From contig JALHQC010000004.1 in assembly GCA_022842165.1 (NCBI GenBank), positions 1 to 64,000 on the forward strand: a DNA stretch of 64,000 nucleotides, written 5' to 3'. The position numbers were made by a program, and so were the translations under genes. Position 1 is the first letter of the stretch; every line of letters begins with the position of its first letter. Shown in pieces: positions 1-64,000 of this stretch. The notes beneath the pieces are model-generated. The model had not been told where the DNA came from, made no database searches, and was given only the letters and a program-made list of their open reading frames with translations. Source of the DNA: a bacterium. GTDB taxonomy: Bacteria; Pseudomonadota; Alphaproteobacteria; Rhizobiales; Aestuariivirgaceae.

Positions 1-47
1 ATGACCTTCCACTCAAACTCCGTAAGATCATAACGTCCGTGGCCCAT
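1..47 (-). CDS. IS5-family transposase, N-terminal fragment (cut by window edge)
   Basis: Only the first 15 codons lie in the window. The ATG is at 47-45 and the frame reads MGHGRYDLTEFEWKV. That matches the (R)YDLTDFEW opening of IS427-group IS5 transposases, which are DDE enzymes of roughly 250-280 residues, often expressed through a frameshift. The catalytic part lies outside the window, so whether the copy is intact or active cannot be judged. Confidence 0.7.
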   Translation of the reverse strand, partial: MGHGRYDLTEFEWKV

Positions 48-115
48 GGCAAACTCCTTTGCGGAGTTTGAATCAGCTTTCAGCCGATTTGCCTATCGTT
101 TATGAGTATACGACC
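1..115 (-). mobile_element. End of an IS5-family (IS427-like) insertion sequence
   Basis: Reading the minus strand from about position 115, the sequence begins GGTCGTATACTCATAAACG, which I remember as the terminal type of IS427-group elements. A transposase start follows at 47. The element is cut by the window edge, so the other end and the target duplication cannot be seen. A CTAG at 114-117 may be part of the target site. The boundary at 115 is inferred from the terminus-like motif. The element stops about 160 bp upstream of gmaS. Confidence 0.7.
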
Positions 116-152
116 TAGACTGGATCATGAAGCTGGAGCGTTTCCACTTGCA

Positions 153-223
153 CGTCATCCCCGCGAAAGCGGGGACCCCGCTTCCTCGAGCATAGCTGGG
201 CTCCCGCTTTCGCGGGGGTGACG
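153..223. repeat. Intergenic palindromic repeat, CGTCA-CCCC family
   Basis: Two arms begin and end with CGTCA/TGACG and each contains its own small palindrome (CCCCGCGAAAGCGGGG and CCCGCTTTCGCGGG). Transcribed, this would form a long, partly cruciform hairpin. Related elements occur at 32542-32628, 39381-39486 and 44517-44634. It sits between the IS end and gmaS and does not look like a protein-binding operator. Confidence 0.8.
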
Positions 224-276
224 GAATGAATTGAAGTGCCTTTAAAAATAACAAGACGACGGGAGTGAAACTAAAC

Positions 277-1581
277 ATGGGCGATCTCGCCAGCTACGCC
301 AAGGAACATGGCATCAAGTTCTTCCTCTTCAACTTCACCGATCTGTTCGGAGTGCAGCGGGCGAAGCTCGTGCCGGCCGAAATGGTCATGCGCATGCAGA
401 AGGCGGGTGCGGGCTTTGCGGGCTTCGCCACCTGGCTGGACCAGACGCCGGCCCATCCCGATATCCTCGTCATGCCCGATCCCAATTCGGTGATCCAGCT
501 TCCCTGGCGCCCGGAAGTCGCGTGGATGGCGGGCGAGCCGTGGATGAATGGCGAGCCGCTGGCGCAAAGCCCCCGCGTGGTGCTGAGGAAGCTCACCGAG
601 AAATACGCCAAGAACAACATGAAGCTGATGGCGGGCGTCGAGCCCGAGTTCCATCTCATCAATGCCGATGGCTCAGCCGTTTCCGACAGCCGCGATACGC
701 AGGAGAAGCCCTGCTACGACCAGGCCTCGATCATGCGGCGCCTGGACGTCATCGGCGAAATCTGCACGACGATGACACAGCTTGGCTGGGGCCCCTACCA
801 GAACGACCATGAGGATGCCAACGGCCAGTTCGAGATCAACTGGAACTTCAACGATGCGCTGACGACGGCCGACCAGCTGGCCTTCTTCAAGTTCATGGTG
901 AAGTCGATCGCCGAGAAGCACGGGCTTCGCGCCACCTTCATGCCGAAGCCCTTCATCAACCTCACCGGCAACGGCTGCCATGTGCACTTGTCCGTGTGGG
1001 ACAATGCGCGGAAGACCAACCTGTTCGAGGATGAAAAGGGCGAGCTTGGCGTTTCGCAACTCGGCTATCACTTCATCGGCGGCTTGATGAGCCATGCCGC
1101 GGCGATGACGGCCATCACCAACCCGACGGTCAACTCCTACAAGCGCATCAATGCGCCGCGCACGATTTCGGGTGCCACATGGTCGCCGTCCTCCATCACC
1201 TATGGCGGCAACAACCGCACGCATATGGTGCGCATTCCCGATGGCGGCCGCGCCGAATACCGGTTGCCGGACAATGCCGCCAACCCCTATCTGCTGCTGG
1301 CCTCGATCCTCGTTGCCGGCATGCACGGCGTCGAAGCGAAGATGGATCCGGGCAAGCGCCTCGACATCGACATGTATGCGCAAGGCCACACCATCAAGGA
1401 CGCCAAGAAGCTGCCGCTGAACCTTCTTGACGCACTTCGCAACTTCGAGGCCGATACCTATCTGCAGGAGGCGCTGGGCAAGGAGGTCTCGGCCGGCTAC
1501 CTCAAATTGAAGCACAATGAATGGAACCAGTATTGCCGTCACCTCACGCAATGGGAGCGCGACACGACGCTGGATTGTTAA
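277..1581 (+). CDS. gmaS: Gamma-glutamylmethylamide synthetase (glutamine synthetase family)
   Basis: A 434-residue glutamine-synthetase-fold protein. GmaS ligates methylamine to glutamate with ATP to give gamma-glutamylmethylamide, the first step of the N-methylglutamate pathway. The catalytic domain shows NGCHVHLSVW near residue 235 and NPTVNSYKRIN near residue 285, and the length fits GmaS/GlnT-type enzymes. The next four genes encode an N-methylglutamate-dehydrogenase-like complex, which favours GmaS over an ordinary glutamine synthetase. I chose the ATG at 277 because GGGAG lies 11-12 bases upstream; an in-frame GTG at 265 is possible. The mgsABC synthase genes that often accompany gmaS are not in view, and an IS lies just upstream. 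A GlnT-like ligase for another amine cannot be excluded. Confidence 0.8.
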   Translation: MGDLASYAKEHGIKFFLFNFTDLFGVQRAKLVPAEMVMRMQKAGAGFAGFATWLDQTPAHPDILVMPDPNSVIQLPWRPEVAWMAGEPWMNGEPLAQSPRVVLRKLTEKYAKNNMKLMAGVEPEFHLINADGSAVSDSRDTQEKPCYDQASIMRRLDVIGEICTTMTQLGWGPYQNDHEDANGQFEINWNFNDALTTADQLAFFKFMVKSIAEKHGLRATFMPKPFINLTGNGCHVHLSVWDNARKTNLFEDEKGELGVSQLGYHFIGGLMSHAAAMTAITNPTVNSYKRINAPRTISGATWSPSSITYGGNNRTHMVRIPDGGRAEYRLPDNAANPYLLLASILVAGMHGVEAKMDPGKRLDIDMYAQGHTIKDAKKLPLNLLDALRNFEADTYLQEALGKEVSAGYLKLKHNEWNQYCRHLTQWERDTTLDC

Positions 1582-1583
1582 TA

Positions 1584-1688
1584 CCCCACCCCCGCCCTTC
1601 GGGCGGACCCTCCCCGCTTCGCGAAGAGGGATGATTTCATCCTCCCTCGCTTCAGCGGGGGAGGTGGCGCGGAACGCGCCGGAGGGGG
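1584..1688. repeat. Palindromic repeat between gmaS and mgdA (CCCCACCC/CCTCCCC family)
   Basis: This starts CCCCACCC, contains two CCTCCC-GCTTC-GCG-type hairpins and ends with GGCGCG-GAAC-CGCGCC and GGAGGGGG. It fills almost the whole gap between the gmaS stop and the mgdA start. It resembles the copies at 23964, 27488 and 55572. As RNA it could stabilise or separate messages within the operon. Confidence 0.8.
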
Positions 1689-1705
1689 CAAGTGGCCAAG
1701 GGAAC

Positions 1706-2956
1706 ATGAAGTATTCCGTCTTTTCACTGCTGAAACACACGCTCTCGGGTCACAAGAACTGGGAGCCCGCGTGGCGTGATCCCGCGCCGAAGAAGGACTA
1801 TGACGTCGTCATCGTGGGCGGTGGCGGACATGGGCTGGCGACGGCCTATTACCTCGCCAAGGTGCATGGGGTGAAGAACGTCGCGGTGCTGGAGAAGGGC
1901 TGGCTCGGCTCCGGCAATATCGGGCGCAACACGACGATCATCCGCTCGAACTACATGCTGGCCGGCAACAACCCCTTCTATGAATTCTCGATGAAGCTGT
2001 GGGAAGGTCTCGAGCAGGACTTCAACTTCAACGCCATGGTCTCGCAGCGGGGCGTGTTGAACCTCTGCCACACGGATGCGCAGCGCGATGCTTTCGCCCG
2101 GCGCGGCAATGCGATGCGGATCGATGGCGTCGATGCTGAATTGCTCGACCGCGCGGCCGTGCGTGAGATGTATCCGTTCTTCGACTATGACAATGCGCGC
2201 TTCCCCATCAAGGGCGGACTGTTGCAGCGGCGGGGCGGCACGGTACGGCATGATGCGGTGGCCTGGGGCTATGCGCGCGGGGCCGATTCGCACGGCGTCG
2301 ATATCATCCAGAATTGCGAAGTGACCGGCATCCGGATCGAGAACGGCAAGGTCAAGGGCGTCGATACCAGCCGCGGCCCCATCGCCTGCGGCAAGCTCGG
2401 GCTTGCGGCGGCAGGCAATTCGTCCGAAGTGGCCGCGATGGCCGGCATGCGGCTGCCGATCGAAAGCCATGTCTTGCAGGCTTTTGTCTCCGAAGGACTG
2501 AAGCCCTATATCGAAGGCGTCGTGACGTTCGGCGCCGGGCACTTCTATGTCTCGCAGTCGGACAAGGGCGGGCTCGTGTTCGGCGGCGACATCGACGGCT
2601 ATAATTCCTATGCGCGGCGCGGCAACCTGCCGATGGTCGAGCATGTGGTGGAAGCCGGCGTCGCCATGATCCCGTCGATCGCGCGGGTGCGGGTGCTCAG
2701 GTCGTGGGGCGGCATCATGGACATGTCGATGGATGGTTCGCCCATCATCGACAAGACGCATATCGACGGCCTCTATCTCAATGCCGGCTGGTGTTATGGC
2801 GGCTTCAAGGCCACGCCCGCCTCCGGCTGGTGCTTCGCGCACACGATTGCCAAGGACGAACCCCACAAGCTCAACGCCGCCTATCGTCTGGACCGGTTCC
2901 GCACCGGTCATATGCTCGACGAAAAGGGCCAGGGCGCGACCCCGAACCTGCATTGA
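1706..2956 (+). CDS. mgdA: N-methylglutamate dehydrogenase subunit A / sarcosine oxidase beta-like
   Basis: A 416-residue FAD-dependent oxidoreductase of the DadA/SoxB family. A Rossmann FAD motif, VVIVGGGGHGLATAYYLA, lies near residues 33-50, followed by the SoxB signature LEKGWLGSGNIGRNTTIIRS. In the N-methylglutamate pathway this subunit helps oxidise N-methylglutamate to glutamate and a C1 unit carried to tetrahydrofolate. The same fold in heterotetrameric sarcosine oxidase demethylates sarcosine. The gene order beta, delta, alpha, gamma (soxBDAG = mgdABCD) and the upstream gmaS support the methylamine role, but substrate choice is inferred. The ATG at 1706 follows an AAGGGAA ribosome site. 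Confidence 0.8.
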   Translation: MKYSVFSLLKHTLSGHKNWEPAWRDPAPKKDYDVVIVGGGGHGLATAYYLAKVHGVKNVAVLEKGWLGSGNIGRNTTIIRSNYMLAGNNPFYEFSMKLWEGLEQDFNFNAMVSQRGVLNLCHTDAQRDAFARRGNAMRIDGVDAELLDRAAVREMYPFFDYDNARFPIKGGLLQRRGGTVRHDAVAWGYARGADSHGVDIIQNCEVTGIRIENGKVKGVDTSRGPIACGKLGLAAAGNSSEVAAMAGMRLPIESHVLQAFVSEGLKPYIEGVVTFGAGHFYVSQSDKGGLVFGGDIDGYNSYARRGNLPMVEHVVEAGVAMIPSIARVRVLRSWGGIMDMSMDGSPIIDKTHIDGLYLNAGWCYGGFKATPASGWCFAHTIAKDEPHKLNAAYRLDRFRTGHMLDEKGQGATPNLH

Positions 2957-2983
2957 TGATGGGACACACAGTGACAATTGCTT

Positions 2984-3143
2984 CTTCGTCTTCTCCCGCA
3001 GCGCGGGAGAAGAAGGGACCCGTTGCGATACGCAATGGGGAGATGAGGGGAAGCGCCGCAGGACATCGATTCGAACTCAGTGGTCCCTCACCTCTCCCAA
3101 GCTTCGCTTGGGCCCCTTTCCTCTCCCGCATAGCGGGAGAGGA
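2984..3143. repeat. Palindromic repeat cluster between mgdA and mgdB
   Basis: Several hairpins follow one another: CTTCTCCCG-CAGC-GCGGGAGAAG, CCCAAGC-TTC-GCTTGGG and CTCTCCCGC-ATA-GCGGGAGAG. The element occupies nearly all of the 205-bp gap between two genes that are otherwise tightly linked functionally. It looks like a mosaic repeat, not a gene. Confidence 0.75.
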
Positions 3144-3161
3144 CGGTTATGGAAGCTCAAC

Positions 3162-3443
3162 ATGCTGATCCCCTGCCCACATTGCGGAACGCGGCCCGTG
3201 GAGGAATTCACCTTCCTCGGCGATGCGTCCGTGAAGCGCCCGACGTCGAACGATCCTGCCTCGATGGACCAATGGTTCGACTACGTGTACCTGCGCGACA
3301 ACCCCAAGGGCCGCTTCGACGAATATGCCCATCATGCGGGCGGCTGCCGCGCCTGGCTCGTCGTGTCGCGCAATACGGCGACGCATGAGGTCTATGGCTG
3401 CGTGACGGCGCGTGACTACGCCAAGGCCGGAGGCAAGTCATGA
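3162..3443 (+). CDS. mgdB: N-methylglutamate dehydrogenase subunit B / sarcosine oxidase delta-like
   Basis: A 93-residue SoxD-family protein, the small subunit of the heterotetrameric oxidase. CPHCG near residue 5 and HHAGGC near residue 57 are the expected zinc-binding residues (three Cys and a His). The length is typical of the family. The last four bases overlap the start of mgdC (ATGA), indicating translational coupling and fixing the reading frame. The ATG at 3162 lies immediately after the palindromic repeat, so its ribosome site (GGAAGC) is weak. Confidence 0.8.
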   Translation: MLIPCPHCGTRPVEEFTFLGDASVKRPTSNDPASMDQWFDYVYLRDNPKGRFDEYAHHAGGCRAWLVVSRNTATHEVYGCVTARDYAKAGGKS

Positions 3444-6358
3444 CCTCCTTCCGGCTGGACAAGGGCGGTTTGATCGACCGTTCATCCGAACTGAACTTCA
3501 CCTTCGATGGCAAGGCCTTCACCGGGCACCAGGGCGATACGCTGGCTTCCGCGCTGATCGCCAATGGCGTTCACCTGATGGGACGCTCGTTCAAGTATCA
3601 CCGGCCGCGCGGTGTCATCTCGGCGGGAGCGTCGGAGCCCAATGCACTCGTCGAGCTGCGCGACGGCGGCCGCAAGGAAGCCAACACGCGCGCCACGATG
3701 GTCGAGCTTTATGACGGCCTCATCGCCAACAGCCAGAATCGCTGGCCCTCGCTCGATTTCGATCTGGGCGCCGTCAATTCGCTCGCGTCATCGATGTTCG
3801 TCGCGGGCTTCTACTACAAGACCTTCATGTGGCCGAAGAGCTTCTGGGAGAAGATCTACGAGCCGATCATCCGCAAGGCCGCTGGCTTGGGGACAGCCTC
3901 GAAGCTGCCCGATCCCGACAAGTACGAGAAGGCCTATGCGCATTGCGACATGCTGGTGATCGGCTCCGGCCCCACCGGGCTGATGGCAGCGCTTGCCGCG
4001 GCACGTTCAGGCGGCCGCGTGATCCTTGGCGACGAAGGGTCTGCACTCGGCGGTTCGCTGCTGTCCGAGCGCGAGGAGATCGCCGGTGTTTCCGGTTACA
4101 ACTGGGCGCAGGGCGTGCTGGCGGAACTCGCTTCCATGCCGAACGTCACGCTGATGCCGCGCACGACTGTTGTGGGCTGGTTCGACGGCAATATCTTCGG
4201 CGCCATCGAACGCGTGAACGATCATGTGATCGCACCCAGCCCTTATGAGCCGCGCCAGCGCTATTGGCGCATCATCGCGAAGAGGGCGGTGCTTGCGGCA
4301 GGTGCCGAAGAGCGCCCAGTGGCTTTCGGCGGCAACGACGTTCCGGGCGTGATGCTCGCATCCGCCATGCGCACCTATGCCAACCGCTACGCGGCGGCGG
4401 CGGGAAAATCGGTCGTCGTCTTCACCGGCAATGATTCAGGCTATCGCACCGCGCGCGACATGCAGGCCCATGGCGTTCACGTCGAGGCGATTATCGACTC
4501 GCGGACGGAGTCGAAGGCCGATGCCGGCGGCGTGCCGGTGCTCCGTGAGCGGATGATTGCGAACGTCTCTGGCGGCAAGGGCGTGGCCGGCGTCGAACTG
4601 ACCGACCATACGAAGATTTCCTGCGATGCGGTGGCGATGTCGGGGGGCTGGAGTCCCATCGTCAATCTCGCCTGCCATCGCGGCGCCAAGCCGGCGTGGA
4701 ATGAAGCGATCCTCGGCTTCGTGCCACCCGAAACCGGCAAGGCATTCGTGGCCGCAGGTTCCGCCGCGGGCCGCATGCTGCTGTCCGAATGTCTCGCCGA
4801 TGGCGCTTCCAAGGGTACGCTCGCCGGCAAGGCGCTTGCCGTTCCCAAATGCCGCGACGAGGCTTTCGCGGTCTCGCCGCTGTGGTGGGTGAAGCAATCG
4901 ACCGGCAAGGCCTTCGTCGACTACCAGAATGACTCGACCGCCAAGGACCTGCCGCTGGCCGCGCAGGAAGGCTACAAGGATATCGAACTCGCCAAGCGCT
5001 ACACGACGACCGGCATGGCGACCGACCAGGGCAAGCTCGGCAATGTGAATGCGATCGCCATCCTTGCGGAAGCGACGGGCAAGTCGATCGAGCAGGTGGG
5101 CACCACCACTTTCCGGCCCTTCTATACGCCGGTCGCCTTCGGTGCCTTCGCGGGGCCGTTCACAGGTCATCACTTCCAGCCGGTGCGCAAGACGCCGCTG
5201 CACGACTGGGCGGATGAACTGGGCGCGGTCTTTGTCGAGACCGGCCTCTGGATGCGCTCATCCTGGTTCCCGCTGGCGGGCGAGGACTGGCTGGCGTCTG
5301 CCTCGCGTGAGGTGCTGGCCACGCGCAATGGCGTCGGCATCTGCGATGTCTCGACGCTCGGCAAGATCGACGTTCAGGGCAGGGATGCGGGAGCCTTCCT
5401 CGACAGGCTTTATTGCAACACCTTCTCCACGCTCGCCGTGGGCAAGGCGCGCTATGGTCTGATGCTGCGGGAAGACGGCATCGTCTATGACGACGGCACC
5501 ACGTCCCGCCTTGCGGACGATCACTATGTGATGACGACGACGACGGCCAATGCGGCACGCGTCATGGCGCAGATGGAGTTTGCGCATCAGGCGCTGTTCC
5601 CCGAACTCGACGTCACCTATGTCTCGGTCACCGAGCAATGGGCGCAGATGGCGGTTGCCGGTCCGAAGTCGCGCGCCACGCTGCAGAAGATCGTCGACGA
5701 TCTCGTGATGAGTGACGAGACCGTGCCTTACATGGCGGCGAAGGAAGTGACCGTGCTGGGCGGCGTGCCGGCGCGGCTGTTCCGGCTCTCCTTCTCGGGC
5801 GAGCATGCCTATGAGCTCGCCGTTCCGGCGGATTACGGCAACATGGCGGCGCGCGCCATCTGTCAGGCGGGCGAGGAATTCGGCATCGTGCCCTATGGCG
5901 TCGAAGCGCTCTCCATCATGCGCGTCGAGAAGGGCCATGTGGCGGGCGGCGAGCTGAACGGCACGACCACGGCGGCGGACCTCGGGCTGGGCAAGATGAT
6001 GTCCACCAAGAAGGACTACATCGGCCGCATGATGGCGATGCGCGAGGGGCTGACGGACACCAACCGGCAATGCGTCGTCGGCATCCGCCCGGTTGAGCCT
6101 GGCGACCGTATCCGGTCCGGCGCGCATATCCTGAAGCTCGACGACAAGCCCTCGATGGCCAATGACCAGGGCTATCTCTCGTCGGTTGCCTGGTCGCCGA
6201 TGCTCAACATGTGGATCGCACTGGCGCTGGTTTCCAACGGGCGCGCGCGGCATGGCGAGCGGGTGCGCGTGTGGGACGGCTTGCGCGGCCACGAGACGAT
6301 CGGCGAAATCTGCGATCCTGTGCATTTCGACAGGGAGAACAAGAGACTTCATGCCTAA
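3440..6358 (+). CDS. mgdC: N-methylglutamate dehydrogenase subunit C / sarcosine oxidase alpha-like
   Basis: A 972-residue protein with the alpha-subunit architecture. The N-terminal SoxA domain shows GRSFKYHRPRGV near residue 53. A nucleotide-binding pyridine-disulfide-type domain has VIGSGPTGLMAALAAA near residue 172. The C-terminal part is GcvT/aminomethyltransferase-like from about residue 590 and would bind tetrahydrofolate. It would transfer the one-carbon group released from N-methylglutamate (or sarcosine) to folate. It overlaps mgdB by 4 bases and mgdD by 8 bases, so the three are translated together. Length and domain order are those of an intact protein. Confidence 0.82.
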   Translation: MTSFRLDKGGLIDRSSELNFTFDGKAFTGHQGDTLASALIANGVHLMGRSFKYHRPRGVISAGASEPNALVELRDGGRKEANTRATMVELYDGLIANSQNRWPSLDFDLGAVNSLASSMFVAGFYYKTFMWPKSFWEKIYEPIIRKAAGLGTASKLPDPDKYEKAYAHCDMLVIGSGPTGLMAALAAARSGGRVILGDEGSALGGSLLSEREEIAGVSGYNWAQGVLAELASMPNVTLMPRTTVVGWFDGNIFGAIERVNDHVIAPSPYEPRQRYWRIIAKRAVLAAGAEERPVAFGGNDVPGVMLASAMRTYANRYAAAAGKSVVVFTGNDSGYRTARDMQAHGVHVEAIIDSRTESKADAGGVPVLRERMIANVSGGKGVAGVELTDHTKISCDAVAMSGGWSPIVNLACHRGAKPAWNEAILGFVPPETGKAFVAAGSAAGRMLLSECLADGASKGTLAGKALAVPKCRDEAFAVSPLWWVKQSTGKAFVDYQNDSTAKDLPLAAQEGYKDIELAKRYTTTGMATDQGKLGNVNAIAILAEATGKSIEQVGTTTFRPFYTPVAFGAFAGPFTGHHFQPVRKTPLHDWADELGAVFVETGLWMRSSWFPLAGEDWLASASREVLATRNGVGICDVSTLGKIDVQGRDAGAFLDRLYCNTFSTLAVGKARYGLMLREDGIVYDDGTTSRLADDHYVMTTTTANAARVMAQMEFAHQALFPELDVTYVSVTEQWAQMAVAGPKSRATLQKIVDDLVMSDETVPYMAAKEVTVLGGVPARLFRLSFSGEHAYELAVPADYGNMAARAICQAGEEFGIVPYGVEALSIMRVEKGHVAGGELNGTTTAADLGLGKMMSTKKDYIGRMMAMREGLTDTNRQCVVGIRPVEPGDRIRSGAHILKLDDKPSMANDQGYLSSVAWSPMLNMWIALALVSNGRARHGERVRVWDGLRGHETIGEICDPVHFDRENKRLHA

Positions 6359-6938
6359 GTCACCCGCCAGGCCCAAAGCCGCCGCTGCGCCGGAGATCAT
6401 GCTGCCGCGCGTCTCGCCGCTGGCCGATGTCGCCATCCAGGGCCGCTTCGGCGCAGACAGGGGCGCACCCGGCGTCGAGTTCCGGGTGCGTCATCCCATG
6501 TCCATCGTCACGGTCATCGCCCGCCAGGGGCAGGGCAGCGCGGTGGCCGCCGCACTCGTACCCCACGCGCCGCAATGGGCGGGGCCGGACCAGTATTTCG
6601 TCATCGCCGAAGGTCGGGGCGAGGGCGCTCTCTACCGCGAGCTGAAATCGGCACTCGATGGCATCGCGTCGGTGTCGGACCAGAGCCATGGCCGCGTCAT
6701 CATCCGCATTTCGGGCGTGAAAGCGCGGGCCGTGCTGGCCAAGGGCACGCCGGTCGATCTCCATCCGGATGAATGTGCCATGGGGAAATCCGCGCTCACG
6801 CAGATGGCCCATGTCGGCGTCCACCTCACGCGCGTCGGCGAGAACGCCTTTGACCTTTCGGTCTTCCGTGGCTTTGCCGAAAGCTTCTGGGAGTGGATCA
6901 CCGAGCAAGCGGAAGAATTCGGCTACATGGTGCGGTAA
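6351..6938 (+). CDS. mgdD: N-methylglutamate dehydrogenase subunit D / sarcosine oxidase gamma-like
   Basis: A 195-residue SoxG-family protein, the gamma subunit that completes the heterotetramer. It is related to the C-terminal half of GcvT. The family-typical GKSALTQMAHVGVHL and a late FAESFWEWITEQAEEFGY segment are visible. It begins 8 bases inside mgdC and ends the cluster. About 180 bp without a recognisable gene or terminator follow. Confidence 0.78.
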   Translation: MPKSPARPKAAAAPEIMLPRVSPLADVAIQGRFGADRGAPGVEFRVRHPMSIVTVIARQGQGSAVAAALVPHAPQWAGPDQYFVIAEGRGEGALYRELKSALDGIASVSDQSHGRVIIRISGVKARAVLAKGTPVDLHPDECAMGKSALTQMAHVGVHLTRVGENAFDLSVFRGFAESFWEWITEQAEEFGYMVR

Positions 6939-7116
6939 GGCGAGGCCTGCGTGCAAGCCTAGCCTTGCTCAGGCGGCACCGGCCTGAACCGGACCTCGGT
7001 TGTATTCCCTTGGGTGAAAGCATTTGTCTTAAGGTAATATTCAATCTTCAGTAGCATCATGCGTCATTGTCTCTTGAAAATGCCTTGGTAGGCCCGGTTG
7101 GTGGCAGGGATCGAAA

Positions 7117-7716
7117 TTGAGCGAGCATGACTGGGACATGGACGACGCGCCGAGCAAGGTGTCTCGCGTGCTCTTCGGCCAGTATGCAAGAGCCGACCGT
7201 TCGACATGCCCATGCAGCGTCAAGAACGTCACGGTGGATGGTGCCGAATTCACATCGGCCGTCATGCCCGCGCATGATGAGGCTGTTGTCGCGACACTCG
7301 AACATCTGGGCCGGCTCGAGGGCCGCGCGGGCCGTGCCACCGGGAGCGGGTTCATGGTGCATTGGAACATCGACCCCGCCGAGCGAACCTCCTTCCTGAG
7401 CAAGCTCACCTGGCTCGATGATTATTTTCAGGGCAAGACATCCGACAGCCGCCAATATAACCGGCGAAAATTCGACGACGCGAAATCGGTCGTCACCCTC
7501 CTCGATGGGCGCCGCATTCCCTGCGAGATCATCGACCTGTCGCTATCGGGGGCCGGAGTCTCCATTCAGATGGTGCCGGACATCGGGTCCAAGATCTATC
7601 TTGGCAAAGTCCTCTGCGAAGTCATGCGGCATACCGACGAAGGCCTGGGCGTCCGGTTCCTCACGGGTTTTGGCAGCGACCTCATGTCAGAACTGCTCGA
7701 CGGAAGCGCGATCTGA
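7117..7716 (+). CDS. PilZ-domain protein, probably tandem PilZ
   Basis: A 199-residue protein. The C-terminal half carries a PilZ c-di-GMP-binding signature: RQYNRRKF (RxxxR-type) near residue 109 and DLSLSGAGVSI near residue 138. The N-terminal half (YARADRST..., NVTVDGAEF) looks like a second, degenerate PilZ domain without the arginine pair. No membrane segment is visible. Such proteins usually act as cytosolic c-di-GMP effectors for motility, polysaccharide or surface traits; the target here is unknown. The TTG at 7117 is preferred because AGGGA lies six bases upstream; an ATG at 7138 lacks a good site. It stands alone, with 270 bp lacking a recognisable gene after it. Confidence 0.72.
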   Translation: MSEHDWDMDDAPSKVSRVLFGQYARADRSTCPCSVKNVTVDGAEFTSAVMPAHDEAVVATLEHLGRLEGRAGRATGSGFMVHWNIDPAERTSFLSKLTWLDDYFQGKTSDSRQYNRRKFDDAKSVVTLLDGRRIPCEIIDLSLSGAGVSIQMVPDIGSKIYLGKVLCEVMRHTDEGLGVRFLTGFGSDLMSELLDGSAI

Positions 7717-7986
7717 AATCGGCTGGTCAGGCTCGTGAGCACGTATCCACGGCTTCGCGTTGAATGTGGTAGCTTTCCTACTCCGATAGTCGCGATATTG
7801 AAGCGTTGTCCTAACGTCGCTTTCTGCATTTGCTCCACTTCGGGGAACGACTTTCTTGACATGCTTACGAAGAAGTCGCCCTGGCACTGTGGCCTTGTCG
7901 CTGAACTTCCCTGTACTTATGATGCCGGAAGCAGATGTAGTTTGGAACTAAGGCCCGGCTCAGGCGGGGGAAATCCAAGTCCGCTC

Positions 7987-9261
7987 TTATTCGGGATCAA
8001 GAAGTTTGTTGAGAAGATCGTGGCGACTGTCCATTTGACTGCTGGCGATGGCGCGAACTTTTTCTGCCGGCAAATCGCTTGTCGCGAAGCTAACCCGTTC
8101 CGCCAGGCTCACGATTCTCCGGCAAGCTTCGGTGATCTGGGCCTCGTCCACGGTCAGCGCCACGCGTAGATGCCCAGACCCACCCGCGCCGAAGCTTTCG
8201 CCGGGCATGGTGACGACCTTTTCCTCTTCCAGCAGCCGCGTTGCGAAAGCCTCGCCCGATAGGCCGGTCTTCCGCACGTCGACCATCACGAACATGCCGC
8301 CTTCCGGCATGCGGGCCGACACTTTCTTCGAAGCCTTGAGACCGGCGACAAGCGCCCTGGCGCGGGCCTCGTAATTGCGCTTCATCTCGTCCAGCTCGGG
8401 GAAATGCGTGTCGAGCGCGAAGGCCATGGCATCCTCAAGGAATGCCTGAGAGCCGAAGAGCATCGTCTCGGTCACCGGAATGCAGCGGTCGCAGAATTCC
8501 TCCGAGGCGGCGATCCAGCCGGCGCGGAAACCGGGGATCGCATGCGATTTCGAGATTGAGGAGACGACCACCGTGCGCTTCTCGAGTTCGGGCACGTCGA
8601 AGGGCGATGAGAACACCGTGTTGCCATAGGTCAAGGTCGCATAGACCTCGTCCGAGATGATCCACAAATCGTGCTTCTCGCAAAGCCTGCCGATCTTCTC
8701 GATCTCAGCTCTCGTGAATACCGCACCCGTGGGGTTTGACGGCGTGTTCATCAGCAGCACGCGCGACTTCGGCGTGATCGCCTTCTCGAGATCGGCGGCC
8801 TTGAGGTGAAAGCCATGATCGGGGTCGACCCGCACCGGCACGGTGATGCCGCCGGCGGACGCGATGACGCCCTCGTAGGTGGCGTAATAGGGGTCCGCCA
8901 TCAGCACCTCGTCGCCCACGTCAACGAGCGTCATCATCGCGGCATAAAGTGCGGTCTGCGTGCCGGGCAGATAGATGAACTGGTTCTCGTGGATGGCGCG
9001 GCCCGTCTGCACGGAGTAGAGCCTTGCCAGCGCGCGCCTCGCATTGGCCTCGCCGCGGCCTTCGGAATAGCGGGTGCGGCCGGCGCGCATCTGCTTCTCC
9101 GCGACATCGAGGATGGCGGTGGGCGGTTTGGCATCGGGCTCGCCGATCGACAGGAAAATCATCGGCTCGCCAAGTGCCGCGCGCTTCTTCCCCTCGATGT
9201 GGACGGCCCACTTCTCCGAGCCCAAGCCTGACAGACGTTCCGTGACTTTTGCAAACCGCAT
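7987..9261 (-). CDS. Class I/II PLP aminotransferase, AruH (arginine:pyruvate transaminase)-like
   Basis: A 424-residue fold-type I aminotransferase. The catalytic lysine is in SISKSHAIPGFRAGW near residue 236; NTPSNPTGAVF and SDEVYATL are also present. The whole sequence follows Pseudomonas AruH closely as I remember it, including PYYATYEGV, ISDEVY, SKSHA and PEGGMFVMVDVR. AruH converts L-arginine and pyruvate to 2-ketoarginine and alanine. It is last in a minus-strand run after the AcnX genes (30-bp gap). An AruI-like decarboxylase, a DauA-like dehydrogenase and a ureohydrolase within 20 kb support an arginine-type substrate. The enzyme could instead act on the product of the adjacent AcnX. 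Confidence 0.68.
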   Translation of the reverse strand: MRFAKVTERLSGLGSEKWAVHIEGKKRAALGEPMIFLSIGEPDAKPPTAILDVAEKQMRAGRTRYSEGRGEANARRALARLYSVQTGRAIHENQFIYLPGTQTALYAAMMTLVDVGDEVLMADPYYATYEGVIASAGGITVPVRVDPDHGFHLKAADLEKAITPKSRVLLMNTPSNPTGAVFTRAEIEKIGRLCEKHDLWIISDEVYATLTYGNTVFSSPFDVPELEKRTVVVSSISKSHAIPGFRAGWIAASEEFCDRCIPVTETMLFGSQAFLEDAMAFALDTHFPELDEMKRNYEARARALVAGLKASKKVSARMPEGGMFVMVDVRKTGLSGEAFATRLLEEEKVVTMPGESFGAGGSGHLRVALTVDEAQITEACRRIVSLAERVSFATSDLPAEKVRAIASSQMDSRHDLLNKLLDPE

Positions 9262-9291
9262 GATCTACCCTTCGATTCTTCGCGCCGGGTG

Positions 9292-9705
9292 TTACACGGT
9301 TTCGAAACGGATTTCACCCGCAGCGGAAATGCGCAAGGCTGATGCGCGCGAAAGCTCCAGCAACTCGCCTTCGCTGACGCTGAGGATGGCGCAGTGGCGG
9401 CCATAGAGCGTTGCCGCGACGTCCGCCCCGATGGCGAGGTTGATGTCCGGCGCGGCGAGGATGATGGCAGCAGGCGCGGTGCCAAGGCGGATTGCCTCGG
9501 CAATGGCGCCGGGGGCGGAGCCCGAGCCCTTGGACTCGCGCATCAGGAGAACGGTTCCGGCAACGCAAGCCCCCCTTTGCGGGTGGTGCACGTCGAGGAT
9601 CACGCCCGTCCTCGGCTCGAAGGCGCCCCAGAAGCTCAAGGGCTCGTCCAGTGCCAGAACCGGGCCATGGGCTTCGGCGGCATTCAATACGCGGGCGCGG
9701 ATCAT
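9292..9705 (-). CDS. AcnX small (swivel) subunit, DUF126 family
   Basis: A 137-residue protein of the DUF126/AcnX swivel family. It pairs with the AcnX catalytic subunit to make a two-subunit dehydratase; characterised bacterial examples dehydrate cis-3-hydroxy-L-proline. Family features are GPVLALDEPLSFWGAFEP near residue 15, the GSGSAPG loop near residue 62 and the DINLAIGADV segment. Its ATG (9705-9703) overlaps the stop of the large subunit (ATGA), so the two are coupled. Confidence 0.78.
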   Translation of the reverse strand: MIRARVLNAAEAHGPVLALDEPLSFWGAFEPRTGVILDVHHPQRGACVAGTVLLMRESKGSGSAPGAIAEAIRLGTAPAAIILAAPDINLAIGADVAATLYGRHCAILSVSEGELLELSRASALRISAAGEIRFETV

Positions 9706-10967
9706 CGGCTGGTCCACAGCCGAGGATCGCGCCAGACTTCGCCCGCAACAGCACTTTCTACGCATTCCTTCAGCGAGCCGAAGGCCACTTCGATGCCCAG
9801 CATGCCCGGTGCGTAATAGGCCCATTTGGCGGCGTTGGTCATCACGCGGCCCTTCAGCCCCCGCACGCGCGGCGAATAATAGGTGCAGACATCGACGGGG
9901 ATTTCAACGCCCGATTTCTGCAGCGCCGCAACCCAGCCCTTCGCCTCCGCCAGTTGCCGCACCACGCGGCTGGTGGAGACGAGGAAGGGAAGTCCGGTTG
10001 CGGCCCTGCGGCCATCGAGCAGGCGCACCAGTTCGCCGAATTCAGACAGCGAGAAATGCGGCGTGCCGAGTGCGACCGCATCGAGCGGGCCATCGCTGCC
10101 GGTCGAAAGCTCGCGATGGGCACGGGCGAGATCATCCGGCGTCACGGTGTGTGTTTCGGTGCCGGTGAAGACCGCGGAAAGTTGAGGTGCTTCCGGCGTG
10201 ACGCCGACGCCGTGCCAAAGCTCGACGCCGCCCGAGGCCGCCACGGCGGAACTGATGGCCTTCAGGGCATCCCTGCCGGTGTCTTTCGGCAAGCCAGAGA
10301 TGACCGGGCTGCGGCGGCCAGCGATGCGGCCCACGTGATGGCCGATCAGATGCGCGAAGACATCCTCGCTCCGCCAGCTTCCGGGAAGCGCGCTGCAGTC
10401 GAAATGAAGCTGGGCTTTCCGGCCTTCGTCGCGGTGAAGTCCGGCATCGGGGGCAAGGCCCGTCAGCGCGCAGGCGACGTCGAGATAGTCGCCATACTTG
10501 TTGGTGCGCGCGCCGACGACCGAATTATAGTACGAGACGGCATTCGACTCGCCGACCGCGATGTGATCGCCGAAGCCGGGGCCACCCGCATGCTGGTAGG
10601 GCGCGCAAGTCCAGGTCGGAACGCAGCCGAGCTTCGCATAGAGCCGCATCACCTCAGCCGCGCCGCTCACCATTTCAGGATCCTCCGCAGACGGACGAAG
10701 CGACGGATCGGCAAGGCTGACGACGCCATTGTTCGTCCAGGACGGGACAGCGAGGCTCGCGCCGTTCTCCAAAAGGAAGCGCACAAAATCGACATGGGCC
10801 TGGCCGGTGTAGAAGCAGGCATCGAGATGGGCGAAGCTCACGGGCAGCAGGCGCTCCGCACCCATGATGTCCGCGGCCTTCACCACCAGCCGCATGGCAA
10901 GCTGCATGGCCTTGCCCGAGTGGCCATCGAGCAGGGCGCGGGCGCGGTCTTCGAGAGCCAGGCTCAC
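9702..10967 (-). CDS. AcnX catalytic subunit (DUF521), cis-3-hydroxyproline dehydratase-like
   Basis: A 421-residue aconitase-X catalytic subunit. The signatures VPTWTCAPYQ, GESNAVSYYNSVVGARTNKYGD and FSLSEFGELVRLL are present. Members bind an iron-sulfur cluster and dehydrate cis-3-hydroxy-L-proline, giving a pyrroline that is then reduced to proline; some act in a modified mevalonate pathway. No proline racemase, pyrroline reductase or mevalonate gene is nearby, so the substrate is open. It starts with GTG at 10967, overlapping the preceding gene stop (GTGA), so it is translationally tied to the acyltransferase-ligase fusion, an unusual partner. Confidence 0.75.
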   Translation of the reverse strand: MSLALEDRARALLDGHSGKAMQLAMRLVVKAADIMGAERLLPVSFAHLDACFYTGQAHVDFVRFLLENGASLAVPSWTNNGVVSLADPSLRPSAEDPEMVSGAAEVMRLYAKLGCVPTWTCAPYQHAGGPGFGDHIAVGESNAVSYYNSVVGARTNKYGDYLDVACALTGLAPDAGLHRDEGRKAQLHFDCSALPGSWRSEDVFAHLIGHHVGRIAGRRSPVISGLPKDTGRDALKAISSAVAASGGVELWHGVGVTPEAPQLSAVFTGTETHTVTPDDLARAHRELSTGSDGPLDAVALGTPHFSLSEFGELVRLLDGRRAATGLPFLVSTSRVVRQLAEAKGWVAALQKSGVEIPVDVCTYYSPRVRGLKGRVMTNAAKWAYYAPGMLGIEVAFGSLKECVESAVAGEVWRDPRLWTSR

Positions 10968-13900
10968 GGCTTCACTTTTTCCCGTGCGAGGTTGTTGAGG
11001 CTGAGATAGTCGGTCTTGCCGGAGCCGAGCACGGGGAGTTCCGGCAGTGCTATCACGTTACGCGGAATCAACAGCGCGGTGGAGCCTGCGGCCTTCATGG
11101 CCTCCAGCACCTTCTTCGCATCGAGGGTCTCGTCCGTCGTGAACATCACGAGCTGCTCGCCCTTCTTGGCATCGGGAACCGCGACGACGGCATGCTGCGC
11201 GTCGGGGAAAACCTGCTGCAGCTTCGCCTCGACGGCAGAGAGCGAGATCATCTCGCCGGCGATCTTGGAAAAGCGCTTGGCGCGGCCGAGGATGGTGACA
11301 TAGCCCAGGTCATCGACCTTCACGATGTCGCCGGTGTCGTACCAGCCATCCGGCGGGGCTTCGATGACGCCGGGATTGTCGGCGCGGAGATAGCCCAGCA
11401 TCACGTTGGGACCCTTGACGAAAAGGCGGCCGCCTTCCGCGATGCCGGGAACGGGATCGAGCCGGTAGGAAATCTGGTCCAGCAGGCGGCCCACGGTGCC
11501 GGTGCGGTAATGCATGGGTGTGTTGACGGCGAGCACCGGCGAGCATTCGGTGGCGCCATAGCCTTCGAGAATGCGAAGCCCGAATTTCTCGATCCAGATT
11601 TCCCGCGTCTCGGGCTTCACGCGTTCCGCACCCGCCACCACAAGGCGCACGTTGAAGAAGTCGTAGGGGTGCGCGTTGCGGGCATAGCCCATGAGGAAGG
11701 TATCGGTGCCGAAGAGCACGGTGGCGTTGGTGTCGTAGCAAAGCTCGGGCACCACCTTGTAGTGGAGCGGCGAGGGATAGAGGAACGTGCGCACGCCGGC
11801 GAGCACCGGCAGCAATGCGCCACCGGTGAGGCCAAAGGCATGGAACATCGGCAGCGCATTGAAGACGATGTCGGACGCGGTAAACGCGATGCGCGCCGCC
11901 GCCTGGTAGCGGTTGGCGTGGAGGTTCCGGTGCGAAAGAACGACGCCCTTCGGCACGCCTTCGGAGCCCGACGTGAACAGGATGATGGCCGGCGCATCGG
12001 GATTGCGTTCGGCACCCGCCGCGCGCAAGGCGGCTGACGAAAAGAAGCGCGCCCACATGCCATAAAGCTTGTCCTTCGCGGTCAGCGTCTCGCGCAGGTC
12101 CTCGAGATAGATGATCTTGCGGCCTTCCGAGAGGAGCTTCACGTCCTCCTCCATGTTGCCGGCCTCGACGAAGCGGCGCGAGGTGATAATGGTCGAGACC
12201 TGCGCTGCTGCACAGGCGGCACCCATGTTGACGGCACCGGTCGAGAAATTCAGCATGGCCGGCACGCGGCCGAAGGCGTGGAGGCCGAACAGCGTGACGA
12301 AGCAGCCATTGGCATTGGGCAGCAGCACGGCGACGTGTTTTTCGCCCGGCGTCAGCGCGGCGATGCGGCGGCCGAGGATGAAGCTGCCCATCATCAGGCG
12401 GTCATAGCTTGCGGGGTTGCGCTGGATGTCTTCCAGCACCTTGTGGCCACGTCCATGCGTCGCGCGGGCATCGAGCAGTGCCTGAAACAGCGTTCGGCTG
12501 GTGTTCGAGGTGCGGAAGACCATGTCGGTCATCACGTCATAGAGCCGGTCGGCCTGATATTCGCGGAGTGCCGACCCACGCATCCCTTCCGGCGGATCGA
12601 ACTTCACCGGCGGCAGGAAGGTCAATGTGATCTTGGGGAACCAGCGCAGCCGCAGCTTGCCGCGCATCTTCGAGAAGGGGGTATATTGCGCGCCGTCGAT
12701 GCGAACGGGCAGGACGCGGGCCTTGGCCATCTGCGCAATGGCGCTCGGGCCTTCATAGACCTTCATCAGCGCGCCGGTAACGGTCAGGCGGCCCTCGGGG
12801 AAGATCACCACCTTGCGGCCCTTCTTCAACTCGTCGACCAGCACGCGCAGCGCCATGGGGTTCGTGGGGTCGATGGGGATCATGTTGAACAGCGCGAAGG
12901 TGGGCTTGGCCCACCACGTCTGCGCCACATGGGTGTTGATCGCAAAGCTGGCGCGGTCCGGCAGGTAGGCCGAGAGCAGGGGCCCGTCGAGCAATGACGT
13001 GTGGTTGGCGACGATCACGGCCTTTCTCCCCGCCGCACGGAAGTTCTCCATGCCCTTGATCTCGACACGATAGAACAGGCGGAAGACCTGGCGCGCCACA
13101 TTGGCGAAAAGCTCCTGCGGCAGCAGCCGGCAGATCCAGATCGCCGCGCCCGCATTGGCAATCCCCAGCAGCAGGAAAAATCCTTGCGCCGACATCACGC
13201 GCAACAGCGTTGCGGCAGCCAATGCCGACATGATCATGAAGATGGCGTTCATGACGTTGTTGGCCGCGATCACGCGCGAGCGCCGCGACGGGTTCGAACG
13301 GTGCTGCATGATGGCGTTCAAGGGCACGGCATAGATGCCGCCGAAGAAGGCGATGAAGAACAGGTCCACGCCGACGCGCCAGCCGGACCAGTGGGAAAAG
13401 AACGTCTCCACCATGTTGAAGCTGGTGCCGGCGAAATTCCTGTTGACGGCGCCCGCGGCGAAATAGAGATCGAAGAGAAACACCGTCATCATGATCGAGG
13501 CCACCGGCACATAGCGCGGCGAGACGTCGCCCTTCAGCAATGTCGTCGTCAGCAGCGAGCCAGCACCGATGCCGATCGTGAAGGTGGCGATGAAGATGTT
13601 GGCGACCGTGTCGTTGGCCAGCAGCACATCTTTTGTAAACACCGGGAACTGCGCGAGAATGGCCGCACCCAGAAACCAGAACCACGAGGCGCCGATGACG
13701 GCCCAGAACACATCGTCGCGCTCGCGGGCATAGCCCAAAAGCTTCATGGTCTGGCGCGGCACGTTCCAGTCGAAGACGATCGACTTGTCACCCGGTGCGG
13801 GCGGCATGAGGAAGGACATCCCCCAGGCAATCACCGCCAGCACGATGATGGTGCCCGCCAGCACCGGCTTGCCATAGTCCTGCAGCACCAGAAAGCCGCC

Positions 13901-14410
13901 GAACATGGTGCCGAGCAGGATCGTCACGAAGGTGCCAAGCTCGATCAGCGCATTGCCGCCGATCAGCTCTTCCTTCTTGAGGTATTGCGGCAGCACGCCA
14001 TACTTGATGGGGCCGAAGAAGGCAGCGGTTGTGCCGGCAAGGAACAGCACGGTGAGATGGAGGAAGGGATTGTCCATCCACAGGCTCCAGGCACCAAACA
14101 CCATCGCCAGAAGATCGAACAGCTTGATCCAGCGCGCCAGCATGGCCTTGTCGTGCTTGTCGGCAAGCTGGCCAGCAAGCGCGGAAAACAGGAAATAGGG
14201 CAGCATGAACAGCGCCAGCCCCGCCTGCACGAAGAGCGTGGCGTTCCAGCCATGGTTCACCGCGAGATCGAAGGTGATGAGGATGGCGATGCCGTTCCGC
14301 AGGCCGTTGTCGTTGAAGGCGCTGATGGCTTGCGTGACGAATAGCGGCAGGAAGCTTCTGGACTTCAGAAGGGCGAACTGGCTGGGCTCGCCCCGGGGCT
14401 GATCGGTCAT
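10964..14410 (-). CDS. Fused LplT-like MFS transporter, PlsC acyltransferase and acyl-ACP/CoA ligase
   Basis: A 1148-residue trifunctional protein. Residues about 1-420 form an MFS lysophospholipid-transporter-like membrane domain (FVTQAISAFNDNGLRNG; many hydrophobic segments). A PlsC domain follows, with NHTSLLD (the HX4D motif) near residue 468 and FPEGRLT near residue 540. An AMP-binding domain carries LFTSGSEGVPKGV near residue 817 and YDTGD near residue 1040. E. coli has the same functions as separate LplT and Aas proteins, which import and reacylate lysophosphatidylethanolamine. I start at ATG 14410. It heads the run that continues through AcnX and the aminotransferase with overlapping stops and starts. 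A role in phospholipid repair is likely; the operon context is unexpected. Confidence 0.83.
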   Translation of the reverse strand: MTDQPRGEPSQFALLKSRSFLPLFVTQAISAFNDNGLRNGIAILITFDLAVNHGWNATLFVQAGLALFMLPYFLFSALAGQLADKHDKAMLARWIKLFDLLAMVFGAWSLWMDNPFLHLTVLFLAGTTAAFFGPIKYGVLPQYLKKEELIGGNALIELGTFVTILLGTMFGGFLVLQDYGKPVLAGTIIVLAVIAWGMSFLMPPAPGDKSIVFDWNVPRQTMKLLGYARERDDVFWAVIGASWFWFLGAAILAQFPVFTKDVLLANDTVANIFIATFTIGIGAGSLLTTTLLKGDVSPRYVPVASIMMTVFLFDLYFAAGAVNRNFAGTSFNMVETFFSHWSGWRVGVDLFFIAFFGGIYAVPLNAIMQHRSNPSRRSRVIAANNVMNAIFMIMSALAAATLLRVMSAQGFFLLLGIANAGAAIWICRLLPQELFANVARQVFRLFYRVEIKGMENFRAAGRKAVIVANHTSLLDGPLLSAYLPDRASFAINTHVAQTWWAKPTFALFNMIPIDPTNPMALRVLVDELKKGRKVVIFPEGRLTVTGALMKVYEGPSAIAQMAKARVLPVRIDGAQYTPFSKMRGKLRLRWFPKITLTFLPPVKFDPPEGMRGSALREYQADRLYDVMTDMVFRTSNTSRTLFQALLDARATHGRGHKVLEDIQRNPASYDRLMMGSFILGRRIAALTPGEKHVAVLLPNANGCFVTLFGLHAFGRVPAMLNFSTGAVNMGAACAAAQVSTIITSRRFVEAGNMEEDVKLLSEGRKIIYLEDLRETLTAKDKLYGMWARFFSSAALRAAGAERNPDAPAIILFTSGSEGVPKGVVLSHRNLHANRYQAAARIAFTASDIVFNALPMFHAFGLTGGALLPVLAGVRTFLYPSPLHYKVVPELCYDTNATVLFGTDTFLMGYARNAHPYDFFNVRLVVAGAERVKPETREIWIEKFGLRILEGYGATECSPVLAVNTPMHYRTGTVGRLLDQISYRLDPVPGIAEGGRLFVKGPNVMLGYLRADNPGVIEAPPDGWYDTGDIVKVDDLGYVTILGRAKRFSKIAGEMISLSAVEAKLQQVFPDAQHAVVAVPDAKKGEQLVMFTTDETLDAKKVLEAMKAAGSTALLIPRNVIALPELPVLGSGKTDYLSLNNLAREKVKP

Positions 14411-14579
14411 GTGGTGTTGCGTCCTGCAGTTCTGGTGGTTCGACAATCGTCCGGGGAATATGTCAGACCTGTGGTGGATCACCAAATGCAGAAAAACTTA
14501 TTGTGAAAGCGCCTTGTGAACTGCGCCGGACGTGACCCCGTAAGGTCCCATGTCACTCATGACACTCAGGGAGATACAT

Positions 14580-15068
14580 ATGCGCAGCATTCGTAATCTG
14601 TTCGCCGCCGGCGCCATCGCCGTATCCACACTGGCGCTCTCCGCGCAGGCCTATGCCGCCGACATCGTCGATACAGCCGTCGCCGCCGGAAGCTTCAAGA
14701 CGCTGGTTGCCGCCGTGCAGGCCGCAGGCCTTGCTGAAACGTTGAAAGGTCCCGGCCCCTTCACGGTCTTCGCACCCACCGACGAGGCTTTCGCCAAGCT
14801 TCCCGCCGGCACCGTCGAAGACCTGCTGAAGCCCGAGAACAAGGACAAGCTCGCCGCCATCCTCACCTATCATGTGGTGCCGGGCAAGGTGATGGCCGCC
14901 GATGTCGCCGGCAAGGAAACGATGGCGAAGTCCGTCCAGGGTTCCGAGATCAAGGTCAACGGCATGGACGGCGTGATGGTCGATGGCGCCAAGGTGGTGC
15001 AGGCCGACATCGCCGCCGACAATGGCGTCATTCATGTGATCGATACGGTGATCATGCCGAAGATGTAA
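14580..15068 (+). CDS. Secreted fasciclin-domain protein
   Basis: A 162-residue protein with a cleavable signal peptide (basic MRSIRN, hydrophobic core, SAQAYA cleavage near residue 24) and one FAS1 domain. [17 protein letters not shown] (H1 box) and the final [12 protein letters not shown] (H2 box) are clear. FAS1 domains mediate adhesion or extracellular matrix contacts; this small periplasmic type is widespread and poorly understood. A CAGGGAGA ribosome site precedes the ATG at 14580. A paralogue lies at 43804-44289. The gene is divergent from the acyltransferase fusion. Confidence 0.88.
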
Positions 15069-15073
15069 CGAAG

Positions 15074-15130
15074 CGGCAGCATCTGCTGCCGTCGAAGGGG
15101 CCGGCGCAATCCCTCCGTTTGCGCTGGCCC
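15074..15130. terminator. Two hairpins between convergent genes (likely bidirectional termination)
   Basis: CGGCAGCA-TC-TGCTGCCG (15074-15091) is followed by a 12-bp stem, GGGCCGGCGCAA with TTGCGCTGGCCC (15098-15130, one G-U pair). They lie between the fasciclin stop and the aruI-like stop. Neither strand has a strong T tract, so termination is inferred from placement. Confidence 0.5.
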
Positions 15131-15154
15131 GTCTCTATCGGTTGAGCCTTGGCC

Positions 15155-16738
15155 TCAGCCCTGGATCATGCGCGGCGTCATCTCGATCAGCGTCGGGCCT
15201 TCGGCCTTGAGTGCTGCCTTGATCGCATTCGCCAGCGCCTTCAATGAGCCGGGCTTTTCGGCGTTGCAGCCATAGGCCTTCGCCAATGCCTGGAAATCCG
15301 GATTGCGGAGCGTCACGTTGTTGGGCTGAATGCCGGCATGGGCCATGCTGTCATGGATGGCGCCGAGCAACTCGTTGTTCCACAGCAACACGATGACGTT
15401 CAGCTTGTGCTCCACCGCTGTGCCCAGTTCATTGAGCGTGTACTGGATGCCATAGTCGCCGTGAAGGATGGCGACGGGCGTATCGCTCGCACCGAACTTC
15501 GCGCCGATGCCTGCGGGCAGACCGAAGCCCAGCGTACCGAAACCCACGGGATGAATCCATGTGCGTGGCGTCAGCACGTCGAATTCCTCGTTCGCGGCAT
15601 AGGCGATCTGCGTCATGTCGGAGGCGATGATCGCTTCGCGCGGCAGTGAATCACGGATCACGCCCAGCACGGTTTTCAACATCTCGCGCACGGCGTCTGG
15701 CGGACCGTCCTGTAAATCGTCCAGCGGCAGGCCCCTAGTGCTCCGCGCCTTGATGCCCGGCGCAATCGCGGCGAGAGCGGCATGGGCATCACCGAGGATC
15801 GCGATTTCGGCGGTATGCGGCCGTGCAAGCGAGGCGGAATCGATGTCGATGCGGATCAGGTTCTTCTCCAGCAGCACGCTCGTGTCCCAGAAATCCGTCT
15901 CGGCGAGTTCGGAACCGACGCAGAGAATGGCGTCCGATTGCCGGAGGAATTGCACGCCTGCCGCACGGCCCAAGCGATGGCCCAGGCACAAGCGGTGATC
16001 GGCGGGGACCACGCCCTTGCCAGCCACCGTCGTCAGGATCGGCGCCTTCAGCTTTTCGGCAATGGCGATGGCTTCGGTACCCGCGGCCATGGCACCGCCG
16101 CCCAGCAGTATGAGCGGGCGCTTCGCGGCATTGAGTTTAGCCACCGCCGCAGCGATCTGATCGGCATCGGGCAGCGGCAGTTTCGGAAGCGCGCGTGCCG
16201 TCCAACCTTCGCCCGCTGGTTCCTTCAGCGTGTCGATGGGGATTTCGATATAGACGGGCCGTGGCCGCTGGCTGGCGAAAATCGCGAAGGCACTGGCGAT
16301 CGCATCGCGCACATCCTTCGGCGTATAGGCGCGCATATGGAAGTTCGTGACGGTTGCCGCCGCGCCGCGCTGGTCCAGCATCTCGTGAAGCCTGCCGCGT
16401 CCCTGCGCCGAATCGCGGATGTCGAGCGCCGTGGCGATCACCAGCATCGAGCTCGAGTCCGACCAGGCCTGGCCCATGGGGGTGAGGATGTTCAAGACGC
16501 CCGGCCCGGTGATGGTGAAGCACACGCCGGGCTTGCCCGTTGCCCTCGCATAGCCATCCGCCATGAAGCCCGCGCCCTGCTCATGACGCACCAGGACATG
16601 GCGGATCTTCGAGCGCGGCAATGCTCGGTACATCTCGATGTTGTGCACACCGGGAATGCCGAAGATCGTGTCGACGCCATAGGCTTCGAGAAGGCCGACG
16701 AGGGCTTCGCCGGTTGAAAGTTCCGCACGCTTCGACAT
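15155..16738 (-). CDS. Thiamine-diphosphate decarboxylase, AruI-like (2-ketoarginine decarboxylase)
   Basis: A 527-residue enzyme of the acetolactate synthase/benzoylformate decarboxylase family. The ThDP-activating glutamate lies in VRHEQGAGFMADGYA near residue 50, and the ThDP-Mg motif runs from HGDYGIQ to LLWNN near residues 430-460. The opening (STGEALVGLLEAYGVDTIFGIPGVHNIE) resembles Pseudomonas AruI, which decarboxylates 5-guanidino-2-oxopentanoate to 4-guanidinobutyraldehyde. It starts 2 bases after the stop of the peptide-transporter ATPase gene and is the last gene of that operon, linking uptake to this reaction. Other ThDP decarboxylases share the fold, so the substrate is inferred from AruH-, DauA- and GbuA-like neighbours. 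Confidence 0.65.
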   Translation of the reverse strand: MSKRAELSTGEALVGLLEAYGVDTIFGIPGVHNIEMYRALPRSKIRHVLVRHEQGAGFMADGYARATGKPGVCFTITGPGVLNILTPMGQAWSDSSSMLVIATALDIRDSAQGRGRLHEMLDQRGAAATVTNFHMRAYTPKDVRDAIASAFAIFASQRPRPVYIEIPIDTLKEPAGEGWTARALPKLPLPDADQIAAAVAKLNAAKRPLILLGGGAMAAGTEAIAIAEKLKAPILTTVAGKGVVPADHRLCLGHRLGRAAGVQFLRQSDAILCVGSELAETDFWDTSVLLEKNLIRIDIDSASLARPHTAEIAILGDAHAALAAIAPGIKARSTRGLPLDDLQDGPPDAVREMLKTVLGVIRDSLPREAIIASDMTQIAYAANEEFDVLTPRTWIHPVGFGTLGFGLPAGIGAKFGASDTPVAILHGDYGIQYTLNELGTAVEHKLNVIVLLWNNELLGAIHDSMAHAGIQPNNVTLRNPDFQALAKAYGCNAEKPGSLKALANAIKAALKAEGPTLIEMTPRMIQG

Positions 16739-16740
16739 GG

Positions 16741-17723
<983 letters not shown>

Positions 17724-17727
<4 letters not shown>

Positions 17728-18710
17728 GCGGCCTTCTCCTTGCCGGGGTGACTGTCGGGTATGCCGTTCCGCAGCGGATAGTGACAGAGCGTGCCCATCA
17801 CCCGCATCGGCACGGTGTTGCGGCAGAGATCGGTTGCGAACTGGCAGCGCGGCGAGAAGAGGCAGCCCTTGGGCCGGTCGAACTGGCCCGGCACCACGCC
17901 GGGGATCGAGGGAAGCCTTCGCGCCGTGGCACGCTCAGGCAATGCCGAGAGGAGTGCTGCCGTATAGGGGTGGTGGGGGTCGCGGAACAGGTCCGCCACC
18001 TTCTGCTCTTCCACCTTCTGGCCGGCATATTGCACCGAGACGCGCTCGGCGGTTTCAGCGACGACGCCCATCGAATGGGTGATGAGCACGAGGCCCATGC
18101 CGGTTTCCTTCTGAAGCTTCACCAGAAGATCGAGGATCTGCGCCTGGATGGTGACGTCCAAGGCCGTCGTCGGTTCGTCGGCGATCAGGAGCTTCGGGTT
18201 GCAGGCGATCGCCATGGCGATCATCACGCGCTGGTTCATGCCGCCCGACAGCTGGTGCGGGAAGGAGGAGAGCCGCTGTTCGGGAGAGGGAATGCCGACA
18301 AGGCTCAGGAGTTCGACGGCACGGCGGCGGCGCTCCGCCTTGTCCATGTCGAGATGGGTCTTCAGGGCTTCGGTGAGCTGGAAGCCCACCGTGAAGCACG
18401 GGTTGAGGCTCGACATCGGCTCCTGGAAGATCATGGCGATGTCCTTGCCGATGATCCTGCGGCGTTCGTTGGCGGACATGCCGAGCAGGTCCTTGCCTTC
18501 GAAGGTCATCCGGTCGGCGGTGACGTTCGCCGTCCACGGCAGCAGGCCCATCACGGCCAGCATCGACACCGATTTGCCGGAGCCCGATTCGCCGACGATC
18601 GCCAGCACCTCGCCCTCATCAACTTTCAGCGAAACGCCATCGACGGCGCGGAACATGCCGGACCCGGTCTTGAATTCGACGGTGAGGTTCTGGATATCGA
18701 GAAGGGACAT
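17724..18710 (-). CDS. Dipeptide/oligopeptide ABC transporter ATPase (DppD-like)
   Basis: A 328-residue ATPase with Walker A GESGSGKS near residue 39, signature LSGGMNQRVMIA near residue 155, Walker B LLIADEPTTALD, and CLFSPRCQFATDLC near the C-terminus as in DppD/OppD. It forms the second nucleotide-binding subunit. It starts 3 bases after the stop of the unknown membrane protein gene, so that gene is inside the transporter operon. Confidence 0.88.
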
Positions 18711-18713
18711 TGC

Positions 18714-19424
18714 CTACTTCACTTTCTGCGCTGGCGGGCTTATATTGCGATCAGTCGTTCTCAAGAGGCGTGATCGCGATGGCTTCGGGTCCAATTTATC
18801 CGATTTCGTAAAGACGGCGGCAATTTCGGTTGCGGCCCGCTGGAACAGTGCGGCGGCACGCTGCTCGTTCTGTTTCAGGTCGATGCCCGACCGGCTGGCG
18901 AATGACGCCAAGTCACTCAGCGCTTCCTCTCCCAGGATCTTCTGCAGTTCCACCAGCTGCAGCAGGAAACCGATGATCCTGCGGCGCTCCTTCACCGGCT
19001 GCTTGATGAAATATGGGTCGCGAAGGTCCCTGGTGACAAGGTTCGATTGCATGGCCACGCGATAATATTGCACGACGGCGTGGATCACTTCCGCCGGGAG
19101 AATGGAAATATCACCCTTCAGCGAATCGAAGACGAAGTCGGTTTCGTCCGCCGTCGTGAACGGGTTCGTCTGCTTCAGGGCATAGGTCACGTCCTCGACG
19201 GTGAGCTGGCGGCGGTTGGCGACGACGCCGGCCAGGATCTCCGAATGCAGCGCCACGACGATATCGAGCACGCGCTGGTGGCGCTGCTCTTCCTCGGCCA
19301 GGCGCTGGGCTTCGCGCTCGGTGCGCTCGCGGCGGCGTTCTCCTAACTGCGTCAGGTACCAGGTCAGGACGCCGACGAAGGCCGCGAGAACGGTGCCAAG
19401 CGCGCCGATGACCGCGTCGGCCAT
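18714..19424 (-). CDS. Unknown single-pass membrane protein inside the dpp operon
   Basis: A 236-residue protein I do not recognise. One hydrophobic segment (about residues 5-25, ALGTVLAAFVGVLTWYL) is followed by a charged, probably coiled-coil stretch (RRRERTEREAQRLAEEEQ). A soluble, mainly helical remainder follows, without known motifs. The topology suggests a short periplasmic N-terminus and a cytoplasmic body. It lies 5 bases after the dppC-like stop and 3 bases before the dppD-like start, so it is co-transcribed. I start at ATG 19424; upstream sequence in this frame belongs to the permease gene. It may be an accessory or regulatory factor of the transporter, but that is only inferred from position. 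Confidence 0.65.
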   Translation of the reverse strand: MADAVIGALGTVLAAFVGVLTWYLTQLGERRRERTEREAQRLAEEEQRHQRVLDIVVALHSEILAGVVANRRQLTVEDVTYALKQTNPFTTADETDFVFDSLKGDISILPAEVIHAVVQYYRVAMQSNLVTRDLRDPYFIKQPVKERRRIIGFLLQLVELQKILGEEALSDLASFASRSGIDLKQNEQRAAALFQRAATEIAAVFTKSDKLDPKPSRSRLLRTTDRNISPPAQKVK

Positions 19425-19429
19425 GGGGT

Positions 19430-20329
19430 TCAGCTCCGCCTCAGCCGCGGGTCGAGGGCGTCGCGTAATCCGTCGCCCATCAGGTTGATGGCGAGAACGG
19501 TGATCAGAATGGCGATGCCGGGGAAGGCCATCACCCAGGGATGCGAACTCATCAGGTCGCGGGTGTCGGCCAGCATGGCGCCCCATTCGGGCGTCGGTGG
19601 CTGCGCGCCAAGCCCCAGGAAGCCCAGGCCCGCCGCCTCGAGGATCGCGTCTGAAAGGCCAAGTGCTGCTTGCACGATCAGGGGGGCGAGGCAGTTCGGA
19701 AGCACCGTCACCGTCATCAGCCGCCACTTCCTGACGCCCGAGACTTTTGCCGCGATCACATAGTCCTTCGTCAGTTCGGTCAGCGCCGAGGCCCGCACCA
19801 GGCGCACGTAGCGCGGCAGGCCGACGATGGTGACGGCGATGATGGTGTTGGTGAGGTTCGGCCCGATGATGGCGATGATGAGGATCGCCAGCACAAGCGA
19901 CGGAATCGCCATCACAAGGTCCATGACGCGGATGATGACCACGTCCACCATGCCGCCGAAGAAGGCGGCGGTGAGGCCGAGTGCTATCCCCATCACCATC
20001 GAGACGGCCATGACGGCGATGCCGATGAACAGCGAGACGCGCGCCCCATACATGAGGCGCGAAAGCATGTCGCGGCCCACGGCGTCGGTGCCGAGGATGA
20101 AACGCAGGTCGCTTCCCTCCATCCAGAAGGGCGGCAGCTTGGTGAAGCCCCTATATTGCTCGATCGGGTCGTGCGGGGCCAGCACGCTGGCGAAGATGGC
20201 GATGAGTACGATCAAGACGACGACGGCGAGCCCCACGACGGCGCCGCGGTTTTCGCGGAAGGCGCGCCAGAAGGCCCGCAACGGGCCGGGCGGGGCAGCT
20301 TGCGTTGCAATGGTGGTGTCACTTGGCAT
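19430..20329 (-). CDS. Peptide ABC transporter permease (DppC-like)
   Basis: A 299-residue inner-membrane permease of the DppC/OppC type. A cytoplasmic N-tail (FWRAFRENRGAVVGL) leads into the first membrane helix near residue 35. FILGTDAVGRDMLSRLMYGARVSL is the family signature near residue 85, and GLGAQPPTPEWGAML lies near the C-terminus. The ATG at 20329 overlaps the end of the upstream permease gene by 11 bases. Confidence 0.88.
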   Translation of the reverse strand: MPSDTTIATQAAPPGPLRAFWRAFRENRGAVVGLAVVVLIVLIAIFASVLAPHDPIEQYRGFTKLPPFWMEGSDLRFILGTDAVGRDMLSRLMYGARVSLFIGIAVMAVSMVMGIALGLTAAFFGGMVDVVIIRVMDLVMAIPSLVLAILIIAIIGPNLTNTIIAVTIVGLPRYVRLVRASALTELTKDYVIAAKVSGVRKWRLMTVTVLPNCLAPLIVQAALGLSDAILEAAGLGFLGLGAQPPTPEWGAMLADTRDLMSSHPWVMAFPGIAILITVLAINLMGDGLRDALDPRLRRS

Positions 20330-21332
20330 GGCGGATTCTCGGGTTGATGAGGCCATAGAGAAGATCGACGATGAGGTTGACGAAGATGACCATGGCGGAA
20401 ATCAGCAGGATGCCGCCCTGGAGGGCCGGATAGTCGCGGCGGCCGATCGACTCGACCAGCCATTTGCCCACGCCCGGCCAGGAGAAGATCGTCTCGGTCA
20501 GCACCGCGCCTGCCAGCAGCCCGCCGGTCTGCAAGCCGATGACGGTGACGACGGGGATCAGCGCGTTCCGCAGCGCGTGGACGCCGATGATGCGATAGGT
20601 CGAAAGCCCCTTGGCACGGGCCGTGCGCACATAGTCTTCCTCCAGCACCTCGAGCATCGAGGACCTGGTCATGCGGGCGATCACGGCGAGCGGCACGGTG
20701 CCGAGCACGATGGTCGGCAGGATCAGGTGGTGGACGGCATCCCAGAAGGCGCCCTTCTGGCCCGACAGCAGCGAGTCGATCAGCATGAAGCCGGTGACCG
20801 GCTCGTAATAGAACTTGATCAGGTCGACGCGGCCCGACACTGGCGTCAGCCCCAGCGTGTTCGACATGACGAGGATGAGGATCAGGCCCCACCAGAAGAT
20901 CGGCATCGAATAGCCGGTGAGCGCCAGGCCCATCAGCGACTGGTCATAGACGCCGCCGCGCCGCGAGGCGGCGATGACGCCCGCCGGAATGCCCAGCACG
21001 ACGGCGAAGATCATGGCCGAGATGGTGAGCTCCAGAGTCGCCGGAAACAGCGTTGCGAATTCGTGGAGAATGGGGGTCTTCGAGATGATCGAGGTGCCGA
21101 AATCGCCGTGGAGAATGCCCCAGACATAGTCGCCGAACTGCTTCCACACCGGCTGGTCGAGGCCCATCTCGCGGCGGAGCTCTTCGAGGCGTTCGGGGCT
21201 GATGCCGCGCTCGCCGCGGCGCACCTCGATGGGATCGCCCGGAACCAGGCGGATCATAATGAAGGTGACGAACATGAGGGCGAAGAACGTCGGCAGGGTG
21301 AGGAGCAGACGCTTCAAGAGAAACCGGAACAT
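20319..21332 (-). CDS. Peptide ABC transporter permease (DppB-like)
   Basis: A 337-residue inner-membrane permease of the DppB/OppB type. The N-terminus MFRFLLKRLLLTLPTF and the RLVPGDP segment near residue 28 are typical, as is the EAA-loop region around RTARAKGLSTYRIIGVHALRNA near residue 235. It pairs with the DppC-like permease to form the channel. The gene follows the binding-protein gene after a hairpin-containing gap of 64 bp. Confidence 0.88.
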   Translation of the reverse strand: MFRFLLKRLLLTLPTFFALMFVTFIMIRLVPGDPIEVRRGERGISPERLEELRREMGLDQPVWKQFGDYVWGILHGDFGTSIISKTPILHEFATLFPATLELTISAMIFAVVLGIPAGVIAASRRGGVYDQSLMGLALTGYSMPIFWWGLILILVMSNTLGLTPVSGRVDLIKFYYEPVTGFMLIDSLLSGQKGAFWDAVHHLILPTIVLGTVPLAVIARMTRSSMLEVLEEDYVRTARAKGLSTYRIIGVHALRNALIPVVTVIGLQTGGLLAGAVLTETIFSWPGVGKWLVESIGRRDYPALQGGILLISAMVIFVNLIVDLLYGLINPRIRHAK

Positions 21333-21357
21333 GCGTGGGCTCCAGAGGGGGAAGGAA

Positions 21358-21377
21358 GCGGGCCTACAAGGGCCCGC
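21358..21377 (-). other. Intercistronic hairpin after the binding-protein gene
   Basis: GCGGGCC pairs with GGCCCGC around a 6-base loop in the gap between the substrate-binding protein stop and the DppB-like start. Hairpins at this place in ABC transporter operons commonly stabilise the binding-protein message or reduce read-through. There is no T tract. Confidence 0.5.
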
Positions 21378-21396
21378 CTCCCACAGGTTGTGACGA

Positions 21397-22998
21397 TTAC
21401 TCGGCGATGTCCACGTTCTGGAATTCGTGGGCGCCCAGCGGGCTCACCTTGTAGCCCTGGACTTCCTTGCGGATCGGCTCGAACACGGTCGAATGCGCGA
21501 TGTTCAGCCACGGCACCTGGGCGTGGTGGATCTTCTGGGCCTGCTGGTAGAGCTTGGTGCGCTCCGCCTGGTCCGTGATCTCGACCGCCTTGGTGACTGC
21601 GGCATTGAAATCAGCATCGCACCACTTCGGGATGTTCTGGCCATTGGGCTTGCCTTCGGAGTTGCAGCCCAGCAGCACGGCCAGGAAGTTGTCCGGATCG
21701 CCATTGTCGCCGGTCCAGCCGAGGAGGCCCATCTGGTGCTCGCCCGCCTGCAGGCGCTTCCTGTACTCGCCCCACTCGTAGGAGACGAGCGTCGCGTTGA
21801 TGCCGACCTTGGCCAGGTCCGCCTGCATCATTTCCGCCATGCGCTTGGCATTGGGGTTGTAGGGGCGCTGTACCGGCATCCACCAGATGTCGGTCGAAAG
21901 GTTCTCGACACCGGCGGCCTTCAGCATCTCCTTGGCCTTCTCGGGATTGTACTCGTAGTCGACCGTCGACTCGTCATACGACCACATGGTCGGCGGGATC
22001 GGGTTCTTGGCCTTCTGGCCGGCACCCTGATAAACTTCCGACAGGATGGCATCGCGGTCGATCGCCATGGCGATGGCCTGGCGGACTTCCACCTTGTCGA
22101 AGGGCGGCTTCTGCGCATTCATGGCGAGATAGCCGATGTTGAGGCCCGCCAGTTCCAGAACCCGGATGTCGGCGTTCTGCTTCATCGCGGCAAGGTCGGC
22201 CGGGTTCGGATAGCCCATCACCTGGCATTCATTGGCCTGAAGCTTCGCATAGCGCGCGGTCGCGTCCGGCGTGATCGCATAGACGAGATCGTCGATCTTG
22301 GGCTTGCCGGCCCAGCCGTCGAAGGCCTTGTAACGGATGACCGCGTCCTTCTGGTAGGCGACGAAGGAGAACGAGCCGGTGCCCACGGGAATCTGGTCGA
22401 ACTCTTCGGGGGCGCCCTTGTCCATCAGGAACTTGGCGTATTCAGCCGAGTGGATCGTTGCAAAATCCATGGCGAGGTTGGCGAGGATCGGCGCATTGGG
22501 CTTGTTGAGCTTCATGACCACCGTCAGGTCGTCCGCACCCTTCTCGATCGAGGCGAGAAGATCGGGCATGCTCATGTCGTTGAAGTAGTCGTAGGAGCCG
22601 CCCGACACCTTGGCGTAGGGATGCTCGGCCTTCCACATGCGCTCGAAGGACCAGATCACATCATCGGCGTTGAGGTCGCGGGTGGGGGTGAAGCCGTTGA
22701 CGCCCGAATGAAACTTGACGCCCGAACGCAGCTTGAAGGTGATGGTCTTGCCGTCGTCAGAAACCGCATAGCTCTCGGCAAGGCCCGGCTCGACCTGGGT
22801 GGTGCCGGGCGTGAACTGCACGAGCTTGTTGTAGACGGGGCGCGCCGCATCGAGGCTGGTGCCCGTGGTGTTCATCGAAGGGCTGAAGTTTTCCGGCGAG
22901 CCTTCCGAGCAATAGACCAGCGTCTTGGCATTGGCCGCGCCGGCCACCAGCATGGTGGAGGCCAGCAGAGCCGCGCCGAAGAGTGTTTTGAATTTCAT
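21397..22998 (-). CDS. Periplasmic peptide-binding protein (DppA-like)
   Basis: A 533-residue SBP family 5 protein with a signal peptide (MKFKTLFGAALLAS...AGAANA, cleavage near residue 24). The DppA-type start of the mature chain, KTLVYCSEGSPENFSP, follows. Later WNYDP-like features include TDIWWMPVQRPYNPNAKRMAEM. DppA of E. coli binds dipeptides and haem; the ligand here is unknown. The operon ends with a 2-ketoarginine-decarboxylase-like gene, so an arginine-containing peptide or conjugate is a reasonable guess. First gene of the minus-strand operon; divergent from the PhyH gene. Confidence 0.88.
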   Translation of the reverse strand: MKFKTLFGAALLASTMLVAGAANAKTLVYCSEGSPENFSPSMNTTGTSLDAARPVYNKLVQFTPGTTQVEPGLAESYAVSDDGKTITFKLRSGVKFHSGVNGFTPTRDLNADDVIWSFERMWKAEHPYAKVSGGSYDYFNDMSMPDLLASIEKGADDLTVVMKLNKPNAPILANLAMDFATIHSAEYAKFLMDKGAPEEFDQIPVGTGSFSFVAYQKDAVIRYKAFDGWAGKPKIDDLVYAITPDATARYAKLQANECQVMGYPNPADLAAMKQNADIRVLELAGLNIGYLAMNAQKPPFDKVEVRQAIAMAIDRDAILSEVYQGAGQKAKNPIPPTMWSYDESTVDYEYNPEKAKEMLKAAGVENLSTDIWWMPVQRPYNPNAKRMAEMMQADLAKVGINATLVSYEWGEYRKRLQAGEHQMGLLGWTGDNGDPDNFLAVLLGCNSEGKPNGQNIPKWCDADFNAAVTKAVEITDQAERTKLYQQAQKIHHAQVPWLNIAHSTVFEPIRKEVQGYKVSPLGAHEFQNVDIAE

Positions 22999-23154
22999 TT
23001 TTAACTCCCTGACATTTTAATGCGCCCACAAGGGCGTGGCGGCACTTAAGCACGTTTTTTCCGGTTGATCAAAATTCGTGGCGGCCATGAGGAAAACCCG
23101 CTGGTGCCGGGTGGTTGCTCTGTCATATTCTGCACTGAAACGCGGAGCATATCG

Positions 23155-23958
23155 ATGTCCCACAATCTCTTGCAGAAAGACACCGTCGAGGACTTCCGCC
23201 GCGATGGCGCCTGCGCGCTGCGCGGGCTGTTCCGCGACTGGGTGGAAACGCTGCGCTCGGGCGTTGCGCGCAACATGGCGGAGCCTTCGGCGGATGTTAA
23301 GATCTACCAGGGCCAGAACGGCTCGGGCCGCTTCTTCGGCGACTATTGCAACTGGAACCGCATTCCCGAATACCGCGACTTCATCTTCAATTCGAATGCC
23401 GCGGAAATCGGCCGCGAGCTGATGGGCACGAAGACCGTGCGGCTGTTCCACGAGCACGTGCTGGTGAAGGAGGCGGGTGCCGACGTGGCGACACCCTGGC
23501 ACCAGGACCAGCCTTACTATTGCGTCGATGGCAGCGACACGGTGTCTCTCTGGATTCCGCTCGATCCGGTGCCGCGCGAGCGGACGCTCGAATTCGTCAA
23601 GGGCTCGCACAAGTGGGGGAAGTATTTCCGGCCCGAGCGTTTCAACAAGCAGGCGCTGAACGAGAATGATGGCCTCGAACCGGTGCCGGACATCAACGGC
23701 AACCGCGATACCTATGAGGTGCTCGGCTGGGCGCTGGAGCCGGGCGATGCGGTGGCTTTCAACTATCTCACGCTCCACGGCGCGCCGGCCAACACCTCGC
23801 AGGTCGAACAGCGCCGCGCCTTCTCGCTCAGGCTGATGGGCGATGACGTGCGCTATGCAAGGCGCGAGGGGATCAACACCTCGCCGCCGTTCCGCAGCGT
23901 GACGCTCACGCATGGCGCGGTGATGGACGCGCCGGAGTTTCCGCTGCTCAAGGGATGA
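23155..23958 (+). CDS. Phytanoyl-CoA dioxygenase (PhyH) family Fe(II)/2-oxoglutarate oxygenase
   Basis: A 267-residue cupin-fold oxygenase. The metal ligands are visible as H-x-D in TPWHQDQPYY near residue 119 and the distal His in NYLTLHGAPANTS near residue 207. A 2-oxoglutarate-binding Arg is probably in RRAFSLRLMGDD. Bacterial PhyH enzymes hydroxylate small molecules, including ectoine (EctD) and free or derivatised amino acids. The substrate here is unknown, but the neighbourhood deals with arginine-type compounds. A hydroxylated product would fit the AcnX dehydratase found further left; this link is speculative. The ATG at 23155 follows CGGAG. Confidence 0.78.
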   Translation: MSHNLLQKDTVEDFRRDGACALRGLFRDWVETLRSGVARNMAEPSADVKIYQGQNGSGRFFGDYCNWNRIPEYRDFIFNSNAAEIGRELMGTKTVRLFHEHVLVKEAGADVATPWHQDQPYYCVDGSDTVSLWIPLDPVPRERTLEFVKGSHKWGKYFRPERFNKQALNENDGLEPVPDINGNRDTYEVLGWALEPGDAVAFNYLTLHGAPANTSQVEQRRAFSLRLMGDDVRYARREGINTSPPFRSVTLTHGAVMDAPEFPLLKG

Positions 23959-23963
23959 GACGT

Positions 23964-24069
23964 CCCCACCCGCCTCGCTGGCGCTCGGCACCCTCCCCGC
24001 TGCGCGGAGAGGGATAAGCATCCCTCCTCGCTTCAGCGGGGAGGGTGGCCGCGAAGCGGCCGGGTGGGG
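23964..24069. repeat. Palindromic repeat, CCCCACCC/CCTCCCC family
   Basis: The element is bounded by CCCCACCCGCC and GGCCGGGTGGGG. Inside it has CCCTCCCCGC-TGC-GCGGAGAGGG and CCCTCCTCGCTTCAGCGGGGAGGG hairpins. It lies between the convergent PhyH and D-arginine-dehydrogenase-like genes and may act in transcription termination. Confidence 0.82.
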
Positions 24070-24081
24070 TCAGCGCGACGC

Positions 24082-25170
24082 CTAAAACCGATCCGGCGAA
24101 ATCTCTCTCAACACCAGCCCTTCATCCATGATGTCGGAAGGCGGCTTCTCCTGCCGCACCAGCGCGGCCGCAAGGCGCGACAGTGCCGGCGACGATTGTA
24201 TCCCGTAGCCGCCCTGGCCGATGAGCCAGAAGAAGCCGTCCTCATCCTTGTCGTAGCCCACGACGAGATTGCCGTCCGGCGCGAAGGAGCGCAGGCCCCC
24301 CCAGGTGCGTTCGACGCGGGTCACCTCCATGTCGACGGCCTGCTGAAAGCGGTCGATCCCCTCGGCCAGCGTCATGTCGTCGGCATAGGCATCATGCGGG
24401 TCGACGGGTGTCGCATCGGCGGGCGAGACGAGCAGCTTTCCCGATTGCGGCTTGCAATACCAGGTCTCGCCGCAATCAACAGCCATTGGCCAGGACATGA
24501 TGTCGATCGACTCAGGGACCGGAACGACGGCGATCGAGCGGCGCTTGGGCTGCAGGCCGATGGGGCGCTTGCCGGCCATGGCGGCAACGCGATCGCCCCA
24601 GGCGCCGGCGGCATTGACGATGACCGGCGCCCTGAAGGTCCGGCCGGCGGCCGCCGCTGTCCAGCCGGCGGACTTTTCAAGCGCCGAGACGGGCGCATCG
24701 CAGACGAGCGTGCCGCCGCGCTGGCGGAAGCGTTTCAGGTAGGACTGGTGCAGCAGGTCGACGTCGATGTCGGCGGTGCCGGCATCGAGGATGGCGCGGC
24801 GGGCGTAGCCGTCCCTCAGCAGGGGCAGCATGGCCTTGGCGGCGGCCGGACTGATCTCGGTCATGCCTTTCTGTCCGGCCATCACCGCGTCAAAGGCCTC
24901 CTCCTGGCCATCGGGCATGAGAAACAGCGAGTCGCGCGGCGAGAGATAGCCGCCCGCGTCATATTCGCGGCGCGAGGCGCGCGTCAGGGCGCAGATCGGG
25001 GGCGGGCCATAATTGGGTTCGTAGGTGGCGGCGGAACGGCCGGTGGTATGATGGCCGGGCCTGTCCTCCATCTCGAGCATGGCGACGCGATGGGTTTCGG
25101 CCAGATGAGCGGCCACGGAGGCGCCAGCAATGCCGGCGCCAATGACGATGATATCGAATTCTGCGGTCAT
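24082..25170 (-). CDS. FAD-dependent D-amino acid dehydrogenase, DauA (D-arginine dehydrogenase)-like
   Basis: A 362-residue FAD enzyme of the DadA/glycine-oxidase family. The FAD motif IIVIGAGIAGASVAAHLA lies near residues 7-24. The pattern GHHTTGRSAATYEPNYG, GLQPKRRSIAV, KLLVSPADATPVDPHDA, TWGGLRSFAPDGNLVVGYD and GQGGYGIQSSPA follows the Pseudomonas D-arginine dehydrogenase DauA as I recall it. DauA oxidises D-arginine and D-lysine to 2-keto acids, so this enzyme and the AruH-like transaminase would meet at 2-ketoarginine. It is divergent from the DoeA-like gene (151-bp spacer), a likely shared control region. Other basic D-amino acids are possible substrates. Confidence 0.7.
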   Translation of the reverse strand: MTAEFDIIVIGAGIAGASVAAHLAETHRVAMLEMEDRPGHHTTGRSAATYEPNYGPPPICALTRASRREYDAGGYLSPRDSLFLMPDGQEEAFDAVMAGQKGMTEISPAAAKAMLPLLRDGYARRAILDAGTADIDVDLLHQSYLKRFRQRGGTLVCDAPVSALEKSAGWTAAAAGRTFRAPVIVNAAGAWGDRVAAMAGKRPIGLQPKRRSIAVVPVPESIDIMSWPMAVDCGETWYCKPQSGKLLVSPADATPVDPHDAYADDMTLAEGIDRFQQAVDMEVTRVERTWGGLRSFAPDGNLVVGYDKDEDGFFWLIGQGGYGIQSSPALSRLAAALVRQEKPPSDIMDEGLVLREISPDRF

Positions 25171-25321
25171 GGAGAAACACTAGCGGCTGGTGCAGGATTG
25201 TTCCACCCAATCCTGACGCCGCCGCGCGCCATTCATGCAGGCCATGCATGCAGGGCTTGGCGCAGTCCTCTTGCCAGTGGCATGGCTTGCCGCCAGAGTG
25301 CCGCGATATTCCGGAGACACC

Positions 25322-26503
25322 ATGACCAACGTGACATTGCACTTTCCGCTCGCCGAGTACGAACGCCGCATTGCCAGGACGCGCGCGGCAATGGCGGCGA
25401 AGGGCCTCGACCTCGTCATCGTGTCGGACCCTTCGAACATGGCGTGGCTCACCGGCTATGACGGCTGGTCCTTCTATACGCACCAGGCCGTGCTGCTGGG
25501 GATCGAGGGCGAGCCTCTGTGGTGGGGCCGCGGCATGGACGCGCAAGGTGCGCGGCGCACGGTGTTCATGAAGCCCGACAACATCATCGGCTATGAAGAC
25601 ACCTATGTGCAGAACCCGCTGAAGCATCCGATGGAAGATCTCTCCAGGGTCATCGCCTCGCGCGGATGGGAGAAGGCGCGGATCGGCGTCGAGATGGACA
25701 ATTACTGGTACTCGGCGGCGGCGAACGAGACGCTCCGCACGCATCTGAAGGACGCAAAATTCTCGGATGCCACGGGCCTCGTGAACTGGCAGCGGATCGT
25801 GAAGAGCGATCATGAGGTCGAGTTCATCCGCCGCGCGGCGAAGATCGTCGATGCCATGCATGCCAAGGTCATCGAGCTCGTCGAGCCGGGCCTCAGGAAG
25901 AACGTGCTCGTCGCCGAAATCCAGAGACAGGCGATTTTGGGCGCCGATGGCCACTGGGGCGACTATTGCGCCTTCGTGCCGATGCTGCCCTCGGGGCTCG
26001 ATGCGACGGCTCCGCATCTCACCTGGGACGACCGGCCCTTCCTCAACAACGAGGGCACCTTCTTTGAGCTTGGCGGCTGCTATCGGCGCTATCACGCGCC
26101 CTTGTCGCGCACCGTCTATCTGGGCAAGCCGCCGCAAAAATTTTTGGAAGCGGAGAAAGCCGTCTCGGAAGCCACGCAAAACGGCCTTGATGCCTGCAAG
26201 CCCGGCACGACATGCGGCGAGGTGGCGGAAGCCTTCTTCGGCACGCTGCAGAGACTGGGCTTCACCAAGGATTCGCGCGCCGGCTATTCGATCGGCCTGT
26301 CCTATCCGCCGGACTGGGGCGAACGCACCTTGTCGATCCGCCGCGGCGACAGAACCGTGCTCGAACCCAACATGACGATCCACTTCATGCCGGCGCTGTG
26401 GCTCGACGATGGCGGGCTCGAACTCTCCGAAACCATTCTCATCACGCCAGCCGGTGCGGAATGCCTGTGCCAGACGCCACGCAAGCTCGTCGTCAAGAAC
26501 TGA
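25322..26503 (+). CDS. M24-family hydrolase, ectoine hydrolase (DoeA/EutD)-like, without the canonical metal ligands
   Basis: A 393-residue protein with a creatinase N-terminal domain and a pita-bread M24 C-terminal domain. SDPSNMAWLTGYDGWSFYTHQ, IGVEMDNYWYSAAA, PHLTWDDRPF and YSIGLSYPPDWGERT match ectoine hydrolase DoeA as I remember it. Where metallo-aminopeptidases have two Asp and one His ligand, this protein reads FELGGCYRRYHAPLSRTV and SIGLSYPPDW. It is therefore probably metal-independent, like creatinase. DoeA opens the ectoine ring. EutB, EutC and EutE/DoeB partners are absent, so a related cyclic amidine, guanidino conjugate or N-acyl amino acid may be the substrate. The ATG at 25322 follows CCGGAGAC; the next gene starts 8 bases after the stop. 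Confidence 0.65.
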   Translation: MTNVTLHFPLAEYERRIARTRAAMAAKGLDLVIVSDPSNMAWLTGYDGWSFYTHQAVLLGIEGEPLWWGRGMDAQGARRTVFMKPDNIIGYEDTYVQNPLKHPMEDLSRVIASRGWEKARIGVEMDNYWYSAAANETLRTHLKDAKFSDATGLVNWQRIVKSDHEVEFIRRAAKIVDAMHAKVIELVEPGLRKNVLVAEIQRQAILGADGHWGDYCAFVPMLPSGLDATAPHLTWDDRPFLNNEGTFFELGGCYRRYHAPLSRTVYLGKPPQKFLEAEKAVSEATQNGLDACKPGTTCGEVAEAFFGTLQRLGFTKDSRAGYSIGLSYPPDWGERTLSIRRGDRTVLEPNMTIHFMPALWLDDGGLELSETILITPAGAECLCQTPRKLVVKN

Positions 26504-26511
26504 GGTAGACC

Positions 26512-27471
26512 ATGGCTCCCTTCAACCAGCCCGTCTCGGGCCTTGTCACGCCGCGCTTTGGCGGCATTGCCACCTTCATGCGGCTGCCGCATGTGCCGCT
26601 GGATGAAGCGAAGGACATCGACATCGGCCTCGTCGGCATTCCGTGGGATGGCGGCACGACGAACCGCCCCGGTCCCCGCCATGCGCCACGCCAGATGCGC
26701 GACATGTCGGCCATGGTGCGGCCGATGCACCAGACGACGAAGGTGAGGCCCTATGACCTCGCCAATGTCGCGGACTTAGGGGACTGCCCGGTCAATCCCG
26801 CGGATGTGAACGATGCGCTGAAGCGCGTCGAGACCTATTTCAAGAAACTTGTCGCCAAGGGCATTCGCCCGCTGGCAGCCGGCGGCGATCACTTGTGTTC
26901 ATTGCCGGTCTTGCGCGCGGTGGGCGAAAAGGCGCCCGTCGGCATGATCCATTTCGATGCCCATACCGATCTCTACGACGGCTATTTCGGCGGCTTCAAA
27001 TACACTCACGGCACGCCCTTCCGCCGCGCCATCGAGGAAGGCGTGCTGGACCCCAAGCGCACGATCCAGATCGGGCTCCGCGGCTCGATGTATGACAATG
27101 ACGATTTCGAATACGGCGAGAAGATGGGTGTCCGCCTCGTCAGGATCGAGGAAGCGATCGAGAAGGGGCCGAAAGCCATCATGGCGGAAGCGCGTGCCGT
27201 CGTCGGCGATCAGCCCACCTATGTGACCTTCGACATCGACATGCTGGACCCCGTCTATGCGCCCGGCACCGGCACGCCGGAAGTTGGCGGCTTCACCACC
27301 TTCCAGGCGCAACAGATGCTGCGGGAACTCCGTGGACTGAACATCGTGGGCGCCGACGTCGTCGAAGTCTCGCCGCCGTTCGATCCCTCAGGCATCACCG
27401 CGCATGCGGGCGTCACCATGATGTTCGAAATCCTGTGCTCGATGGCCGAGGACGTGGCGCGGCGGCGGTAG
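26512..27471 (+). CDS. Ureohydrolase, guanidinobutyrase (GbuA)/agmatinase family
   Basis: A 319-residue arginase-fold enzyme. All Mn-binding motifs are present: GGDHL near residue 124, HFDAHTD near residue 146 and TFDIDMLDP near residue 240. The N-terminal GGIATFMRLP and GTTNRPGPRHAPRQMRDMS segments are typical of guanidinobutyrase, guanidinopropionase and agmatinase and differ from arginase. With AruH-, DauA- and AruI-like genes nearby, hydrolysis of 4-guanidinobutyrate to GABA and urea is the simplest reading. It is co-directional with the DoeA-like gene, 8 bases apart, so the two form an operon. The dehydrogenase for 4-guanidinobutyraldehyde is not in this window. Confidence 0.78.
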   Translation: MAPFNQPVSGLVTPRFGGIATFMRLPHVPLDEAKDIDIGLVGIPWDGGTTNRPGPRHAPRQMRDMSAMVRPMHQTTKVRPYDLANVADLGDCPVNPADVNDALKRVETYFKKLVAKGIRPLAAGGDHLCSLPVLRAVGEKAPVGMIHFDAHTDLYDGYFGGFKYTHGTPFRRAIEEGVLDPKRTIQIGLRGSMYDNDDFEYGEKMGVRLVRIEEAIEKGPKAIMAEARAVVGDQPTYVTFDIDMLDPVYAPGTGTPEVGGFTTFQAQQMLRELRGLNIVGADVVEVSPPFDPSGITAHAGVTMMFEILCSMAEDVARRR

Positions 27472-27487
27472 GTGACCGGCAGACTTT

Positions 27488-27595
27488 CCCCCTCCGGCGC
27501 GTTCCGCGCCACCTCCCCCGCTAAAGCGGGGGAGGATGCCTATCCCTCCTCGCTTCAGCGGGGAGGGTGCCTCGCGGCACGCGAGGCGGGTGGGG
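27488..27595. repeat. Palindromic repeat, CCCCACCC/CCTCCCC family
   Basis: Hairpins GGCGCG-TTC-CGCGCC, CCTCCCCCGC-TAAA-GCGGGGGAGG and CCTCGC-GGCAC-GCGAGG are framed by CCCCCTCC and GCGGGTGGGG. It sits between the convergent ureohydrolase and DUF1989 genes. Confidence 0.82.
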
Positions 27596-27599
27596 TAAG

Positions 27600-28193
27600 T
27601 CACGCGAACACCAAAACTTCCACCGCCGTCGGATTATAGTTGTTGCACGGGTTCAGCACCTGCGGGCAGTTGGAGATCACCGCCAGCACATCCATCTCGG
27701 CGCGGATGCCGACATGGTCGCCGGGCTTTGAACTTCCCAACGCAATCGCGGCATCGCCGGCGGCTCCCACCGGCACGGTCATGAACCAGTTGACGTTCGG
27801 CACGATGTCGCGCCAGCCCAGCCCATGGGGCTTCAGCGCGGCGAGGAAATTCTCGCGGCAGCCCGTGTTGGCAACGCCATAGAGCATGCGGTTCGAGGGT
27901 TCCGAACAGCAGCCGCCGATCGTGTCGTGGCCACCGAAGCTGTCTTCGACGATCGTGAACAGCGGATTGGCGCGGTCGGAATAGAGCACGTCGCCCAAGG
28001 TCAGCAGCAGGTGCCCGGCCTTCTTCATGGTGTTGGGCTGGTGATAGCGCTCGTCAAAATCATGGGCGTTGTAGCAAAGGAAATCGACCGCCTGCTGACC
28101 ATGGGTGTCGATGATGCGGAGAACCTCGTTCCTGCGGATCACGCGGGCCCAGGGTGCCCGTGCCGCAATCGTCTCGCGATGGATCTCGCGCAT
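27600..28193 (-). CDS. DUF1989 / urea-carboxylase-associated-type protein
   Basis: A 197-residue DUF1989 protein. The opening IAARAPWARVIRRNEVLRIIDTHGQQAVDFLCYN, the NTMKK segment, CSEPSNRMLYG near residue 100 and the C-terminal CNNYNPTAVEVLV are family hallmarks. Relatives accompany urea and guanidine carboxylases, and a pair of them (CgdA/CgdB) acts as carboxyguanidine deiminase. Here only one copy exists, with no carboxylase nearby, next to a ureohydrolase that would release urea. It starts 2 bases after the EutA-like stop, so the two form an operon. The reaction is unknown; hydrolysis or deimination of a guanidino- or urea-derived compound is the best guess. Confidence 0.72.
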   Translation of the reverse strand: MREIHRETIAARAPWARVIRRNEVLRIIDTHGQQAVDFLCYNAHDFDERYHQPNTMKKAGHLLLTLGDVLYSDRANPLFTIVEDSFGGHDTIGGCCSEPSNRMLYGVANTGCRENFLAALKPHGLGWRDIVPNVNWFMTVPVGAAGDAAIALGSSKPGDHVGIRAEMDVLAVISNCPQVLNPCNNYNPTAVEVLVFA

Positions 28194-28195
28194 GG

Positions 28196-29002
28196 TCAGG
28201 CGAGCTGCGTTTCGAACAGCCGGCCCCATTGCGGCATCACATCTTCGATGCCCGCCAGCCGCAGCGCATGCCAGGCCATGGCGTGATTGGACGACGTGAT
28301 GGGAACGCCCGTCTCCGCCTCGATGGCGCGTGCGGCTTCGGCCAGCCGCACCGAGGTACAGGACACGAACACCGCATCGACCTTGGCATGCGACAGCAGC
28401 GTCATCACGCCCTGCTTGATCGCGGCGGGCGTGATCGCGGCGACGACGCTGTCATCCTGCTCGTTGAAGGAGCCGAAGACCGGAACCTCGAAGCCGCGGC
28501 CACGGATATAGTCCGCGACGATGCGGTTGACGTCGGCGCGATAGGGCGTCAGCACGCCGATGCGTTTCGCTCCAAGGGCGCGGAAAGCCGCGAAGGCGCC
28601 GGTGATCGGGGTGGTGCATTTCGCATCGGGCCTCGCCTCGCGGATGCGCGCGAAGACCTTTTCCTCGCCGATCGCCATGGAAGCCGAAGTGCAGCCATAG
28701 GCGACAACGTCGAGCGCCGCGCCGGGCAGGATGACGTCGGTTGCCGCAGCGATGCGGGGCTCCATGGCGCGCAGCGTCTCGGGCGTGATCTGGGCGTCGT
28801 TGAGGATGCGGCTCTCGTAAAGCGCCACACCGGGAAGCCCCGCCATGATTGCGCGCCATTCATGCTCGATGGTGAAGTCGGTGGCGAGAACGATGAGCCC
28901 CAGCCGCGCCCGGCTGGCGATGCCGCCATCGGTTTCAAAAGGCAAATGCTCGATCAGGATCATGTCCGTCTCAGGCTTCAGGCCCAGCGCCACTTCATTC
29001 AT
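28196..29002 (-). CDS. Asp/Glu racemase superfamily protein, EutA/maleate isomerase-like
   Basis: A 268-residue protein with the two-domain Asp/Glu/hydantoin racemase fold. Both catalytic cysteines are present, in VVAYGCTSASMAIG near residue 104 and AVFVSCTSVRLAEA near residue 214. It most resembles maleate isomerase, arylmalonate decarboxylase and the ectoine-utilisation protein EutA. With a D-arginine-dehydrogenase-like gene nearby, amino acid or hydantoin racemisation is attractive, but the family does not predict the substrate. First gene of a two-gene minus-strand operon with DUF1989. Confidence 0.68.
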   Translation of the reverse strand: MNEVALGLKPETDMILIEHLPFETDGGIASRARLGLIVLATDFTIEHEWRAIMAGLPGVALYESRILNDAQITPETLRAMEPRIAAATDVILPGAALDVVAYGCTSASMAIGEEKVFARIREARPDAKCTTPITGAFAAFRALGAKRIGVLTPYRADVNRIVADYIRGRGFEVPVFGSFNEQDDSVVAAITPAAIKQGVMTLLSHAKVDAVFVSCTSVRLAEAARAIEAETGVPITSSNHAMAWHALRLAGIEDVMPQWGRLFETQLA

Positions 29003-29068
29003 GCCCGTGTCTCCTCCGCTGCCTGATTTGTATCAGACCAGCGCCCCAACACCTATAGTGCAGCCCGC

Positions 29069-30640
29069 ATGATTCGGATGATCGACCGCATAGCTCAGCT
29101 GAAGGGATGGCGCCGTGCCGCGCTGGCCCTTGCGGCGGGCGCGGGTGCGGCCCTGGCGCTGCCGCCCATCGGTTTCTGGCCGGGGCTGTTCGTGGCGATT
29201 CCTCTATTCCTCGTGCTGCTCGAAACCGCCAAGGGCCCCGCGTGGCGCAATGGCTTCGGCACCGGCTGGCTGTTCGGGCTTGGCTATTTCGCGGTGGCCT
29301 TCCACTGGATCGGCTTTGCCTTCCTCGTCGATGCCGCGACCTACCTGTGGATGATGCCCTTCATGCTGGGGGCACTGGCCGGCGGCATGGCGATCTACTG
29401 GGGGCTTGCCGCCCTGCTGGCGAGGCGTTTCGGCGGCGCCGGACTGCCGCTGGCGCTCATGCTGGCGGCAAGCCTGGCAACTGCCGAATGGCTGCGCGGC
29501 CATCTGTTCACAGGCTTTCCATGGGCCGCACCGGGGCTTGCCGCCGACGGCATGGGCAGTGTGGCGCAAGCCGCGGCTTATGTGGGGATGACAGGCCTCA
29601 CACTGCTGATCGTCATGTGGGCGGGCCTTCCCTATGCTCTCCTGCGGGCGGAGCGCAGAGCGGCACGGGTTGCTGCGGCGCTGCTGCTGCTGCTCCTTCC
29701 GGCCGTCTGGGCGGCGGGCGCCTGGCGCATGAGCACTGCGAGCGATGCGATGGTGCCCGATGTGTCCTTCCGCATCGTGCAGCCCAATATCGGGCAGGAG
29801 CAGAAATGGCGCGAGGACAATGCCCGGCAGATTTTCGATACGCTGAAGCAGCTCTCGATCGCGCCCACGGCGGCGCGCCCGCGCGGCATCGCGGAGGTGA
29901 CGCATGTGCTGTGGCCCGAATCGGCGGTGCCCTTCCTGATCGATGAAAGCGAAGCGGCGAAGGCCGAGCTGAAGCCGATGCTCGGCGGCCGGACGGTGCT
30001 GATCACCGGCTCGATCCGGCGCGGCACCGACAGCCAGGGCCAGTCCCGCGTCTACAACAGCATCATCACCTTCAATGGCCAAGCCGAACCCGTCCAGCAC
30101 TATGACAAGTGGCGGCTGGTGCCGGGCGGAGAATTCCTGCCCTTCGAATGGCTGCTGGAGCCTCTGGGCTTCCGCAAGGTGGTCACCGTGCCCGGCAGTT
30201 TCGCGGCAGGCGCAGGGCCCGTCACATTGTCCGTACCCGGACTACCTCCCGCCGGCATGCTCGTCTGCTACGAGGCGATCTTTCCCGACCGGCTCGTCGA
30301 CACGGCGAACCGGCCGGGCTTCCTCATCAATGTCACCAATGACGGCTGGTTCGGCCGCTCGACCGGGCCGCACCAGCATCTGGCGCAGACAAGAATGCGG
30401 GCGATCGAGCAGGGGCTCCCGGTCCTGCGTGCCGCCAACACCGGGATTTCCGCAGTGATCGATCCCTACGGGAGATATCTCCACCAGCTTGAATTGATGG
30501 AAGCGGGTGTCATCGATTCGCAGCTGCCCGCGGCCCTTGCGCCTACAACTTATGGTGTGTGGGGCGACTGGGTGTTGCTGCTGATGCTGCTCGGTGTGGC
30601 GGTACCGGCGGTTTTCCTGCACGCTCGCCGGAACCATTGA
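29069..30640 (+). CDS. lnt: Apolipoprotein N-acyltransferase
   Basis: A 523-residue inner-membrane enzyme that adds the third acyl chain to lipoproteins. About six to seven N-terminal membrane segments precede a nitrilase-like domain from about residue 230. The catalytic triad is visible: Glu in LWPESAVPF near residue 289, Lys in YDKWRLVPGGEF near residue 349 and Cys in LVCYEAIFPDR near residue 400. A final membrane helix lies near residue 500. The gene leads the conserved lnt-XRE-metK-trmB neighbourhood of Hyphomicrobiales. Confidence 0.92.
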   Translation: MIRMIDRIAQLKGWRRAALALAAGAGAALALPPIGFWPGLFVAIPLFLVLLETAKGPAWRNGFGTGWLFGLGYFAVAFHWIGFAFLVDAATYLWMMPFMLGALAGGMAIYWGLAALLARRFGGAGLPLALMLAASLATAEWLRGHLFTGFPWAAPGLAADGMGSVAQAAAYVGMTGLTLLIVMWAGLPYALLRAERRAARVAAALLLLLLPAVWAAGAWRMSTASDAMVPDVSFRIVQPNIGQEQKWREDNARQIFDTLKQLSIAPTAARPRGIAEVTHVLWPESAVPFLIDESEAAKAELKPMLGGRTVLITGSIRRGTDSQGQSRVYNSIITFNGQAEPVQHYDKWRLVPGGEFLPFEWLLEPLGFRKVVTVPGSFAAGAGPVTLSVPGLPPAGMLVCYEAIFPDRLVDTANRPGFLINVTNDGWFGRSTGPHQHLAQTRMRAIEQGLPVLRAANTGISAVIDPYGRYLHQLELMEAGVIDSQLPAALAPTTYGVWGDWVLLLMLLGVAVPAVFLHARRNH

Positions 30641-30814
30641 TGTTGTTCGGAAGTTTATCTGGCGGACCAGTCAATCGGCTGTTTGGCGCGGACGAAAAAT
30701 GCACCACTGCGGGGCGAATTCAATTGCACGTGGTGGGTGACTGTATTAACAACGATTTTGTTCAGGATTTGTGGTCAAATGTCACAAGAGATAGTTTGAC
30801 CGCGAAACATGGCA

Positions 30815-30839
30815 TCAGACCGGGGGACATCAGGTCTGA
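30815..30839 (+). promoter_or_regulatory. Hairpin immediately before the XRE gene
   Basis: TCAGACC and GGTCTGA form a 7-bp stem around an 11-base loop, ending just before the GAGGAAAG ribosome site of the regulator. It could be an operator (dyad) or an RNA element affecting translation; the sequence cannot tell which. Confidence 0.4.
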
Positions 30840-30846
30840 GGAAAGA

Positions 30847-31248
30847 ATGACAAGACGCGATCCAAACTTTGTTGACGTGCATGTGGGTAGCCGTATCCGC
30901 ATGAGAAGACAGCTCATCGGCATGAGCCAGGAAAAACTTGGAGAACTTCTGGGAATCACATTCCAGCAGGTTCAGAAGTATGAAAAGGGTGCAAACCGCA
31001 TCAGCGCCAGCCGGCTCTATTACAGCGCCAAGATTCTTGGCGTGCCGGTGCAGTTCTTTTTCGACGAGCTTCCGGGCGTCGATCAGCAGGGCGGCATGAG
31101 TGAATCCCGCGAGGAGGACTCGGTGCTGGCCTCGCTCATGAATGTCGATGGCGTGACGCTGGCCAGGGCCTTCCGCGACGCCGACAGCGTTACCAAGAAG
31201 AAGCTGATCTCGTCGATCGCGAGAGTGATCGCCGACGCCAAGGACTAG
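30847..31248 (+). CDS. XRE-family helix-turn-helix regulator
   Basis: A 133-residue DNA-binding protein. The helix-turn-helix lies at residues about 15-65 (IRMRRQLIGMSQEKLGELLGIT, FQQVQKYEKGANRIS, LYYSAKILGVPVQFFF). A C-terminal tail of about 60 residues follows. Its position between lnt and metK is conserved in Hyphomicrobiales; I do not know its regulon. A GAGGAAAG ribosome site sets the start at 30847. About 200 bp separate it from lnt, including AT-richer sequence and a short dyad, so it probably has its own promoter. Confidence 0.85.
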   Translation: MTRRDPNFVDVHVGSRIRMRRQLIGMSQEKLGELLGITFQQVQKYEKGANRISASRLYYSAKILGVPVQFFFDELPGVDQQGGMSESREEDSVLASLMNVDGVTLARAFRDADSVTKKKLISSIARVIADAKD

Positions 31249-31274
31249 GCCCGCAAGGGACGGATCCTGCCGTG

Positions 31275-31345
31275 GCCCGAGCATGCTTGACCAGCGATAG
31301 CATCGCTGTCAAAAAGCGCTCGGGCTAACGATGGGGCATTCAAGC
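31275..31345 (+). promoter_or_regulatory. Candidate pseudoknotted leader RNA upstream of metK
   Basis: An 8-bp perfect stem, GCCCGAGC (31275-31282) with GCTCGGGC (31318-31325), encloses a 7-bp hairpin, CAGCGAT-AGC-ATCGCTG (31292-31308). Between them GCTTGA (31285-31290) is exactly complementary to TCAAGC (31340-31345), which ends three bases before the metK ATG. This gives an H-type pseudoknot able to hide the initiation region. metK leaders in other groups carry SAM-sensing RNAs. I could not match this one to a known SAM riboswitch consensus, so ligand and function are inferred. Confidence 0.45.
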
Positions 31346-31348
31346 CAT

Positions 31349-32542
31349 ATGTCACGCAAGAATTACGTCTTCACGAGTGAGTCTGTTTCAGAAGGCCACC
31401 CGGACAAGGTCTGCGACCGTATTTCAGACGAGGTGGTTGATCTCTTTTACCGCGAGGCGCTCGACCAGGGGTTCGATCCCTGGGCTGTGCGTGTTGCATG
31501 CGAGACGCTCGCCACCACCAATTATGTGGTGATCGCCGGCGAAACCCGCGGGCCTTCCTCCATTACCAAGGAGAAGATCGACGCCGCGGCCCGCAAGGCG
31601 ATCCGCGACATCGGCTACGAGCAATCGGGCTTCCATTGGGAAACCGCGAAGATCGTCATCGTGCTGCACAGCCAGTCGGCCGATATCGCGCAGGGTGTGG
31701 ATTCCGGCGAGAAGAAGGAAGAGGGCGCGGGCGACCAGGGCATCATGTTCGGCTATGCCTGCGACGAAACTCCGGAGCTTCTGCCGGCACCCATCTATTA
31801 TTCGCACAAGATCCTGAAGCTGCTGGCCGAGGCCCGCCACAGCGGCAAGGAAAAGGTACTCGGCCCCGACGCCAAGAGCCAGGTGAGCGTCGAATACAAG
31901 AACGGCAAGCCGGTGGCGGCAACGCAGATCGTGGTGTCGCACCAGCATGTCGACGAGAGCCTCACCTCCGAGGACATGCTCAAGCTGGTGAAGCCTTACG
32001 TCAAGAAGGCGCTGCCGAAGGGCTGGATCACCAAGAATACCGTCTGGCACGTCAACCCGACGGGCCGCTTCGTCATCGGCGGGCCCGATGGTGACGCGGG
32101 GCTGACGGGCCGCAAGATCATCGTCGATACCTATGGCGGTGCCGCACCTCACGGCGGCGGCGCCTTCTCCGGCAAGGACCCGACCAAGGTCGACCGGTCG
32201 GCCGCCTATGCGGCGCGCTACCTCGCCAAGAACGTCGTTGCCGCGGGCCTCGCCAAGCGCTGCTGCATCCAGCTGTCCTATGCGATCGGCGTCGCCCAGC
32301 CATTGTCGATCTATGTCGATACCTACGGCACCGGCAAGGTGCCGGAGGCAAAGCTCGAGAAGGTTCTCTCGAAGGTGATGGACCTGACGCCGCGCGGCAT
32401 CCGCACGCATCTGAACCTCAACCGCCCGATCTATGCGCGCACCTCCGCTTATGGCCATTTCGGGCGTTCGGCGGAAAAGGACGGCGGCTTCTCCTGGGAA
32501 AAGACCGACCTCGTGAAGGCGCTCAAAGCCGCGGTGAAGTGA
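31349..32542 (+). CDS. metK: S-adenosylmethionine synthetase
   Basis: A 397-residue MAT that makes SAM from methionine and ATP. The ATP-binding motif [14 protein letters not shown] lies near residues 12-25, [15 protein letters not shown] near residue 125 and the P-loop-like [16 protein letters not shown] near residue 270. I prefer the ATG at 31349 because homologues begin M-S/A-R-x-x-Y; an in-frame ATG at 31331 would add six residues. The ribosome site (GGGG, 12 bases upstream) is poor and lies inside the proposed leader structure, consistent with regulated translation. Confidence 0.95.
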
Positions 32543-32628
32543 CGCCGCATCGCGGCGTCATCCCCGAACTTGGTCCGGGGATCTTGTGCCGCGATGACAG
32601 ATGGCCGGGACGATGCCCGGCCATGACG
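32542..32628. repeat. Intergenic palindromic repeat between metK and trmB
   Basis: CGTCATCCCCGAACTTGGTCCGGGGATC is interleaved with GCCGCATCGCGGC and ATGGCCGGGACGATGCCCGGCCAT hairpins. The left edge touches the metK stop codon. It belongs to the CGTCA-CCCC group of this window. Confidence 0.8.
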
Positions 32629-32642
32629 GGTTGAGAAGCGAC

Positions 32643-33299
32643 GTGATCGAACCTCAGAAGAAGTTCCAGTTCTACGGGCGGCGCAAGGGCAAAACCTTGC
32701 GCCGTCATCATTCGGCGCTGATGGACGATCTTCTGCCGCAGATTCGGGTCGATACCGCCGATCCGCTGGCCGGAACGGGCCCCCGGCGCTGGCTGGAAAT
32801 CGGCTTCGGCGGCGGCGAGCACTTGGCGCATCAGGCCGCACTTCATCCGGACGTTTCGTTCATCGGGGCGGAGCCCTTCGTCAATGGTGTCGCCAAGCTT
32901 CTGGCGCTGATCGAGGACCAGGGCCTCACCAACATCCGCATCCACGACCATGATGCCCGCGTGCTGCTGGAAGCCTTGCCCGATGCCGCGTTCGAGCGGA
33001 TTTACCTGCTCTATCCCGACCCGTGGCCGAAACAGCGCCACAACAAGCGGCGCTTCGTGAGTGCCGAAACCCTTGCGCATTTCCACCGCATCCTGAAGCC
33101 CGGCGGCCTGTTCCTGTTTGCCAGCGACATCGAGGAGTATGTGGCCTGGACGCGCCAGCACGTGGCCGAACACGGCGGCTTCCGCGAGGAGGGCGATCCG
33201 TCTCAGCCTTACGAGAACTGGATCGAGACACGCTACGAGGCGAAGGCAAGGCGGGAGGGGCGGGGGTCGGCCTATTTGAGATTCCGTCGGGCGGGTTGA
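32643..33299 (+). CDS. trmB: tRNA (guanine-N7-)-methyltransferase
   Basis: A 218-residue SAM-dependent methyltransferase that makes m7G46 in tRNA. SAM-binding motif WLEIGFGGGEHLAHQA lies near residue 50, and the family signature LLYPDPWPKQRHNKRRF near residue 122. Starts upstream of 32643 lie inside the palindromic repeat, so the GTG at 32643 after GAGAAGCGAC is preferred. It sits directly downstream of metK, the source of its cofactor. Confidence 0.9.
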   Translation: MIEPQKKFQFYGRRKGKTLRRHHSALMDDLLPQIRVDTADPLAGTGPRRWLEIGFGGGEHLAHQAALHPDVSFIGAEPFVNGVAKLLALIEDQGLTNIRIHDHDARVLLEALPDAAFERIYLLYPDPWPKQRHNKRRFVSAETLAHFHRILKPGGLFLFASDIEEYVAWTRQHVAEHGGFREEGDPSQPYENWIETRYEAKARREGRGSAYLRFRRAG

Positions 33300-33307
33300 C
33301 GGGGCCC

Positions 33308-33336
33308 TTGCGAAAAGCGGCCACAAAGTCTATATC
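33308..33336 (+). promoter_or_regulatory. Sigma-70-type promoter of rimP-nusA-infB
   Basis: TTGCGA (33308-33313), a 17-base spacer, then TATATC (33331-33336), immediately after the trmB stop and about 100 bp before rimP. Position and spacing are good, so transcription probably begins near 33343. Confidence 0.6.
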
Positions 33337-33352
33337 CCCTCCAACTTAGGTT

Positions 33353-33414
33353 CACTCACATAGCCACGAAAGTGGAGATCGAGAGTGGGTCCCAGCCCGG
33401 GACCCGCTTTTTTT
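33353..33414 (+). terminator. Leader terminator/attenuator upstream of rimP-nusA-infB
   Basis: A 9-bp stem, GTGGGTCCC (33385-33393) with GGGACCCGC (33399-33407), is followed by seven T residues, a textbook intrinsic terminator only 20 bp before the rimP ATG. Upstream, CACTC (33353-33357) can pair with GAGTG (33383-33387) around a CCAC-GAAA-GTGG hairpin and would break the base of the terminator. With the promoter at 33308 this places premature termination inside the leader. It could respond to NusA, encoded in the operon. Confidence 0.6.
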
Positions 33415-33433
33415 ATTGCCTGAAGGTCATTGG

Positions 33434-34027
33434 ATGACGGAACAGAGACTAGCGCGCGAGACGGGGCCGGCCCAGCGGGTTGTGGCCCTGGCTGAGCCCG
33501 TGCTGGCGGATTTGGGCTTCCGCCTGGTGCGCGTGAAAATGTCTGGCCCAACGCTGCAGATCATGGCGGAGCGGCCCGACGGCACCTTCTCGATCGAGGA
33601 TTGCGAGGCAGTCAGCCGCGCGATGTCGCCGCTGCTCGACGTCGAGGATGTCATATCGGCACGCTACCATCTCGAGGTGTCGTCTCCCGGCATCGACAGG
33701 CCGCTGGTCAGGCCGTCGGATTTCGAGGCCTGGGCGGGCCACGAGGTGAAGGTCGAGATGGCTGTGCCGGTTGCCGGGCGGAAACGCTTCAAGGGCACGC
33801 TCGAAGGCTATACGGACGGTGAAGTCCGCTTCTTCATCGAGAACCCGGAAGGGGCCGCGAAGGAGCCGGTGCTGATCGGCGTTCCCTTTGCCGACATCGG
33901 GGACGCCAAACTCGTGCTGACGGATGAACTGATTGCCGCGGCCCGCGCGCGTCTGCCGAGCAAGGGCTATAGCGACGGGGCCGAAATCGATGAAGACAAA
34001 ATCTCTGTTGAGAGGAGCGAAGACTGA
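33434..34027 (+). CDS. rimP: Ribosome maturation factor RimP
   Basis: A 197-residue protein with the RimP N-terminal alpha/beta domain ([35 protein letters not shown] near residue 80) and a C-terminal SH3-like domain ([12 protein letters not shown]). It assists 30S subunit assembly. The tail ([19 protein letters not shown]) is acidic. The last base overlaps the nusA ATG. First gene of the translation-factor operon. Confidence 0.92.
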
Positions 34028-35631
34028 TGGCTGAATATGGCGTAAGCGCGAACCGGCTGGAGCTGCTGCAGATCGCGGATGCGGTGGCGCGCGAGAAGTC
34101 GATCGACAAGTCGGTCGTGCTGCAGGCGATGGAAGAGGCGATCCAGAAGGCGGCCAAGGCCCGCTATGGCGCGGAAAACGAAATCTCCGCCGAGATCGAC
34201 CCGAAGTCGGGCGAGACGCGCCTGCAGCGCCTGCTGCTCGTCGTCGAGAAGGTCGAGAACGACGCCACCGAAATCAGCCTCACCGAAGCCCAGCGCCGCA
34301 ACCCGGCCGCCAGCCTCGGAGACCAGATCGCCGAGCCGCTGCCGCCCATCGAATTCGGCCGCATCGCCGCGCAGAACGCCAAGCAGGTCATCGTCCAGAA
34401 GGTGCGCGATGCCGAGCGCGACCGGATGTATGCGGAATACAAGGACCGGATCGGCGAGATCGTCCATGGTGCGGTGAAGCGCGTCGAATACGGCAACATC
34501 ATCGTGGACCTGGGCCGCGGCGAAGGCATCATCCGGCGCGACGAGTCGCTGCCGCGCGAAACCTACCGCCCGGGCGACCGGGTGCGCGCCTATGTCTATG
34601 ATGTGCGGCGCGAGCAGCGCGGGCCCCAGATCTTCCTGTCGCGCACGCATCCCGAATTCATGGCCAGGCTCTTCGGCCAGGAAGTGCCGGAAATCTATGA
34701 TGGCGTCGTGGAAGTCGTGGCCGTTGCCCGTGATCCGGGCTCGCGCGCCAAGATCGCGGTGCGCTCCAAGGATGGTTCGATCGATCCGGTCGGCGCCTGC
34801 GTCGGCATGCGGGGCTCTCGCGTCCAGGCCGTCGTCAACGAGCTTCAGGGCGAGAAGATCGACATCATCCAGTGGACGCCGGACGTTGCCTCCTTCGTCG
34901 TCAACGCGCTGGCGCCTGCGGAAGTCGCTAAGGTCGTCCTCGACGAAGAAGCCGAGCGGATCGAGGTGGTGGTGCCCGACGAGCAGTTGTCGCTGGCAAT
35001 CGGCCGCCGCGGTCAGAACGTGCGGCTCGCCTCGCAACTCACCGGCTGGGACATCGACATCATGACGGAGGCCGAGGAGTCCGAGCGCCGCCAGAAGGAA
35101 TTCGCGGCGCGCACCGAGCTCTTCGTTTCGGCGCTCGACGTCGACGAGACGCTGGCCCAGCTTCTCGCCTCCGAAGGCTTCGCCACCGTCGACGAGGTGG
35201 CCTATGTCGATCTCCGCGAGATCGCCTCGATCGAGGGCCTCGACGAGCAGACGGCGGAGGAACTGCAGAACCGGGCGCGCGAATTCCTCGACCGCGAGAC
35301 GGCCGAACTCGATGCCAGGCGCGTCGAGCTTGGCGTGCTCGACGAGCTCAAGGAAATCGAGGGCCTGTCGCCCGCCATGCTGGTGGCGCTGGGAGAAGCG
35401 GACATCAAGTCGGTCGAGGATCTCGCAGGCTGCGCCACCGACGACCTGATCGGCTGGACGGAGCGCAAGACCGGCGGCGCCGTCAAGCACAAGGGCGCCT
35501 TCTCGGACCTCGAGATCACGGCAGACGAGGCCAATGGGCTGATCATGAAGGCGCGCGTTCATGCCGGCTGGATCGAGGCGCCGGCCGCGGCAGACGCAGA
35601 CGTCGAGGAAACCGGAGAGGTGGAAGCCTGA
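34027..35631 (+). CDS. nusA: Transcription termination/antitermination factor NusA
   Basis: A 534-residue NusA with the expected order: N-terminal RNA-polymerase-binding domain (ELLQIADAVAREKSIDKSVV), S1 domain (GAVKRVEYGNIIVDLG near residue 150), and KH1/KH2 (DPVGACVGMRGSRVQAVVNEL near residue 253; SLAIGRRGQNVRLAS near residue 325). Two C-terminal helix-hairpin-helix acidic repeats follow, from about residue 360. It may regulate its own operon at the leader terminator. Overlaps rimP by one base. Confidence 0.95.
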   Translation: MAEYGVSANRLELLQIADAVAREKSIDKSVVLQAMEEAIQKAAKARYGAENEISAEIDPKSGETRLQRLLLVVEKVENDATEISLTEAQRRNPAASLGDQIAEPLPPIEFGRIAAQNAKQVIVQKVRDAERDRMYAEYKDRIGEIVHGAVKRVEYGNIIVDLGRGEGIIRRDESLPRETYRPGDRVRAYVYDVRREQRGPQIFLSRTHPEFMARLFGQEVPEIYDGVVEVVAVARDPGSRAKIAVRSKDGSIDPVGACVGMRGSRVQAVVNELQGEKIDIIQWTPDVASFVVNALAPAEVAKVVLDEEAERIEVVVPDEQLSLAIGRRGQNVRLASQLTGWDIDIMTEAEESERRQKEFAARTELFVSALDVDETLAQLLASEGFATVDEVAYVDLREIASIEGLDEQTAEELQNRAREFLDRETAELDARRVELGVLDELKEIEGLSPAMLVALGEADIKSVEDLAGCATDDLIGWTERKTGGAVKHKGAFSDLEITADEANGLIMKARVHAGWIEAPAAADADVEETGEVEA

Positions 35632-35672
35632 GCCTTAACCCCCTCACAGCGCCAGCGGAGGCAGAGGAGAAT

Positions 35673-36266
35673 TTGGCCGACCGCATGTGCATCGTCACCC
35701 GCAAGGTGAAGGATGAGGCGGAACTGATCCGCTTCGTGCGGAGCCCGGATGGCCAAGCCGTGCCGGACCTTGCCCGCAAGCTGCCGGGGCGCGGCGTATG
35801 GGTCAGCCTCAGCCGCCCGGTGCTGGAGCAGGCGATCGCCAGGAAGCTGTTTTCGAAAGGCTTCGGCGAGGCAACCACAATGCCGCCCGATCTTGCCCGT
35901 ATGGTGGGGAAATTGCTTCGCCAGCAGGTGCTGTCGCTGCTTTCTCTCTCCAAAAAGGCGGGAGAATCGGTGGCGGGCTTCATGAAGGTGGAGGAAATGC
36001 TGGGGCGAGGCCGGGCAAGACTGCTGTTCCACGCCTCGGAAGCATCACCCGATGGCAGCCGCAAGCTTGACAAGCTCGCCCAGCCGCAGGTGGAAAGGAT
36101 AGTTCTTTTCCATTCTGACGAATTGGATTTGGCCTTTGGCCGGTCAAATGTGGTACATGCAGCCGTTGCCAAGGGAGGGCTTGCCGAAAAGCTCCTCCTT
36201 GGCGTGCGCCGGATCGAGACGTTTGAGGCCCCTGTCGGGCCTGAGGGACCTGAAGAGAGAGTATGA
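35673..36266 (+). CDS. ylxR: YlxR (DUF448)-YlxQ/L7Ae fusion RNA-binding protein
   Basis: A 197-residue fusion. The YlxR part carries RMCIVTRK near residue 4 and GRGVWVS near residue 39. From about residue 85 a second domain ([37 protein letters not shown], then [21 protein letters not shown]) looks like an L7Ae/YlxQ-type RNA-binding fold. The two are separate genes between nusA and infB in Firmicutes and fused here, as in many alphaproteobacteria. The TTG start at 35673 follows GAGGAGAA; no ATG or GTG is available upstream in frame. The stop overlaps the infB start. Confidence 0.82.
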
Positions 36267-38890
36267 CTGACAGCAACGACAATGACCGCAAGACCGACGG
36301 CAACCGTGCCGGCGGCGGGACCCTGACCATCAAGCGCCCCTCGATCGAACAGAGCCGGGTGAAGCAGAGCTTTGCCCATGGCCGCAGCAAGACCGTGGTC
36401 GTCGAGACCAAGCGCAAGCGCTTCGATGACGGCAAGACGGCCGCCTCGCCCGAGCCGCGCGCCGCCTTCCAGCCGCAGCCGAAGGTTGCCACGCCCGCCG
36501 CACCCGCGGGCTCCGCCAGCTCGCCGCCGCCACGCCCGGCGCAACGCTCAGGCGTCGTTCTACGCACCCTGACGGCCGAGGAAAAGGATGCGCGCGACCG
36601 CGCGCTGGCCGGCGCCCGCGTGCGCGAAGCCGAGGACCGCAAGCGCCAGGAAGAAGAGGCCAAGCGCCGCACCGAGCAGGAGCAGCGCGAGCATCTCGAG
36701 CGCGAAGCCGCCGCCAAGCGCAAGGCCGAGGAAGATGCCCGGCATCGCGTCGAGGAGGAAGGCAAGCGCAAGGCCGAGGAAGCCGCCCGCAAGCTGGCGC
36801 CGAAATCCGCCGCGCCGGCTCCCGCCAACGTGGTGACACCGGCGACCGCACCCATGAAACCCTCGACGGTGACGGCCAAGCGTCCCAGCCATGACGAGGA
36901 AGAAACCTCCGCCCCGCGCACCACGCGCGTCGGGGCCGGCCCCATCAAGCGCGAGATCAAGGCGCCCGCGCCGGCCCGCGCCAAGGTGGGCGACGACAAG
37001 CGCCGCGGCCGCCTCACGGTTTCCAATGCGTTGGAGGAGTCGGAAGAACGCGCCCGTTCGGTCGCCGCCTTCCGCCGCCGCACCGAGCGCCTGAAGAAGC
37101 AGGCGCAGGGCTTCCAGATGCCGACCGAGAAGATGAGCCGCGAGGTCGTCATTCCGGAAGCGATCACCATCCAGGAACTCGCCAACCGCATGGCCGAGCG
37201 CGCCGTCGACATCATCAAGTTCCTGATGAAGCAAGGCAACATGCATACGATCAACGACGTGATCGATGCCGATACCGCCCAGATCATTGCCGAGGAAATG
37301 GGCCACAAGGTCAAGCGCGTGTCGGAAGCCGACGTCGTCGAAGGCCTGGCGGGCGATACCGATACCGACGAGCAACTGCAGCCGCGCGCACCCGTCGTCA
37401 CCATCATGGGCCACGTCGACCACGGCAAGACCTCGCTGCTGGACGCGCTGCGGAAAACCAATGTCGTCTCGGGCGAAGCCGGTGGCATCACCCAGCATAT
37501 CGGCGCCTATCAGGTCGAAACCCGGAACGGCGTCGTCACCTTCATCGACACGCCGGGCCATGAAGCCTTCACCGCCATGCGCGCGCGTGGCGCGAAGGCG
37601 ACCGACATCGTGGTGCTCGTCGTCGCAGCCGATGACGGCGTGATGCCGCAGACGGTGGAAGCGATCAACCATGCACGTGCCGCCAATGTGCCGATCATTG
37701 TTGCCATCAACAAGATCGACAAGCCGACCGCCAAGCCCGAGCGCGTACGCAGCGAATTGCTGCGCTACGACATCGTGGTGGAAAGCATGGGCGGCGATAC
37801 GCTCGAAATCGAGGTTTCGGCCTTGAAGGGCACCAACCTCGACAAGCTGCTGGACATCATCCTGCTGCAGTCGGAAGTGCTGGATTTGAAGGCCAATCCG
37901 GACCGCGAGGCCGGCGGCCTCGTCGTCGAAGCACAGCTCGACAAGGGCCGTGGCCCGGTTGCCACCGTGCTCGTGCAGCGCGGCACGCTGAAGCTTGGCG
38001 ACATCTTCGTGGCAGGTTCCGCCTGGGGCCGTGTGCGCGCACTCGTCAACGACAAGGGCGTCCAGGTGAAGGAGGCATTGCCTTCAACCCCGGTCGAGGT
38101 TCTTGGCCTCAACTCGGCGCCCGAAGCCGGCGACCAGTTCGACGTGGTGACAAGCGAAGCCCGCGCCCGCGAAGTGACGGATTACCGCGAGAGGAAGCGC
38201 CGCGAAACCCGTGGCGCCTCGGCAGCCCGCTCGTCGCTCGAGCAGATGATGTCGGCCATGAAGGACGGAAACGTCAAGGAGTTCCCGATTCTCGTCAAGG
38301 CCGACGTTCAGGGCTCTGCCGAAGCGATCGTCCAGGCGCTGGAAAAGATCGGCAACGAGGAAATCCGCAGCCGCGTCATCCACTATGCGGTGGGCGGCAT
38401 CAACGAAAGCGACATCGGGCTTTCGGAAGCATCGCGTGCCGTGGTGCTGGGCTTCAACGTCCGTGCATCGAGCCAGGCACGCGCCGCGGCCGAGCGTGCG
38501 GGCATCGAAATCCGCTACTACAACATCATCTACGACCTCGTCGACGACATCAAGGCCGCCATGTCCGGCAAGCTGGCGCCGGAACTGCGCGAAACCTTCC
38601 TCGGCAATGCGAAGATCCTCGAGGTCTTCAACATCACCAAGGTCGGCAAGGTGGCGGGTTGCCAGGTTACCGAAGGCACCGTGCAGCGCGGCGCCAAGGT
38701 GCGCCTGATCCGCGACAACGTGGTCATCCACGAAGGCACGCTTTCGACGCTCAAGCGCTTCAAGGACGAGGTCAAGGAAGTCCCCGTCGGCCAGGAATGC
38801 GGCATGGCCTTCGAGAACTATCAGGACATGCGCGCCGGCGACGTGATCGAATGCTTCCGCGTCGAAAAGGTCCAGCGGACGCTGGAGTAA
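36263..38890 (+). CDS. infB: Translation initiation factor IF-2
   Basis: An 875-residue IF-2. The long low-complexity N-terminal region (about residues 1-300) is rich in Lys, Arg, Glu and Ala with a predicted coiled coil ([20 protein letters not shown]). The GTPase core has G1 [12 protein letters not shown] near residue 383, G3 DTPGHEAF near residue 429 and G4 NKIDK near residue 483. Domains II-IV follow to VEKVQRTLE. It overlaps the YlxR gene by 4 bases. Confidence 0.96.
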
Positions 38891-38907
38891 GTTGGTAAAC
38901 ACTCTCC

Positions 38908-38965
38908 ATGGCCGGGCTTGTCCCGGCCATCTCTCAAAGATCACCGGGACGAAGCCCGGTGCTGG
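38908..38965. repeat. Palindromic repeat between infB and rbfA
   Basis: ATGGCCGGGCTTGTCCCGGCCAT and ACCGGGACGAAGCCCGGT are two adjacent hairpins whose loops share GGGCTTGTCCC/GGGACGAAGCCC-type sequence in opposite orientation. Related hairpins occur next to metK at about 32600. Confidence 0.75.
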
Positions 38966-38986
38966 AGAGAGATCGGATATCGCATC

Positions 38987-39370
38987 ATGAGCAAAGCCTC
39001 CGCCCCCTCCCAACGCCAGCTTCGGGCCGGTGAACTGATCCGGCATGCGCTGGCGGACATCTTCCTGCGCGGCGAGTCGGGCGATCCCGACCTCGAAAAA
39101 CTCATTCCGACGGTCGTCGAGGTTCAGATCTCGCCCGACCTCAAGATCGCCACGGCCTTCGTGCGCACCTTCCAGCAGGGCAAGGAAAAGCAATTGCTCG
39201 AAGCCCTCAACCGCAACAGGAAATACATTCGCGGCCTTGTGGCGCCAAAACTCGAGATGAAGTTCACGCCTGAAATCCGCTATCGGGTCGATACCGCGCT
39301 CGACTACGTGACCAAGATCGAAAAGCTCCTGCAGAGCCCGGAAGTGGCGCGGGATCTCGAGAAGGAGTAG
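38987..39370 (+). CDS. rbfA: Ribosome-binding factor A
   Basis: A 127-residue KH-fold 30S maturation factor. It begins SAPSQRQLRAGELIRHALADIF and carries VVEVQISPDLKIATAFV near residue 48 and the final LEMKFTPEIRYRVDTALD. The start is set at ATG 38987; the frame upstream runs through the repeat. It sits in the conventional infB-rbfA-truB order. Confidence 0.93.
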   Translation: MSKASAPSQRQLRAGELIRHALADIFLRGESGDPDLEKLIPTVVEVQISPDLKIATAFVRTFQQGKEKQLLEALNRNRKYIRGLVAPKLEMKFTPEIRYRVDTALDYVTKIEKLLQSPEVARDLEKE

Positions 39371-39380
39371 AGGTCTTTAA

Positions 39381-39486
39381 CCGGGACAAGCTGGATCCCG
39401 GCCTTCGCCGGGATGACGGTTTATGGAGCGGAGTGCTCACCCTCAGGCCGTCACCCCGGCGAAGGCCGGGGCCCCGCTTCCGGATG
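39381..39486. repeat. Palindromic repeat between rbfA and truB
   Basis: One arm has CCGGGACAAGCTGGATCCCGG and the other CCGTCACCCCGGCGAAGGCCGGGGCCC; GCCTTCGCCGGGATGACGG on the left is nearly the inverse of CCGTCACCCCGGCGAAGGC on the right. Same family as 153-223 and 44517-44634. Confidence 0.8.
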
Positions 39487-39498
39487 ATACCAGGAACC

Positions 39499-40458
39499 AT
39501 GAAGAAACAGAAAGACCGCGTCCACGGCTGGGTCGTCTTCGACAAGCCCTATGGCATGACGTCGACGCAGGCCGTCGGCAAAATCCGCTGGCTTTTCAAT
39601 GCGGAGAAGGCAGGCCATGGCGGCACGCTCGATCCGCTGGCGACGGGGCTTTTGCCCATCGCGCTGGGAGAAGCCACCAAGACCGTACCTTTCGCCATGG
39701 ACGGGAGGAAGGTGTATCGATTCACTGCCGCCTGGGGTGAGGAACGCAATACCGATGACCTTGAAGGCGAGGTTACGTCCACCTCACCCACGCGACCCTC
39801 GAGAAATGATATCGAGGCGATACTTCCTCTTTTCACTGGCGAAATCCAGCAGCAGCCACCCGCCTTCTCGGCGATCAAGGTCGATGGCGAGCGCGCCTAT
39901 GATCTCGCCCGCGCCGGAGAAACCGTCGAACTCGCCTCCCGCCCGGTGTTCATCGCGGAACTCCGGCTGATTGATCCCCCGCTGGACCCCCACCCCAACC
40001 CCTCCCCACAGGGGGGAGGGGCTCAAGGACTTGATCACGCCACCTTCGAGGTCACCTGCGGGAAGGGTACCTATATCCGCTCGCTGGCCCGCGACATGGG
40101 GCGGAGGCTCGGCTGCCTCGGCCATGTCTCCATGCTGCGCCGCATCGCGGTCGGCCCGTTCCGCGAGGAACACATGATTTCACTGGAAAAGCTGGAGACT
40201 TTACGTCATAAGGCCCCCGGCGGAGACGCCATGAACGGGGCCTTGCAGCCTATCGAGACCGTGCTGGACGGCATCCCGGCACTGGCCATCGACGAGATGC
40301 AGGCCCAACGCCTGAGGCAGGGACAACCCATCCTTCTCAGAGGTGCGAATGCCCCCATCGCTCATGAGGCGGTTCTGGTGACCTGCGGCGGAAAAGCCCT
40401 AGGCATCGGCACGGTCGAGCAGGGGTCGCTCAAGCCGAAGCGCCTGTTCATGTTTTGA
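39499..40458 (+). CDS. truB: tRNA pseudouridine(55) synthase, with a repeat-encoded insertion
   Basis: A 319-residue enzyme that makes pseudouridine-55 in the T loop of tRNA. The catalytic Asp is in GGTLDPLATGLLPIALGEATK near residues 36-56; FEVTCGKGTYIRSLARDMG near residue 190 and a C-terminal domain follow. Between RLIDPP and HATFEVTCGKG about 15 extra residues (LDPHPNPSPQGGGAQGLD) are encoded by a palindromic repeat in frame. The normal protein has a short link there. The insertion falls in a surface region between core strands and is probably tolerated. The ATG at 39499 follows CCAGGAACC. Confidence 0.92.
   Translation: MKKQKDRVHGWVVFDKPYGMTSTQAVGKIRWLFNAEKAGHGGTLDPLATGLLPIALGEATKTVPFAMDGRKVYRFTAAWGEERNTDDLEGEVTSTSPTRPSRNDIEAILPLFTGEIQQQPPAFSAIKVDGERAYDLARAGETVELASRPVFIAELRLIDPPLDPHPNPSPQGGGAQGLDHATFEVTCGKGTYIRSLARDMGRRLGCLGHVSMLRRIAVGPFREEHMISLEKLETLRHKAPGGDAMNGALQPIETVLDGIPALAIDEMQAQRLRQGQPILLRGANAPIAHEAVLVTCGGKALGIGTVEQGSLKPKRLFMF
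39986..40021. repeat. Intragenic palindromic element inside truB
   Basis: CACCCCAACCCCTCCCC-ACA-GGGGGGAGGGG is the core of the CCTCCCC repeat family seen between genes elsewhere in the window. It sits in frame within truB without a stop codon. The translated PHPNPSPQGGG has no counterpart in typical TruB. Confidence 0.75.
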
Positions 40459-40481
40459 ACCCTTAACTGGAGATGGCCGAA

Positions 40482-40751
40482 ATGACCATGACTGCTGAGC
40501 GCAAGGTTGCGCTTGTTAAAGAATATGCCACGAAGCCGGGCGATACCGGTTCGCCCGAAGTGCAGGTTGCGATCCTCACCGAACGCATCAACTACCTCAC
40601 CGACCACTTCAAGACCCACAAGAAGGACAATCACTCCCGCCGTGGGCTGCTGACGATGGTGAGCAAGCGCCGTTCGCTGCTTGATTATCTCAAGCGTATC
40701 GACGAAGCGCGCTACCAGACGCTGATCAAGCGTCTCGAAATCCGCCGCTAG
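40482..40751 (+). CDS. rpsO: 30S ribosomal protein S15
   Basis: An 89-residue S15. [24 protein letters not shown] and [25 protein letters not shown] are diagnostic. The ATG at 40482 has GGAG at the right distance; the in-frame ATG at 40473 is only two bases from that site. The gene lies upstream of pnp, the usual arrangement. Confidence 0.96.
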
Positions 40752-40777
40752 GCGGTCACGACACGTACTACGCATGA

Positions 40778-40805
40778 GCGGGCGGATCACCGATCTGCCG
40801 CCCGC
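40778..40805 (+). other. Intercistronic hairpin between rpsO and pnp
   Basis: GCGGGCGG pairs with CCGCCCGC across a short loop that itself contains GATC-ACC-GATC. No T tract follows. In E. coli the rpsO-pnp gap carries an RNase III-cut hairpin that controls pnp; a similar processing role is inferred here. Confidence 0.5.
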
Positions 40806-40922
40806 GTCCCCGTATCGAAGAGTCCGGCAATAGGGCCGGGCTCCGAGGCCCAAAGGGGATGCCGTCCAGGAGTCAAGTGAACGCTTTGCAAGCGGCGGCG
40901 AAGGGCTAACAAGGAAATCAAC

Positions 40923-43085
40923 ATGTTCAATATCGACGTCGAAGAAATTTCATGGGGCGGGCAGACGCTGCGCCTCGAAACCGGCCGGGTGGCCCGTCAG
41001 GCCGATGGCGCGATTTTCGCCTCGCTCGGTGAAACCACCGTGCTTGCCACCGCTGTTGCGGCGCGCGCCGAAAAGCCGGGGATCGACTTCTTCCCCTTGA
41101 CCGTCAACTACCAGGAAAAGACCTACGCCGCCGGCAAGATTCCCGGCGGCTATTTCAAGCGCGAAGGCAGGCCTACGGAACGCGAGACGCTGATCTCCCG
41201 CCTGATCGACCGCCCGATCCGCCCGCTCTTCGTCGAAGGCTTCCGGAACGAAACGCAGGTCATCGCCACCGTTCTTTCCTATGACCTCGAGAACGACACG
41301 GACATCCTGGCCCTCGTGGCGTCGTCTGCCGCCCTCACGCTGTCCGGCATTCCCTTCATGGGCCCGGTCGGTGCGGCCCGCGTCGGCTACATCAACGGCG
41401 AATACATTCTCAACCCGACGATCGAACAGCAGAAGCTCTCCGACCTCGATCTCGTCGTCGCCGGCACGCAGGATGCGGTGCTGATGGTCGAATCGGAAGC
41501 CAAGGAACTCTCGGAAGAGATCATGCTCGGCGCCGTCATGTTCGGTCATCGCGGCTTCCAGCCGGTGATCGAGGCGATCATCCGTTTGGCCGAGCGGTCC
41601 TCGCGGGAACCCCGTGACTTCACGCCGCCGGACAACGAGTCTCTCTACCAGAAGGTCAAGGCGATCGCCGAGGCTGACGTCCGCGCCGGCTATGCCATCG
41701 TCAGGAAGGAAGAGCGTCACGAGGCGCTCGCCAAGGCCAAGGACAAGGTGATGGCGGAGCTGACCGGCGCCGACAAGGCCGATGCCTCCCCCGCCAACAA
41801 GGTGGGCGAAGCCTTCAAGCATCTCGAGAAGGACGTTGTCCGCAACGCCATCCTCGACACCGGCCACCGCATCGACGGCCGCGACACCAAGACCGTCCGG
41901 CAGGTCATCTCGGAAGCAAGCGTCCTGCCGCGCACCCATGGTTCGGCGCTGTTCACGCGCGGCGAGACGCAGGCGCTGGTTGTCACCACGCTCGGCACCG
42001 GCGAGGACGAGCAGTATATCGACTCGCTCGACGGCACCCACAAGGGCACCTTCATGCTGCACTACAACTTCCCGCCCTTCTCGGTCGGTGAAGTCGGGCG
42101 CATGGGCGCCACCGGCCGCCGCGAAATCGGCCACGGCAAGCTTGCATGGCGCGCCATCCATCCGCTGATGCCGCAGACCGACCAGTTCCCCTACACGGTA
42201 CGCGTCGTCTCCGAGATCACCGAGTCCAACGGCTCGTCGTCGATGGCAACGGTGTGCGGCACGTCGCTGGCGCTGATGGATGCGGGCGTTCCGCTGAAGG
42301 CGCCCTGCGCCGGCATCGCCATGGGCCTCATCAAGGAAGGCGAGCGTTTCGCGGTCCTGTCCGACATCCTGGGCGATGAAGATCACCTCGGCGACATGGA
42401 CTTCAAGGTCGCCGGCACGGAAACCGGCATCACCGCGCTGCAGATGGACATCAAGATCACCGGCATCACCGAGGAGATCATGAAGACCGCGCTGTGGCAG
42501 GCGAAGGACGGCCGCCTGCATATCCTCAGCAAGATGGCGGATGCCCTCACGGGTGCACGCGCTTCGCTGGGCGAGCATGCGCCGCGCATCGAGACCATCA
42601 AGATCCCCACCGACAAGATCCGCGAAGTGATCGGAACGGGGGGCAAGGTGATCCGCGAGATCGTGGAAAAGACCGGCGCCAAGATCGACATCCAGGACGA
42701 CGGCACCATCAAGGTGGCGTCATCTTCGGGCACGGCGATCGAAGCCGCGCTCAAGTGGATCAAGTCCATCGTCATGGAGCCGGAAGTGGGCGAGATCTAT
42801 GACGGCAAGGTCGTGAAGGTCGTCGACTTCGGCGCCTTCGTCAATTTCTTCGGCGCCCGCGACGGCCTCGTGCATGTCTCGGAACTCGCACCGAAGCGCG
42901 TCAACAAGGTCTCCGACGTCGTCAACGAAGGCGACACGGTCAAGGTGAAGCTCTTGGGCTTCGACAACCGCGGCAAGGTCCGCCTGTCGATGAAGCAGGT
43001 CGATCAGGCCACCGGCGAAGACATCTCGAAAAAGCAGGCCGAGGAAGGCAATGGCGGCGATGAGGGCGCGCCGCAGGGCGAGTGA
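40923..43085 (+). CDS. pnp: Polyribonucleotide nucleotidyltransferase
   Basis: A 720-residue exoribonuclease. Two RNase PH-like domains are present ([21 protein letters not shown] near residue 57; [19 protein letters not shown] near residue 377). They are followed by a KH domain ([25 protein letters not shown] near residue 568) and an S1 domain ([18 protein letters not shown] near residue 622). It degrades mRNA from the 3-prime end with phosphate. Length and domain order are complete. The terminator at 43111 ends the operon. Confidence 0.96.
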
Positions 43086-43110
43086 GCGTTCCGCCTACGG
43101 ATGAATGAGC

Positions 43111-43146
43111 GAGCGCGGAAGGCAACTTCCGCGCTCTCTTCTTTGG
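43111..43146 (+). terminator. Intrinsic terminator after pnp
   Basis: GAGCGCGGAA (43111-43120) and TTCCGCGCTC (43127-43136) form a perfect 10-bp stem with loop GGCAAC, followed by TCTTCTTT. It lies 25 bp after the pnp stop. Confidence 0.8.
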
Positions 43147-43254
43147 TATGCGATGTGGGATGATCCTGTCCCACGGCAGTGTGACGGCCATCACTGAGCT
43201 TTCATGCAGTCTGCGGTAATTGAGCCGTCCTCACTCCATATCAAGGGATCAACA

Positions 43255-43740
43255 ATGGGAACGAATCGCAGGACTGTTTTTGTACTGGCAACGCTGGCGT
43301 TCATGGGCGCCCCGGCAGTTGCGGCCGAGGTTTCGGCAAAGCGCGGCGCGCAGGTGGCGGTCACCAGCGGCTGCCATGATTGCCACACGGCCAACTATCT
43401 CGAAACCGGCGGCACGCTCGATCCCGCGCTGGCGCTCAAGGGCACGGTGCTCGGCTGGCAAGGCCCCTGGGGCACGACCTACGCGGCGAACCTGCGGCTC
43501 GTAGCCAGGGAAAAGGGCAGCGAGGATGCCTTCCTCGCCTATGCCAGAACCTTCCAGGCCCGTCCGCCGATGCCGTTCTTCAACGTCCACGCGATGGACG
43601 AAAGCGATTTGCGCTCGCTCTATCTGTATATCGTGTCGCTGGGCGAGGCCGGCGATCCGGCTCCCGAATATGTGCCGCCGGGCGAGGAACCGAAGACGCC
43701 CTACATCGTCGTCGCACCGCCGACCATGCCGAAGGGCTGA
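43255..43740 (+). CDS. Periplasmic monoheme c-type cytochrome
   Basis: A 161-residue protein with a signal peptide (MGTNRRTVFVLATLAFMGAPAVAA, cleavage near residue 24). One haem c attachment site, CHDCH, lies near residue 40, and a possible axial Met is in ARPPMPFF. The C-terminal part is Pro-rich. It is probably a small electron carrier; I cannot assign a partner. It is convergent with the second fasciclin gene, with a hairpin between. Confidence 0.8.
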   Translation: MGTNRRTVFVLATLAFMGAPAVAAEVSAKRGAQVAVTSGCHDCHTANYLETGGTLDPALALKGTVLGWQGPWGTTYAANLRLVAREKGSEDAFLAYARTFQARPPMPFFNVHAMDESDLRSLYLYIVSLGEAGDPAPEYVPPGEEPKTPYIVVAPPTMPKG

Positions 43741-43761
43741 GCCGGCTTCGCAGAGAGCGGA

Positions 43762-43784
43762 GGGCGCGGAATTGCTCCGCGCCC
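43762..43784. terminator. Hairpin between convergent cytochrome and fasciclin genes
   Basis: GGGCGCGGA-ATTGC-TCCGCGCCC is a perfect 9-bp stem placed 22 bp after one stop and 20 bp before the other. T residues are sparse on both sides; it probably serves both directions. Confidence 0.55.
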
Positions 43785-43803
43785 TGATCGATTTGCGTTT
43801 ACC

Positions 43804-44289
43804 TCAGTCGCCCGGCAGCATCACGCTGTCGATGACGTGGATGATGCCGTTGTCGGTCATGATGTCGGCCTTCACCACATTGGCGCTGTCGATGGTCACG
43901 CCATTGGCGCCCTTGGTCACGGCGAGAAGACGGTCGCCCGAAGACTTGAGGGTACGGACGTGGAAAGGTCCAGCCATCATCTGGCTTGAGGCCAGCTTCC
44001 GCGGCAGCACGTGATAGGAGAGGATCGCAACAAGCTGGTCCTTGTTCTCGGGCTTCAGGAGATTGTCAACCGTGCCGGCCGGCAGTTTCGCGAAGGCCTC
44101 GTCGGTCGGCGCGAAGACGGTGAGGTTCTTGCCCGTGGCCAGCGCATCGGCAAGCCCTGCGGCCTGCGCGGCGGCGAGCAGCGTGTTGAAGGTGCCGGCG
44201 CCCTGTGCGGTCTCGACGATGTTGGCGGCGGTCGCGGTGGCAGCCGTCAGGCAAAGTGCAGCGGTTGCCGCAAGAATGGTCTTGTGCAT
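43804..44289 (-). CDS. Secreted fasciclin-domain protein (second copy)
   Basis: A 161-residue protein with a signal peptide (MHKTILAATAALCLTAATATA) and one FAS1 domain. [20 protein letters not shown] near residue 56 and NGIIHVIDSVMLP at the end are the two conserved boxes. It is clearly paralogous to the protein at 14580-15068, sharing LPAGTV-x(5)-KPENKD in the middle, but has a longer RTLKSSGDRLLAV insertion. Function is unknown; adhesion or matrix contact is the usual proposal. AGAGACC upstream of the ATG is a weak ribosome site. Confidence 0.88.
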   Translation of the reverse strand: MHKTILAATAALCLTAATATAANIVETAQGAGTFNTLLAAAQAAGLADALATGKNLTVFAPTDEAFAKLPAGTVDNLLKPENKDQLVAILSYHVLPRKLASSQMMAGPFHVRTLKSSGDRLLAVTKGANGVTIDSANVVKADIMTDNGIIHVIDSVMLPGD

Positions 44290-44516
44290 CGGTCTCTCCA
44301 GAAGTTTTCATCATGCTTCCGGAGACTTCGCGCATCCAAACTGCCCGCGCGTTGCGTTCCGGTAACAGGGAAACGGAAGTCCGGCGTGAGCGGATTTCCG
44401 GTGCGCTCTCACATCCGCGTGATCGCGCGTAAGATTTCGCAAAGCAGCTTTTTCTCCTGACCCCCGTCATCGCCGGGCGTGTTCTGGCAACACCTTTATT
44501 AACCCGCGTGTGCGTG

Positions 44517-44634
44517 GAAAGCTGGGCCCTCCGCCTGCGCGGAGGGTGACGGGTTGGGGAGGGTCGGAAGGTGATGGTTTGAGGGAGGTATCAATAAGTA
44601 CCGTCACCCCGGCGCAGGCCGGGGCCCAGCTTCC
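44517..44634. repeat. Long inverted palindromic repeat, CGTCA-CCCC family
   Basis: The left arm reads GGAAAGCTGGGCCCTCCGC...GGAGGGTGACGG and the right arm CCGTCACCCC...GGGGCCCAGCTTCC. The arms are near inverse of each other, about 50 bp apart, and each has an internal dyad (CTCCGCCTGCGCGGAG; CCCCGGCGCAGGCCGGGG). Confidence 0.8.
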
Positions 44635-44655
44635 TTCCGGTGCTGAAAATATTCC

Positions 44656-45000
44656 TTGACACTCCCCGCAAGTTAGGATTACATTCTCCACAGTTCAACC
44701 GGACAGGAGGGGACAATGTGCACAGCGTCTCGCATTGACCGGATGAGCAGGCAGCGCCTGCGGGGTGAAGACCAAGTCGCACCTCCATCTCCCGGGAGCT
44801 TCGGTCAGGACCCTTGGGTACTACGGCCCAAGCGCCTTCAATGGCTAGGGATGGCTCTACAGTCCATCGCGAAGAATCTGGCCCCGGCACAAATCGCTGC
44901 GTCTCTACCCGTGGCTTCGGCCCATCACACCACCCACCATCTTTCGACGGCCGCAAGGGCTGGAGCCATGGCAGGGGCATCCCCTCCATTTTCTCTCCTT
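44656..45000 (+). ncRNA. Candidate structured small RNA of unknown type
   Basis: TTGACA (44656-44661) and TACATT (44680-44685) make a promoter-like pair with 18-base spacing. Downstream are local hairpins: GCAGGC-AGC-GCCTGC (about 44748-44762), CTTGGG-TACTACGG-CCCAAG (about 44813-44832) and GATGG-CTCTACAGT-CCATC (about 44850-44868). Near the end AGGGG-CAT-CCCCT (about 44973-44985) is followed by CCATTTTCTCTCC, resembling a terminator. No tmRNA tag frame, SRP tetraloop or RNase P core was seen. The strand and limits are inferred. A small protein gene from 44716 is the main alternative. Confidence 0.3.
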
Positions 45001-45057
45001 CGTCATTGCCGCGATGGCCCTCGCTGACGTGCCGCCGCAGCGATCAGAGCAGCGGGC

Positions 45058-46062
45058 TCATGCCATCGCGCGCAGGCCCCTGGCGCGCGCGTAGTCGAGA
45101 CATTCCGCCCACGGACGAATGGAAGCGCTGGTGGTGGCCGAGTGAAGCGAGGTTGCCGCCGCCGCGTTGCCGAGGTCGAGGCATTTTTCCAGCGGCCAGT
45201 CCTCGTGGATGCCAAACAGCATTCCGGCATAAAAGGCATCGCCTGCGCCAGTCGATCCGACAATTTCTTCTTGCGCCACATTGACGGAGACGCGCCTGAC
45301 CACCTCGCCTTCGCGCGACACCGCCACGGCGCCATCGGGGTGATGCACGGCCGCAAGTTCACCAACGCCCAGTTCCAGCAATCTGCGGCAGGCCGCTTCG
45401 GCGGCGGCCCAGTCGAGGCGGCCATGGCTTGCCACCTCGATGCCGGTGATGCTGCTGGCCTCATAGTCATTGACCACGAAATAGTCGCAGAGCGGCAGGC
45501 AGGGCGTGGTCAGCCGCTTCAGTGTCTCCGCAGGCGCAGGGCACAATTCGATGCAGGTCTTCATGCCGCGCGCCCTGGCGATCGACAGCAGCTTCCGCCA
45601 GCCATCGCTCTCGTCCAGCCCGCGCGCCACGCCGGGGCTGCCGAGATAATAGAGCTTGGCATTCGTCCCCTCGGGCGGCGTCAGATGCTCGACCGTCATC
45701 TGGTTGTTGACGCCAAGCTGCGCGAAGAAGGTACGCCTGCCGGTGTCGGCGCAGGACATCACATAGGTATGGCTGGTGACGGCGCCGGGAACGACCGTCA
45801 TGCGCGAGGTGTCGAGGCCATAGCCCCTCGCACTCGCCAGCATGATCTCGCCGAAGCTGTCATCGCCGGCGGTCGCCAGCAGCGTCACGGGGAAGGGCGC
45901 GCCGAGCTTCAGGAGGCCGGCGCCCGCGTTATGCGGCGGGCCGCCTGCGCCATATTCGGTGCGCTCGACAAACGAGATCGTCTCTTCGGGCGGCCAATGG
46001 TCGATGATGTTGACGATATCGAGGACCACGATCCCGGCGAGGACGATCCCGCTGCGGCTCAC
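45058..46062 (-). CDS. PfkB-family sugar/nucleoside kinase
   Basis: A 334-residue ribokinase-fold kinase. The N-terminal substrate-side motif YGAGGPPHNAGAGLLKLGA lies near residue 38. The C-terminal signature VGSTGAGDAFYAGMLFGIHED near residue 264 contains the catalytic Asp and anion hole. The substrate is not predictable. It begins with GTG overlapping the stop of the aldolase-like gene (GTGA), so the kinase product may be processed by that protein. No transporter or regulator is adjacent. Confidence 0.82.
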   Translation of the reverse strand: MSRSGIVLAGIVVLDIVNIIDHWPPEETISFVERTEYGAGGPPHNAGAGLLKLGAPFPVTLLATAGDDSFGEIMLASARGYGLDTSRMTVVPGAVTSHTYVMSCADTGRRTFFAQLGVNNQMTVEHLTPPEGTNAKLYYLGSPGVARGLDESDGWRKLLSIARARGMKTCIELCPAPAETLKRLTTPCLPLCDYFVVNDYEASSITGIEVASHGRLDWAAAEAACRRLLELGVGELAAVHHPDGAVAVSREGEVVRRVSVNVAQEEIVGSTGAGDAFYAGMLFGIHEDWPLEKCLDLGNAAAATSLHSATTSASIRPWAECLDYARARGLRAMA

Positions 46063-47048
46063 TTCTTGTAGCCTTCGAGCACGGCCTCGGTGATCTTCAG
46101 ATCATCCTCCAGGCTGCGCTTCGGCTTCAGGTTCTTCTTGGCGATCGCCGCATGATAGGAGCGCACGGCCTCGTCCGCCTGCATGGCGCCCTCGATCACC
46201 GGGCGGAAATGCGCGATCAGGTCGAGCGGGCTTTCAGCGAGGTTGATCTTGCGGCCAAACAGCGCCACGCGCGCGCCGGCCTTCTCGCCCTGTGTCAAGA
46301 GTTCGAAGCAGTCGCGCGTCGTTCCCGCCGATCCGCCGAGAATGCCGATCACCAGCGCGGGATCATGCGTTGCCAGTTCCTCCATGGCGCGGCGGCCATT
46401 GAAGGGCATCTTGAGGAAGGCGGGGCGCTCGGCCTTGGTCACGCCGGCCAGCACGCGGATGATCATGTCGTTCACGAAGAAAGGCATGACATCGGGGTCG
46501 AGGTTCTGCGGCGCGTTGGGATTGAACACTTCGAGGAAATGGCGGAACTTGTTCTTCACCGCGTCCTCGCGGAAATCGCGATAGGCGGCAACGGTTGCAT
46601 AGTCGTGGTCGAGGTCGTTGTTGAAGGTGACCGAATAGAGCCCGAGGTCGCAGAACTTCTTCACTTGCGCCAGGTTCGCGGTGCGCCAGGGGCGCGACAT
46701 CTGCTTTGCAAAGCTCGACCCGCGCGGCAGCCAGATGTCGGTCGTGTCATTGGCGCGGATCGCCGGGGTGACCGCGGATTTATCGAACAGGCCTTCGCCA
46801 GACAGCGCCTCGATATTGGCGACCGCGCCCAGCATGATGTCCATCTGCTTCTGCTTGACGATGCTGCGGATCTGGTCGCGGAACTGGTTCACCGTGCGGT
46901 GCGGGCCGGACTGGTCGAGATAGTCGACAGCCCCGGTGCCGCGGCAGCCGAAGGCATATTCCGGGTCCTTGGCATCGGCGAGGATGAAATCAGCGGGCTT
47001 GTACTTGCCCGAGGCGATGGTCTTCAGCTTCTTGTCGAGAGATTTCAC
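46059..47048 (-). CDS. Aldolase-like TIM-barrel protein (DeoC/DhnA-type), substrate unknown
   Basis: A 329-residue protein. The order of segments (DIMLGAVANIEAL, LYSVTFNNDLDHDY, FFVNDMIIRVLAGVTKAERPAFLKMPFNG, VIGILGGSAGTTRDCFELL, GARVALFGRKINLAESP) suggests a beta/alpha barrel. GGSAG would be the phosphate-binding loop and the Lys in PAFLKMPFNG a candidate Schiff-base residue, as in class I aldolases of the DhnA/LsrF group. The enzyme activity is inferred. GTG at 47048 after AGGGGAC is preferred. The PfkB kinase gene overlaps its end, suggesting phosphorylation of a sugar followed by cleavage. Confidence 0.6.
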   Translation of the reverse strand: MKSLDKKLKTIASGKYKPADFILADAKDPEYAFGCRGTGAVDYLDQSGPHRTVNQFRDQIRSIVKQKQMDIMLGAVANIEALSGEGLFDKSAVTPAIRANDTTDIWLPRGSSFAKQMSRPWRTANLAQVKKFCDLGLYSVTFNNDLDHDYATVAAYRDFREDAVKNKFRHFLEVFNPNAPQNLDPDVMPFFVNDMIIRVLAGVTKAERPAFLKMPFNGRRAMEELATHDPALVIGILGGSAGTTRDCFELLTQGEKAGARVALFGRKINLAESPLDLIAHFRPVIEGAMQADEAVRSYHAAIAKKNLKPKRSLEDDLKITEAVLEGYKK

Positions 47049-47141
47049 GGCGATGTCCCCTTGTGTGCGCGGATTTCTATGCCAGCCAACCGGCAAATGT
47101 TGCAAGCCTCAATGCTGTTCGGCGAATGGGAGGCTGCCATG

Positions 47142-50003
47142 CTATGGCTTTGGCCCGAGGCCGGCGATGAAGAAGCGCGGGCTGGCGCCATATTTCGTCA
47201 TGCCGGCATTCTGGCGGCCATTGGTCAGTTCGGAGACCCGCACCGTGACCGCCTCCTCGAGCTCCGGGATCGAGAGCCTTCCATCGCCGCCATAGATCTG
47301 CGGATCATCGAGGATCGAGAGCAGCGCCTCGGTGAAGGCGCCGTTCTGCCATTCGGCGGTTTCGAGCGAATCCTCGCGCCCCTGAGCAGAGGCGAACATG
47401 ACGATGCCGGCATTCTCCTGGGCCATGTCGTTGGCGGCGCGGCTCATGTCCACCGCACCTTCGATCCCTGCGCCCGAGCGGCAGGTATCCATCATCAGCA
47501 CGACGCGGCCCGGCAGGCTGCCGAGGATCTTGCGGATGAGCCGCCCGTCGACGGCGGTCGCCTCAAGCAGGTCCTGATCCATGTCGGAATCGGTGGCCAG
47601 GAAATAGAAGTCGAAGGCGGCCGAGGTCATGCCGTGACCGGCCAAGAAGACCAGCACCGTGTCATCCGGCCTGGCGCGCTTCTTCAGCAGCGTCAGCTGC
47701 TTTTCGACGGCACTCTTCGTTGCCTGCGCATCGGCCAGCACCTCGACATTGACCGCATTGTAGAAGGTGCCGGCCTGGTTCTGCAGCTTGGCCGCCAGGT
47801 CCTGCGCGTCTTTCGCCGCATAGCCCAGCCGCATCGCCTCGTTCTGATACTGGCTGACGCCGATCAGCAGCGCGTGAAGATCATGCCGCGCCGTTTCATC
47901 GCCCGGCCCCCGCCACCGGACCTGAACCGAGGCCGAAGGCCCCGGCTGGTCGCCGATATAGGCGATGAGGCTCAGAACCGAATCGCGCTTCGGCAGCTTC
48001 ACCTGAAGCGAAAGCTCCTCATCCACGGGATAGGCGGTTTCATCCTGCGCCACGCCGCGTGTCGCCGCGGGACGGTCGTCGATCCGCAGCTCGACGCGGG
48101 TAATCTCCCGCCCGGCCGGCGAGGAAAGACGATAGGTTATGGCGATTTCCGGGGTGCTCGTCTCGATCTCGCGGGTCGCGGCCAGAATTTCGACTGTCGC
48201 CGGCAGCATGTCCTCGACCACTGCAGGCTCGGCCTTGCGGGCGGCCAGTTGGTCGGCTTCCGCCACAGCCTTCGCCTCGTCGCGGACGGCAAGTGCCAGC
48301 GCCACGACATCGGGGCGGTAGAAGTGGTCGCGGAAGCGGGAGGCCGGATAATAGACCGGCGCATCGGTCCAGCTCTTGCCGTTCACATGCCAGCCGATCA
48401 GGTCCTCGGCTCCCGGCGCGGCGGAATAATAGCCGGACGGAGTCCAGGCGATCCAGCGCTTCGTGGGAACATGGACGTAGAAGCTCAGGAGCTCCTGGCC
48501 ATTCTCGCTGCGATACCAGCGCAATGTGCCGTCATCATAGGCGGCAATCACCAGCTTGCCGTCAGCCGAGACATTGACGCCCCAGCATGTGCCATAGGTT
48601 CTCGCCCGCCACAGGATGCCGCCTGCCGTGTCGAAGCGCGTCAGGCCCCAACCCGATCCGACGATAACGCCCCTGGCGCCGGGAACGATGGCCGCCGCAT
48701 GCGATTGGTCGCCGGGCCGCAAGGGCAGGGGAACGCCGCCCAGCGTCGGCTGATCGGTGTCCTCCCAGTTTTGGAGAGGCAATGATGCCGTATCCGGGCC
48801 GGAGAAATCTTGCGGCGGAGAGGCCAAGGACTTGAAAGTGAGATTTGCCGCATCGAAGAGCCACGGGTCCTTCGCGCCGACATCGAGGCCGAACCACACG
48901 CTCTGCCCATCGGCTGCGAGCTGGAATTCCCTGCCGAGTTTTTCGGTCATGTTGGCATTGGCAGGCCCCAGTCGGGTGTTCTCATTCCCCAGCAGGCCGA
49001 CTTCAGGCAAGGCACTGGCAAAGGCGGCGCCTGCGCCCGGCAGCGTCACCATGTCCATGACGCTGCCCATCGTGTCGCCGACCAGTTCCGGTGCCCCGCG
49101 GCCCTCGTCGGGCAGGGCGAAGATCAGGAAGGGATCGGGGTCATTGATGAAGAAGGTGCCGGTGGCATAGAGCGTCCGGCCATCGCCCGACCACGCTACC
49201 TTGGCGAGGTTGCCGCGCGTGACGAAGCCGGTGTCGACGCTGTGGACGATGCGCTGCTGGCTGAGCGAGACAATGTCGATCGCGGCGCGGTCCTTGTAGC
49301 CGATCGCCAGCAGCGTGCCGCCGGGCGAGATCGACAGGCTGCCGGCAATGCCGCCGCCCGGCAGCGCCATGCGTGCCAAGGACTGAAGGTCCTTGCCGTA
49401 GATGCGCAGCATACCGTCCTCTGCCGCCGCATAAAGCGTTCCGGCGGGATCGAAGGCAAGGTCGGTCAGGCTTCCGCCGATGGTCTGGTCCTGAAGGGCT
49501 GTGCCGGTGAAGGGGGCCTCCCACAGCAAGATGCCGGCGCCATTGGCCAGCCCCGCGGCCAGCTGCTTTCCGTCGCCCGAGAAATCGAGAATGTAGACGG
49601 CATCCGCCACCGGACCCAGCCGCGAGATGATCCGCCCACTGATCGTATCGAAGAGATAGACATATCCGCCCTGGCGGTTGATTTCGTGGTCGGCGTCGAG
49701 GCCGCCCGCCGCAAGGATACGGCCATCGGGCGAGAGCGCCACCGCATAGGCCCTTCCGCCTTCGCCGGCTGACTGCGGCAGGCGGAACGTCCTGAGCAGG
49801 CGCTTCTCCGTCACGCTCCATAGCCGGACCGTCTTGTCTTCCGATGCCGTGGCGATCAGGCTGCCATCGGCGCTGGCATCGATCGCCCGTATCGTGCCGG
49901 TGTGAAGTCCGGGATCGATCGCCAGAAACGGGCTGGCGGGCGGCGGGGCCGCCGCAGCCACAAGCGGCGCAAGGAGCAGAAGGAGAAAGACGATCCAGCG
50001 CAT
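47142..50003 (-). CDS. Secreted WD40-repeat protein with C-terminal caspase domain
   Basis: A 953-residue protein. It starts with a signal peptide (MRWIVFLLLLLAPLVAAAAP). WD40/beta-propeller repeats occupy about residues 30-560 (for example GTIRAIDASADGSLIATASED and SADGKLVIAAYDDGTLRWY). A Lys/Glu-rich linker and an Ig-like stretch follow. A peptidase C14 (caspase-like) domain lies from about residue 700. Catalytic His is in FLAGHGMTS near 790 and catalytic Cys in LMMDTCRSGAG near 839; both are intact. Such bacterial orthocaspases cleave after basic residues in the cases studied. The natural substrate and the trigger sensed by the propeller are unknown. It stands alone on the minus strand. 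Confidence 0.87.
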   Translation of the reverse strand: MRWIVFLLLLLAPLVAAAAPPPASPFLAIDPGLHTGTIRAIDASADGSLIATASEDKTVRLWSVTEKRLLRTFRLPQSAGEGGRAYAVALSPDGRILAAGGLDADHEINRQGGYVYLFDTISGRIISRLGPVADAVYILDFSGDGKQLAAGLANGAGILLWEAPFTGTALQDQTIGGSLTDLAFDPAGTLYAAAEDGMLRIYGKDLQSLARMALPGGGIAGSLSISPGGTLLAIGYKDRAAIDIVSLSQQRIVHSVDTGFVTRGNLAKVAWSGDGRTLYATGTFFINDPDPFLIFALPDEGRGAPELVGDTMGSVMDMVTLPGAGAAFASALPEVGLLGNENTRLGPANANMTEKLGREFQLAADGQSVWFGLDVGAKDPWLFDAANLTFKSLASPPQDFSGPDTASLPLQNWEDTDQPTLGGVPLPLRPGDQSHAAAIVPGARGVIVGSGWGLTRFDTAGGILWRARTYGTCWGVNVSADGKLVIAAYDDGTLRWYRSENGQELLSFYVHVPTKRWIAWTPSGYYSAAPGAEDLIGWHVNGKSWTDAPVYYPASRFRDHFYRPDVVALALAVRDEAKAVAEADQLAARKAEPAVVEDMLPATVEILAATREIETSTPEIAITYRLSSPAGREITRVELRIDDRPAATRGVAQDETAYPVDEELSLQVKLPKRDSVLSLIAYIGDQPGPSASVQVRWRGPGDETARHDLHALLIGVSQYQNEAMRLGYAAKDAQDLAAKLQNQAGTFYNAVNVEVLADAQATKSAVEKQLTLLKKRARPDDTVLVFLAGHGMTSAAFDFYFLATDSDMDQDLLEATAVDGRLIRKILGSLPGRVVLMMDTCRSGAGIEGAVDMSRAANDMAQENAGIVMFASAQGREDSLETAEWQNGAFTEALLSILDDPQIYGGDGRLSIPELEEAVTVRVSELTNGRQNAGMTKYGASPRFFIAGLGPKP

Positions 50004-50081
50004 GGGATCACTCTAGCTCGCCCACCGCCGGTTGCAATCTCTACTCTGGCCAGCCGCGCCGCGCCGGTGCAAAATGGCGCG

Positions 50082-50792
50082 ATGACAAATCTCATCATGA
50101 TTCCGGCCCTGGGCTGCGACGAGCGCCTTTATGCCGGCATTGCGCCGCTGCTGCCCTCGAACGTGCTGGCCTCCACCATCATTCCGGACCACGACAGTTT
50201 CGAAGCCTGTGTCGAACAGGTTTTGGCCCAGGCGCCGGAAAAATTCGCAATCCTCGGCACCTCCTTTGGCGGGCGCGTGGCAATGGAACTGGCGCTGACG
50301 GCGCCGGAACGGCTGCAGGGCCTCATCGTCATCGGCGCGGGGCCGGGGCCGGTTGCCGATGCGCGCGCCGGGCGGCGGCGGTCGGAACGGTTGCGCGGCG
50401 GCGAATTCGAGCAGGTCATCACCGAGATGGGCGACATCATCTCGCATCCTCCCGGCCCCCAAGGTGCTGCCACGCGCGAGGCCTTCATCGAGATGTGCCG
50501 CACACAGGGCGAAGAGCTGATGGCGCGGCAGTCGGATGCGCTCGCCAAACGCATCGACCTTCGCCCGAGGCTTCATGAGATCGCTTGTCCGGCGCTGATG
50601 ATCTGGGGCACGCATGACGAGTTCTCGCCCGCCGCAGACGGCTTGACGCTGTCAACGGCCGTGCAGAAGGGCCGCTATGTCGAGATTGCCGAATGCGGGC
50701 ATTTCCCGACGCTCGAATACCCGGACGAGGTGGCTGCCGCCATCACCCACTGGATGGAAGATTCAGGCCTCGCCGTGCCTATTTCAGGCTAG
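50082..50792 (+). CDS. Alpha/beta-hydrolase
   Basis: A 236-residue hydrolase. The nucleophile elbow is GTSFGG (Ser) near residue 67, acid IWGTHDEFSP near residue 180 and catalytic His AECGHFPTLEYP near residue 207. The triad is complete. No lid or leader peptide is visible, so it is cytosolic. The substrate is unknown; esterase-type family members are diverse. The last 14 bases overlap, in opposite orientation, the end of the diheme cytochrome gene. Confidence 0.82.
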   Translation: MTNLIMIPALGCDERLYAGIAPLLPSNVLASTIIPDHDSFEACVEQVLAQAPEKFAILGTSFGGRVAMELALTAPERLQGLIVIGAGPGPVADARAGRRRSERLRGGEFEQVITEMGDIISHPPGPQGAATREAFIEMCRTQGEELMARQSDALAKRIDLRPRLHEIACPALMIWGTHDEFSPAADGLTLSTAVQKGRYVEIAECGHFPTLEYPDEVAAAITHWMEDSGLAVPISG

Positions 50793-51642
50793 CGAGATAT
50801 TCGCCGATCGCCAGAATGTCGGCCTCGGGCAGCTTCGAGATGTTCTTCTGCACCTGGCCCATGCCGCCGGACGATACCTTGTCGTAGCCCAGCATCTCGC
50901 CGAACTGCAGGGCAGAGGCGATATCCTTTGCATCCTTGTAGCGGCCGCGCTCGATCAGGCCGCGAAGGCTCGGTACGCGGCCATCGCCTTCGGGGTGAGG
51001 ACCGCCGGCAAAGGCCTGGGAATTGTTGCGCGCCATGGCGATGTTGCGCGGCGTGTGGCACTCGGCGCAATGGCCGGGGCCGTTCACGAGGTAGGAGCCG
51101 CGATTCCAGGTCTCGCTCTGGGCAGGGTCGGGCTGCCATTTCGCGGTGTCGAGGCCGATCCATTTCCACAAGCCGATGCCGCGGCGGACGATGAAGGCCA
51201 GCGGAACGTCGGCGGCGCGTTCGGGCGAACTTACGGGAGCAAGGGTTGCCAGATAGGCGCGGATGTCGAGAACGTCCTCGGTGCGCATGGCGGCATAGGA
51301 GGTAAAGGGGAAAGCAGGGATGTAATGTGCGCCTTCGGGCGAGATGCCGCGCTGCACGGCGTTGACGAATTCGAGATCCGTCCAGTTGCCGAGGCCGGTT
51401 TCGGGGTCGGGCGTCAGGTTCGGCGGATAGAAGGTGCCAACCGGCGTCTTCAGCGGCTTGCCGCCGGCAGGCAACTCGGCATTGACGTCCTTCAGGTCAG
51501 GCCCCGGCAGATGGCAAGAGCGGCAGCCGGAGGCATTGTAGAGCTTTTCGCCGTTTGCGAGGTCCGGCGTGTGGGCCGGAATGTCGGCAAGGCTAAGCGG
51601 GCGGGGCGCGCTCAAAAGCCATAAAACGGCCAGTCCCAGCAC
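50779..51642 (-). CDS. Membrane-anchored diheme cytochrome c
   Basis: A 287-residue protein with two haem c sites, CRSCH near residue 40 and CAECH near residue 193. An uncleaved hydrophobic N-terminus probably anchors it to the inner membrane. Alcohol- and aldehyde-dehydrogenase cytochrome subunits have the same FYPPNLTPDPETGLGNWTDLEF signature. The GTG at 51642 is the first conventional start, but the open frame extends to 51690. There a CTG after AAGGG would give MRLFSKRN plus a full membrane helix; see findings. It follows the c556-type gene directly and probably shares its transcript. Confidence 0.8.
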   Translation of the reverse strand: MLGLAVLWLLSAPRPLSLADIPAHTPDLANGEKLYNASGCRSCHLPGPDLKDVNAELPAGGKPLKTPVGTFYPPNLTPDPETGLGNWTDLEFVNAVQRGISPEGAHYIPAFPFTSYAAMRTEDVLDIRAYLATLAPVSSPERAADVPLAFIVRRGIGLWKWIGLDTAKWQPDPAQSETWNRGSYLVNGPGHCAECHTPRNIAMARNNSQAFAGGPHPEGDGRVPSLRGLIERGRYKDAKDIASALQFGEMLGYDKVSSGGMGQVQKNISKLPEADILAIGEYLASLK

Positions 51643-51693
51643 CGCGAGCAGTGCCAGGACCGTAATGTTGCGTTTTGAAAACAGTCTCAGGGC

Positions 51694-52161
51694 CTAGCCC
51701 TTCGGACGGCGGAACTTCTCGTGGCAGCCGCCGCAGGATTCGCCAAGCGCCGGGAAGGCAGCCTTGAATGAGGCTTCGTCGGTCGAGGCCTTCACGCCTT
51801 CGGAAGCCTTGCCATAGGCCATGCCGGCGGCTTCGAAGCCGGCCTTGTCGGTCCAGATTTCTTCCTTGGCCCAGGTCTCGACGGCACCGCCGGGCTTGGT
51901 ATCTTCGCCCCACCAGTTGGCCCAGCCGGCGCAGGCAGTACCTTCGGCTGCGATTGCCGCGTCGATTGCCGCCTTGTCATAGGGCTTCTCGCCCTTGATG
52001 ATGGGGACCATGACGCCCATCATGGCGCCATTGGCCTTCATGCAGGCCTGCCGGGCCTTGATCGCTTCCTCGGCAGTTTCCGCAAGCGCCGCGCCCGCGC
52101 CGATGCCCAGCACAAGCGTGCCAGCCGCTACAATCTTCCAAATCGCATTGCCCAAGATCAT
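51694..52161 (-). CDS. Cytochrome c556/c-prime-type protein
   Basis: A 155-residue protein with a signal peptide (MILGNAIWKIVAAGTLVLGIGAGAALA) and one haem site, CGGCH, near the C-terminus (residue about 146). This is the class II cytochrome c arrangement. The region between is helical, as in the four-helix bundle of cytochrome c-prime and c556. CCGGAGGAGACG before the ATG at 52161 is a strong ribosome site. The diheme cytochrome gene starts just after its stop, so the two may pass electrons to one another. Confidence 0.85.
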   Translation of the reverse strand: MILGNAIWKIVAAGTLVLGIGAGAALAETAEEAIKARQACMKANGAMMGVMVPIIKGEKPYDKAAIDAAIAAEGTACAGWANWWGEDTKPGGAVETWAKEEIWTDKAGFEAAGMAYGKASEGVKASTDEASFKAAFPALGESCGGCHEKFRRPKG

Positions 52162-52458
52162 CGTCTCCTCCGGTCTGAGTTCTGGGTTTTTACCCATATC
52201 ATTCTACGCCACAAATGAGTGCCCTATTCCATTACACTTTTCTGTGAGGCCTTGAAGCCACAGCGAAAGACTTCGTTCACCATGCCGCAATGATGCCCGG
52301 ATGAGGCCCATTGTGTGCCGCACAGCACAGCCATGTTGCGCCCGGAATTGCATGAATGGGGAATGAACGGAGCATTCCGGCACGGTTCAAGTGCCTGGAT
52401 TTAGGGTGCTCTTAAGTTCGATGCAGTATGATGGAAGGCAGGACACAAGGTGGAAGAC

Positions 52459-52596
52459 ATGGCCAAGGCCCAACCCGACCAACGACAGACCAAGGAGCGC
52501 CGCAAGGTGGTGCTCAGCCCGGAGCTGAACGAGTTCCTTCACATGATGAAGTCGCTTGAAAACCAGCTCAGCGAGAAGCCGGCGCAAGCCACCTGA
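52459..52596 (+). CDS. Small protein of unknown function (45 residues)
   Basis: A compact gene too short for routine prediction. The product MAKAQPDQRQTKERRKVVL... is strongly charged, with a basic N-terminal third and an amphipathic helix (PELNEFLHMMKSLENQLSE). An AAGGTGGAAG ribosome site precedes ATG 52459 (a GTG at 52450 is also possible). A perfect intrinsic terminator starts 28 bp after the stop, which supports an independent transcription unit. No homologue is known to me and there is no membrane segment. It might be a small regulatory or adaptor protein. Confidence 0.6.
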   Translation: MAKAQPDQRQTKERRKVVLSPELNEFLHMMKSLENQLSEKPAQAT

Positions 52597-52624
52597 ATTT
52601 CGACGGAAGCCGGAATTTGCAGAG

Positions 52625-52655
52625 AGGGCGGGATTTTCCCGCCCTTTGCCTTTTT
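52625..52655 (+). terminator. Intrinsic terminator after the 45-residue gene
   Basis: AGGGCGGGA-TTT-TCCCGCCCT is a 9-bp stem with a three-base loop (52625-52645), followed by TTGCCTTTTT. It lies between the small gene and the oppositely oriented response-regulator gene. A second small dyad (CGGGCT-ATTC-AGCCCG) follows near 52660. Confidence 0.8.
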
Positions 52656-52667
52656 GAACCGGGCTAT

Positions 52668-53456
52668 TCAGCCCGAGAGCGCGCCGAGGGTAAGACGGGC
52701 CGATACCAGAAGATCCTGAAGAGCCGCGTGGCGCATGTCTTCGGAGCTGGCATGCTGGACCGCCTGCGCGGCCCAGACGAGGCGGGGCGCTGCAAAGGTG
52801 CGGCCAAGGTTGCAAAGCTTGGTGGCGAAGATCAGGATGGCGCCGTCCTGCTTGCCAGATGCGATCCGTTCGAGCTGGTTGATGCAGACCTCGATGTCGC
52901 GGAGGGCCACCTCGGACAGCTGATGCCAGACAGTTTCGGTAATGCCGGTGCGCAGTTCTGCGTGGCCGCGCTCGTCCAGAACCGGCGGCAGCACGGTTTC
53001 GGTTCGGGCTTCGGGCTGCTGCCAGAGCAGGGCAGACTTCACCGCGTCATGCAGCTCATTGCGGTTCGCGGGCTTCGGCAGCGCGATGTCGAAGGTGTCG
53101 CGCCAGTGCCCGGTGCGGACCGAATCGGCGAGAAAGGCCGAAAGCGCCATCAGCGGTGTGGCGCTGGCGATGCCGCCCATCCGGCGGATCGAGCGGGCAG
53201 CGGTGATGCCGTCCATGATCGGCATCTCGATATCGAGGACGATCACGTCGAAGCGGGTTTCGGCGGCCGATTTCACGGCATGCTCGCCATGGATGACGGC
53301 TTCCACATCGCAGCCCATGCCCTTCAGCATGGCGGCGGTGACGATCCGCACGGGGTCTGAATCCTCAGCCAGCAATAGCTTCGGACGCGCACCATCGGGC
53401 ATGCGCAAATGCTTGCGCTGTGTGCCTGCAACGGCTGCGGCATGCTGTTTCATCAT
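52668..53456 (-). CDS. Response-regulator receiver protein with degenerate HPt-like domain
   Basis: A 262-residue protein. An N-terminal receiver domain has LLLAEDSDPVR (acidic pocket), phospho-acceptor Asp in VIVLDIEMPIMDG near residue 73 and the conserved Lys in ALPKP. The C-terminal domain looks like an HPt helical bundle. Where the phosphorylatable His would be (xHxLKG), it reads IFATKLCNLGRTF near residue 208, so the His is missing. It is probably a receiver-only signalling protein; no histidine kinase is adjacent. I start at ATG 53456 after GGAAG; a GTG at 53477 is possible. Confidence 0.72.
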   Translation of the reverse strand: MMKQHAAAVAGTQRKHLRMPDGARPKLLLAEDSDPVRIVTAAMLKGMGCDVEAVIHGEHAVKSAAETRFDVIVLDIEMPIMDGITAARSIRRMGGIASATPLMALSAFLADSVRTGHWRDTFDIALPKPANRNELHDAVKSALLWQQPEARTETVLPPVLDERGHAELRTGITETVWHQLSEVALRDIEVCINQLERIASGKQDGAILIFATKLCNLGRTFAAPRLVWAAQAVQHASSEDMRHAALQDLLVSARLTLGALSG

Positions 53457-53563
53457 CACTTCCAAACCCAAATCCACCGGGGGTCAGGTTAGCGGCGATA
53501 AGGTTTGCAATTGGTGACCGGTTAACGGTTCATCCCGCTATGGTTAACGGAAGGTTGGGGCCG

Positions 53564-54211
53564 TCACTTGGTGCCGAACATCCGGTCGCCGGCATCGCCG
53601 AGGCCCGGAACGATGTAACCGTGATCATTGAGGTGACTGTCGATGGCGGCAGTGTAGATCGGCACGTCCGGATGCTCTTCCGAGACGCGCTTGATGCCCT
53701 CGGGTGCGGAGAGAAGGCACACGAGGCGGACATCCCTCGCTCCCTTTTCCTTCAGGCGCTTGATGGCATAGGCAATCGAATTTCCGGTGGCCAGCATGGG
53801 GTCGACCACGATCACCGGGCGCTCGTCGATATCTGTCGGAACCTTGAAGTAATATTCGACCGGCTGAAGGGTGACCGGGTCGCGGTAGAGGCCGATGTGG
53901 CCGATGCGGGCCGACGGCATCAGGTCCAGCATGCCCTCGAGCAACCCGTTGCCGGCGCGAAGGATCGAGACGATCACCAGCTTCTTGCCCTTGAGGATCG
54001 GCGCTTCCATCTCGGCCAAAGGCGTTTCGATGGTCTGCATGGTCATCGGCAGGTCGCGGGCCACCTCATAGGCCAGAAGCAGGCTGATTTCGCGCAAGAG
54101 CTGGCGGAACACCGCCGAGGGCGTGTTCTTGTCGCGCATCAGGGTGAGCTTGTGGAGGACGAGGGGATGATTGACGACAACAAGATTCTTGGGGGCCGAA
54201 TTGCCGGTCAT
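53564..54211 (-). CDS. upp: Uracil phosphoribosyltransferase
   Basis: A 215-residue enzyme that makes UMP from uracil and [32 protein letters not shown] near residue 83 and the PRPP loop [13 protein letters not shown] near residue 133 are diagnostic, and the C-terminus [12 protein letters not shown] is family-typical. Pyrimidine salvage, cytosolic. It is divergent from the VOC/WrbA operon. Confidence 0.95.
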
Positions 54212-54351
54212 CGAAACTCTCCTCTTTACAGGGGTCCTTATTGCGGAAGCCGCCTGCCGATTACAAGGCTCGATCGCCAGATTGGCTGCTTCTCATCCAC
54301 CTCTTTTTGCACTCGGCCATGGCAACTTTCGTCTTGATCGAAGGTTTGGAC

Positions 54352-54398
54352 TTGCACATTGATCGAACCAAAGCTATATCCGTAACAAATGACGTTAC
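54352..54398 (+). promoter_or_regulatory. Promoter with overlapping palindromic operator for the VOC-wrbA operon
   Basis: TTGCAC (54352-54357), a 17-base spacer and TATATC (54375-54380) form a good sigma-70-type promoter. GTAAC-AAATGAC-GTTAC (54382-54398) is a perfect 5-bp dyad over the expected start point at about 54387. That position suits a repressor, for example a MarR- or HxlR-type quinone or thiol sensor. No such regulator is encoded nearby. Confidence 0.55.
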
Positions 54399-54412
54399 AT
54401 AAAGGTATTGCC

Positions 54413-54904
54413 ATGGCCGCCTCTCAGCCGATTGCCGCCGGAACCCGCATTGGCCACGTTCATCTCAAGGTATCCAATATCCAGCGGGCGCTCGATTTCT
54501 ATGTCGGTGTGCTCGGCTTCGAACTGCAGCAGCGCTATGGCCCGCAGGCTGCCTTCATCTCGGCTGGCGGCTATCATCATCACATCGGGCTCAACACCTG
54601 GGAAAGCGAGGGTGGATCGCCGCCGCCCAAAGGGACGACCGGGCTGTTTCACGTCGCCATCCTCTATCCCGAGCGCGCCGATCTCGCAGACGCTTTGAAG
54701 CGGCTGGTGGCCAACAACATCCAGCTCGACGGCGCGTCCGACCACGGCGTTTCGGAAGCGCTCTACCTGCGCGATCCCGACCAGAACGGCATCGAACTCT
54801 ACTGGGACAAGCCGGAAGCGGCCTGGCCCCGTAACGCAGACGGCAGCCTCGCGATGGTCACCCATCGCCTCGACCTCAACGATCTCATCAACGCGCAGCA
54901 CTAA
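54413..54904 (+). CDS. VOC-family (glyoxalase/extradiol dioxygenase fold) protein
   Basis: A 163-residue single VOC module, related to the catechol-2,3-dioxygenase-like proteins that accompany quinone reductases. Likely metal ligands are His in IGHVHLKV near residue 15, His in [12 protein letters not shown] near residue 78 and Glu in GIELYWDKP near residue 128. It may open or detoxify catechols or quinone adducts. The ATG at 54413 has AAAGG upstream; an ATG at 54389 lies inside the operator. The wrbA gene follows after 11 bp. Confidence 0.78.
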
Positions 54905-54915
54905 AGGAAAATCCG

Positions 54916-55518
54916 ATGACAAAAGTTCTCGTGCTTTATTATTCCGCCTGGGGCCATATGGAGCAGATGGCCTATGCCGCCGCCGAAGGCGCCAGAGAAG
55001 CCGGCGCGGAAGTGACCGTGAAGCGGGTGCCCGAACTGGTGCCTGATGAAGTTGCCAAAGCCGCGCACTACAAGCTCGACCAGAAGGCGCCGATCGCCAA
55101 GCCGGAAGAACTGGCTGACTATGACGCCGTGATCCTCGGATCCGGCACGCGGTACGGCATGATGACGGCGCAATTGAAGAACTTCCTCGACCAGACCGGA
55201 GGCCTCTGGGCCAAGGGCGCGCTGGTCGGCAAGGTGGGTGCGGCGATGACGTCATCCGCGACCCAGCATGGCGGGCAGGAATCGACCATTCTCTCGATGC
55301 ACACCGTCATGCTGCATCATGGCATGGTGATCGTGGGGCTCCCCTATAGCTGGGCTGGCCAATCGGGCGTCGATGAAATCCGCGGCGGTTCGCCCTATGG
55401 CGCCTCGACTATCACTGCAGCCGATGGCAGCCGCCAACCCGCGCAGCACGAACTCGACGGCGCGAAGTACCAGGGCAAGCATGTGGCGGCGATCGCCGCC
55501 AAGCTCGCGGCGAAGTAA
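54916..55518 (+). CDS. wrbA: NAD(P)H:quinone oxidoreductase, WrbA type
   Basis: A 200-residue flavodoxin-fold enzyme that reduces quinones by two electrons. The FMN phosphate loop [12 protein letters not shown] lies near residue 9. [25 protein letters not shown] near residue 78 and [13 protein letters not shown] near residue 117 are WrbA signatures. With the VOC protein it forms a two-gene unit of the kind induced by quinone or catechol stress. Confidence 0.9.
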
Positions 55519-55571
55519 GTCTCGACAAGATCGGGGAATGATGCGCGGGTCATTGTCCCCCGCATTATTTG

Positions 55572-55675
55572 TCCCTCCTCGCAAAGCGGGGAGGGTGCCG
55601 AGCGTAAGTGAGGCGGGTGGGGTCAGGACCTCCCCTCCGGCGCTTCGCGCCACCTTCTCCGCTATGCGAGGGAGG
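55572..55675. repeat. Palindromic repeat, CCCCACCC/CCTCCCC family, overlapping a gene end
   Basis: CCCTCCTCGC-AAA-GCGGGGAGGG and a GGCGC-TTC-GCGCC hairpin are joined by GAGGCGGGTGGGG. It lies between the convergent wrbA and aminotransferase genes. Its right edge covers the stop codon of the aminotransferase gene, so the last residues of that protein are repeat-encoded. Confidence 0.75.
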
Positions 55676-56768
55676 ATGAGGCGAGAGCCACTGGCAATTC
55701 CTCCGCCAGAATCGCGAGATCGGCGGGCGTTCCGGCCGTTACACGGATGCAGCGATTGAGCGGCGCCACGCCGGGCATGCGGATGAAGACGCCGCGCGCC
55801 ACCAGCGCATCGAGAACGCGCTTCGCATAAGCACCATCGCGGCCGCAATCAATGGCAACGAAATTGGTGGCCGACGGCAATGGCTTCAGGCCAGTCGATG
55901 TGGCGACACGCGCAATCTCCTCACGCGCTGCGGCAACCTTTGCCACCACATCGGCGAGATGATCCTGATCGGCCAAGGCCGCAAGCCCCGCCGCCTGGCC
56001 GAGGCGGGTGACGCCGAAATGGTTTCTGATCTTGTCGAAGGCCTTGATCAGTTCCGCATGGCCGATGCAGTAGCCAAGCCGCATGCCTGCCATGCCATAG
56101 GCCTTCGAGAAGGTGCGGAAGCGCAGCACGCTGGGGTTCGAGACATCGAGCGGCGGCAGCGTGCCATCGGGCGCGAATTCGCCATAGGCTTCATCAAGCA
56201 TCAGCAGTGCGTCAGCGGGCAGGTTGTCGATCATCTCCTGAACCTGATCGCCGCTCCACCAGCTTCCCATCGGATTGTCAGGGTTGGCGAAATAGAGCAG
56301 CCGCGATTTCTCTCGCCGTGCCAGATCGAGCAGCGAGGCGATGTCTTCCCGGTCATCCACATAAGGCGTAGTGACGAGCCTGCCGCCGCATCCATGCACA
56401 TGAAAATTGAAGGTGGGATAGGCGCCGAGCGACGTTGTAACCGTGACACCCGGCTCGACGAAGAGCCGCACGGCAAGCCCGAACAGCCCGTCGATGCCTT
56501 CGCCCACCATGACATTCTCGGGCTTCACGCCGAGATGTGCGGCAAGTGCGGCTTTCAGATCGTGGTTCTCGGGGTCGCAATATTGCCAGGCCTCGCAGGC
56601 TGCCTGTGCGATTGCATCAATAACCTTCGGCGATGGCCCGAACACGCTTTCATTGGCGCCGATGCGCGCCCGGAACCTGATGCCGGTGCGGCGTTCCAGC
56701 GCCTCCGGCCCGACGAAGGGCACGGAGGAGGGAAGCGTTTCGACAAGCGGCGTGAAGGTAAGCGCCAT
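55662..56768 (-). CDS. Histidinol-phosphate-aminotransferase-like PLP enzyme
   Basis: A 368-residue fold-type I aminotransferase of the HisC branch. Catalytic Lys is in FRTFSKAYGMAGMRLGY near residue 215; DEAYGEF near residue 183 and ANESVFGPSP near residue 37 are family-typical. It is probably not the histidine-pathway enzyme, because its operon partner is a sugar-type epimerase and no his gene is near. The substrate is unknown. It starts 8 bases after the epimerase stop. The last few codons and the stop lie inside a palindromic repeat. Confidence 0.78.
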   Translation of the reverse strand: MALTFTPLVETLPSSVPFVGPEALERRTGIRFRARIGANESVFGPSPKVIDAIAQAACEAWQYCDPENHDLKAALAAHLGVKPENVMVGEGIDGLFGLAVRLFVEPGVTVTTSLGAYPTFNFHVHGCGGRLVTTPYVDDREDIASLLDLARREKSRLLYFANPDNPMGSWWSGDQVQEMIDNLPADALLMLDEAYGEFAPDGTLPPLDVSNPSVLRFRTFSKAYGMAGMRLGYCIGHAELIKAFDKIRNHFGVTRLGQAAGLAALADQDHLADVVAKVAAAREEIARVATSTGLKPLPSATNFVAIDCGRDGAYAKRVLDALVARGVFIRMPGVAPLNRCIRVTAGTPADLAILAEELPVALASSSLA

Positions 56769-56776
56769 GGACCGCC

Positions 56777-57664
56777 TCAGATATATTTCCGCCAGTCGTG
56801 TTCTTCCCGGAAGCCCAGCACTTCCCGAATCTTGGCGTTCGACAGCGGCGCCTCGTTGCCCTTCATCTCGCGCTTCAGCGGAATCTGGGGAACGTATTTT
56901 TTCAGGAAGGTGGCGGTGTCTTCCTTCGTCGTGATCGTGTCGTTCACCGCATTGAAGACCTGGAAGCCCAGGCCGTCCTTCTCGATGCACAGGTGGCAGA
57001 TCTGGCCTAAGTCCCGCGCGTCGATATAGCTCCAGGCATTGCGCTTGCGGCTCATCGGGTTTTCGAGGAAGCCCCTGAACATCGGGTATTCATGCGGCTC
57101 GATCACGTTGCCGATGCGAAGCGCATAGATGTCGATCCCGTAGCGCATGGCGAAGGCTTTCGCCGTCTTCTCGTTGAGGAGCTTCGAGAGGCCGTAACTG
57201 TCCATCGGGTCGATGTCGTAGTCTTCCTCCAGCGGGAAATGATGATAGTCCTTGTCGCCTTCCGCGAAGCACACGCCATAAGTTGTCTCGCTCGATGCGA
57301 TGATCACCTTGCGGACGCCGAGCTTCGCTGCCGCCTCGATGACATTGTAAGTCGACATCACGTTGACCTGATAGGTCGTGTTGTCAGGATTGATCAGCAC
57401 GCGCGGCACGGCGGCAAAATGAATGACGGCATCCGGCGCGGCAGGTACCTTGCCCCGGTCATAGCCTTCGAAACCATGATGCATGGTCAGCGCGTTGAAG
57501 ACCTGGCCGGAATCGGTGACATCGGTGATGAGCGTGTTCACGCCCGGGCAATCGAGCGGTTTCAGGTCGAGGTTCAGGATGTCATAGCCCTTCGCCTGCA
57601 GCCACGGCACGACATGCTTTCCAGCCTTGCCCGAGCCGCCGGTAAAAACGATGCGCTTTGCCAT
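56777..57664 (-). CDS. NAD-dependent epimerase/dehydratase (extended SDR)
   Basis: A 295-residue extended SDR. Nucleotide motif FTGGSGKAGKHVVPWL (GxxGxxG) lies near residue 7. The catalytic Ser is near ASSETTYG at about residue 125, and Tyr/Lys in SYGLSKLLNEK near residue 157. The substrate is probably a sugar or sugar nucleotide. The following aminotransferase gene suggests oxidation then transamination of a common intermediate, which is inference. First gene of the pair. Confidence 0.82.
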   Translation of the reverse strand: MAKRIVFTGGSGKAGKHVVPWLQAKGYDILNLDLKPLDCPGVNTLITDVTDSGQVFNALTMHHGFEGYDRGKVPAAPDAVIHFAAVPRVLINPDNTTYQVNVMSTYNVIEAAAKLGVRKVIIASSETTYGVCFAEGDKDYHHFPLEEDYDIDPMDSYGLSKLLNEKTAKAFAMRYGIDIYALRIGNVIEPHEYPMFRGFLENPMSRKRNAWSYIDARDLGQICHLCIEKDGLGFQVFNAVNDTITTKEDTATFLKKYVPQIPLKREMKGNEAPLSNAKIREVLGFREEHDWRKYI

Positions 57665-57800
57665 TCTTCAATCCACCTCAAAACATTGCGAAGTGGCCGG
57701 GGCGTAACATGGAATGCGTGACGCGTACAAGGCCACGCCGGAGCTTCCCCAAGAGGCAGGGAAGTGTCACCCATGTCTCCGGTATGGACCCTGAAAAGGA

Positions 57801-57877
57801 TGGCGTCCCGGAAGGGATTCGAACCCCTGACCCCAGGTTTAGGAAACCTGTGCTCTATCCTGCTGAGCTACCGGGAC
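57801..57877 (-). tRNA. tRNA-Arg (anticodon CCU)
   Basis: On the minus strand it begins GTCCCGGTAGCTCAGC and ends with the encoded CCA. The 7-bp acceptor stem GTCCCGG/CCGGGAC, anticodon loop TTCCTAA (anticodon CCT, reads AGG) and T loop GGTTCGAATCC are all intact in 77 bases. It lies between the epimerase and CarD genes. Confidence 0.96.
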
Positions 57878-57910
57878 TGACGCGAAGCACCTTATAGATC
57901 GGATGGCTTG

Positions 57911-57942
57911 AAAAAGAAAAGGCCCGGCGTCGCCACCGGGCC
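57911..57942 (-). terminator. Intrinsic terminator of the carD gene
   Basis: On the minus strand GGCCCGG and CCGGGCC form a 7-bp stem around TGGCGACG, followed by TTTTCTTTTT. It begins 26 bp after the CarD stop and lies just ahead of tRNA-Arg. Confidence 0.82.
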
Positions 57943-57967
57943 GTTTCGATCACATGTGCGGAGAAGC

Positions 57968-58960
57968 CTATGCAGCTTCCTCGGCGGGAACCTCGTCTTC
58001 GGCCTTTTCGCCGGCGACGGGGGTGCGGCGGGCGTTCTTCGAGAGGTAATCCTCGAGTTCCTTGATCGCCTGATCGTCGTCCATCTTCTTCACGGCGGCG
58101 ATTTCGCGGGCCATGCGGTCGAGGGCCTGCTCGAAGAGCTGGCGCTCGGAATAGGACTGCTCGGGCTGGCGTTCGGAGCGGTAGAGATCGCGCACGACCT
58201 CGGCCACGGCCATGATGTCGCCGGAGTTGATCTTCGCATCATATTCCTGCGCACGCCTTGACCACATGGTGCGCTTGATGCGGGCGCGGCCCTTCAGCAC
58301 CTTGAGGGCGGCTTCGACCTGGGTCTTGTCGGACAGGCGGCGCATGCCCTTCTGCTCGGCGCGGCCGGTCGGCACCTTGAGGCGCAGCTTTTCCTTCTCG
58401 AAATCGACGATATAGAGTTCAAGCTTGGCGCCGGCGATTTCCTGTTCCTCGATCATGATGATCTTGCCCACGCCATGGGCGGGATAGACCACCAGTTCGC
58501 CAACCTTGAACACCAGCTTCTTGGCGGCCGGCGTACCGACGACCGGGCCCGACATGGCCGGACGGCCAGCGGGCGCCGGCGGGGCCTGCATGCGCTGCGG
58601 CGCCGCGGGAGCGGCGGGCTTTGCATCCGGAGCCTTGCGCAGTTCGGGAGCGGGCTTCGCGGCGGCGGCCTTGGGAGCCGCAGGCTTCGCGGCCACGGCA
58701 GGCTTGGCCTGCCCGGCGGCGGCGGCCTTGGGGGCAGCTGGCTTAACGGCAGCAGCGGGCTTTGCGGCGGTGGCCTTGGCGGCCGGGGTCTTCACGGGTG
58801 ACGTTTTCAAATTCGTTGTCTTCGCCTTTGAGGTTTTCGCCGCCGAAGGCTTGGCCTTGGTTGATGCTATGGGTTTTGAAGTTGTCTTAGGGGCCGACTT
58901 GGTCTTGGCCTTGGCCGCGGGCTTCTTGGTGGCTGCGGTCTTCGTCTTGGCTTTCGTCAT
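57968..58960 (-). CDS. carD: CarD-family transcription regulator with a histone-H1-like N-terminal extension
   Basis: A 330-residue protein, about twice the length of ordinary CarD/CdnL. Residues about 1-140 are almost entirely Lys, Ala, Pro and Thr in repeats such as KPAAPKAAAAK, resembling histone H1 or AlgP tails. The CarD part starts near residue 145 (FKVGELVVYPAHGVGKI, the polymerase-binding domain). It continues with helical DNA-binding segments (MRRLSDKTQVEAALKVL, TMWSRRAQEYDAKINSGD). CarD stabilises the open promoter complex with RNA polymerase. The tail should bind DNA non-specifically. The start at 58960 is supported by a continuous basic repeat from the first codon; an internal start is not excluded. 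Confidence 0.85.
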   Translation of the reverse strand: MTKAKTKTAATKKPAAKAKTKSAPKTTSKPIASTKAKPSAAKTSKAKTTNLKTSPVKTPAAKATAAKPAAAVKPAAPKAAAAGQAKPAVAAKPAAPKAAAAKPAPELRKAPDAKPAAPAAPQRMQAPPAPAGRPAMSGPVVGTPAAKKLVFKVGELVVYPAHGVGKIIMIEEQEIAGAKLELYIVDFEKEKLRLKVPTGRAEQKGMRRLSDKTQVEAALKVLKGRARIKRTMWSRRAQEYDAKINSGDIMAVAEVVRDLYRSERQPEQSYSERQLFEQALDRMAREIAAVKKMDDDQAIKELEDYLSKNARRTPVAGEKAEDEVPAEEAA

Positions 58961-59370
58961 TTTGTCCTTCGCCTTTGCCCAATCTGTTGGAGTATGCGCC
59001 TTGAATGCGGCAAATAGGGGACTTGCGGCGCGTCATGGGTACGCAACGCTTTTGTCATGGCCCTATAGAGTTCGCCGCTCGCATGTGAACCACCGGAAGG
59101 ACGCCCTCGAGCCCCGTTCGCTGATCGTGGTTTCCGCCATTAGCGCGAAAAAAATCCGAGCTTTGCGGCCCGGCTCCGTCATCCAATTCGGTTTACATAC
59201 TCATCGTGACTTTAATATCACAAGTTTAGGCATTTTTAAAGGCCAGATGTCCGTGTACGGCGGAAACTTGCGCCGCACACGGAGGAAAGCAGTGGAAAAG
59301 GTTAATTTAAATTAGAACCTTGCATGGCCGACGCGCGCTGCGGTCATGTTCGGCCGGAACCGGCTGTTGC
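58961..59370. other. 410-bp intergenic region between carD and fdxA
   Basis: No gene is recognised. The left part should contain the carD promoter. The right part (about 59185-59325) is clearly more AT-rich than its surroundings. It holds a strong hairpin, CCGTGT-A-CGGCG with CGCCG-C-ACACGG (59251-59282), followed by GGAGGAAAGCAGTG and a seven-codon open frame. There is no gene downstream on that strand, so I do not call a leader peptide. Confidence 0.45.
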
Positions 59371-59709
59371 TCAGTCGCCTTCGCCGGGGTTGGGAGAGAA
59401 GAATTTTTCGAGCTTGCCTTCGACGCCGTCAAATTCCTTGGCGTCACCGGGCGCGTCCTTCTTGGCGGTGATGTTCGGCCATTTCGACGCGTATTCGGTG
59501 TTGAGCGCCAACCAGGATTCGAGGCCAGGCTCGGTGTCGGGCTTGATGGCATCGGCGGGGCATTCGGGTTCGCAGACGCCGCAATCGATGCATTCGTCGG
59601 GATGGATCACCAGCATGTTTTCGCCCTCGTAGAAACAGTCCACGGGGCAAACTTCCACGCAATCCATATACTTGCACTTGATGCAGTTGTCAGTGACGAT
59701 GTAGGTCAT
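59371..59709 (-). CDS. fdxA: 7Fe ferredoxin (FdxA)
   Basis: A 112-residue ferredoxin. The cysteine pattern in [18 protein letters not shown] and [12 protein letters not shown] binds one 3Fe-4S and one 4Fe-4S cluster. The C-terminal extension (residues about 60-112) is typical of this group. It is an essential electron carrier in related bacteria, with little-known partners. It follows the S4 gene in the same direction, 34 bp downstream. Confidence 0.94.
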
Positions 59710-59717
59710 GGAGGATC

Positions 59718-59741
59718 AACCGTTCTTTAAACCGAACGGTT
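59718..59741 (-). other. Hairpin between the S4 gene and fdxA
   Basis: AACCGTTC and GAACGGTT form a perfect 8-bp stem with an 8-base loop in the short gap before fdxA. There is no T tract. The fdxA start has no clear ribosome site, so the structure may matter for its translation. Confidence 0.45.
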
Positions 59742-59743
59742 AT

Positions 59744-60076
59744 CTAGCAATTTCCATCCTCCGATGCATCCTCTTTTTGCGGTGCAGGGCCCTCCGAAAT
59801 CGTCATGCCGGGCTCCTGATAGAGCAGGCGGGCGGCACTGGCCGGCCCCCGCCGCGGCGCGATCGCCTCGACATGCAGGACGCGCACCCGGGTGTTCAGG
59901 ACGATGGTCAGCACATCGCCCGGTTTCACGTCATGGGCCGGTTTGATAATCTTGTTGCGGTTGAGGCGGACGTGGCCCTGCTGCACGAGCGAGGCCGCCG
60001 CCTCCCGCGTCTTCACCACACGGGCAAACCACAGCCACTTGTCGAGGCGCTGACGGCTGCTGTCACTTTCCGGCAA
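59744..60076 (-). CDS. S4-domain RNA-binding protein (HslR/Hsp15-like)
   Basis: A 110-residue protein. The S4 motif is QRLDKWLWFARVVKTREAAASLVQQGHVRLN near residues 9-39, followed by KPGDVLTI. Hsp15 of E. coli binds stalled 50S subunits. The helicase and S4 genes overlap by 14 bases, so they are co-translated. The C-terminal tail (EGPAPQKEDASEDGNC) is acidic. Confidence 0.85.
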   Translation of the reverse strand: MPESDSSRQRLDKWLWFARVVKTREAAASLVQQGHVRLNRNKIIKPAHDVKPGDVLTIVLNTRVRVLHVEAIAPRRGPASAARLLYQEPGMTISEGPAPQKEDASEDGNC

Positions 60077-63000
60077 GCTTGGCCTTCAGGGCCCCCAGCA
60101 CGGCGAAGGGGGAATTGGGGTCCATGGGCTTCTCATATTTGGGCTTTTCGAATTGCGGCTTCTCAAACCGGGGCTTCTTGTCGCCGAACGGCGGCTTGCG
60201 GTCGTCGCGCCGGGGTGGGCGCTGGTTCTCACGGGCGTGGCGATCCGCACCTTGGATCTCGGGCCTGTCCTCGCGCTTCTGACGATGGTCGCGGCGGGGG
60301 CGAACGTCACGGCGAGCTTCGCCCTCGGGCTTCGCGGCAGCAGCCTCGGCACCTTCGGCAACGGGCTGACTGCGCGGCGGCGGGCGGCGGGTATGCTCGC
60401 GCTTTTCGGCACGGTGGCGGAAGGGGCCGGTGTCCTTCGGCCACCAGACTTCGAGTTCGACCTCTTCCATCGGCACGGCCGGTGCCTCGCTGGCGGCCGG
60501 GGCCTCGGCGCTGATCGCTTCGCCGATTTCTCCTGCGGTTTCGGGTGCCGCATCACCCGTTTCGGCCGCCATCTGGGGCGTTGCGGGTGGCAATTCCTGC
60601 GGGGTCGCCGGTTCGGCGGGGGGTTCGAGGGGTGGTGCCGGTGGCGTTTCGGGCGGGTCTTCCTGCGGCGGGGCGGGCGGGGTTTCTTCCGGCGGCGTCA
60701 CCGGGATTTCCTGCGGCGTGGGCGTTCCGGGCATGGCGGCGACGGGACGCTTCACCTTCTTCTTCTGCATGCGGTAGTCGAGGCTTTTCAGGATTCCGAG
60801 GAAATCCTCGCCCGAGCAGCCGACGAGCGACATCATGTCGGCCACCACCATGAAGCCGCCGCCTTCGACCGAACCGGCAGGCCGGGCCTCCTCGGGAAAG
60901 CGCGGGCGCCAGAACACGCGGTCGCGGATCATGTCGGCAAGGCGTTCCAGCATGTCGATGCGCACCACACGGCTGCCGCAGATGCGGTAACCGCAAACGC
61001 CATAGAAGCCCCTGGGCGTCGAGCGGTCGAAGGCAGCGGACGTCAGGCCCTGGCCCGGCGGCTGGGGCAGGTTGGCGGGATCGAGCTTGCCCTCCTTCTG
61101 CAACTGCAAGGCCCACAGCAGGAGGCGGAGTTCAGTGGGCGCCGGCTTGAGGAGCGCCGGAATGTAAAGATTGAAGGCCCCGAAGCGGACGCCGAGGCCG
61201 CGCAGCTTCGCACGATCTTCCTGGCTCAGCGACTTCACTTCCTCCATCACCTGGTCACGCGGCAGAACGCCCAGGGTTTCGACGAGCCGGAAGGCAATGC
61301 CGCGGGCGATCCCTTCCAGGCCCTCGGCCTCCTCGAGCTTGAGCAGGGGTTCGAGTGCTGATCCGATATGACGGTCCACGAACTTCTGCAGCCGCGCCTG
61401 CACTTCCTCGCGGTCGGGGCCGGTCGGCTGGTCGCCGGCAATCACCGTGGCACGGGGCTTCAGGAGCGTGGCACCCGGCTCCAGCTTGCCGACCGCGGCA
61501 TGGTTCCAGATGATCTGGCCGTCGCGCGTCAGCTTCAGGCCGGTATCTGAAGAGGCGGACACCGCCTTGGCGCGGGCCGTGATCTCGGCGGCGACCGCCG
61601 AGAGGGCCGCCGCTTTCAGCGCACGCGCCTCCGCACCTTCCGCCGTGCCGTCCGGCACAAAGAGAAAGCCCTTGATCCGGCCCACATATTCGCCTTCGAC
61701 GTGAATGGCGCCATCTTCCTCAACAGTCGACATCAATTCTTCCTTCTGGGCCAGGCGCCTCATCAGCACGCTGGTGCGGCGGTCGATAAAACGCTGTGTC
61801 AGACGCTCGTGCAAGGCATCCGACAGCTTGTCCTCTATCTCTCTCGCATAAGATTGCCAATAGAGAGGCGCCTGAAGCCAGTCAGGACGGTTAGCGACAA
61901 AGGTCCATGTCCGGATATGCGAGATGCGGTTCGACAGCGTATCGAGGTCGCCCGTCGTGTTCTCGCAGAACTTCAACTGCCGTGCGAACCAGTCTTCGTC
62001 GATCACGCCATCACCTGTCTGGAGATACTGATAGATCTTCGAAACGATCGAGGCATGCTCCGAGTTCGAAATATTCCGGTAGTCCGGAATCTGGCAGACT
62101 TCCCAGAGGCGTTCGACATCCTGCCGGGCGACAGCAAGATCGCGGGTGGCGGGGTCGCGGGCCAGCGCCTCGAGCGCCAAGAGATCGGCATTGGGCTGGG
62201 CGCGGGTCAGACCTTGCGACTGCGGCAGCATGTTGAGGGAAAGCTTCAGGCGGTCCAGCGAGGCAAAATCGAGATCGCGGTTGCGCCACTGCAGCATCCG
62301 CACCGGATCGAAGTTGTGGCTTTCGAGGCGTTCGACAATCTCCTGCTCGAAGGGATCGGCCTCGCCGGTTACTCCGAAGGTGCCGTCATTCATGTAGCGG
62401 CCGGCGCGGCCCGCCACCTGGCCCAGTTCGGACGGATTCAGCTGGCGGTACTGGAAGCCGTCGAATTTGCGGGTCGAGGCGAAGGCCACATGGTCGACAT
62501 CCATGTTGAGGCCCATGCCGATCGCATCGGTTGCGACGATGTAATCGACGTCGCCCGACTGGTAGAGGGCGATCTGGGCATTGCGGGTGCGGGGCGACAA
62601 GGCCCCCAGAACGACGGCGGCGCCGCCCCTCTGGCGGCGGATCAGCTCTGCCGTTGCGTAGACCATGTCGGCCGAGAAGGCGACGACGGCAGTGCGGCCG
62701 GGGAGCCTGGTGATCTTCTTCTGGCCGGCATAGAGAAGCTGCGAAAAGCGCGGGCGCGACACGAATGTGGTGCCGGGAATGAGCTTTTCGAGGATCGGGC
62801 GCATGGTGGCGGCACCCAGCAGCATCGTCTCGTCGCGCCCCCGGCGGTTGAGCACCCGGTCGGTGAAGACGTGGCCACGCTCGAAATCGGCGCAGAGCTG
62901 GACTTCATCGATGGCCAAAAAGGGCACATCGACATCCGACGGCATCGCCTCGACGGTGCAGACCCAGTAGCGCGGCTGGGCGGGGATGATCTTTTCCTCG

Positions 63001-63206
63001 CCGGTGACGAGGGCCACGGCGGCGTCGCCGGCACGTTTCCTGACGCGGTCATAGATTTCACGGGCCAGCAGGCGGAGCGGCAGGCCGATCATGCCGCCGC
63101 CATGACCCAGCATGCGCTCCACAGCGAGGTGGGTCTTGCCCGTGTTGGTCGGCCCCAGCACGGCGGTCACGGTTTTTGCAGACGGCATGAAAGAAGCGGG
63201 CGTCAC
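60063..63206 (-). CDS. SUV3-like DExH/D-box RNA helicase with a long low-complexity tail
   Basis: A protein of about 1047 residues. Motif I GPTNTGKTH lies near residue 18, the DEVQ box FLAIDEVQLCAD near residue 95, motif III GAATMRP, then the C-terminal RecA domain (ALSPRTRNAQ, ATDAIGMGLNMD, QVAGRAGRY near residue 265). The helicase core is like mitochondrial SUV3, a partner of RNA decay. From about residue 812 to the end, the protein is Pro/Glu-rich and then Arg/Lys-rich, and should be disordered and RNA-binding. I place the start at GTG 63206 after AAAAGAAG; a TTG at 63209 or ATG at 63188 are alternatives. First gene of the helicase-S4-fdxA run. Confidence 0.85.
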   Translation of the reverse strand: MTPASFMPSAKTVTAVLGPTNTGKTHLAVERMLGHGGGMIGLPLRLLAREIYDRVRKRAGDAAVALVTGEEKIIPAQPRYWVCTVEAMPSDVDVPFLAIDEVQLCADFERGHVFTDRVLNRRGRDETMLLGAATMRPILEKLIPGTTFVSRPRFSQLLYAGQKKITRLPGRTAVVAFSADMVYATAELIRRQRGGAAVVLGALSPRTRNAQIALYQSGDVDYIVATDAIGMGLNMDVDHVAFASTRKFDGFQYRQLNPSELGQVAGRAGRYMNDGTFGVTGEADPFEQEIVERLESHNFDPVRMLQWRNRDLDFASLDRLKLSLNMLPQSQGLTRAQPNADLLALEALARDPATRDLAVARQDVERLWEVCQIPDYRNISNSEHASIVSKIYQYLQTGDGVIDEDWFARQLKFCENTTGDLDTLSNRISHIRTWTFVANRPDWLQAPLYWQSYAREIEDKLSDALHERLTQRFIDRRTSVLMRRLAQKEELMSTVEEDGAIHVEGEYVGRIKGFLFVPDGTAEGAEARALKAAALSAVAAEITARAKAVSASSDTGLKLTRDGQIIWNHAAVGKLEPGATLLKPRATVIAGDQPTGPDREEVQARLQKFVDRHIGSALEPLLKLEEAEGLEGIARGIAFRLVETLGVLPRDQVMEEVKSLSQEDRAKLRGLGVRFGAFNLYIPALLKPAPTELRLLLWALQLQKEGKLDPANLPQPPGQGLTSAAFDRSTPRGFYGVCGYRICGSRVVRIDMLERLADMIRDRVFWRPRFPEEARPAGSVEGGGFMVVADMMSLVGCSGEDFLGILKSLDYRMQKKKVKRPVAAMPGTPTPQEIPVTPPEETPPAPPQEDPPETPPAPPLEPPAEPATPQELPPATPQMAAETGDAAPETAGEIGEAISAEAPAASEAPAVPMEEVELEVWWPKDTGPFRHRAEKREHTRRPPPRSQPVAEGAEAAAAKPEGEARRDVRPRRDHRQKREDRPEIQGADRHARENQRPPRRDDRKPPFGDKKPRFEKPQFEKPKYEKPMDPNSPFAVLGALKAKLAGK

Positions 63207-63570
63207 CAATACTTCTTTTCACTTGGGACGGGGGCATGGCAAGGTCAAGCAGTTTCGACCCGTTCTGGGCCAGTGAGTTAAGGAATGGATTCAAAGCAGA
63301 ACGAAGCTGGCCCGAATCGCTGACTCACGCCGATTCAGGGTTTGTTCCCCAGCATTTGCAGGAGACAGCGAAGGAAGGGGTGAGTGCAAGTTCGGGGTTT
63401 ACAGGTTGCCGGAGCGCTTTCAGGGCCGTTTCGGGTTAACCTTTGCGATTGCTGGTTGAGGAAGTGTAATGTCCCTGAGAGATCGAAACTTTCCAATCTT
63501 AACAAAGCGTTCCGTTTCCGGAACAGAGGGTGCCCGAATCGCTGAAGCGGCCGTTTTCCGGTTTTGTTCA

Positions 63571-63584
63571 CACCATATATGGTG
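63571..63584. promoter_or_regulatory. Perfect 14-bp palindrome CACCATATATGGTG
   Basis: A dyad with an AT-rich centre, lying 142 bp upstream of the rpmB -35 box. It has the look of a dimeric-repressor site, but no regulator can be assigned. Confidence 0.35.
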
Positions 63585-63725
63585 GCCGGACGTTCGGGGA
63601 TGCACCAGAGCGTTCCACCCGGCCAGGATGATCGTACCGTTCGAGACGTGAGGCGTTAACCTCGCCGTCCCATAATGGAACGGGCGGCATCTGCGGGGCC
63701 GACGGGACATTCGCATCCGATTGAC

Positions 63726-63754
63726 TTGACCGTCGCGCTCACTCCTTCTATAGA
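63726..63754 (+). promoter_or_regulatory. Sigma-70-type promoter of rpmB
   Basis: TTGACC (63726-63731), a 17-base spacer and TATAGA (63749-63754), 65 bp before the rpmB start. Both boxes are close to consensus for a housekeeping alphaproteobacterial promoter. Confidence 0.68.
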
Positions 63755-63818
63755 CGCCGCAACCGCGCCGGAGGGCTCAACGCCGTCCGGACCCAAATCT
63801 TATTGTGGAGTGATACCC

Positions 63819-64000
63819 ATGGCCCGCCGTTGTGAGTTAACGGGAAAGAACGCACTGGTTGGCAACAAGGTCAGCCACGCGAACAACAAGACCAAGACCC
63901 GGTTCATGCCGAACCTGTGCGACGTCAGCCTGATGTCGGATGCGATGGGGCTCACCTATCGTTTGCGCATTTCGGCCATCGCGCTGAAGTCGGTCGAGCA
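63819..64000 (+). CDS. rpmB: 50S ribosomal protein L28, 5-prime part (cut by window edge)
   Basis: The first 60 codons are present. [23 protein letters not shown], then [18 protein letters not shown], is unmistakable L28. TGTGGAGTGA precedes the ATG at 63819. The remaining 35-40 residues lie beyond the window. Confidence 0.95.

What the first reader, a model, noticed from the sequence alone, without database searches (positions are those of the whole stretch)
7987..29002. Dispersed arginine/guanidino catabolic region with unusual extra enzymes
Within 21 kb there are homologues of AruH (transaminase), AruI (2-ketoarginine decarboxylase), DauA (D-arginine dehydrogenase) and guanidinobutyrase. 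Together these give most of the route from L- or D-arginine to GABA and urea. Mixed in are a DppABCDF-type importer ending in the aruI-like gene, a PhyH oxygenase, an AcnX dehydratase, a DoeA-like hydrolase, a DUF1989 protein and an EutA-like racemase. No described pathway that I know uses all of these. The set suggests uptake of an arginine-containing peptide, opine or cyclic/hydroxylated arginine derivative that is hydrolysed, racemised or oxidised and then fed into the guanidinobutyrate route. The 4-guanidinobutyraldehyde dehydrogenase and a local regulator are missing.
Basis: partly seen in the sequence, partly recalled or inferred. Interest (0 to 1): 0.78.

Follow-up and report, generated by a model that had tools for sequence, protein, structure and literature searches.

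The report
Modular arginine-breakdown gene cluster
This is a real, conserved set of bacterial genes that most likely breaks down D- and L-arginine to urea and a GABA-type product, with several optional add-on genes, one of them a relative of the ectoine-splitting enzyme whose job here is unknown.

Summary
The genes named are present, in an Aestuariivirga-like Hyphomicrobiales genome. In 37 genomes of the genus, AruI (33), DauA (31) and a close ureohydrolase orthologue (33) go together: all three in 30, none in 3. DauA and the ureohydrolase lie within 5 kb in 28 of 31 genomes with both. So AruI-DauA-ureohydrolase is a genuine cluster. The Dpp importer, PhyH, AcnX, DoeA and EutA-DUF1989 are optional: 18 genomes have aruI at the end of a dpp operon, 14 a compact form. 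Corrections: the ureohydrolase is of the 3-guanidinopropionase (GpuA) sequence type; a guanidinobutyrase-type paralogue lies elsewhere; EutA and DUF1989 miss their curated cut-offs; DoeA passes its own. Most likely function: D-/L-arginine to 2-ketoarginine, decarboxylation, urea release, GABA. AcnX may feed the same decarboxylase. Unexplained is DoeA: 11 of 12 DoeA-bearing genus genomes have a copy beside DauA and/or the ureohydrolase, yet 10 of 12 lack an over-cut-off DoeB, its ectoine partner. Against a changed function, the DoeA of the A. litoralis ectoine operon nests among these copies. A new variant of a known pathway; no peptide, opine or cyclic-arginine substrate is shown.

The parts
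7987..9261 (-). AruH-like class I transaminase (candidate L-arginine:2-oxoacid transaminase)
   Evidence: 40% identity to the transaminase beside aruI in P. citronellolis, best match of that protein in the own genome; at the same locus in compact relatives
9292..9708 (-). AcnX small (swivel) subunit
   Evidence: PF01989; [quoted passage not shown]
9702..10967 (-). [quoted passage not shown]
   Evidence: PF04412; 225.6 bits to 7cnq; residue check against PMC8184944 passages
10964..14410 (-). MFS-acyltransferase-AMP ligase fusion ('AasC' in this report); backbone gene at one edge of the locus, not taken as part of the pathway
   Evidence: syntenic in relatives
15155..16738 (-). AruI-like ThDP-dependent 2-oxo acid decarboxylase, last gene of the dpp operon
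   Evidence: PRK07524 582 bits, cut-off 500; 46% to the AruI beside the AruH-like gene of P. citronellolis
16741..17727 (-). DppF-type ATPase
   Evidence: PRK11308 549 bits, cut-off 408
17724..18710 (-). DppD-type ATPase
   Evidence: PF00005 and PF08352; PRK11022 456.6 bits, below cut-off 541
18714..19424 (-). small protein of unknown function inserted in the dpp operon
   Evidence: no family over cut-off; orthologues in the dpp operons of G228, G304 and G297
19430..20329 (-). DppC-type permease
   Evidence: PRK10913 405.5 bits, below cut-off 483
20319..21332 (-). DppB-type permease
   Evidence: PRK10914 489.4 bits, below cut-off 590
21397..22998 (-). DppA-type solute-binding protein (SBP family 5)
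   Evidence: PF00496; DppA model 727 bits, below cut-off 1005
23155..23958 (+). PhyH-family Fe(II)/2-oxoglutarate oxygenase, substrate unknown
   Evidence: PF05721 95.7 bits; nearest solved relative MysH, 98 bits
24082..25170 (-). DauA-like FAD-dependent D-amino-acid (D-arginine) dehydrogenase
   Evidence: match in 31 of 37 genus genomes
25322..26503 (+). DoeA/EutD-family hydrolase (ectoine hydrolase family), divergent from dauA and just upstream of the ureohydrolase gene
   Evidence: TIGR02993 621.7 bits, cut-off 613; trees; residue differences
26512..27471 (+). ureohydrolase of GpuA (3-guanidinopropionase) sequence type
27600..28193 (-). DUF1989 protein, related to but below the cut-offs of UAAP1/UAAP2
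   Evidence: pair with the EutA-like gene seen in 4 genomes
28196..29002 (-). EutA/arylmalonate-decarboxylase-like protein
   Evidence: TIGR02990 219 bits, cut-off 318; NF052327 76.7 bits, cut-off 225

Best explanation
The locus is a modular arginine-catabolic cluster. DauA oxidises D-arginine, and possibly other basic D-amino acids, to 2-ketoarginine. The AruH-like enzyme can make the same keto acid from L-arginine. AruI decarboxylates the 2-oxo acid. An aldehyde dehydrogenase encoded elsewhere oxidises the aldehyde. The GpuA-type ureohydrolase releases urea from a guanidino acid of the route; whether this is 4-guanidinobutyrate, 2-ketoarginine or a shorter acid is open. The net products are urea and GABA. 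In the extended form Dpp brings in the substrate. AcnX, if it dehydrates cis-3-hydroxy-L-proline as its relatives do, yields delta1-pyrroline-2-carboxylate, the closed form of 5-amino-2-oxopentanoate, which an AruI homologue of Sinorhizobium decarboxylates; AcnX would then feed the same decarboxylase. Shown here: gene identities by homology, conserved linkage, co-presence and co-absence of the core. Inferred: substrates, order of steps, the AcnX link, co-regulation. PhyH, DoeA and EutA-DUF1989 are accessory, with unassigned substrates.
For: Core co-occurrence in 37 genus genomes: AruI 33, ureohydrolase 33, DauA 31, all three 30, none 3. DauA and ureohydrolase lie within 5 kb in 28 of 31 genomes with both; in the other three (G303, G414, G416) a gene lies at a contig edge or contigs end between them. 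The compact locus read in full (L166) is AruH-AasC-HAD-AruI-DauA, then ureohydrolase, a TerB-family gene and lnt. In G004 and G055, of another family, DauA is next to a ureohydrolase with the guanidinobutyrase-type loop. The AruH-like protein is the best match in the genome. In S. meliloti AspC (40% to AruH) and its neighbour IlvB1 (AruI homologue) act in arginine transamination; IlvB1 is sevenfold more active on 5-amino-oxopentanoate, and ureohydrolase SpeB2 accepts 4-guanidinobutyraldehyde, 2-ketoarginine and 4-guanidinobutanoate (PMC7268258, passages). AcnX, HAD, AruI and DauA follow each other on one strand in L179, and AcnX sits beside AasC in 10 of the 12 extended genus loci where that stretch could be read.
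Against: No substrate has been tested. The ureohydrolase carries Tyr where GpuA has Tyr157 and guanidinobutyrase has Met161 (that these residues set specificity is recalled, not from a call), and a Met-type paralogue sits at G000:C18, so 4-guanidinobutyrate may be handled elsewhere. The AruI family is promiscuous. No aldehyde dehydrogenase is linked. The AruH-like gene stays at the locus where AcnX and Dpp are absent and borders sarcosine-oxidase-type genes, so it may belong to another process. AcnX differs from the solved enzyme at Thr72 (Ser), Ile206 (Phe), Cys71 (Gly) and Cys510 (Tyr). The linkage is mostly a trait of this family: of 40 DauA regions read, 12 have a ureohydrolase match, 9 of 13 in the window's family but 3 of 27 outside it.
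Confidence: 0.66

Rival explanations
1. The core acts mainly on 5-amino-2-oxopentanoate chemistry: the ureohydrolase removes urea from 2-ketoarginine first, and AruI then decarboxylates 5-amino-2-oxopentanoate (also reached from D-ornithine or hydroxyproline) to 4-aminobutanal. No 4-guanidinobutyraldehyde dehydrogenase would be needed.
For: The S. meliloti AruI homologue prefers 5-amino-oxopentanoate and SpeB2 accepts 2-ketoarginine; AcnX linkage; the ureohydrolase is not of the guanidinobutyrase type.
Against: In G004 and G055 DauA is beside a guanidinobutyrase-type enzyme. The AcnX substrate is only inferred. IlvB1 of S. meliloti is a homologue, not the same protein.
Confidence: 0.3
2. The window's DoeA is simply the cell's ectoine hydrolase, working with the doeB-eutBC-ehu operon on another contig (G000:C58), and its place beside dauA has no pathway meaning.
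For: It passes the DoeA equivalog cut-off. The own genome's ectoine operon has DoeB, EutB, EutC and transporter genes, and the only other DoeA-family match in the genome is a sub-cut-off DoeA2 (475 bits, cut-off 613). The DoeA inside the complete ectoine operon of A. litoralis (L032) nests within the arginine-linked clade and shares its letters at positions 128, 167, 200, 220 and 250 and Cys at 215. In L172 a DoeA-DoeB pair, both over cut-off, stands between the ureohydrolase and dauA.
Against: 10 of the 12 DoeA-bearing genus genomes have no DoeB over the cut-off. A. litoralis has a second DoeA beside dauA besides its ectoine copy. In G297 DoeA and the ureohydrolase form a pair of their own, with no DauA match at 1e-60 in the genome.
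Confidence: 0.42
3. The dpp operon imports D-arginine-containing dipeptides, as the first reader proposed in general form.
For: dpp is operonic with aruI in 19 genomes. An M19 dipeptidase gene lies beside dauA, between it and the ureohydrolase gene, in G247. That M19 enzymes can cleave dipeptides with a C-terminal D-residue is recalled.
Against: No dipeptidase gene was seen in the window's cluster. Dpp-family binding proteins also carry haem, nickel and opines (recalled; nickel and opine models scored).
Confidence: 0.3
4. The genes are a chance assembly of unrelated metabolic genes at a permissive locus.
For: PhyH, dpp, DoeA, AcnX and EutA-DUF1989 vary between relatives. A close PhyH orthologue of G280 lies beside other genes (L126). 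Outside the family most DauA regions read lack these partners.
Against: Co-presence and co-absence of the three core genes across the genus; dauA linked with ureohydrolase or DoeA in other families (L172, G004, G055) and on two MAG contigs with DppA or AruI (L033, L035).
Confidence: 0.08

Closest known systems
Arginine transaminase pathway (AruH-AruI-aldehyde dehydrogenase-guanidinobutyrase) of Pseudomonas
   Same: AruH-like, AruI-like and ureohydrolase genes; the same predicted chemistry
   Different: Ureohydrolase of GpuA type; DauA and Dpp in the cluster; no linked aldehyde dehydrogenase, whereas P. citronellolis has an aldehyde-dehydrogenase-like gene beside its aruH
D-arginine utilisation (DauA, DauB of P. 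aeruginosa)
   Same: DauA-like dehydrogenase giving 2-ketoarginine
   Different: There DauB returns 2-ketoarginine to L-arginine; here the keto acid is predicted to go to AruI. DauB was not searched for
Arginine transamination network of Sinorhizobium (AspC, IlvB1, SpeB2; PMC7268258, passages)
   Same: AruH-like transaminase, AruI-type decarboxylase and ureohydrolase in an alphaproteobacterium
   Different: There aspC and ilvB1 are neighbours and at least 16 redundant enzymes take part; no DauA, Dpp or DoeA is named in the passages read
Ectoine catabolism (DoeA/EutD-DoeB/EutE-EutABC)
   Same: DoeA passes TIGR02993; EutA-like gene nearby
   Different: No DoeB, EutB or EutC in the window cluster; EutA below cut-off; partner is a ureohydrolase
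[quoted passage not shown]
   Same: Both subunits, with most catalytic and binding residues
   Different: Two-chain form; Thr72 to Ser, Ile206 to Phe; no other hydroxyproline gene recognised in the cluster

Membership tests
Arginine transaminase pathway (AruHI) | AruH orthologue | tested here: met
   40% over 387 aa; best of 8 matches in the own genome
Arginine transaminase pathway (AruHI) | AruI-type decarboxylase | tested here: met
   PRK07524 582 bits, cut-off 500
Arginine transaminase pathway (AruHI) | guanidinobutyrase-type ureohydrolase in the cluster | tested here: not met
   GpuA-type by score and loop residues; the guanidinobutyrase-type copy is at G000:C18
Arginine transaminase pathway (AruHI) | 4-guanidinobutyraldehyde dehydrogenase | tested here: inconclusive
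   None linked; 9 family matches in the genome, the two best 38% and 40% identical to the query
D-arginine dehydrogenase (DauA) | full-length homology to solved DauA | tested here: met
   282 bits to 3nyc over residues 4-361, best non-DauA chain 46 bits
D-arginine dehydrogenase (DauA) | activity on D-arginine | not testable with these tools
   needs enzyme assay
Ectoine hydrolase DoeA/EutD | TIGR02993 equivalog cut-off | tested here: met
   621.7 bits, cut-off 613
Ectoine hydrolase DoeA/EutD | linkage to DoeB | tested here: not met
   No DoeB in the window cluster; over-cut-off DoeB in 2 of 12 DoeA-bearing genus genomes, the window's genome being one of the two, on another contig
Ectoine hydrolase DoeA/EutD | residues near-invariant in ectoine-operon DoeAs | tested here: inconclusive
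   19 positions conserved in over 95% of 68 rows differ in the window, but the A. litoralis ectoine-operon copy shares several changes; contact with substrate was not tested
Ectoine utilisation protein EutA | TIGR02990 cut-off | tested here: not met
   219 bits, cut-off 318
Carboxyguanidine deiminase / UAAP (DUF1989) | TIGR03424 or TIGR03425 cut-off | tested here: not met
   241 vs 284.7 and 164.8 vs 205.95; that UAAP proteins are carboxyguanidine deiminases is recalled
[quoted passage not shown]
   Trp35, Ser70, Asp203, Cys273, Glu292, Ser293, Cys508, Lys530, Tyr534 kept; Thr72 Ser, Ile206 Phe, Cys71 Gly, Cys510 Tyr (numbering offset of 10 inferred)

The most novel reading that the evidence does not exclude
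The DoeA-family enzyme has left ectoine metabolism and works as a ring-opening hydrolase for cyclised intermediates of this route. Candidates are delta1-pyrroline-2-carboxylate, cyclised 2-ketoarginine or iminoarginine made by DauA or AcnX, or a cyclic guanidino acid. It would deliver the open-chain acid to AruI or to the GpuA-type ureohydrolase encoded next to it: a third chemistry in the creatinase/DoeA branch of the M24 fold.
Probability: 0.18. Interest if true: 0.72.

Novelty: new variant of a known kind. Interest (0 to 1): 0.42.

Why it matters
It shows a D-/L-arginine route kept as a cluster at one chromosomal place across a genus of environmental Hyphomicrobiales. It also flags proteins that the annotation model calls ectoine hydrolase but whose genomes mostly lack the over-cut-off deacetylase partner; this matters because EutD/DoeA is the query used to count ectoine consumers (PMC5924519 and PMC13188858, passages). 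And it gives a testable link between hydroxyproline-type dehydratases and AruI-type decarboxylases.

Tried and rejected
A first family guess (PF06545) was wrong and told only the genome's handle and size. PhyH, the fasciclin gene and an apparent gene at 24064-25461 were first read on the wrong strand; PhyH and fasciclin were rescanned. The Rfam scan found one tRNA and no riboswitch. DoeA as an Xaa-Pro type peptidase was considered: DoeA structures score 505-506 bits and the best peptidase chain 89, so this was set aside. A search for papers holding guanidinobutyrate, ectoine and D-arginine gave 0 papers; Aestuariivirga with arginine gave one listing, titled on fungal-mycosphere soil communities (listing only). 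The methylguanidine dioxygenase paper (PMC12508155, passages) was checked as a parallel for PhyH; 'PhyH' and 'phytanoyl' do not occur in its main text. Trees: 100 DoeA-family rows were collected (after leaving out loci that repeat others). The first tree used 55; the 45 left out were mostly Pseudomonas and Burkholderia relatives, but also four other rows (L045-L048) dropped by an over-wide list, plus three repeats. I therefore rebuilt it with 97 rows (three repeats left out), with the same main clades. Both are quick trees without bootstrap. The residue comparison used 14 arginine-linked and 68 ectoine-linked rows, with the A. litoralis ectoine copy set apart; many of the 68 are close relatives of one another. 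On re-checking I found that this copy shares several of the changed letters; for that reason I lowered the novel case from 0.20 to 0.18 and raised the ectoine rival from 0.40 to 0.42. Structure prediction was not run, because the tool returns no coordinates for measuring distances to the active site.


Full report
SETTING. The window is contig C4 of a 4.3 Mb draft genome. Its genus includes the genome G068, whose contig C12 has the length (665,913 bases) of the Aestuariivirga litoralis record NZ_QKVK01000002.1 and a DoeA at the same place. I take G068 to be A. litoralis and the window to be an Aestuariivirga-like member of the Hyphomicrobiales.

WHAT IS THERE. Along the + strand: AruH-like transaminase (-), AcnX small and large subunits (-), a large MFS-acyltransferase-AMP-ligase gene (-, called AasC here), a fasciclin gene (+), AruI (-), DppF, DppD, a small unknown protein, DppC, DppB and DppA (all -), PhyH (+), DauA (-), DoeA and ureohydrolase (both +), DUF1989 and EutA-like (both -), then lnt (+). 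aruI begins 3 bases after dppF.

NAMES THAT NEED CORRECTION. The arginase-family enzyme scores 426 bits to 3-guanidinopropionase and 317 to guanidinobutyrase. In the loop where guanidinobutyrase has Met161 and GpuA has Tyr157 (their role in specificity is recalled, not from a call), the window protein has Tyr, as have the genus orthologues aligned. A second ureohydrolase of the same genome, G000:C18:6022-6942, has the Met-type loop. The EutA-like and DUF1989 proteins miss their NCBIfam cut-offs (219 against 318; 241 against 284.7 and 164.8 against 205.95). DoeA passes its own (621.7 against 613).

IS IT MORE THAN CHANCE? Of 37 genomes of the genus, AruI was found in 33 (1e-80), DauA in 31 (1e-60), and the ureohydrolase orthologue in 33: 31 near full length at 81% identity or more and 2 contig-edge fragments at 85-87%. 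All three occur in 30, none in 3 (G406, G358, G418), one or two in 4 (G297, G306, G409, G411). DauA and the ureohydrolase lie within 5 kb on one contig in 28 of 31 genomes with both; in the other 3 a gene lies at a contig edge or contigs end between them. DauA and AruI lie within 3 kb in 14 genomes, the compact form, which leaves no room for dpp between them; I read the gene content of 5 of these (L166-L170) and know the other 9 by coordinates only. AruI ends a dpp operon in 18 genomes of the genus, the window's included, and in G247 of a sister genus. The remaining AruI genome, G411, could not be placed. Further out the linkage thins. DauA matches at 1e-60 occur in 78 of 397 genomes of the order. 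Of 40 DauA regions that I fetched and read, 12 have a ureohydrolase match: 9 of 13 in the window's family and 3 of 27 outside it (L172, L173, L174); 4 have DoeA (L163, L164, L172, L179).

MODULES. The compact locus read in full (L166) is AruH-AasC-HAD-AruI-DauA, then ureohydrolase, a TerB-family gene and lnt. Optional modules are as follows. Dpp. PhyH beside dpp in 13 genomes (G000, G068, G135, G208, G228, G318, G304, G305, G420, G297, G410, G419, G407) but not in G300, G247 or G416. AcnX beside AasC in 10 of the 12 extended loci of the genus whose AasC flank could be read (G000, G068, G208, G228, G416, G419, G305, G407, G303, G297; absent in G318 and G410) and in none of the 4 compact loci read far enough (L166, L167, L169, L170). 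EutA with DUF1989 in G000, G318, G300 and G420, EutA alone in G247; in G037 of another family a DUF1989 gene (52%) lies about 1.3 kb from dauA (L171). DoeA as below. A HAD-family gene is next to aruI or to the end of dpp in L162, L166, L172 and L179 but was not seen in the window. The sister-genus locus of G247 has an M19 dipeptidase gene between dauA and the ureohydrolase.

MOST LIKELY FUNCTION. DauA of P. aeruginosa turns D-arginine into 2-ketoarginine through iminoarginine (PMC5619798, passages). AruI-type enzymes decarboxylate 2-oxo acids of this kind, and the AruH-like protein is the best match in the genome for the transaminase beside aruI in P. citronellolis. In Sinorhizobium, AspC (40% to AruH) and its neighbour IlvB1 do this, IlvB1 with sevenfold higher activity on 5-amino-oxopentanoate, and the ureohydrolase SpeB2 accepts 4-guanidinobutyraldehyde, 2-ketoarginine and 4-guanidinobutanoate (PMC7268258, passages). 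So the order of urea release and decarboxylation is open, and I give the standard order only a modest edge. In G004 and G055, of another family, dauA is next to a ureohydrolase with the guanidinobutyrase loop, which supports a guanidino-acid role for this pairing.

ACNX. [quoted passage not shown] residue roles from PMC8184944, passages; I inferred the offset of 10 between chain and paper numbering). The paper says that type IIa proteins have only two of the three cluster cysteines, as here, but that their binding sites are completely conserved, which is not quite so here. If the protein makes delta1-pyrroline-2-carboxylate, the open form of that compound is what the Sinorhizobium AruI homologue prefers; in L179 AcnX, HAD, AruI and DauA follow each other on one strand. 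This link is an inference.

DOEA. Twelve of 37 genus genomes have a DoeA-family match at 1e-60 (11 over the cut-off; G303 has a contig-edge fragment). In 11 of the 12 a copy stands beside DauA and/or the ureohydrolase; in G297 it pairs with the ureohydrolase alone. [quoted passage not shown] DoeB over its cut-off occurs in 2 of 37 genomes, G000 and G068, both DoeA-bearing, so 10 of 12 lack it; G300, G419 and G420 have weaker DoeB-like matches (213-276 bits). Draft incompleteness could explain some absences. In the tree of 97 rows the arginine-linked DoeAs fall in a 35-row clade (SH-aLRT 99) that also holds DoeA-DoeB(-aminotransferase) loci, mostly of Rhodobacterales. The Aestuariivirga copies form a 12-row clade (100) in which the DoeA of the complete A. 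litoralis ectoine operon and the G318 copy are nested (the 55-row tree agrees). That nesting argues that this DoeA type can still serve ectoine breakdown. Positions 167, 200, 215, 217 and 250 depart from the ectoine-linked consensus in most arginine-linked rows (for 217, Ile in 68 of 68 ectoine-linked rows, Phe in 11 of 14 arginine-linked rows). Against reading this as a new substrate: L172 and L179 keep the ectoine letters at four of the five; the A. litoralis ectoine-operon copy carries the arginine-type letters at 167, 200, 215 and 250; and A. litoralis's arginine-linked copy keeps Ile217. In L172 the order is ureohydrolase-DoeB-DoeA, then divergent DauA-Dpp, with both ectoine proteins over cut-off. 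In the 20 kb read of the own genome's ectoine operon (G000:C58) there are DoeB, EutB, EutC and transporter genes but only a sub-cut-off DoeA2, so the window DoeA could complete it. I leave the question open, with ectoine hydrolysis and a new substrate both alive.

CONCLUSION. A genuine, conserved, modular variant of known arginine routes; the peptide, opine or cyclic-arginine idea is not shown. The part most worth a bench test is the DoeA-family enzyme.

Noticed in passing
18714-19424 (-): A small protein with a hydrophobic N-terminal stretch (by eye) and no family over cut-off sits inside the dpp operon between dppC and dppD; orthologues of 62-68% identity sit at the same place in G228, G304 and G297.
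   Followed up: partly
L126:9485-13551: A close PhyH orthologue (about 80%) of G280 lies beside class II aldolase-family, epimerase/dehydratase-family and EamA-family genes, not beside arginine genes, so PhyH may have a role of its own.
   Followed up: partly
L121:1-11210 (G000:C58): In the 20 kb read, the own genome's ectoine operon has no cut-off DoeA and no EutA match but carries two further M24 genes (45% and 28% to the window DoeA), a GntR/FCD regulator gene and DoeB.
   Followed up: partly
L223:7281-11872 (G318:C53): A DoeA-family gene next to proline-racemase-family (best model trans-3-hydroxyproline dehydratase, below cut-off), DAO-family and DHDPS-family genes: another DoeA outside an ectoine operon.
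   Followed up: partly
265-6938 (+): A glutamine-synthetase-type gene followed by sarcosine-oxidase-type subunit genes lies near the AruH-like gene; a SoxG-family gene is also beside it in L250.
   Followed up: no
L036, L038, L041, L048, L072: DoeA-family genes with no DoeB, EutB or EutC match in the stretches held, in four alphaproteobacterial contigs and one Granulosicoccaceae contig.
   Followed up: no
L171:10206-12590 (G037): In a genome of another family a DauA homologue (54%) has a DUF1989 gene (52%) close by, without ureohydrolase, AruI or EutA matches in the region.
   Followed up: no
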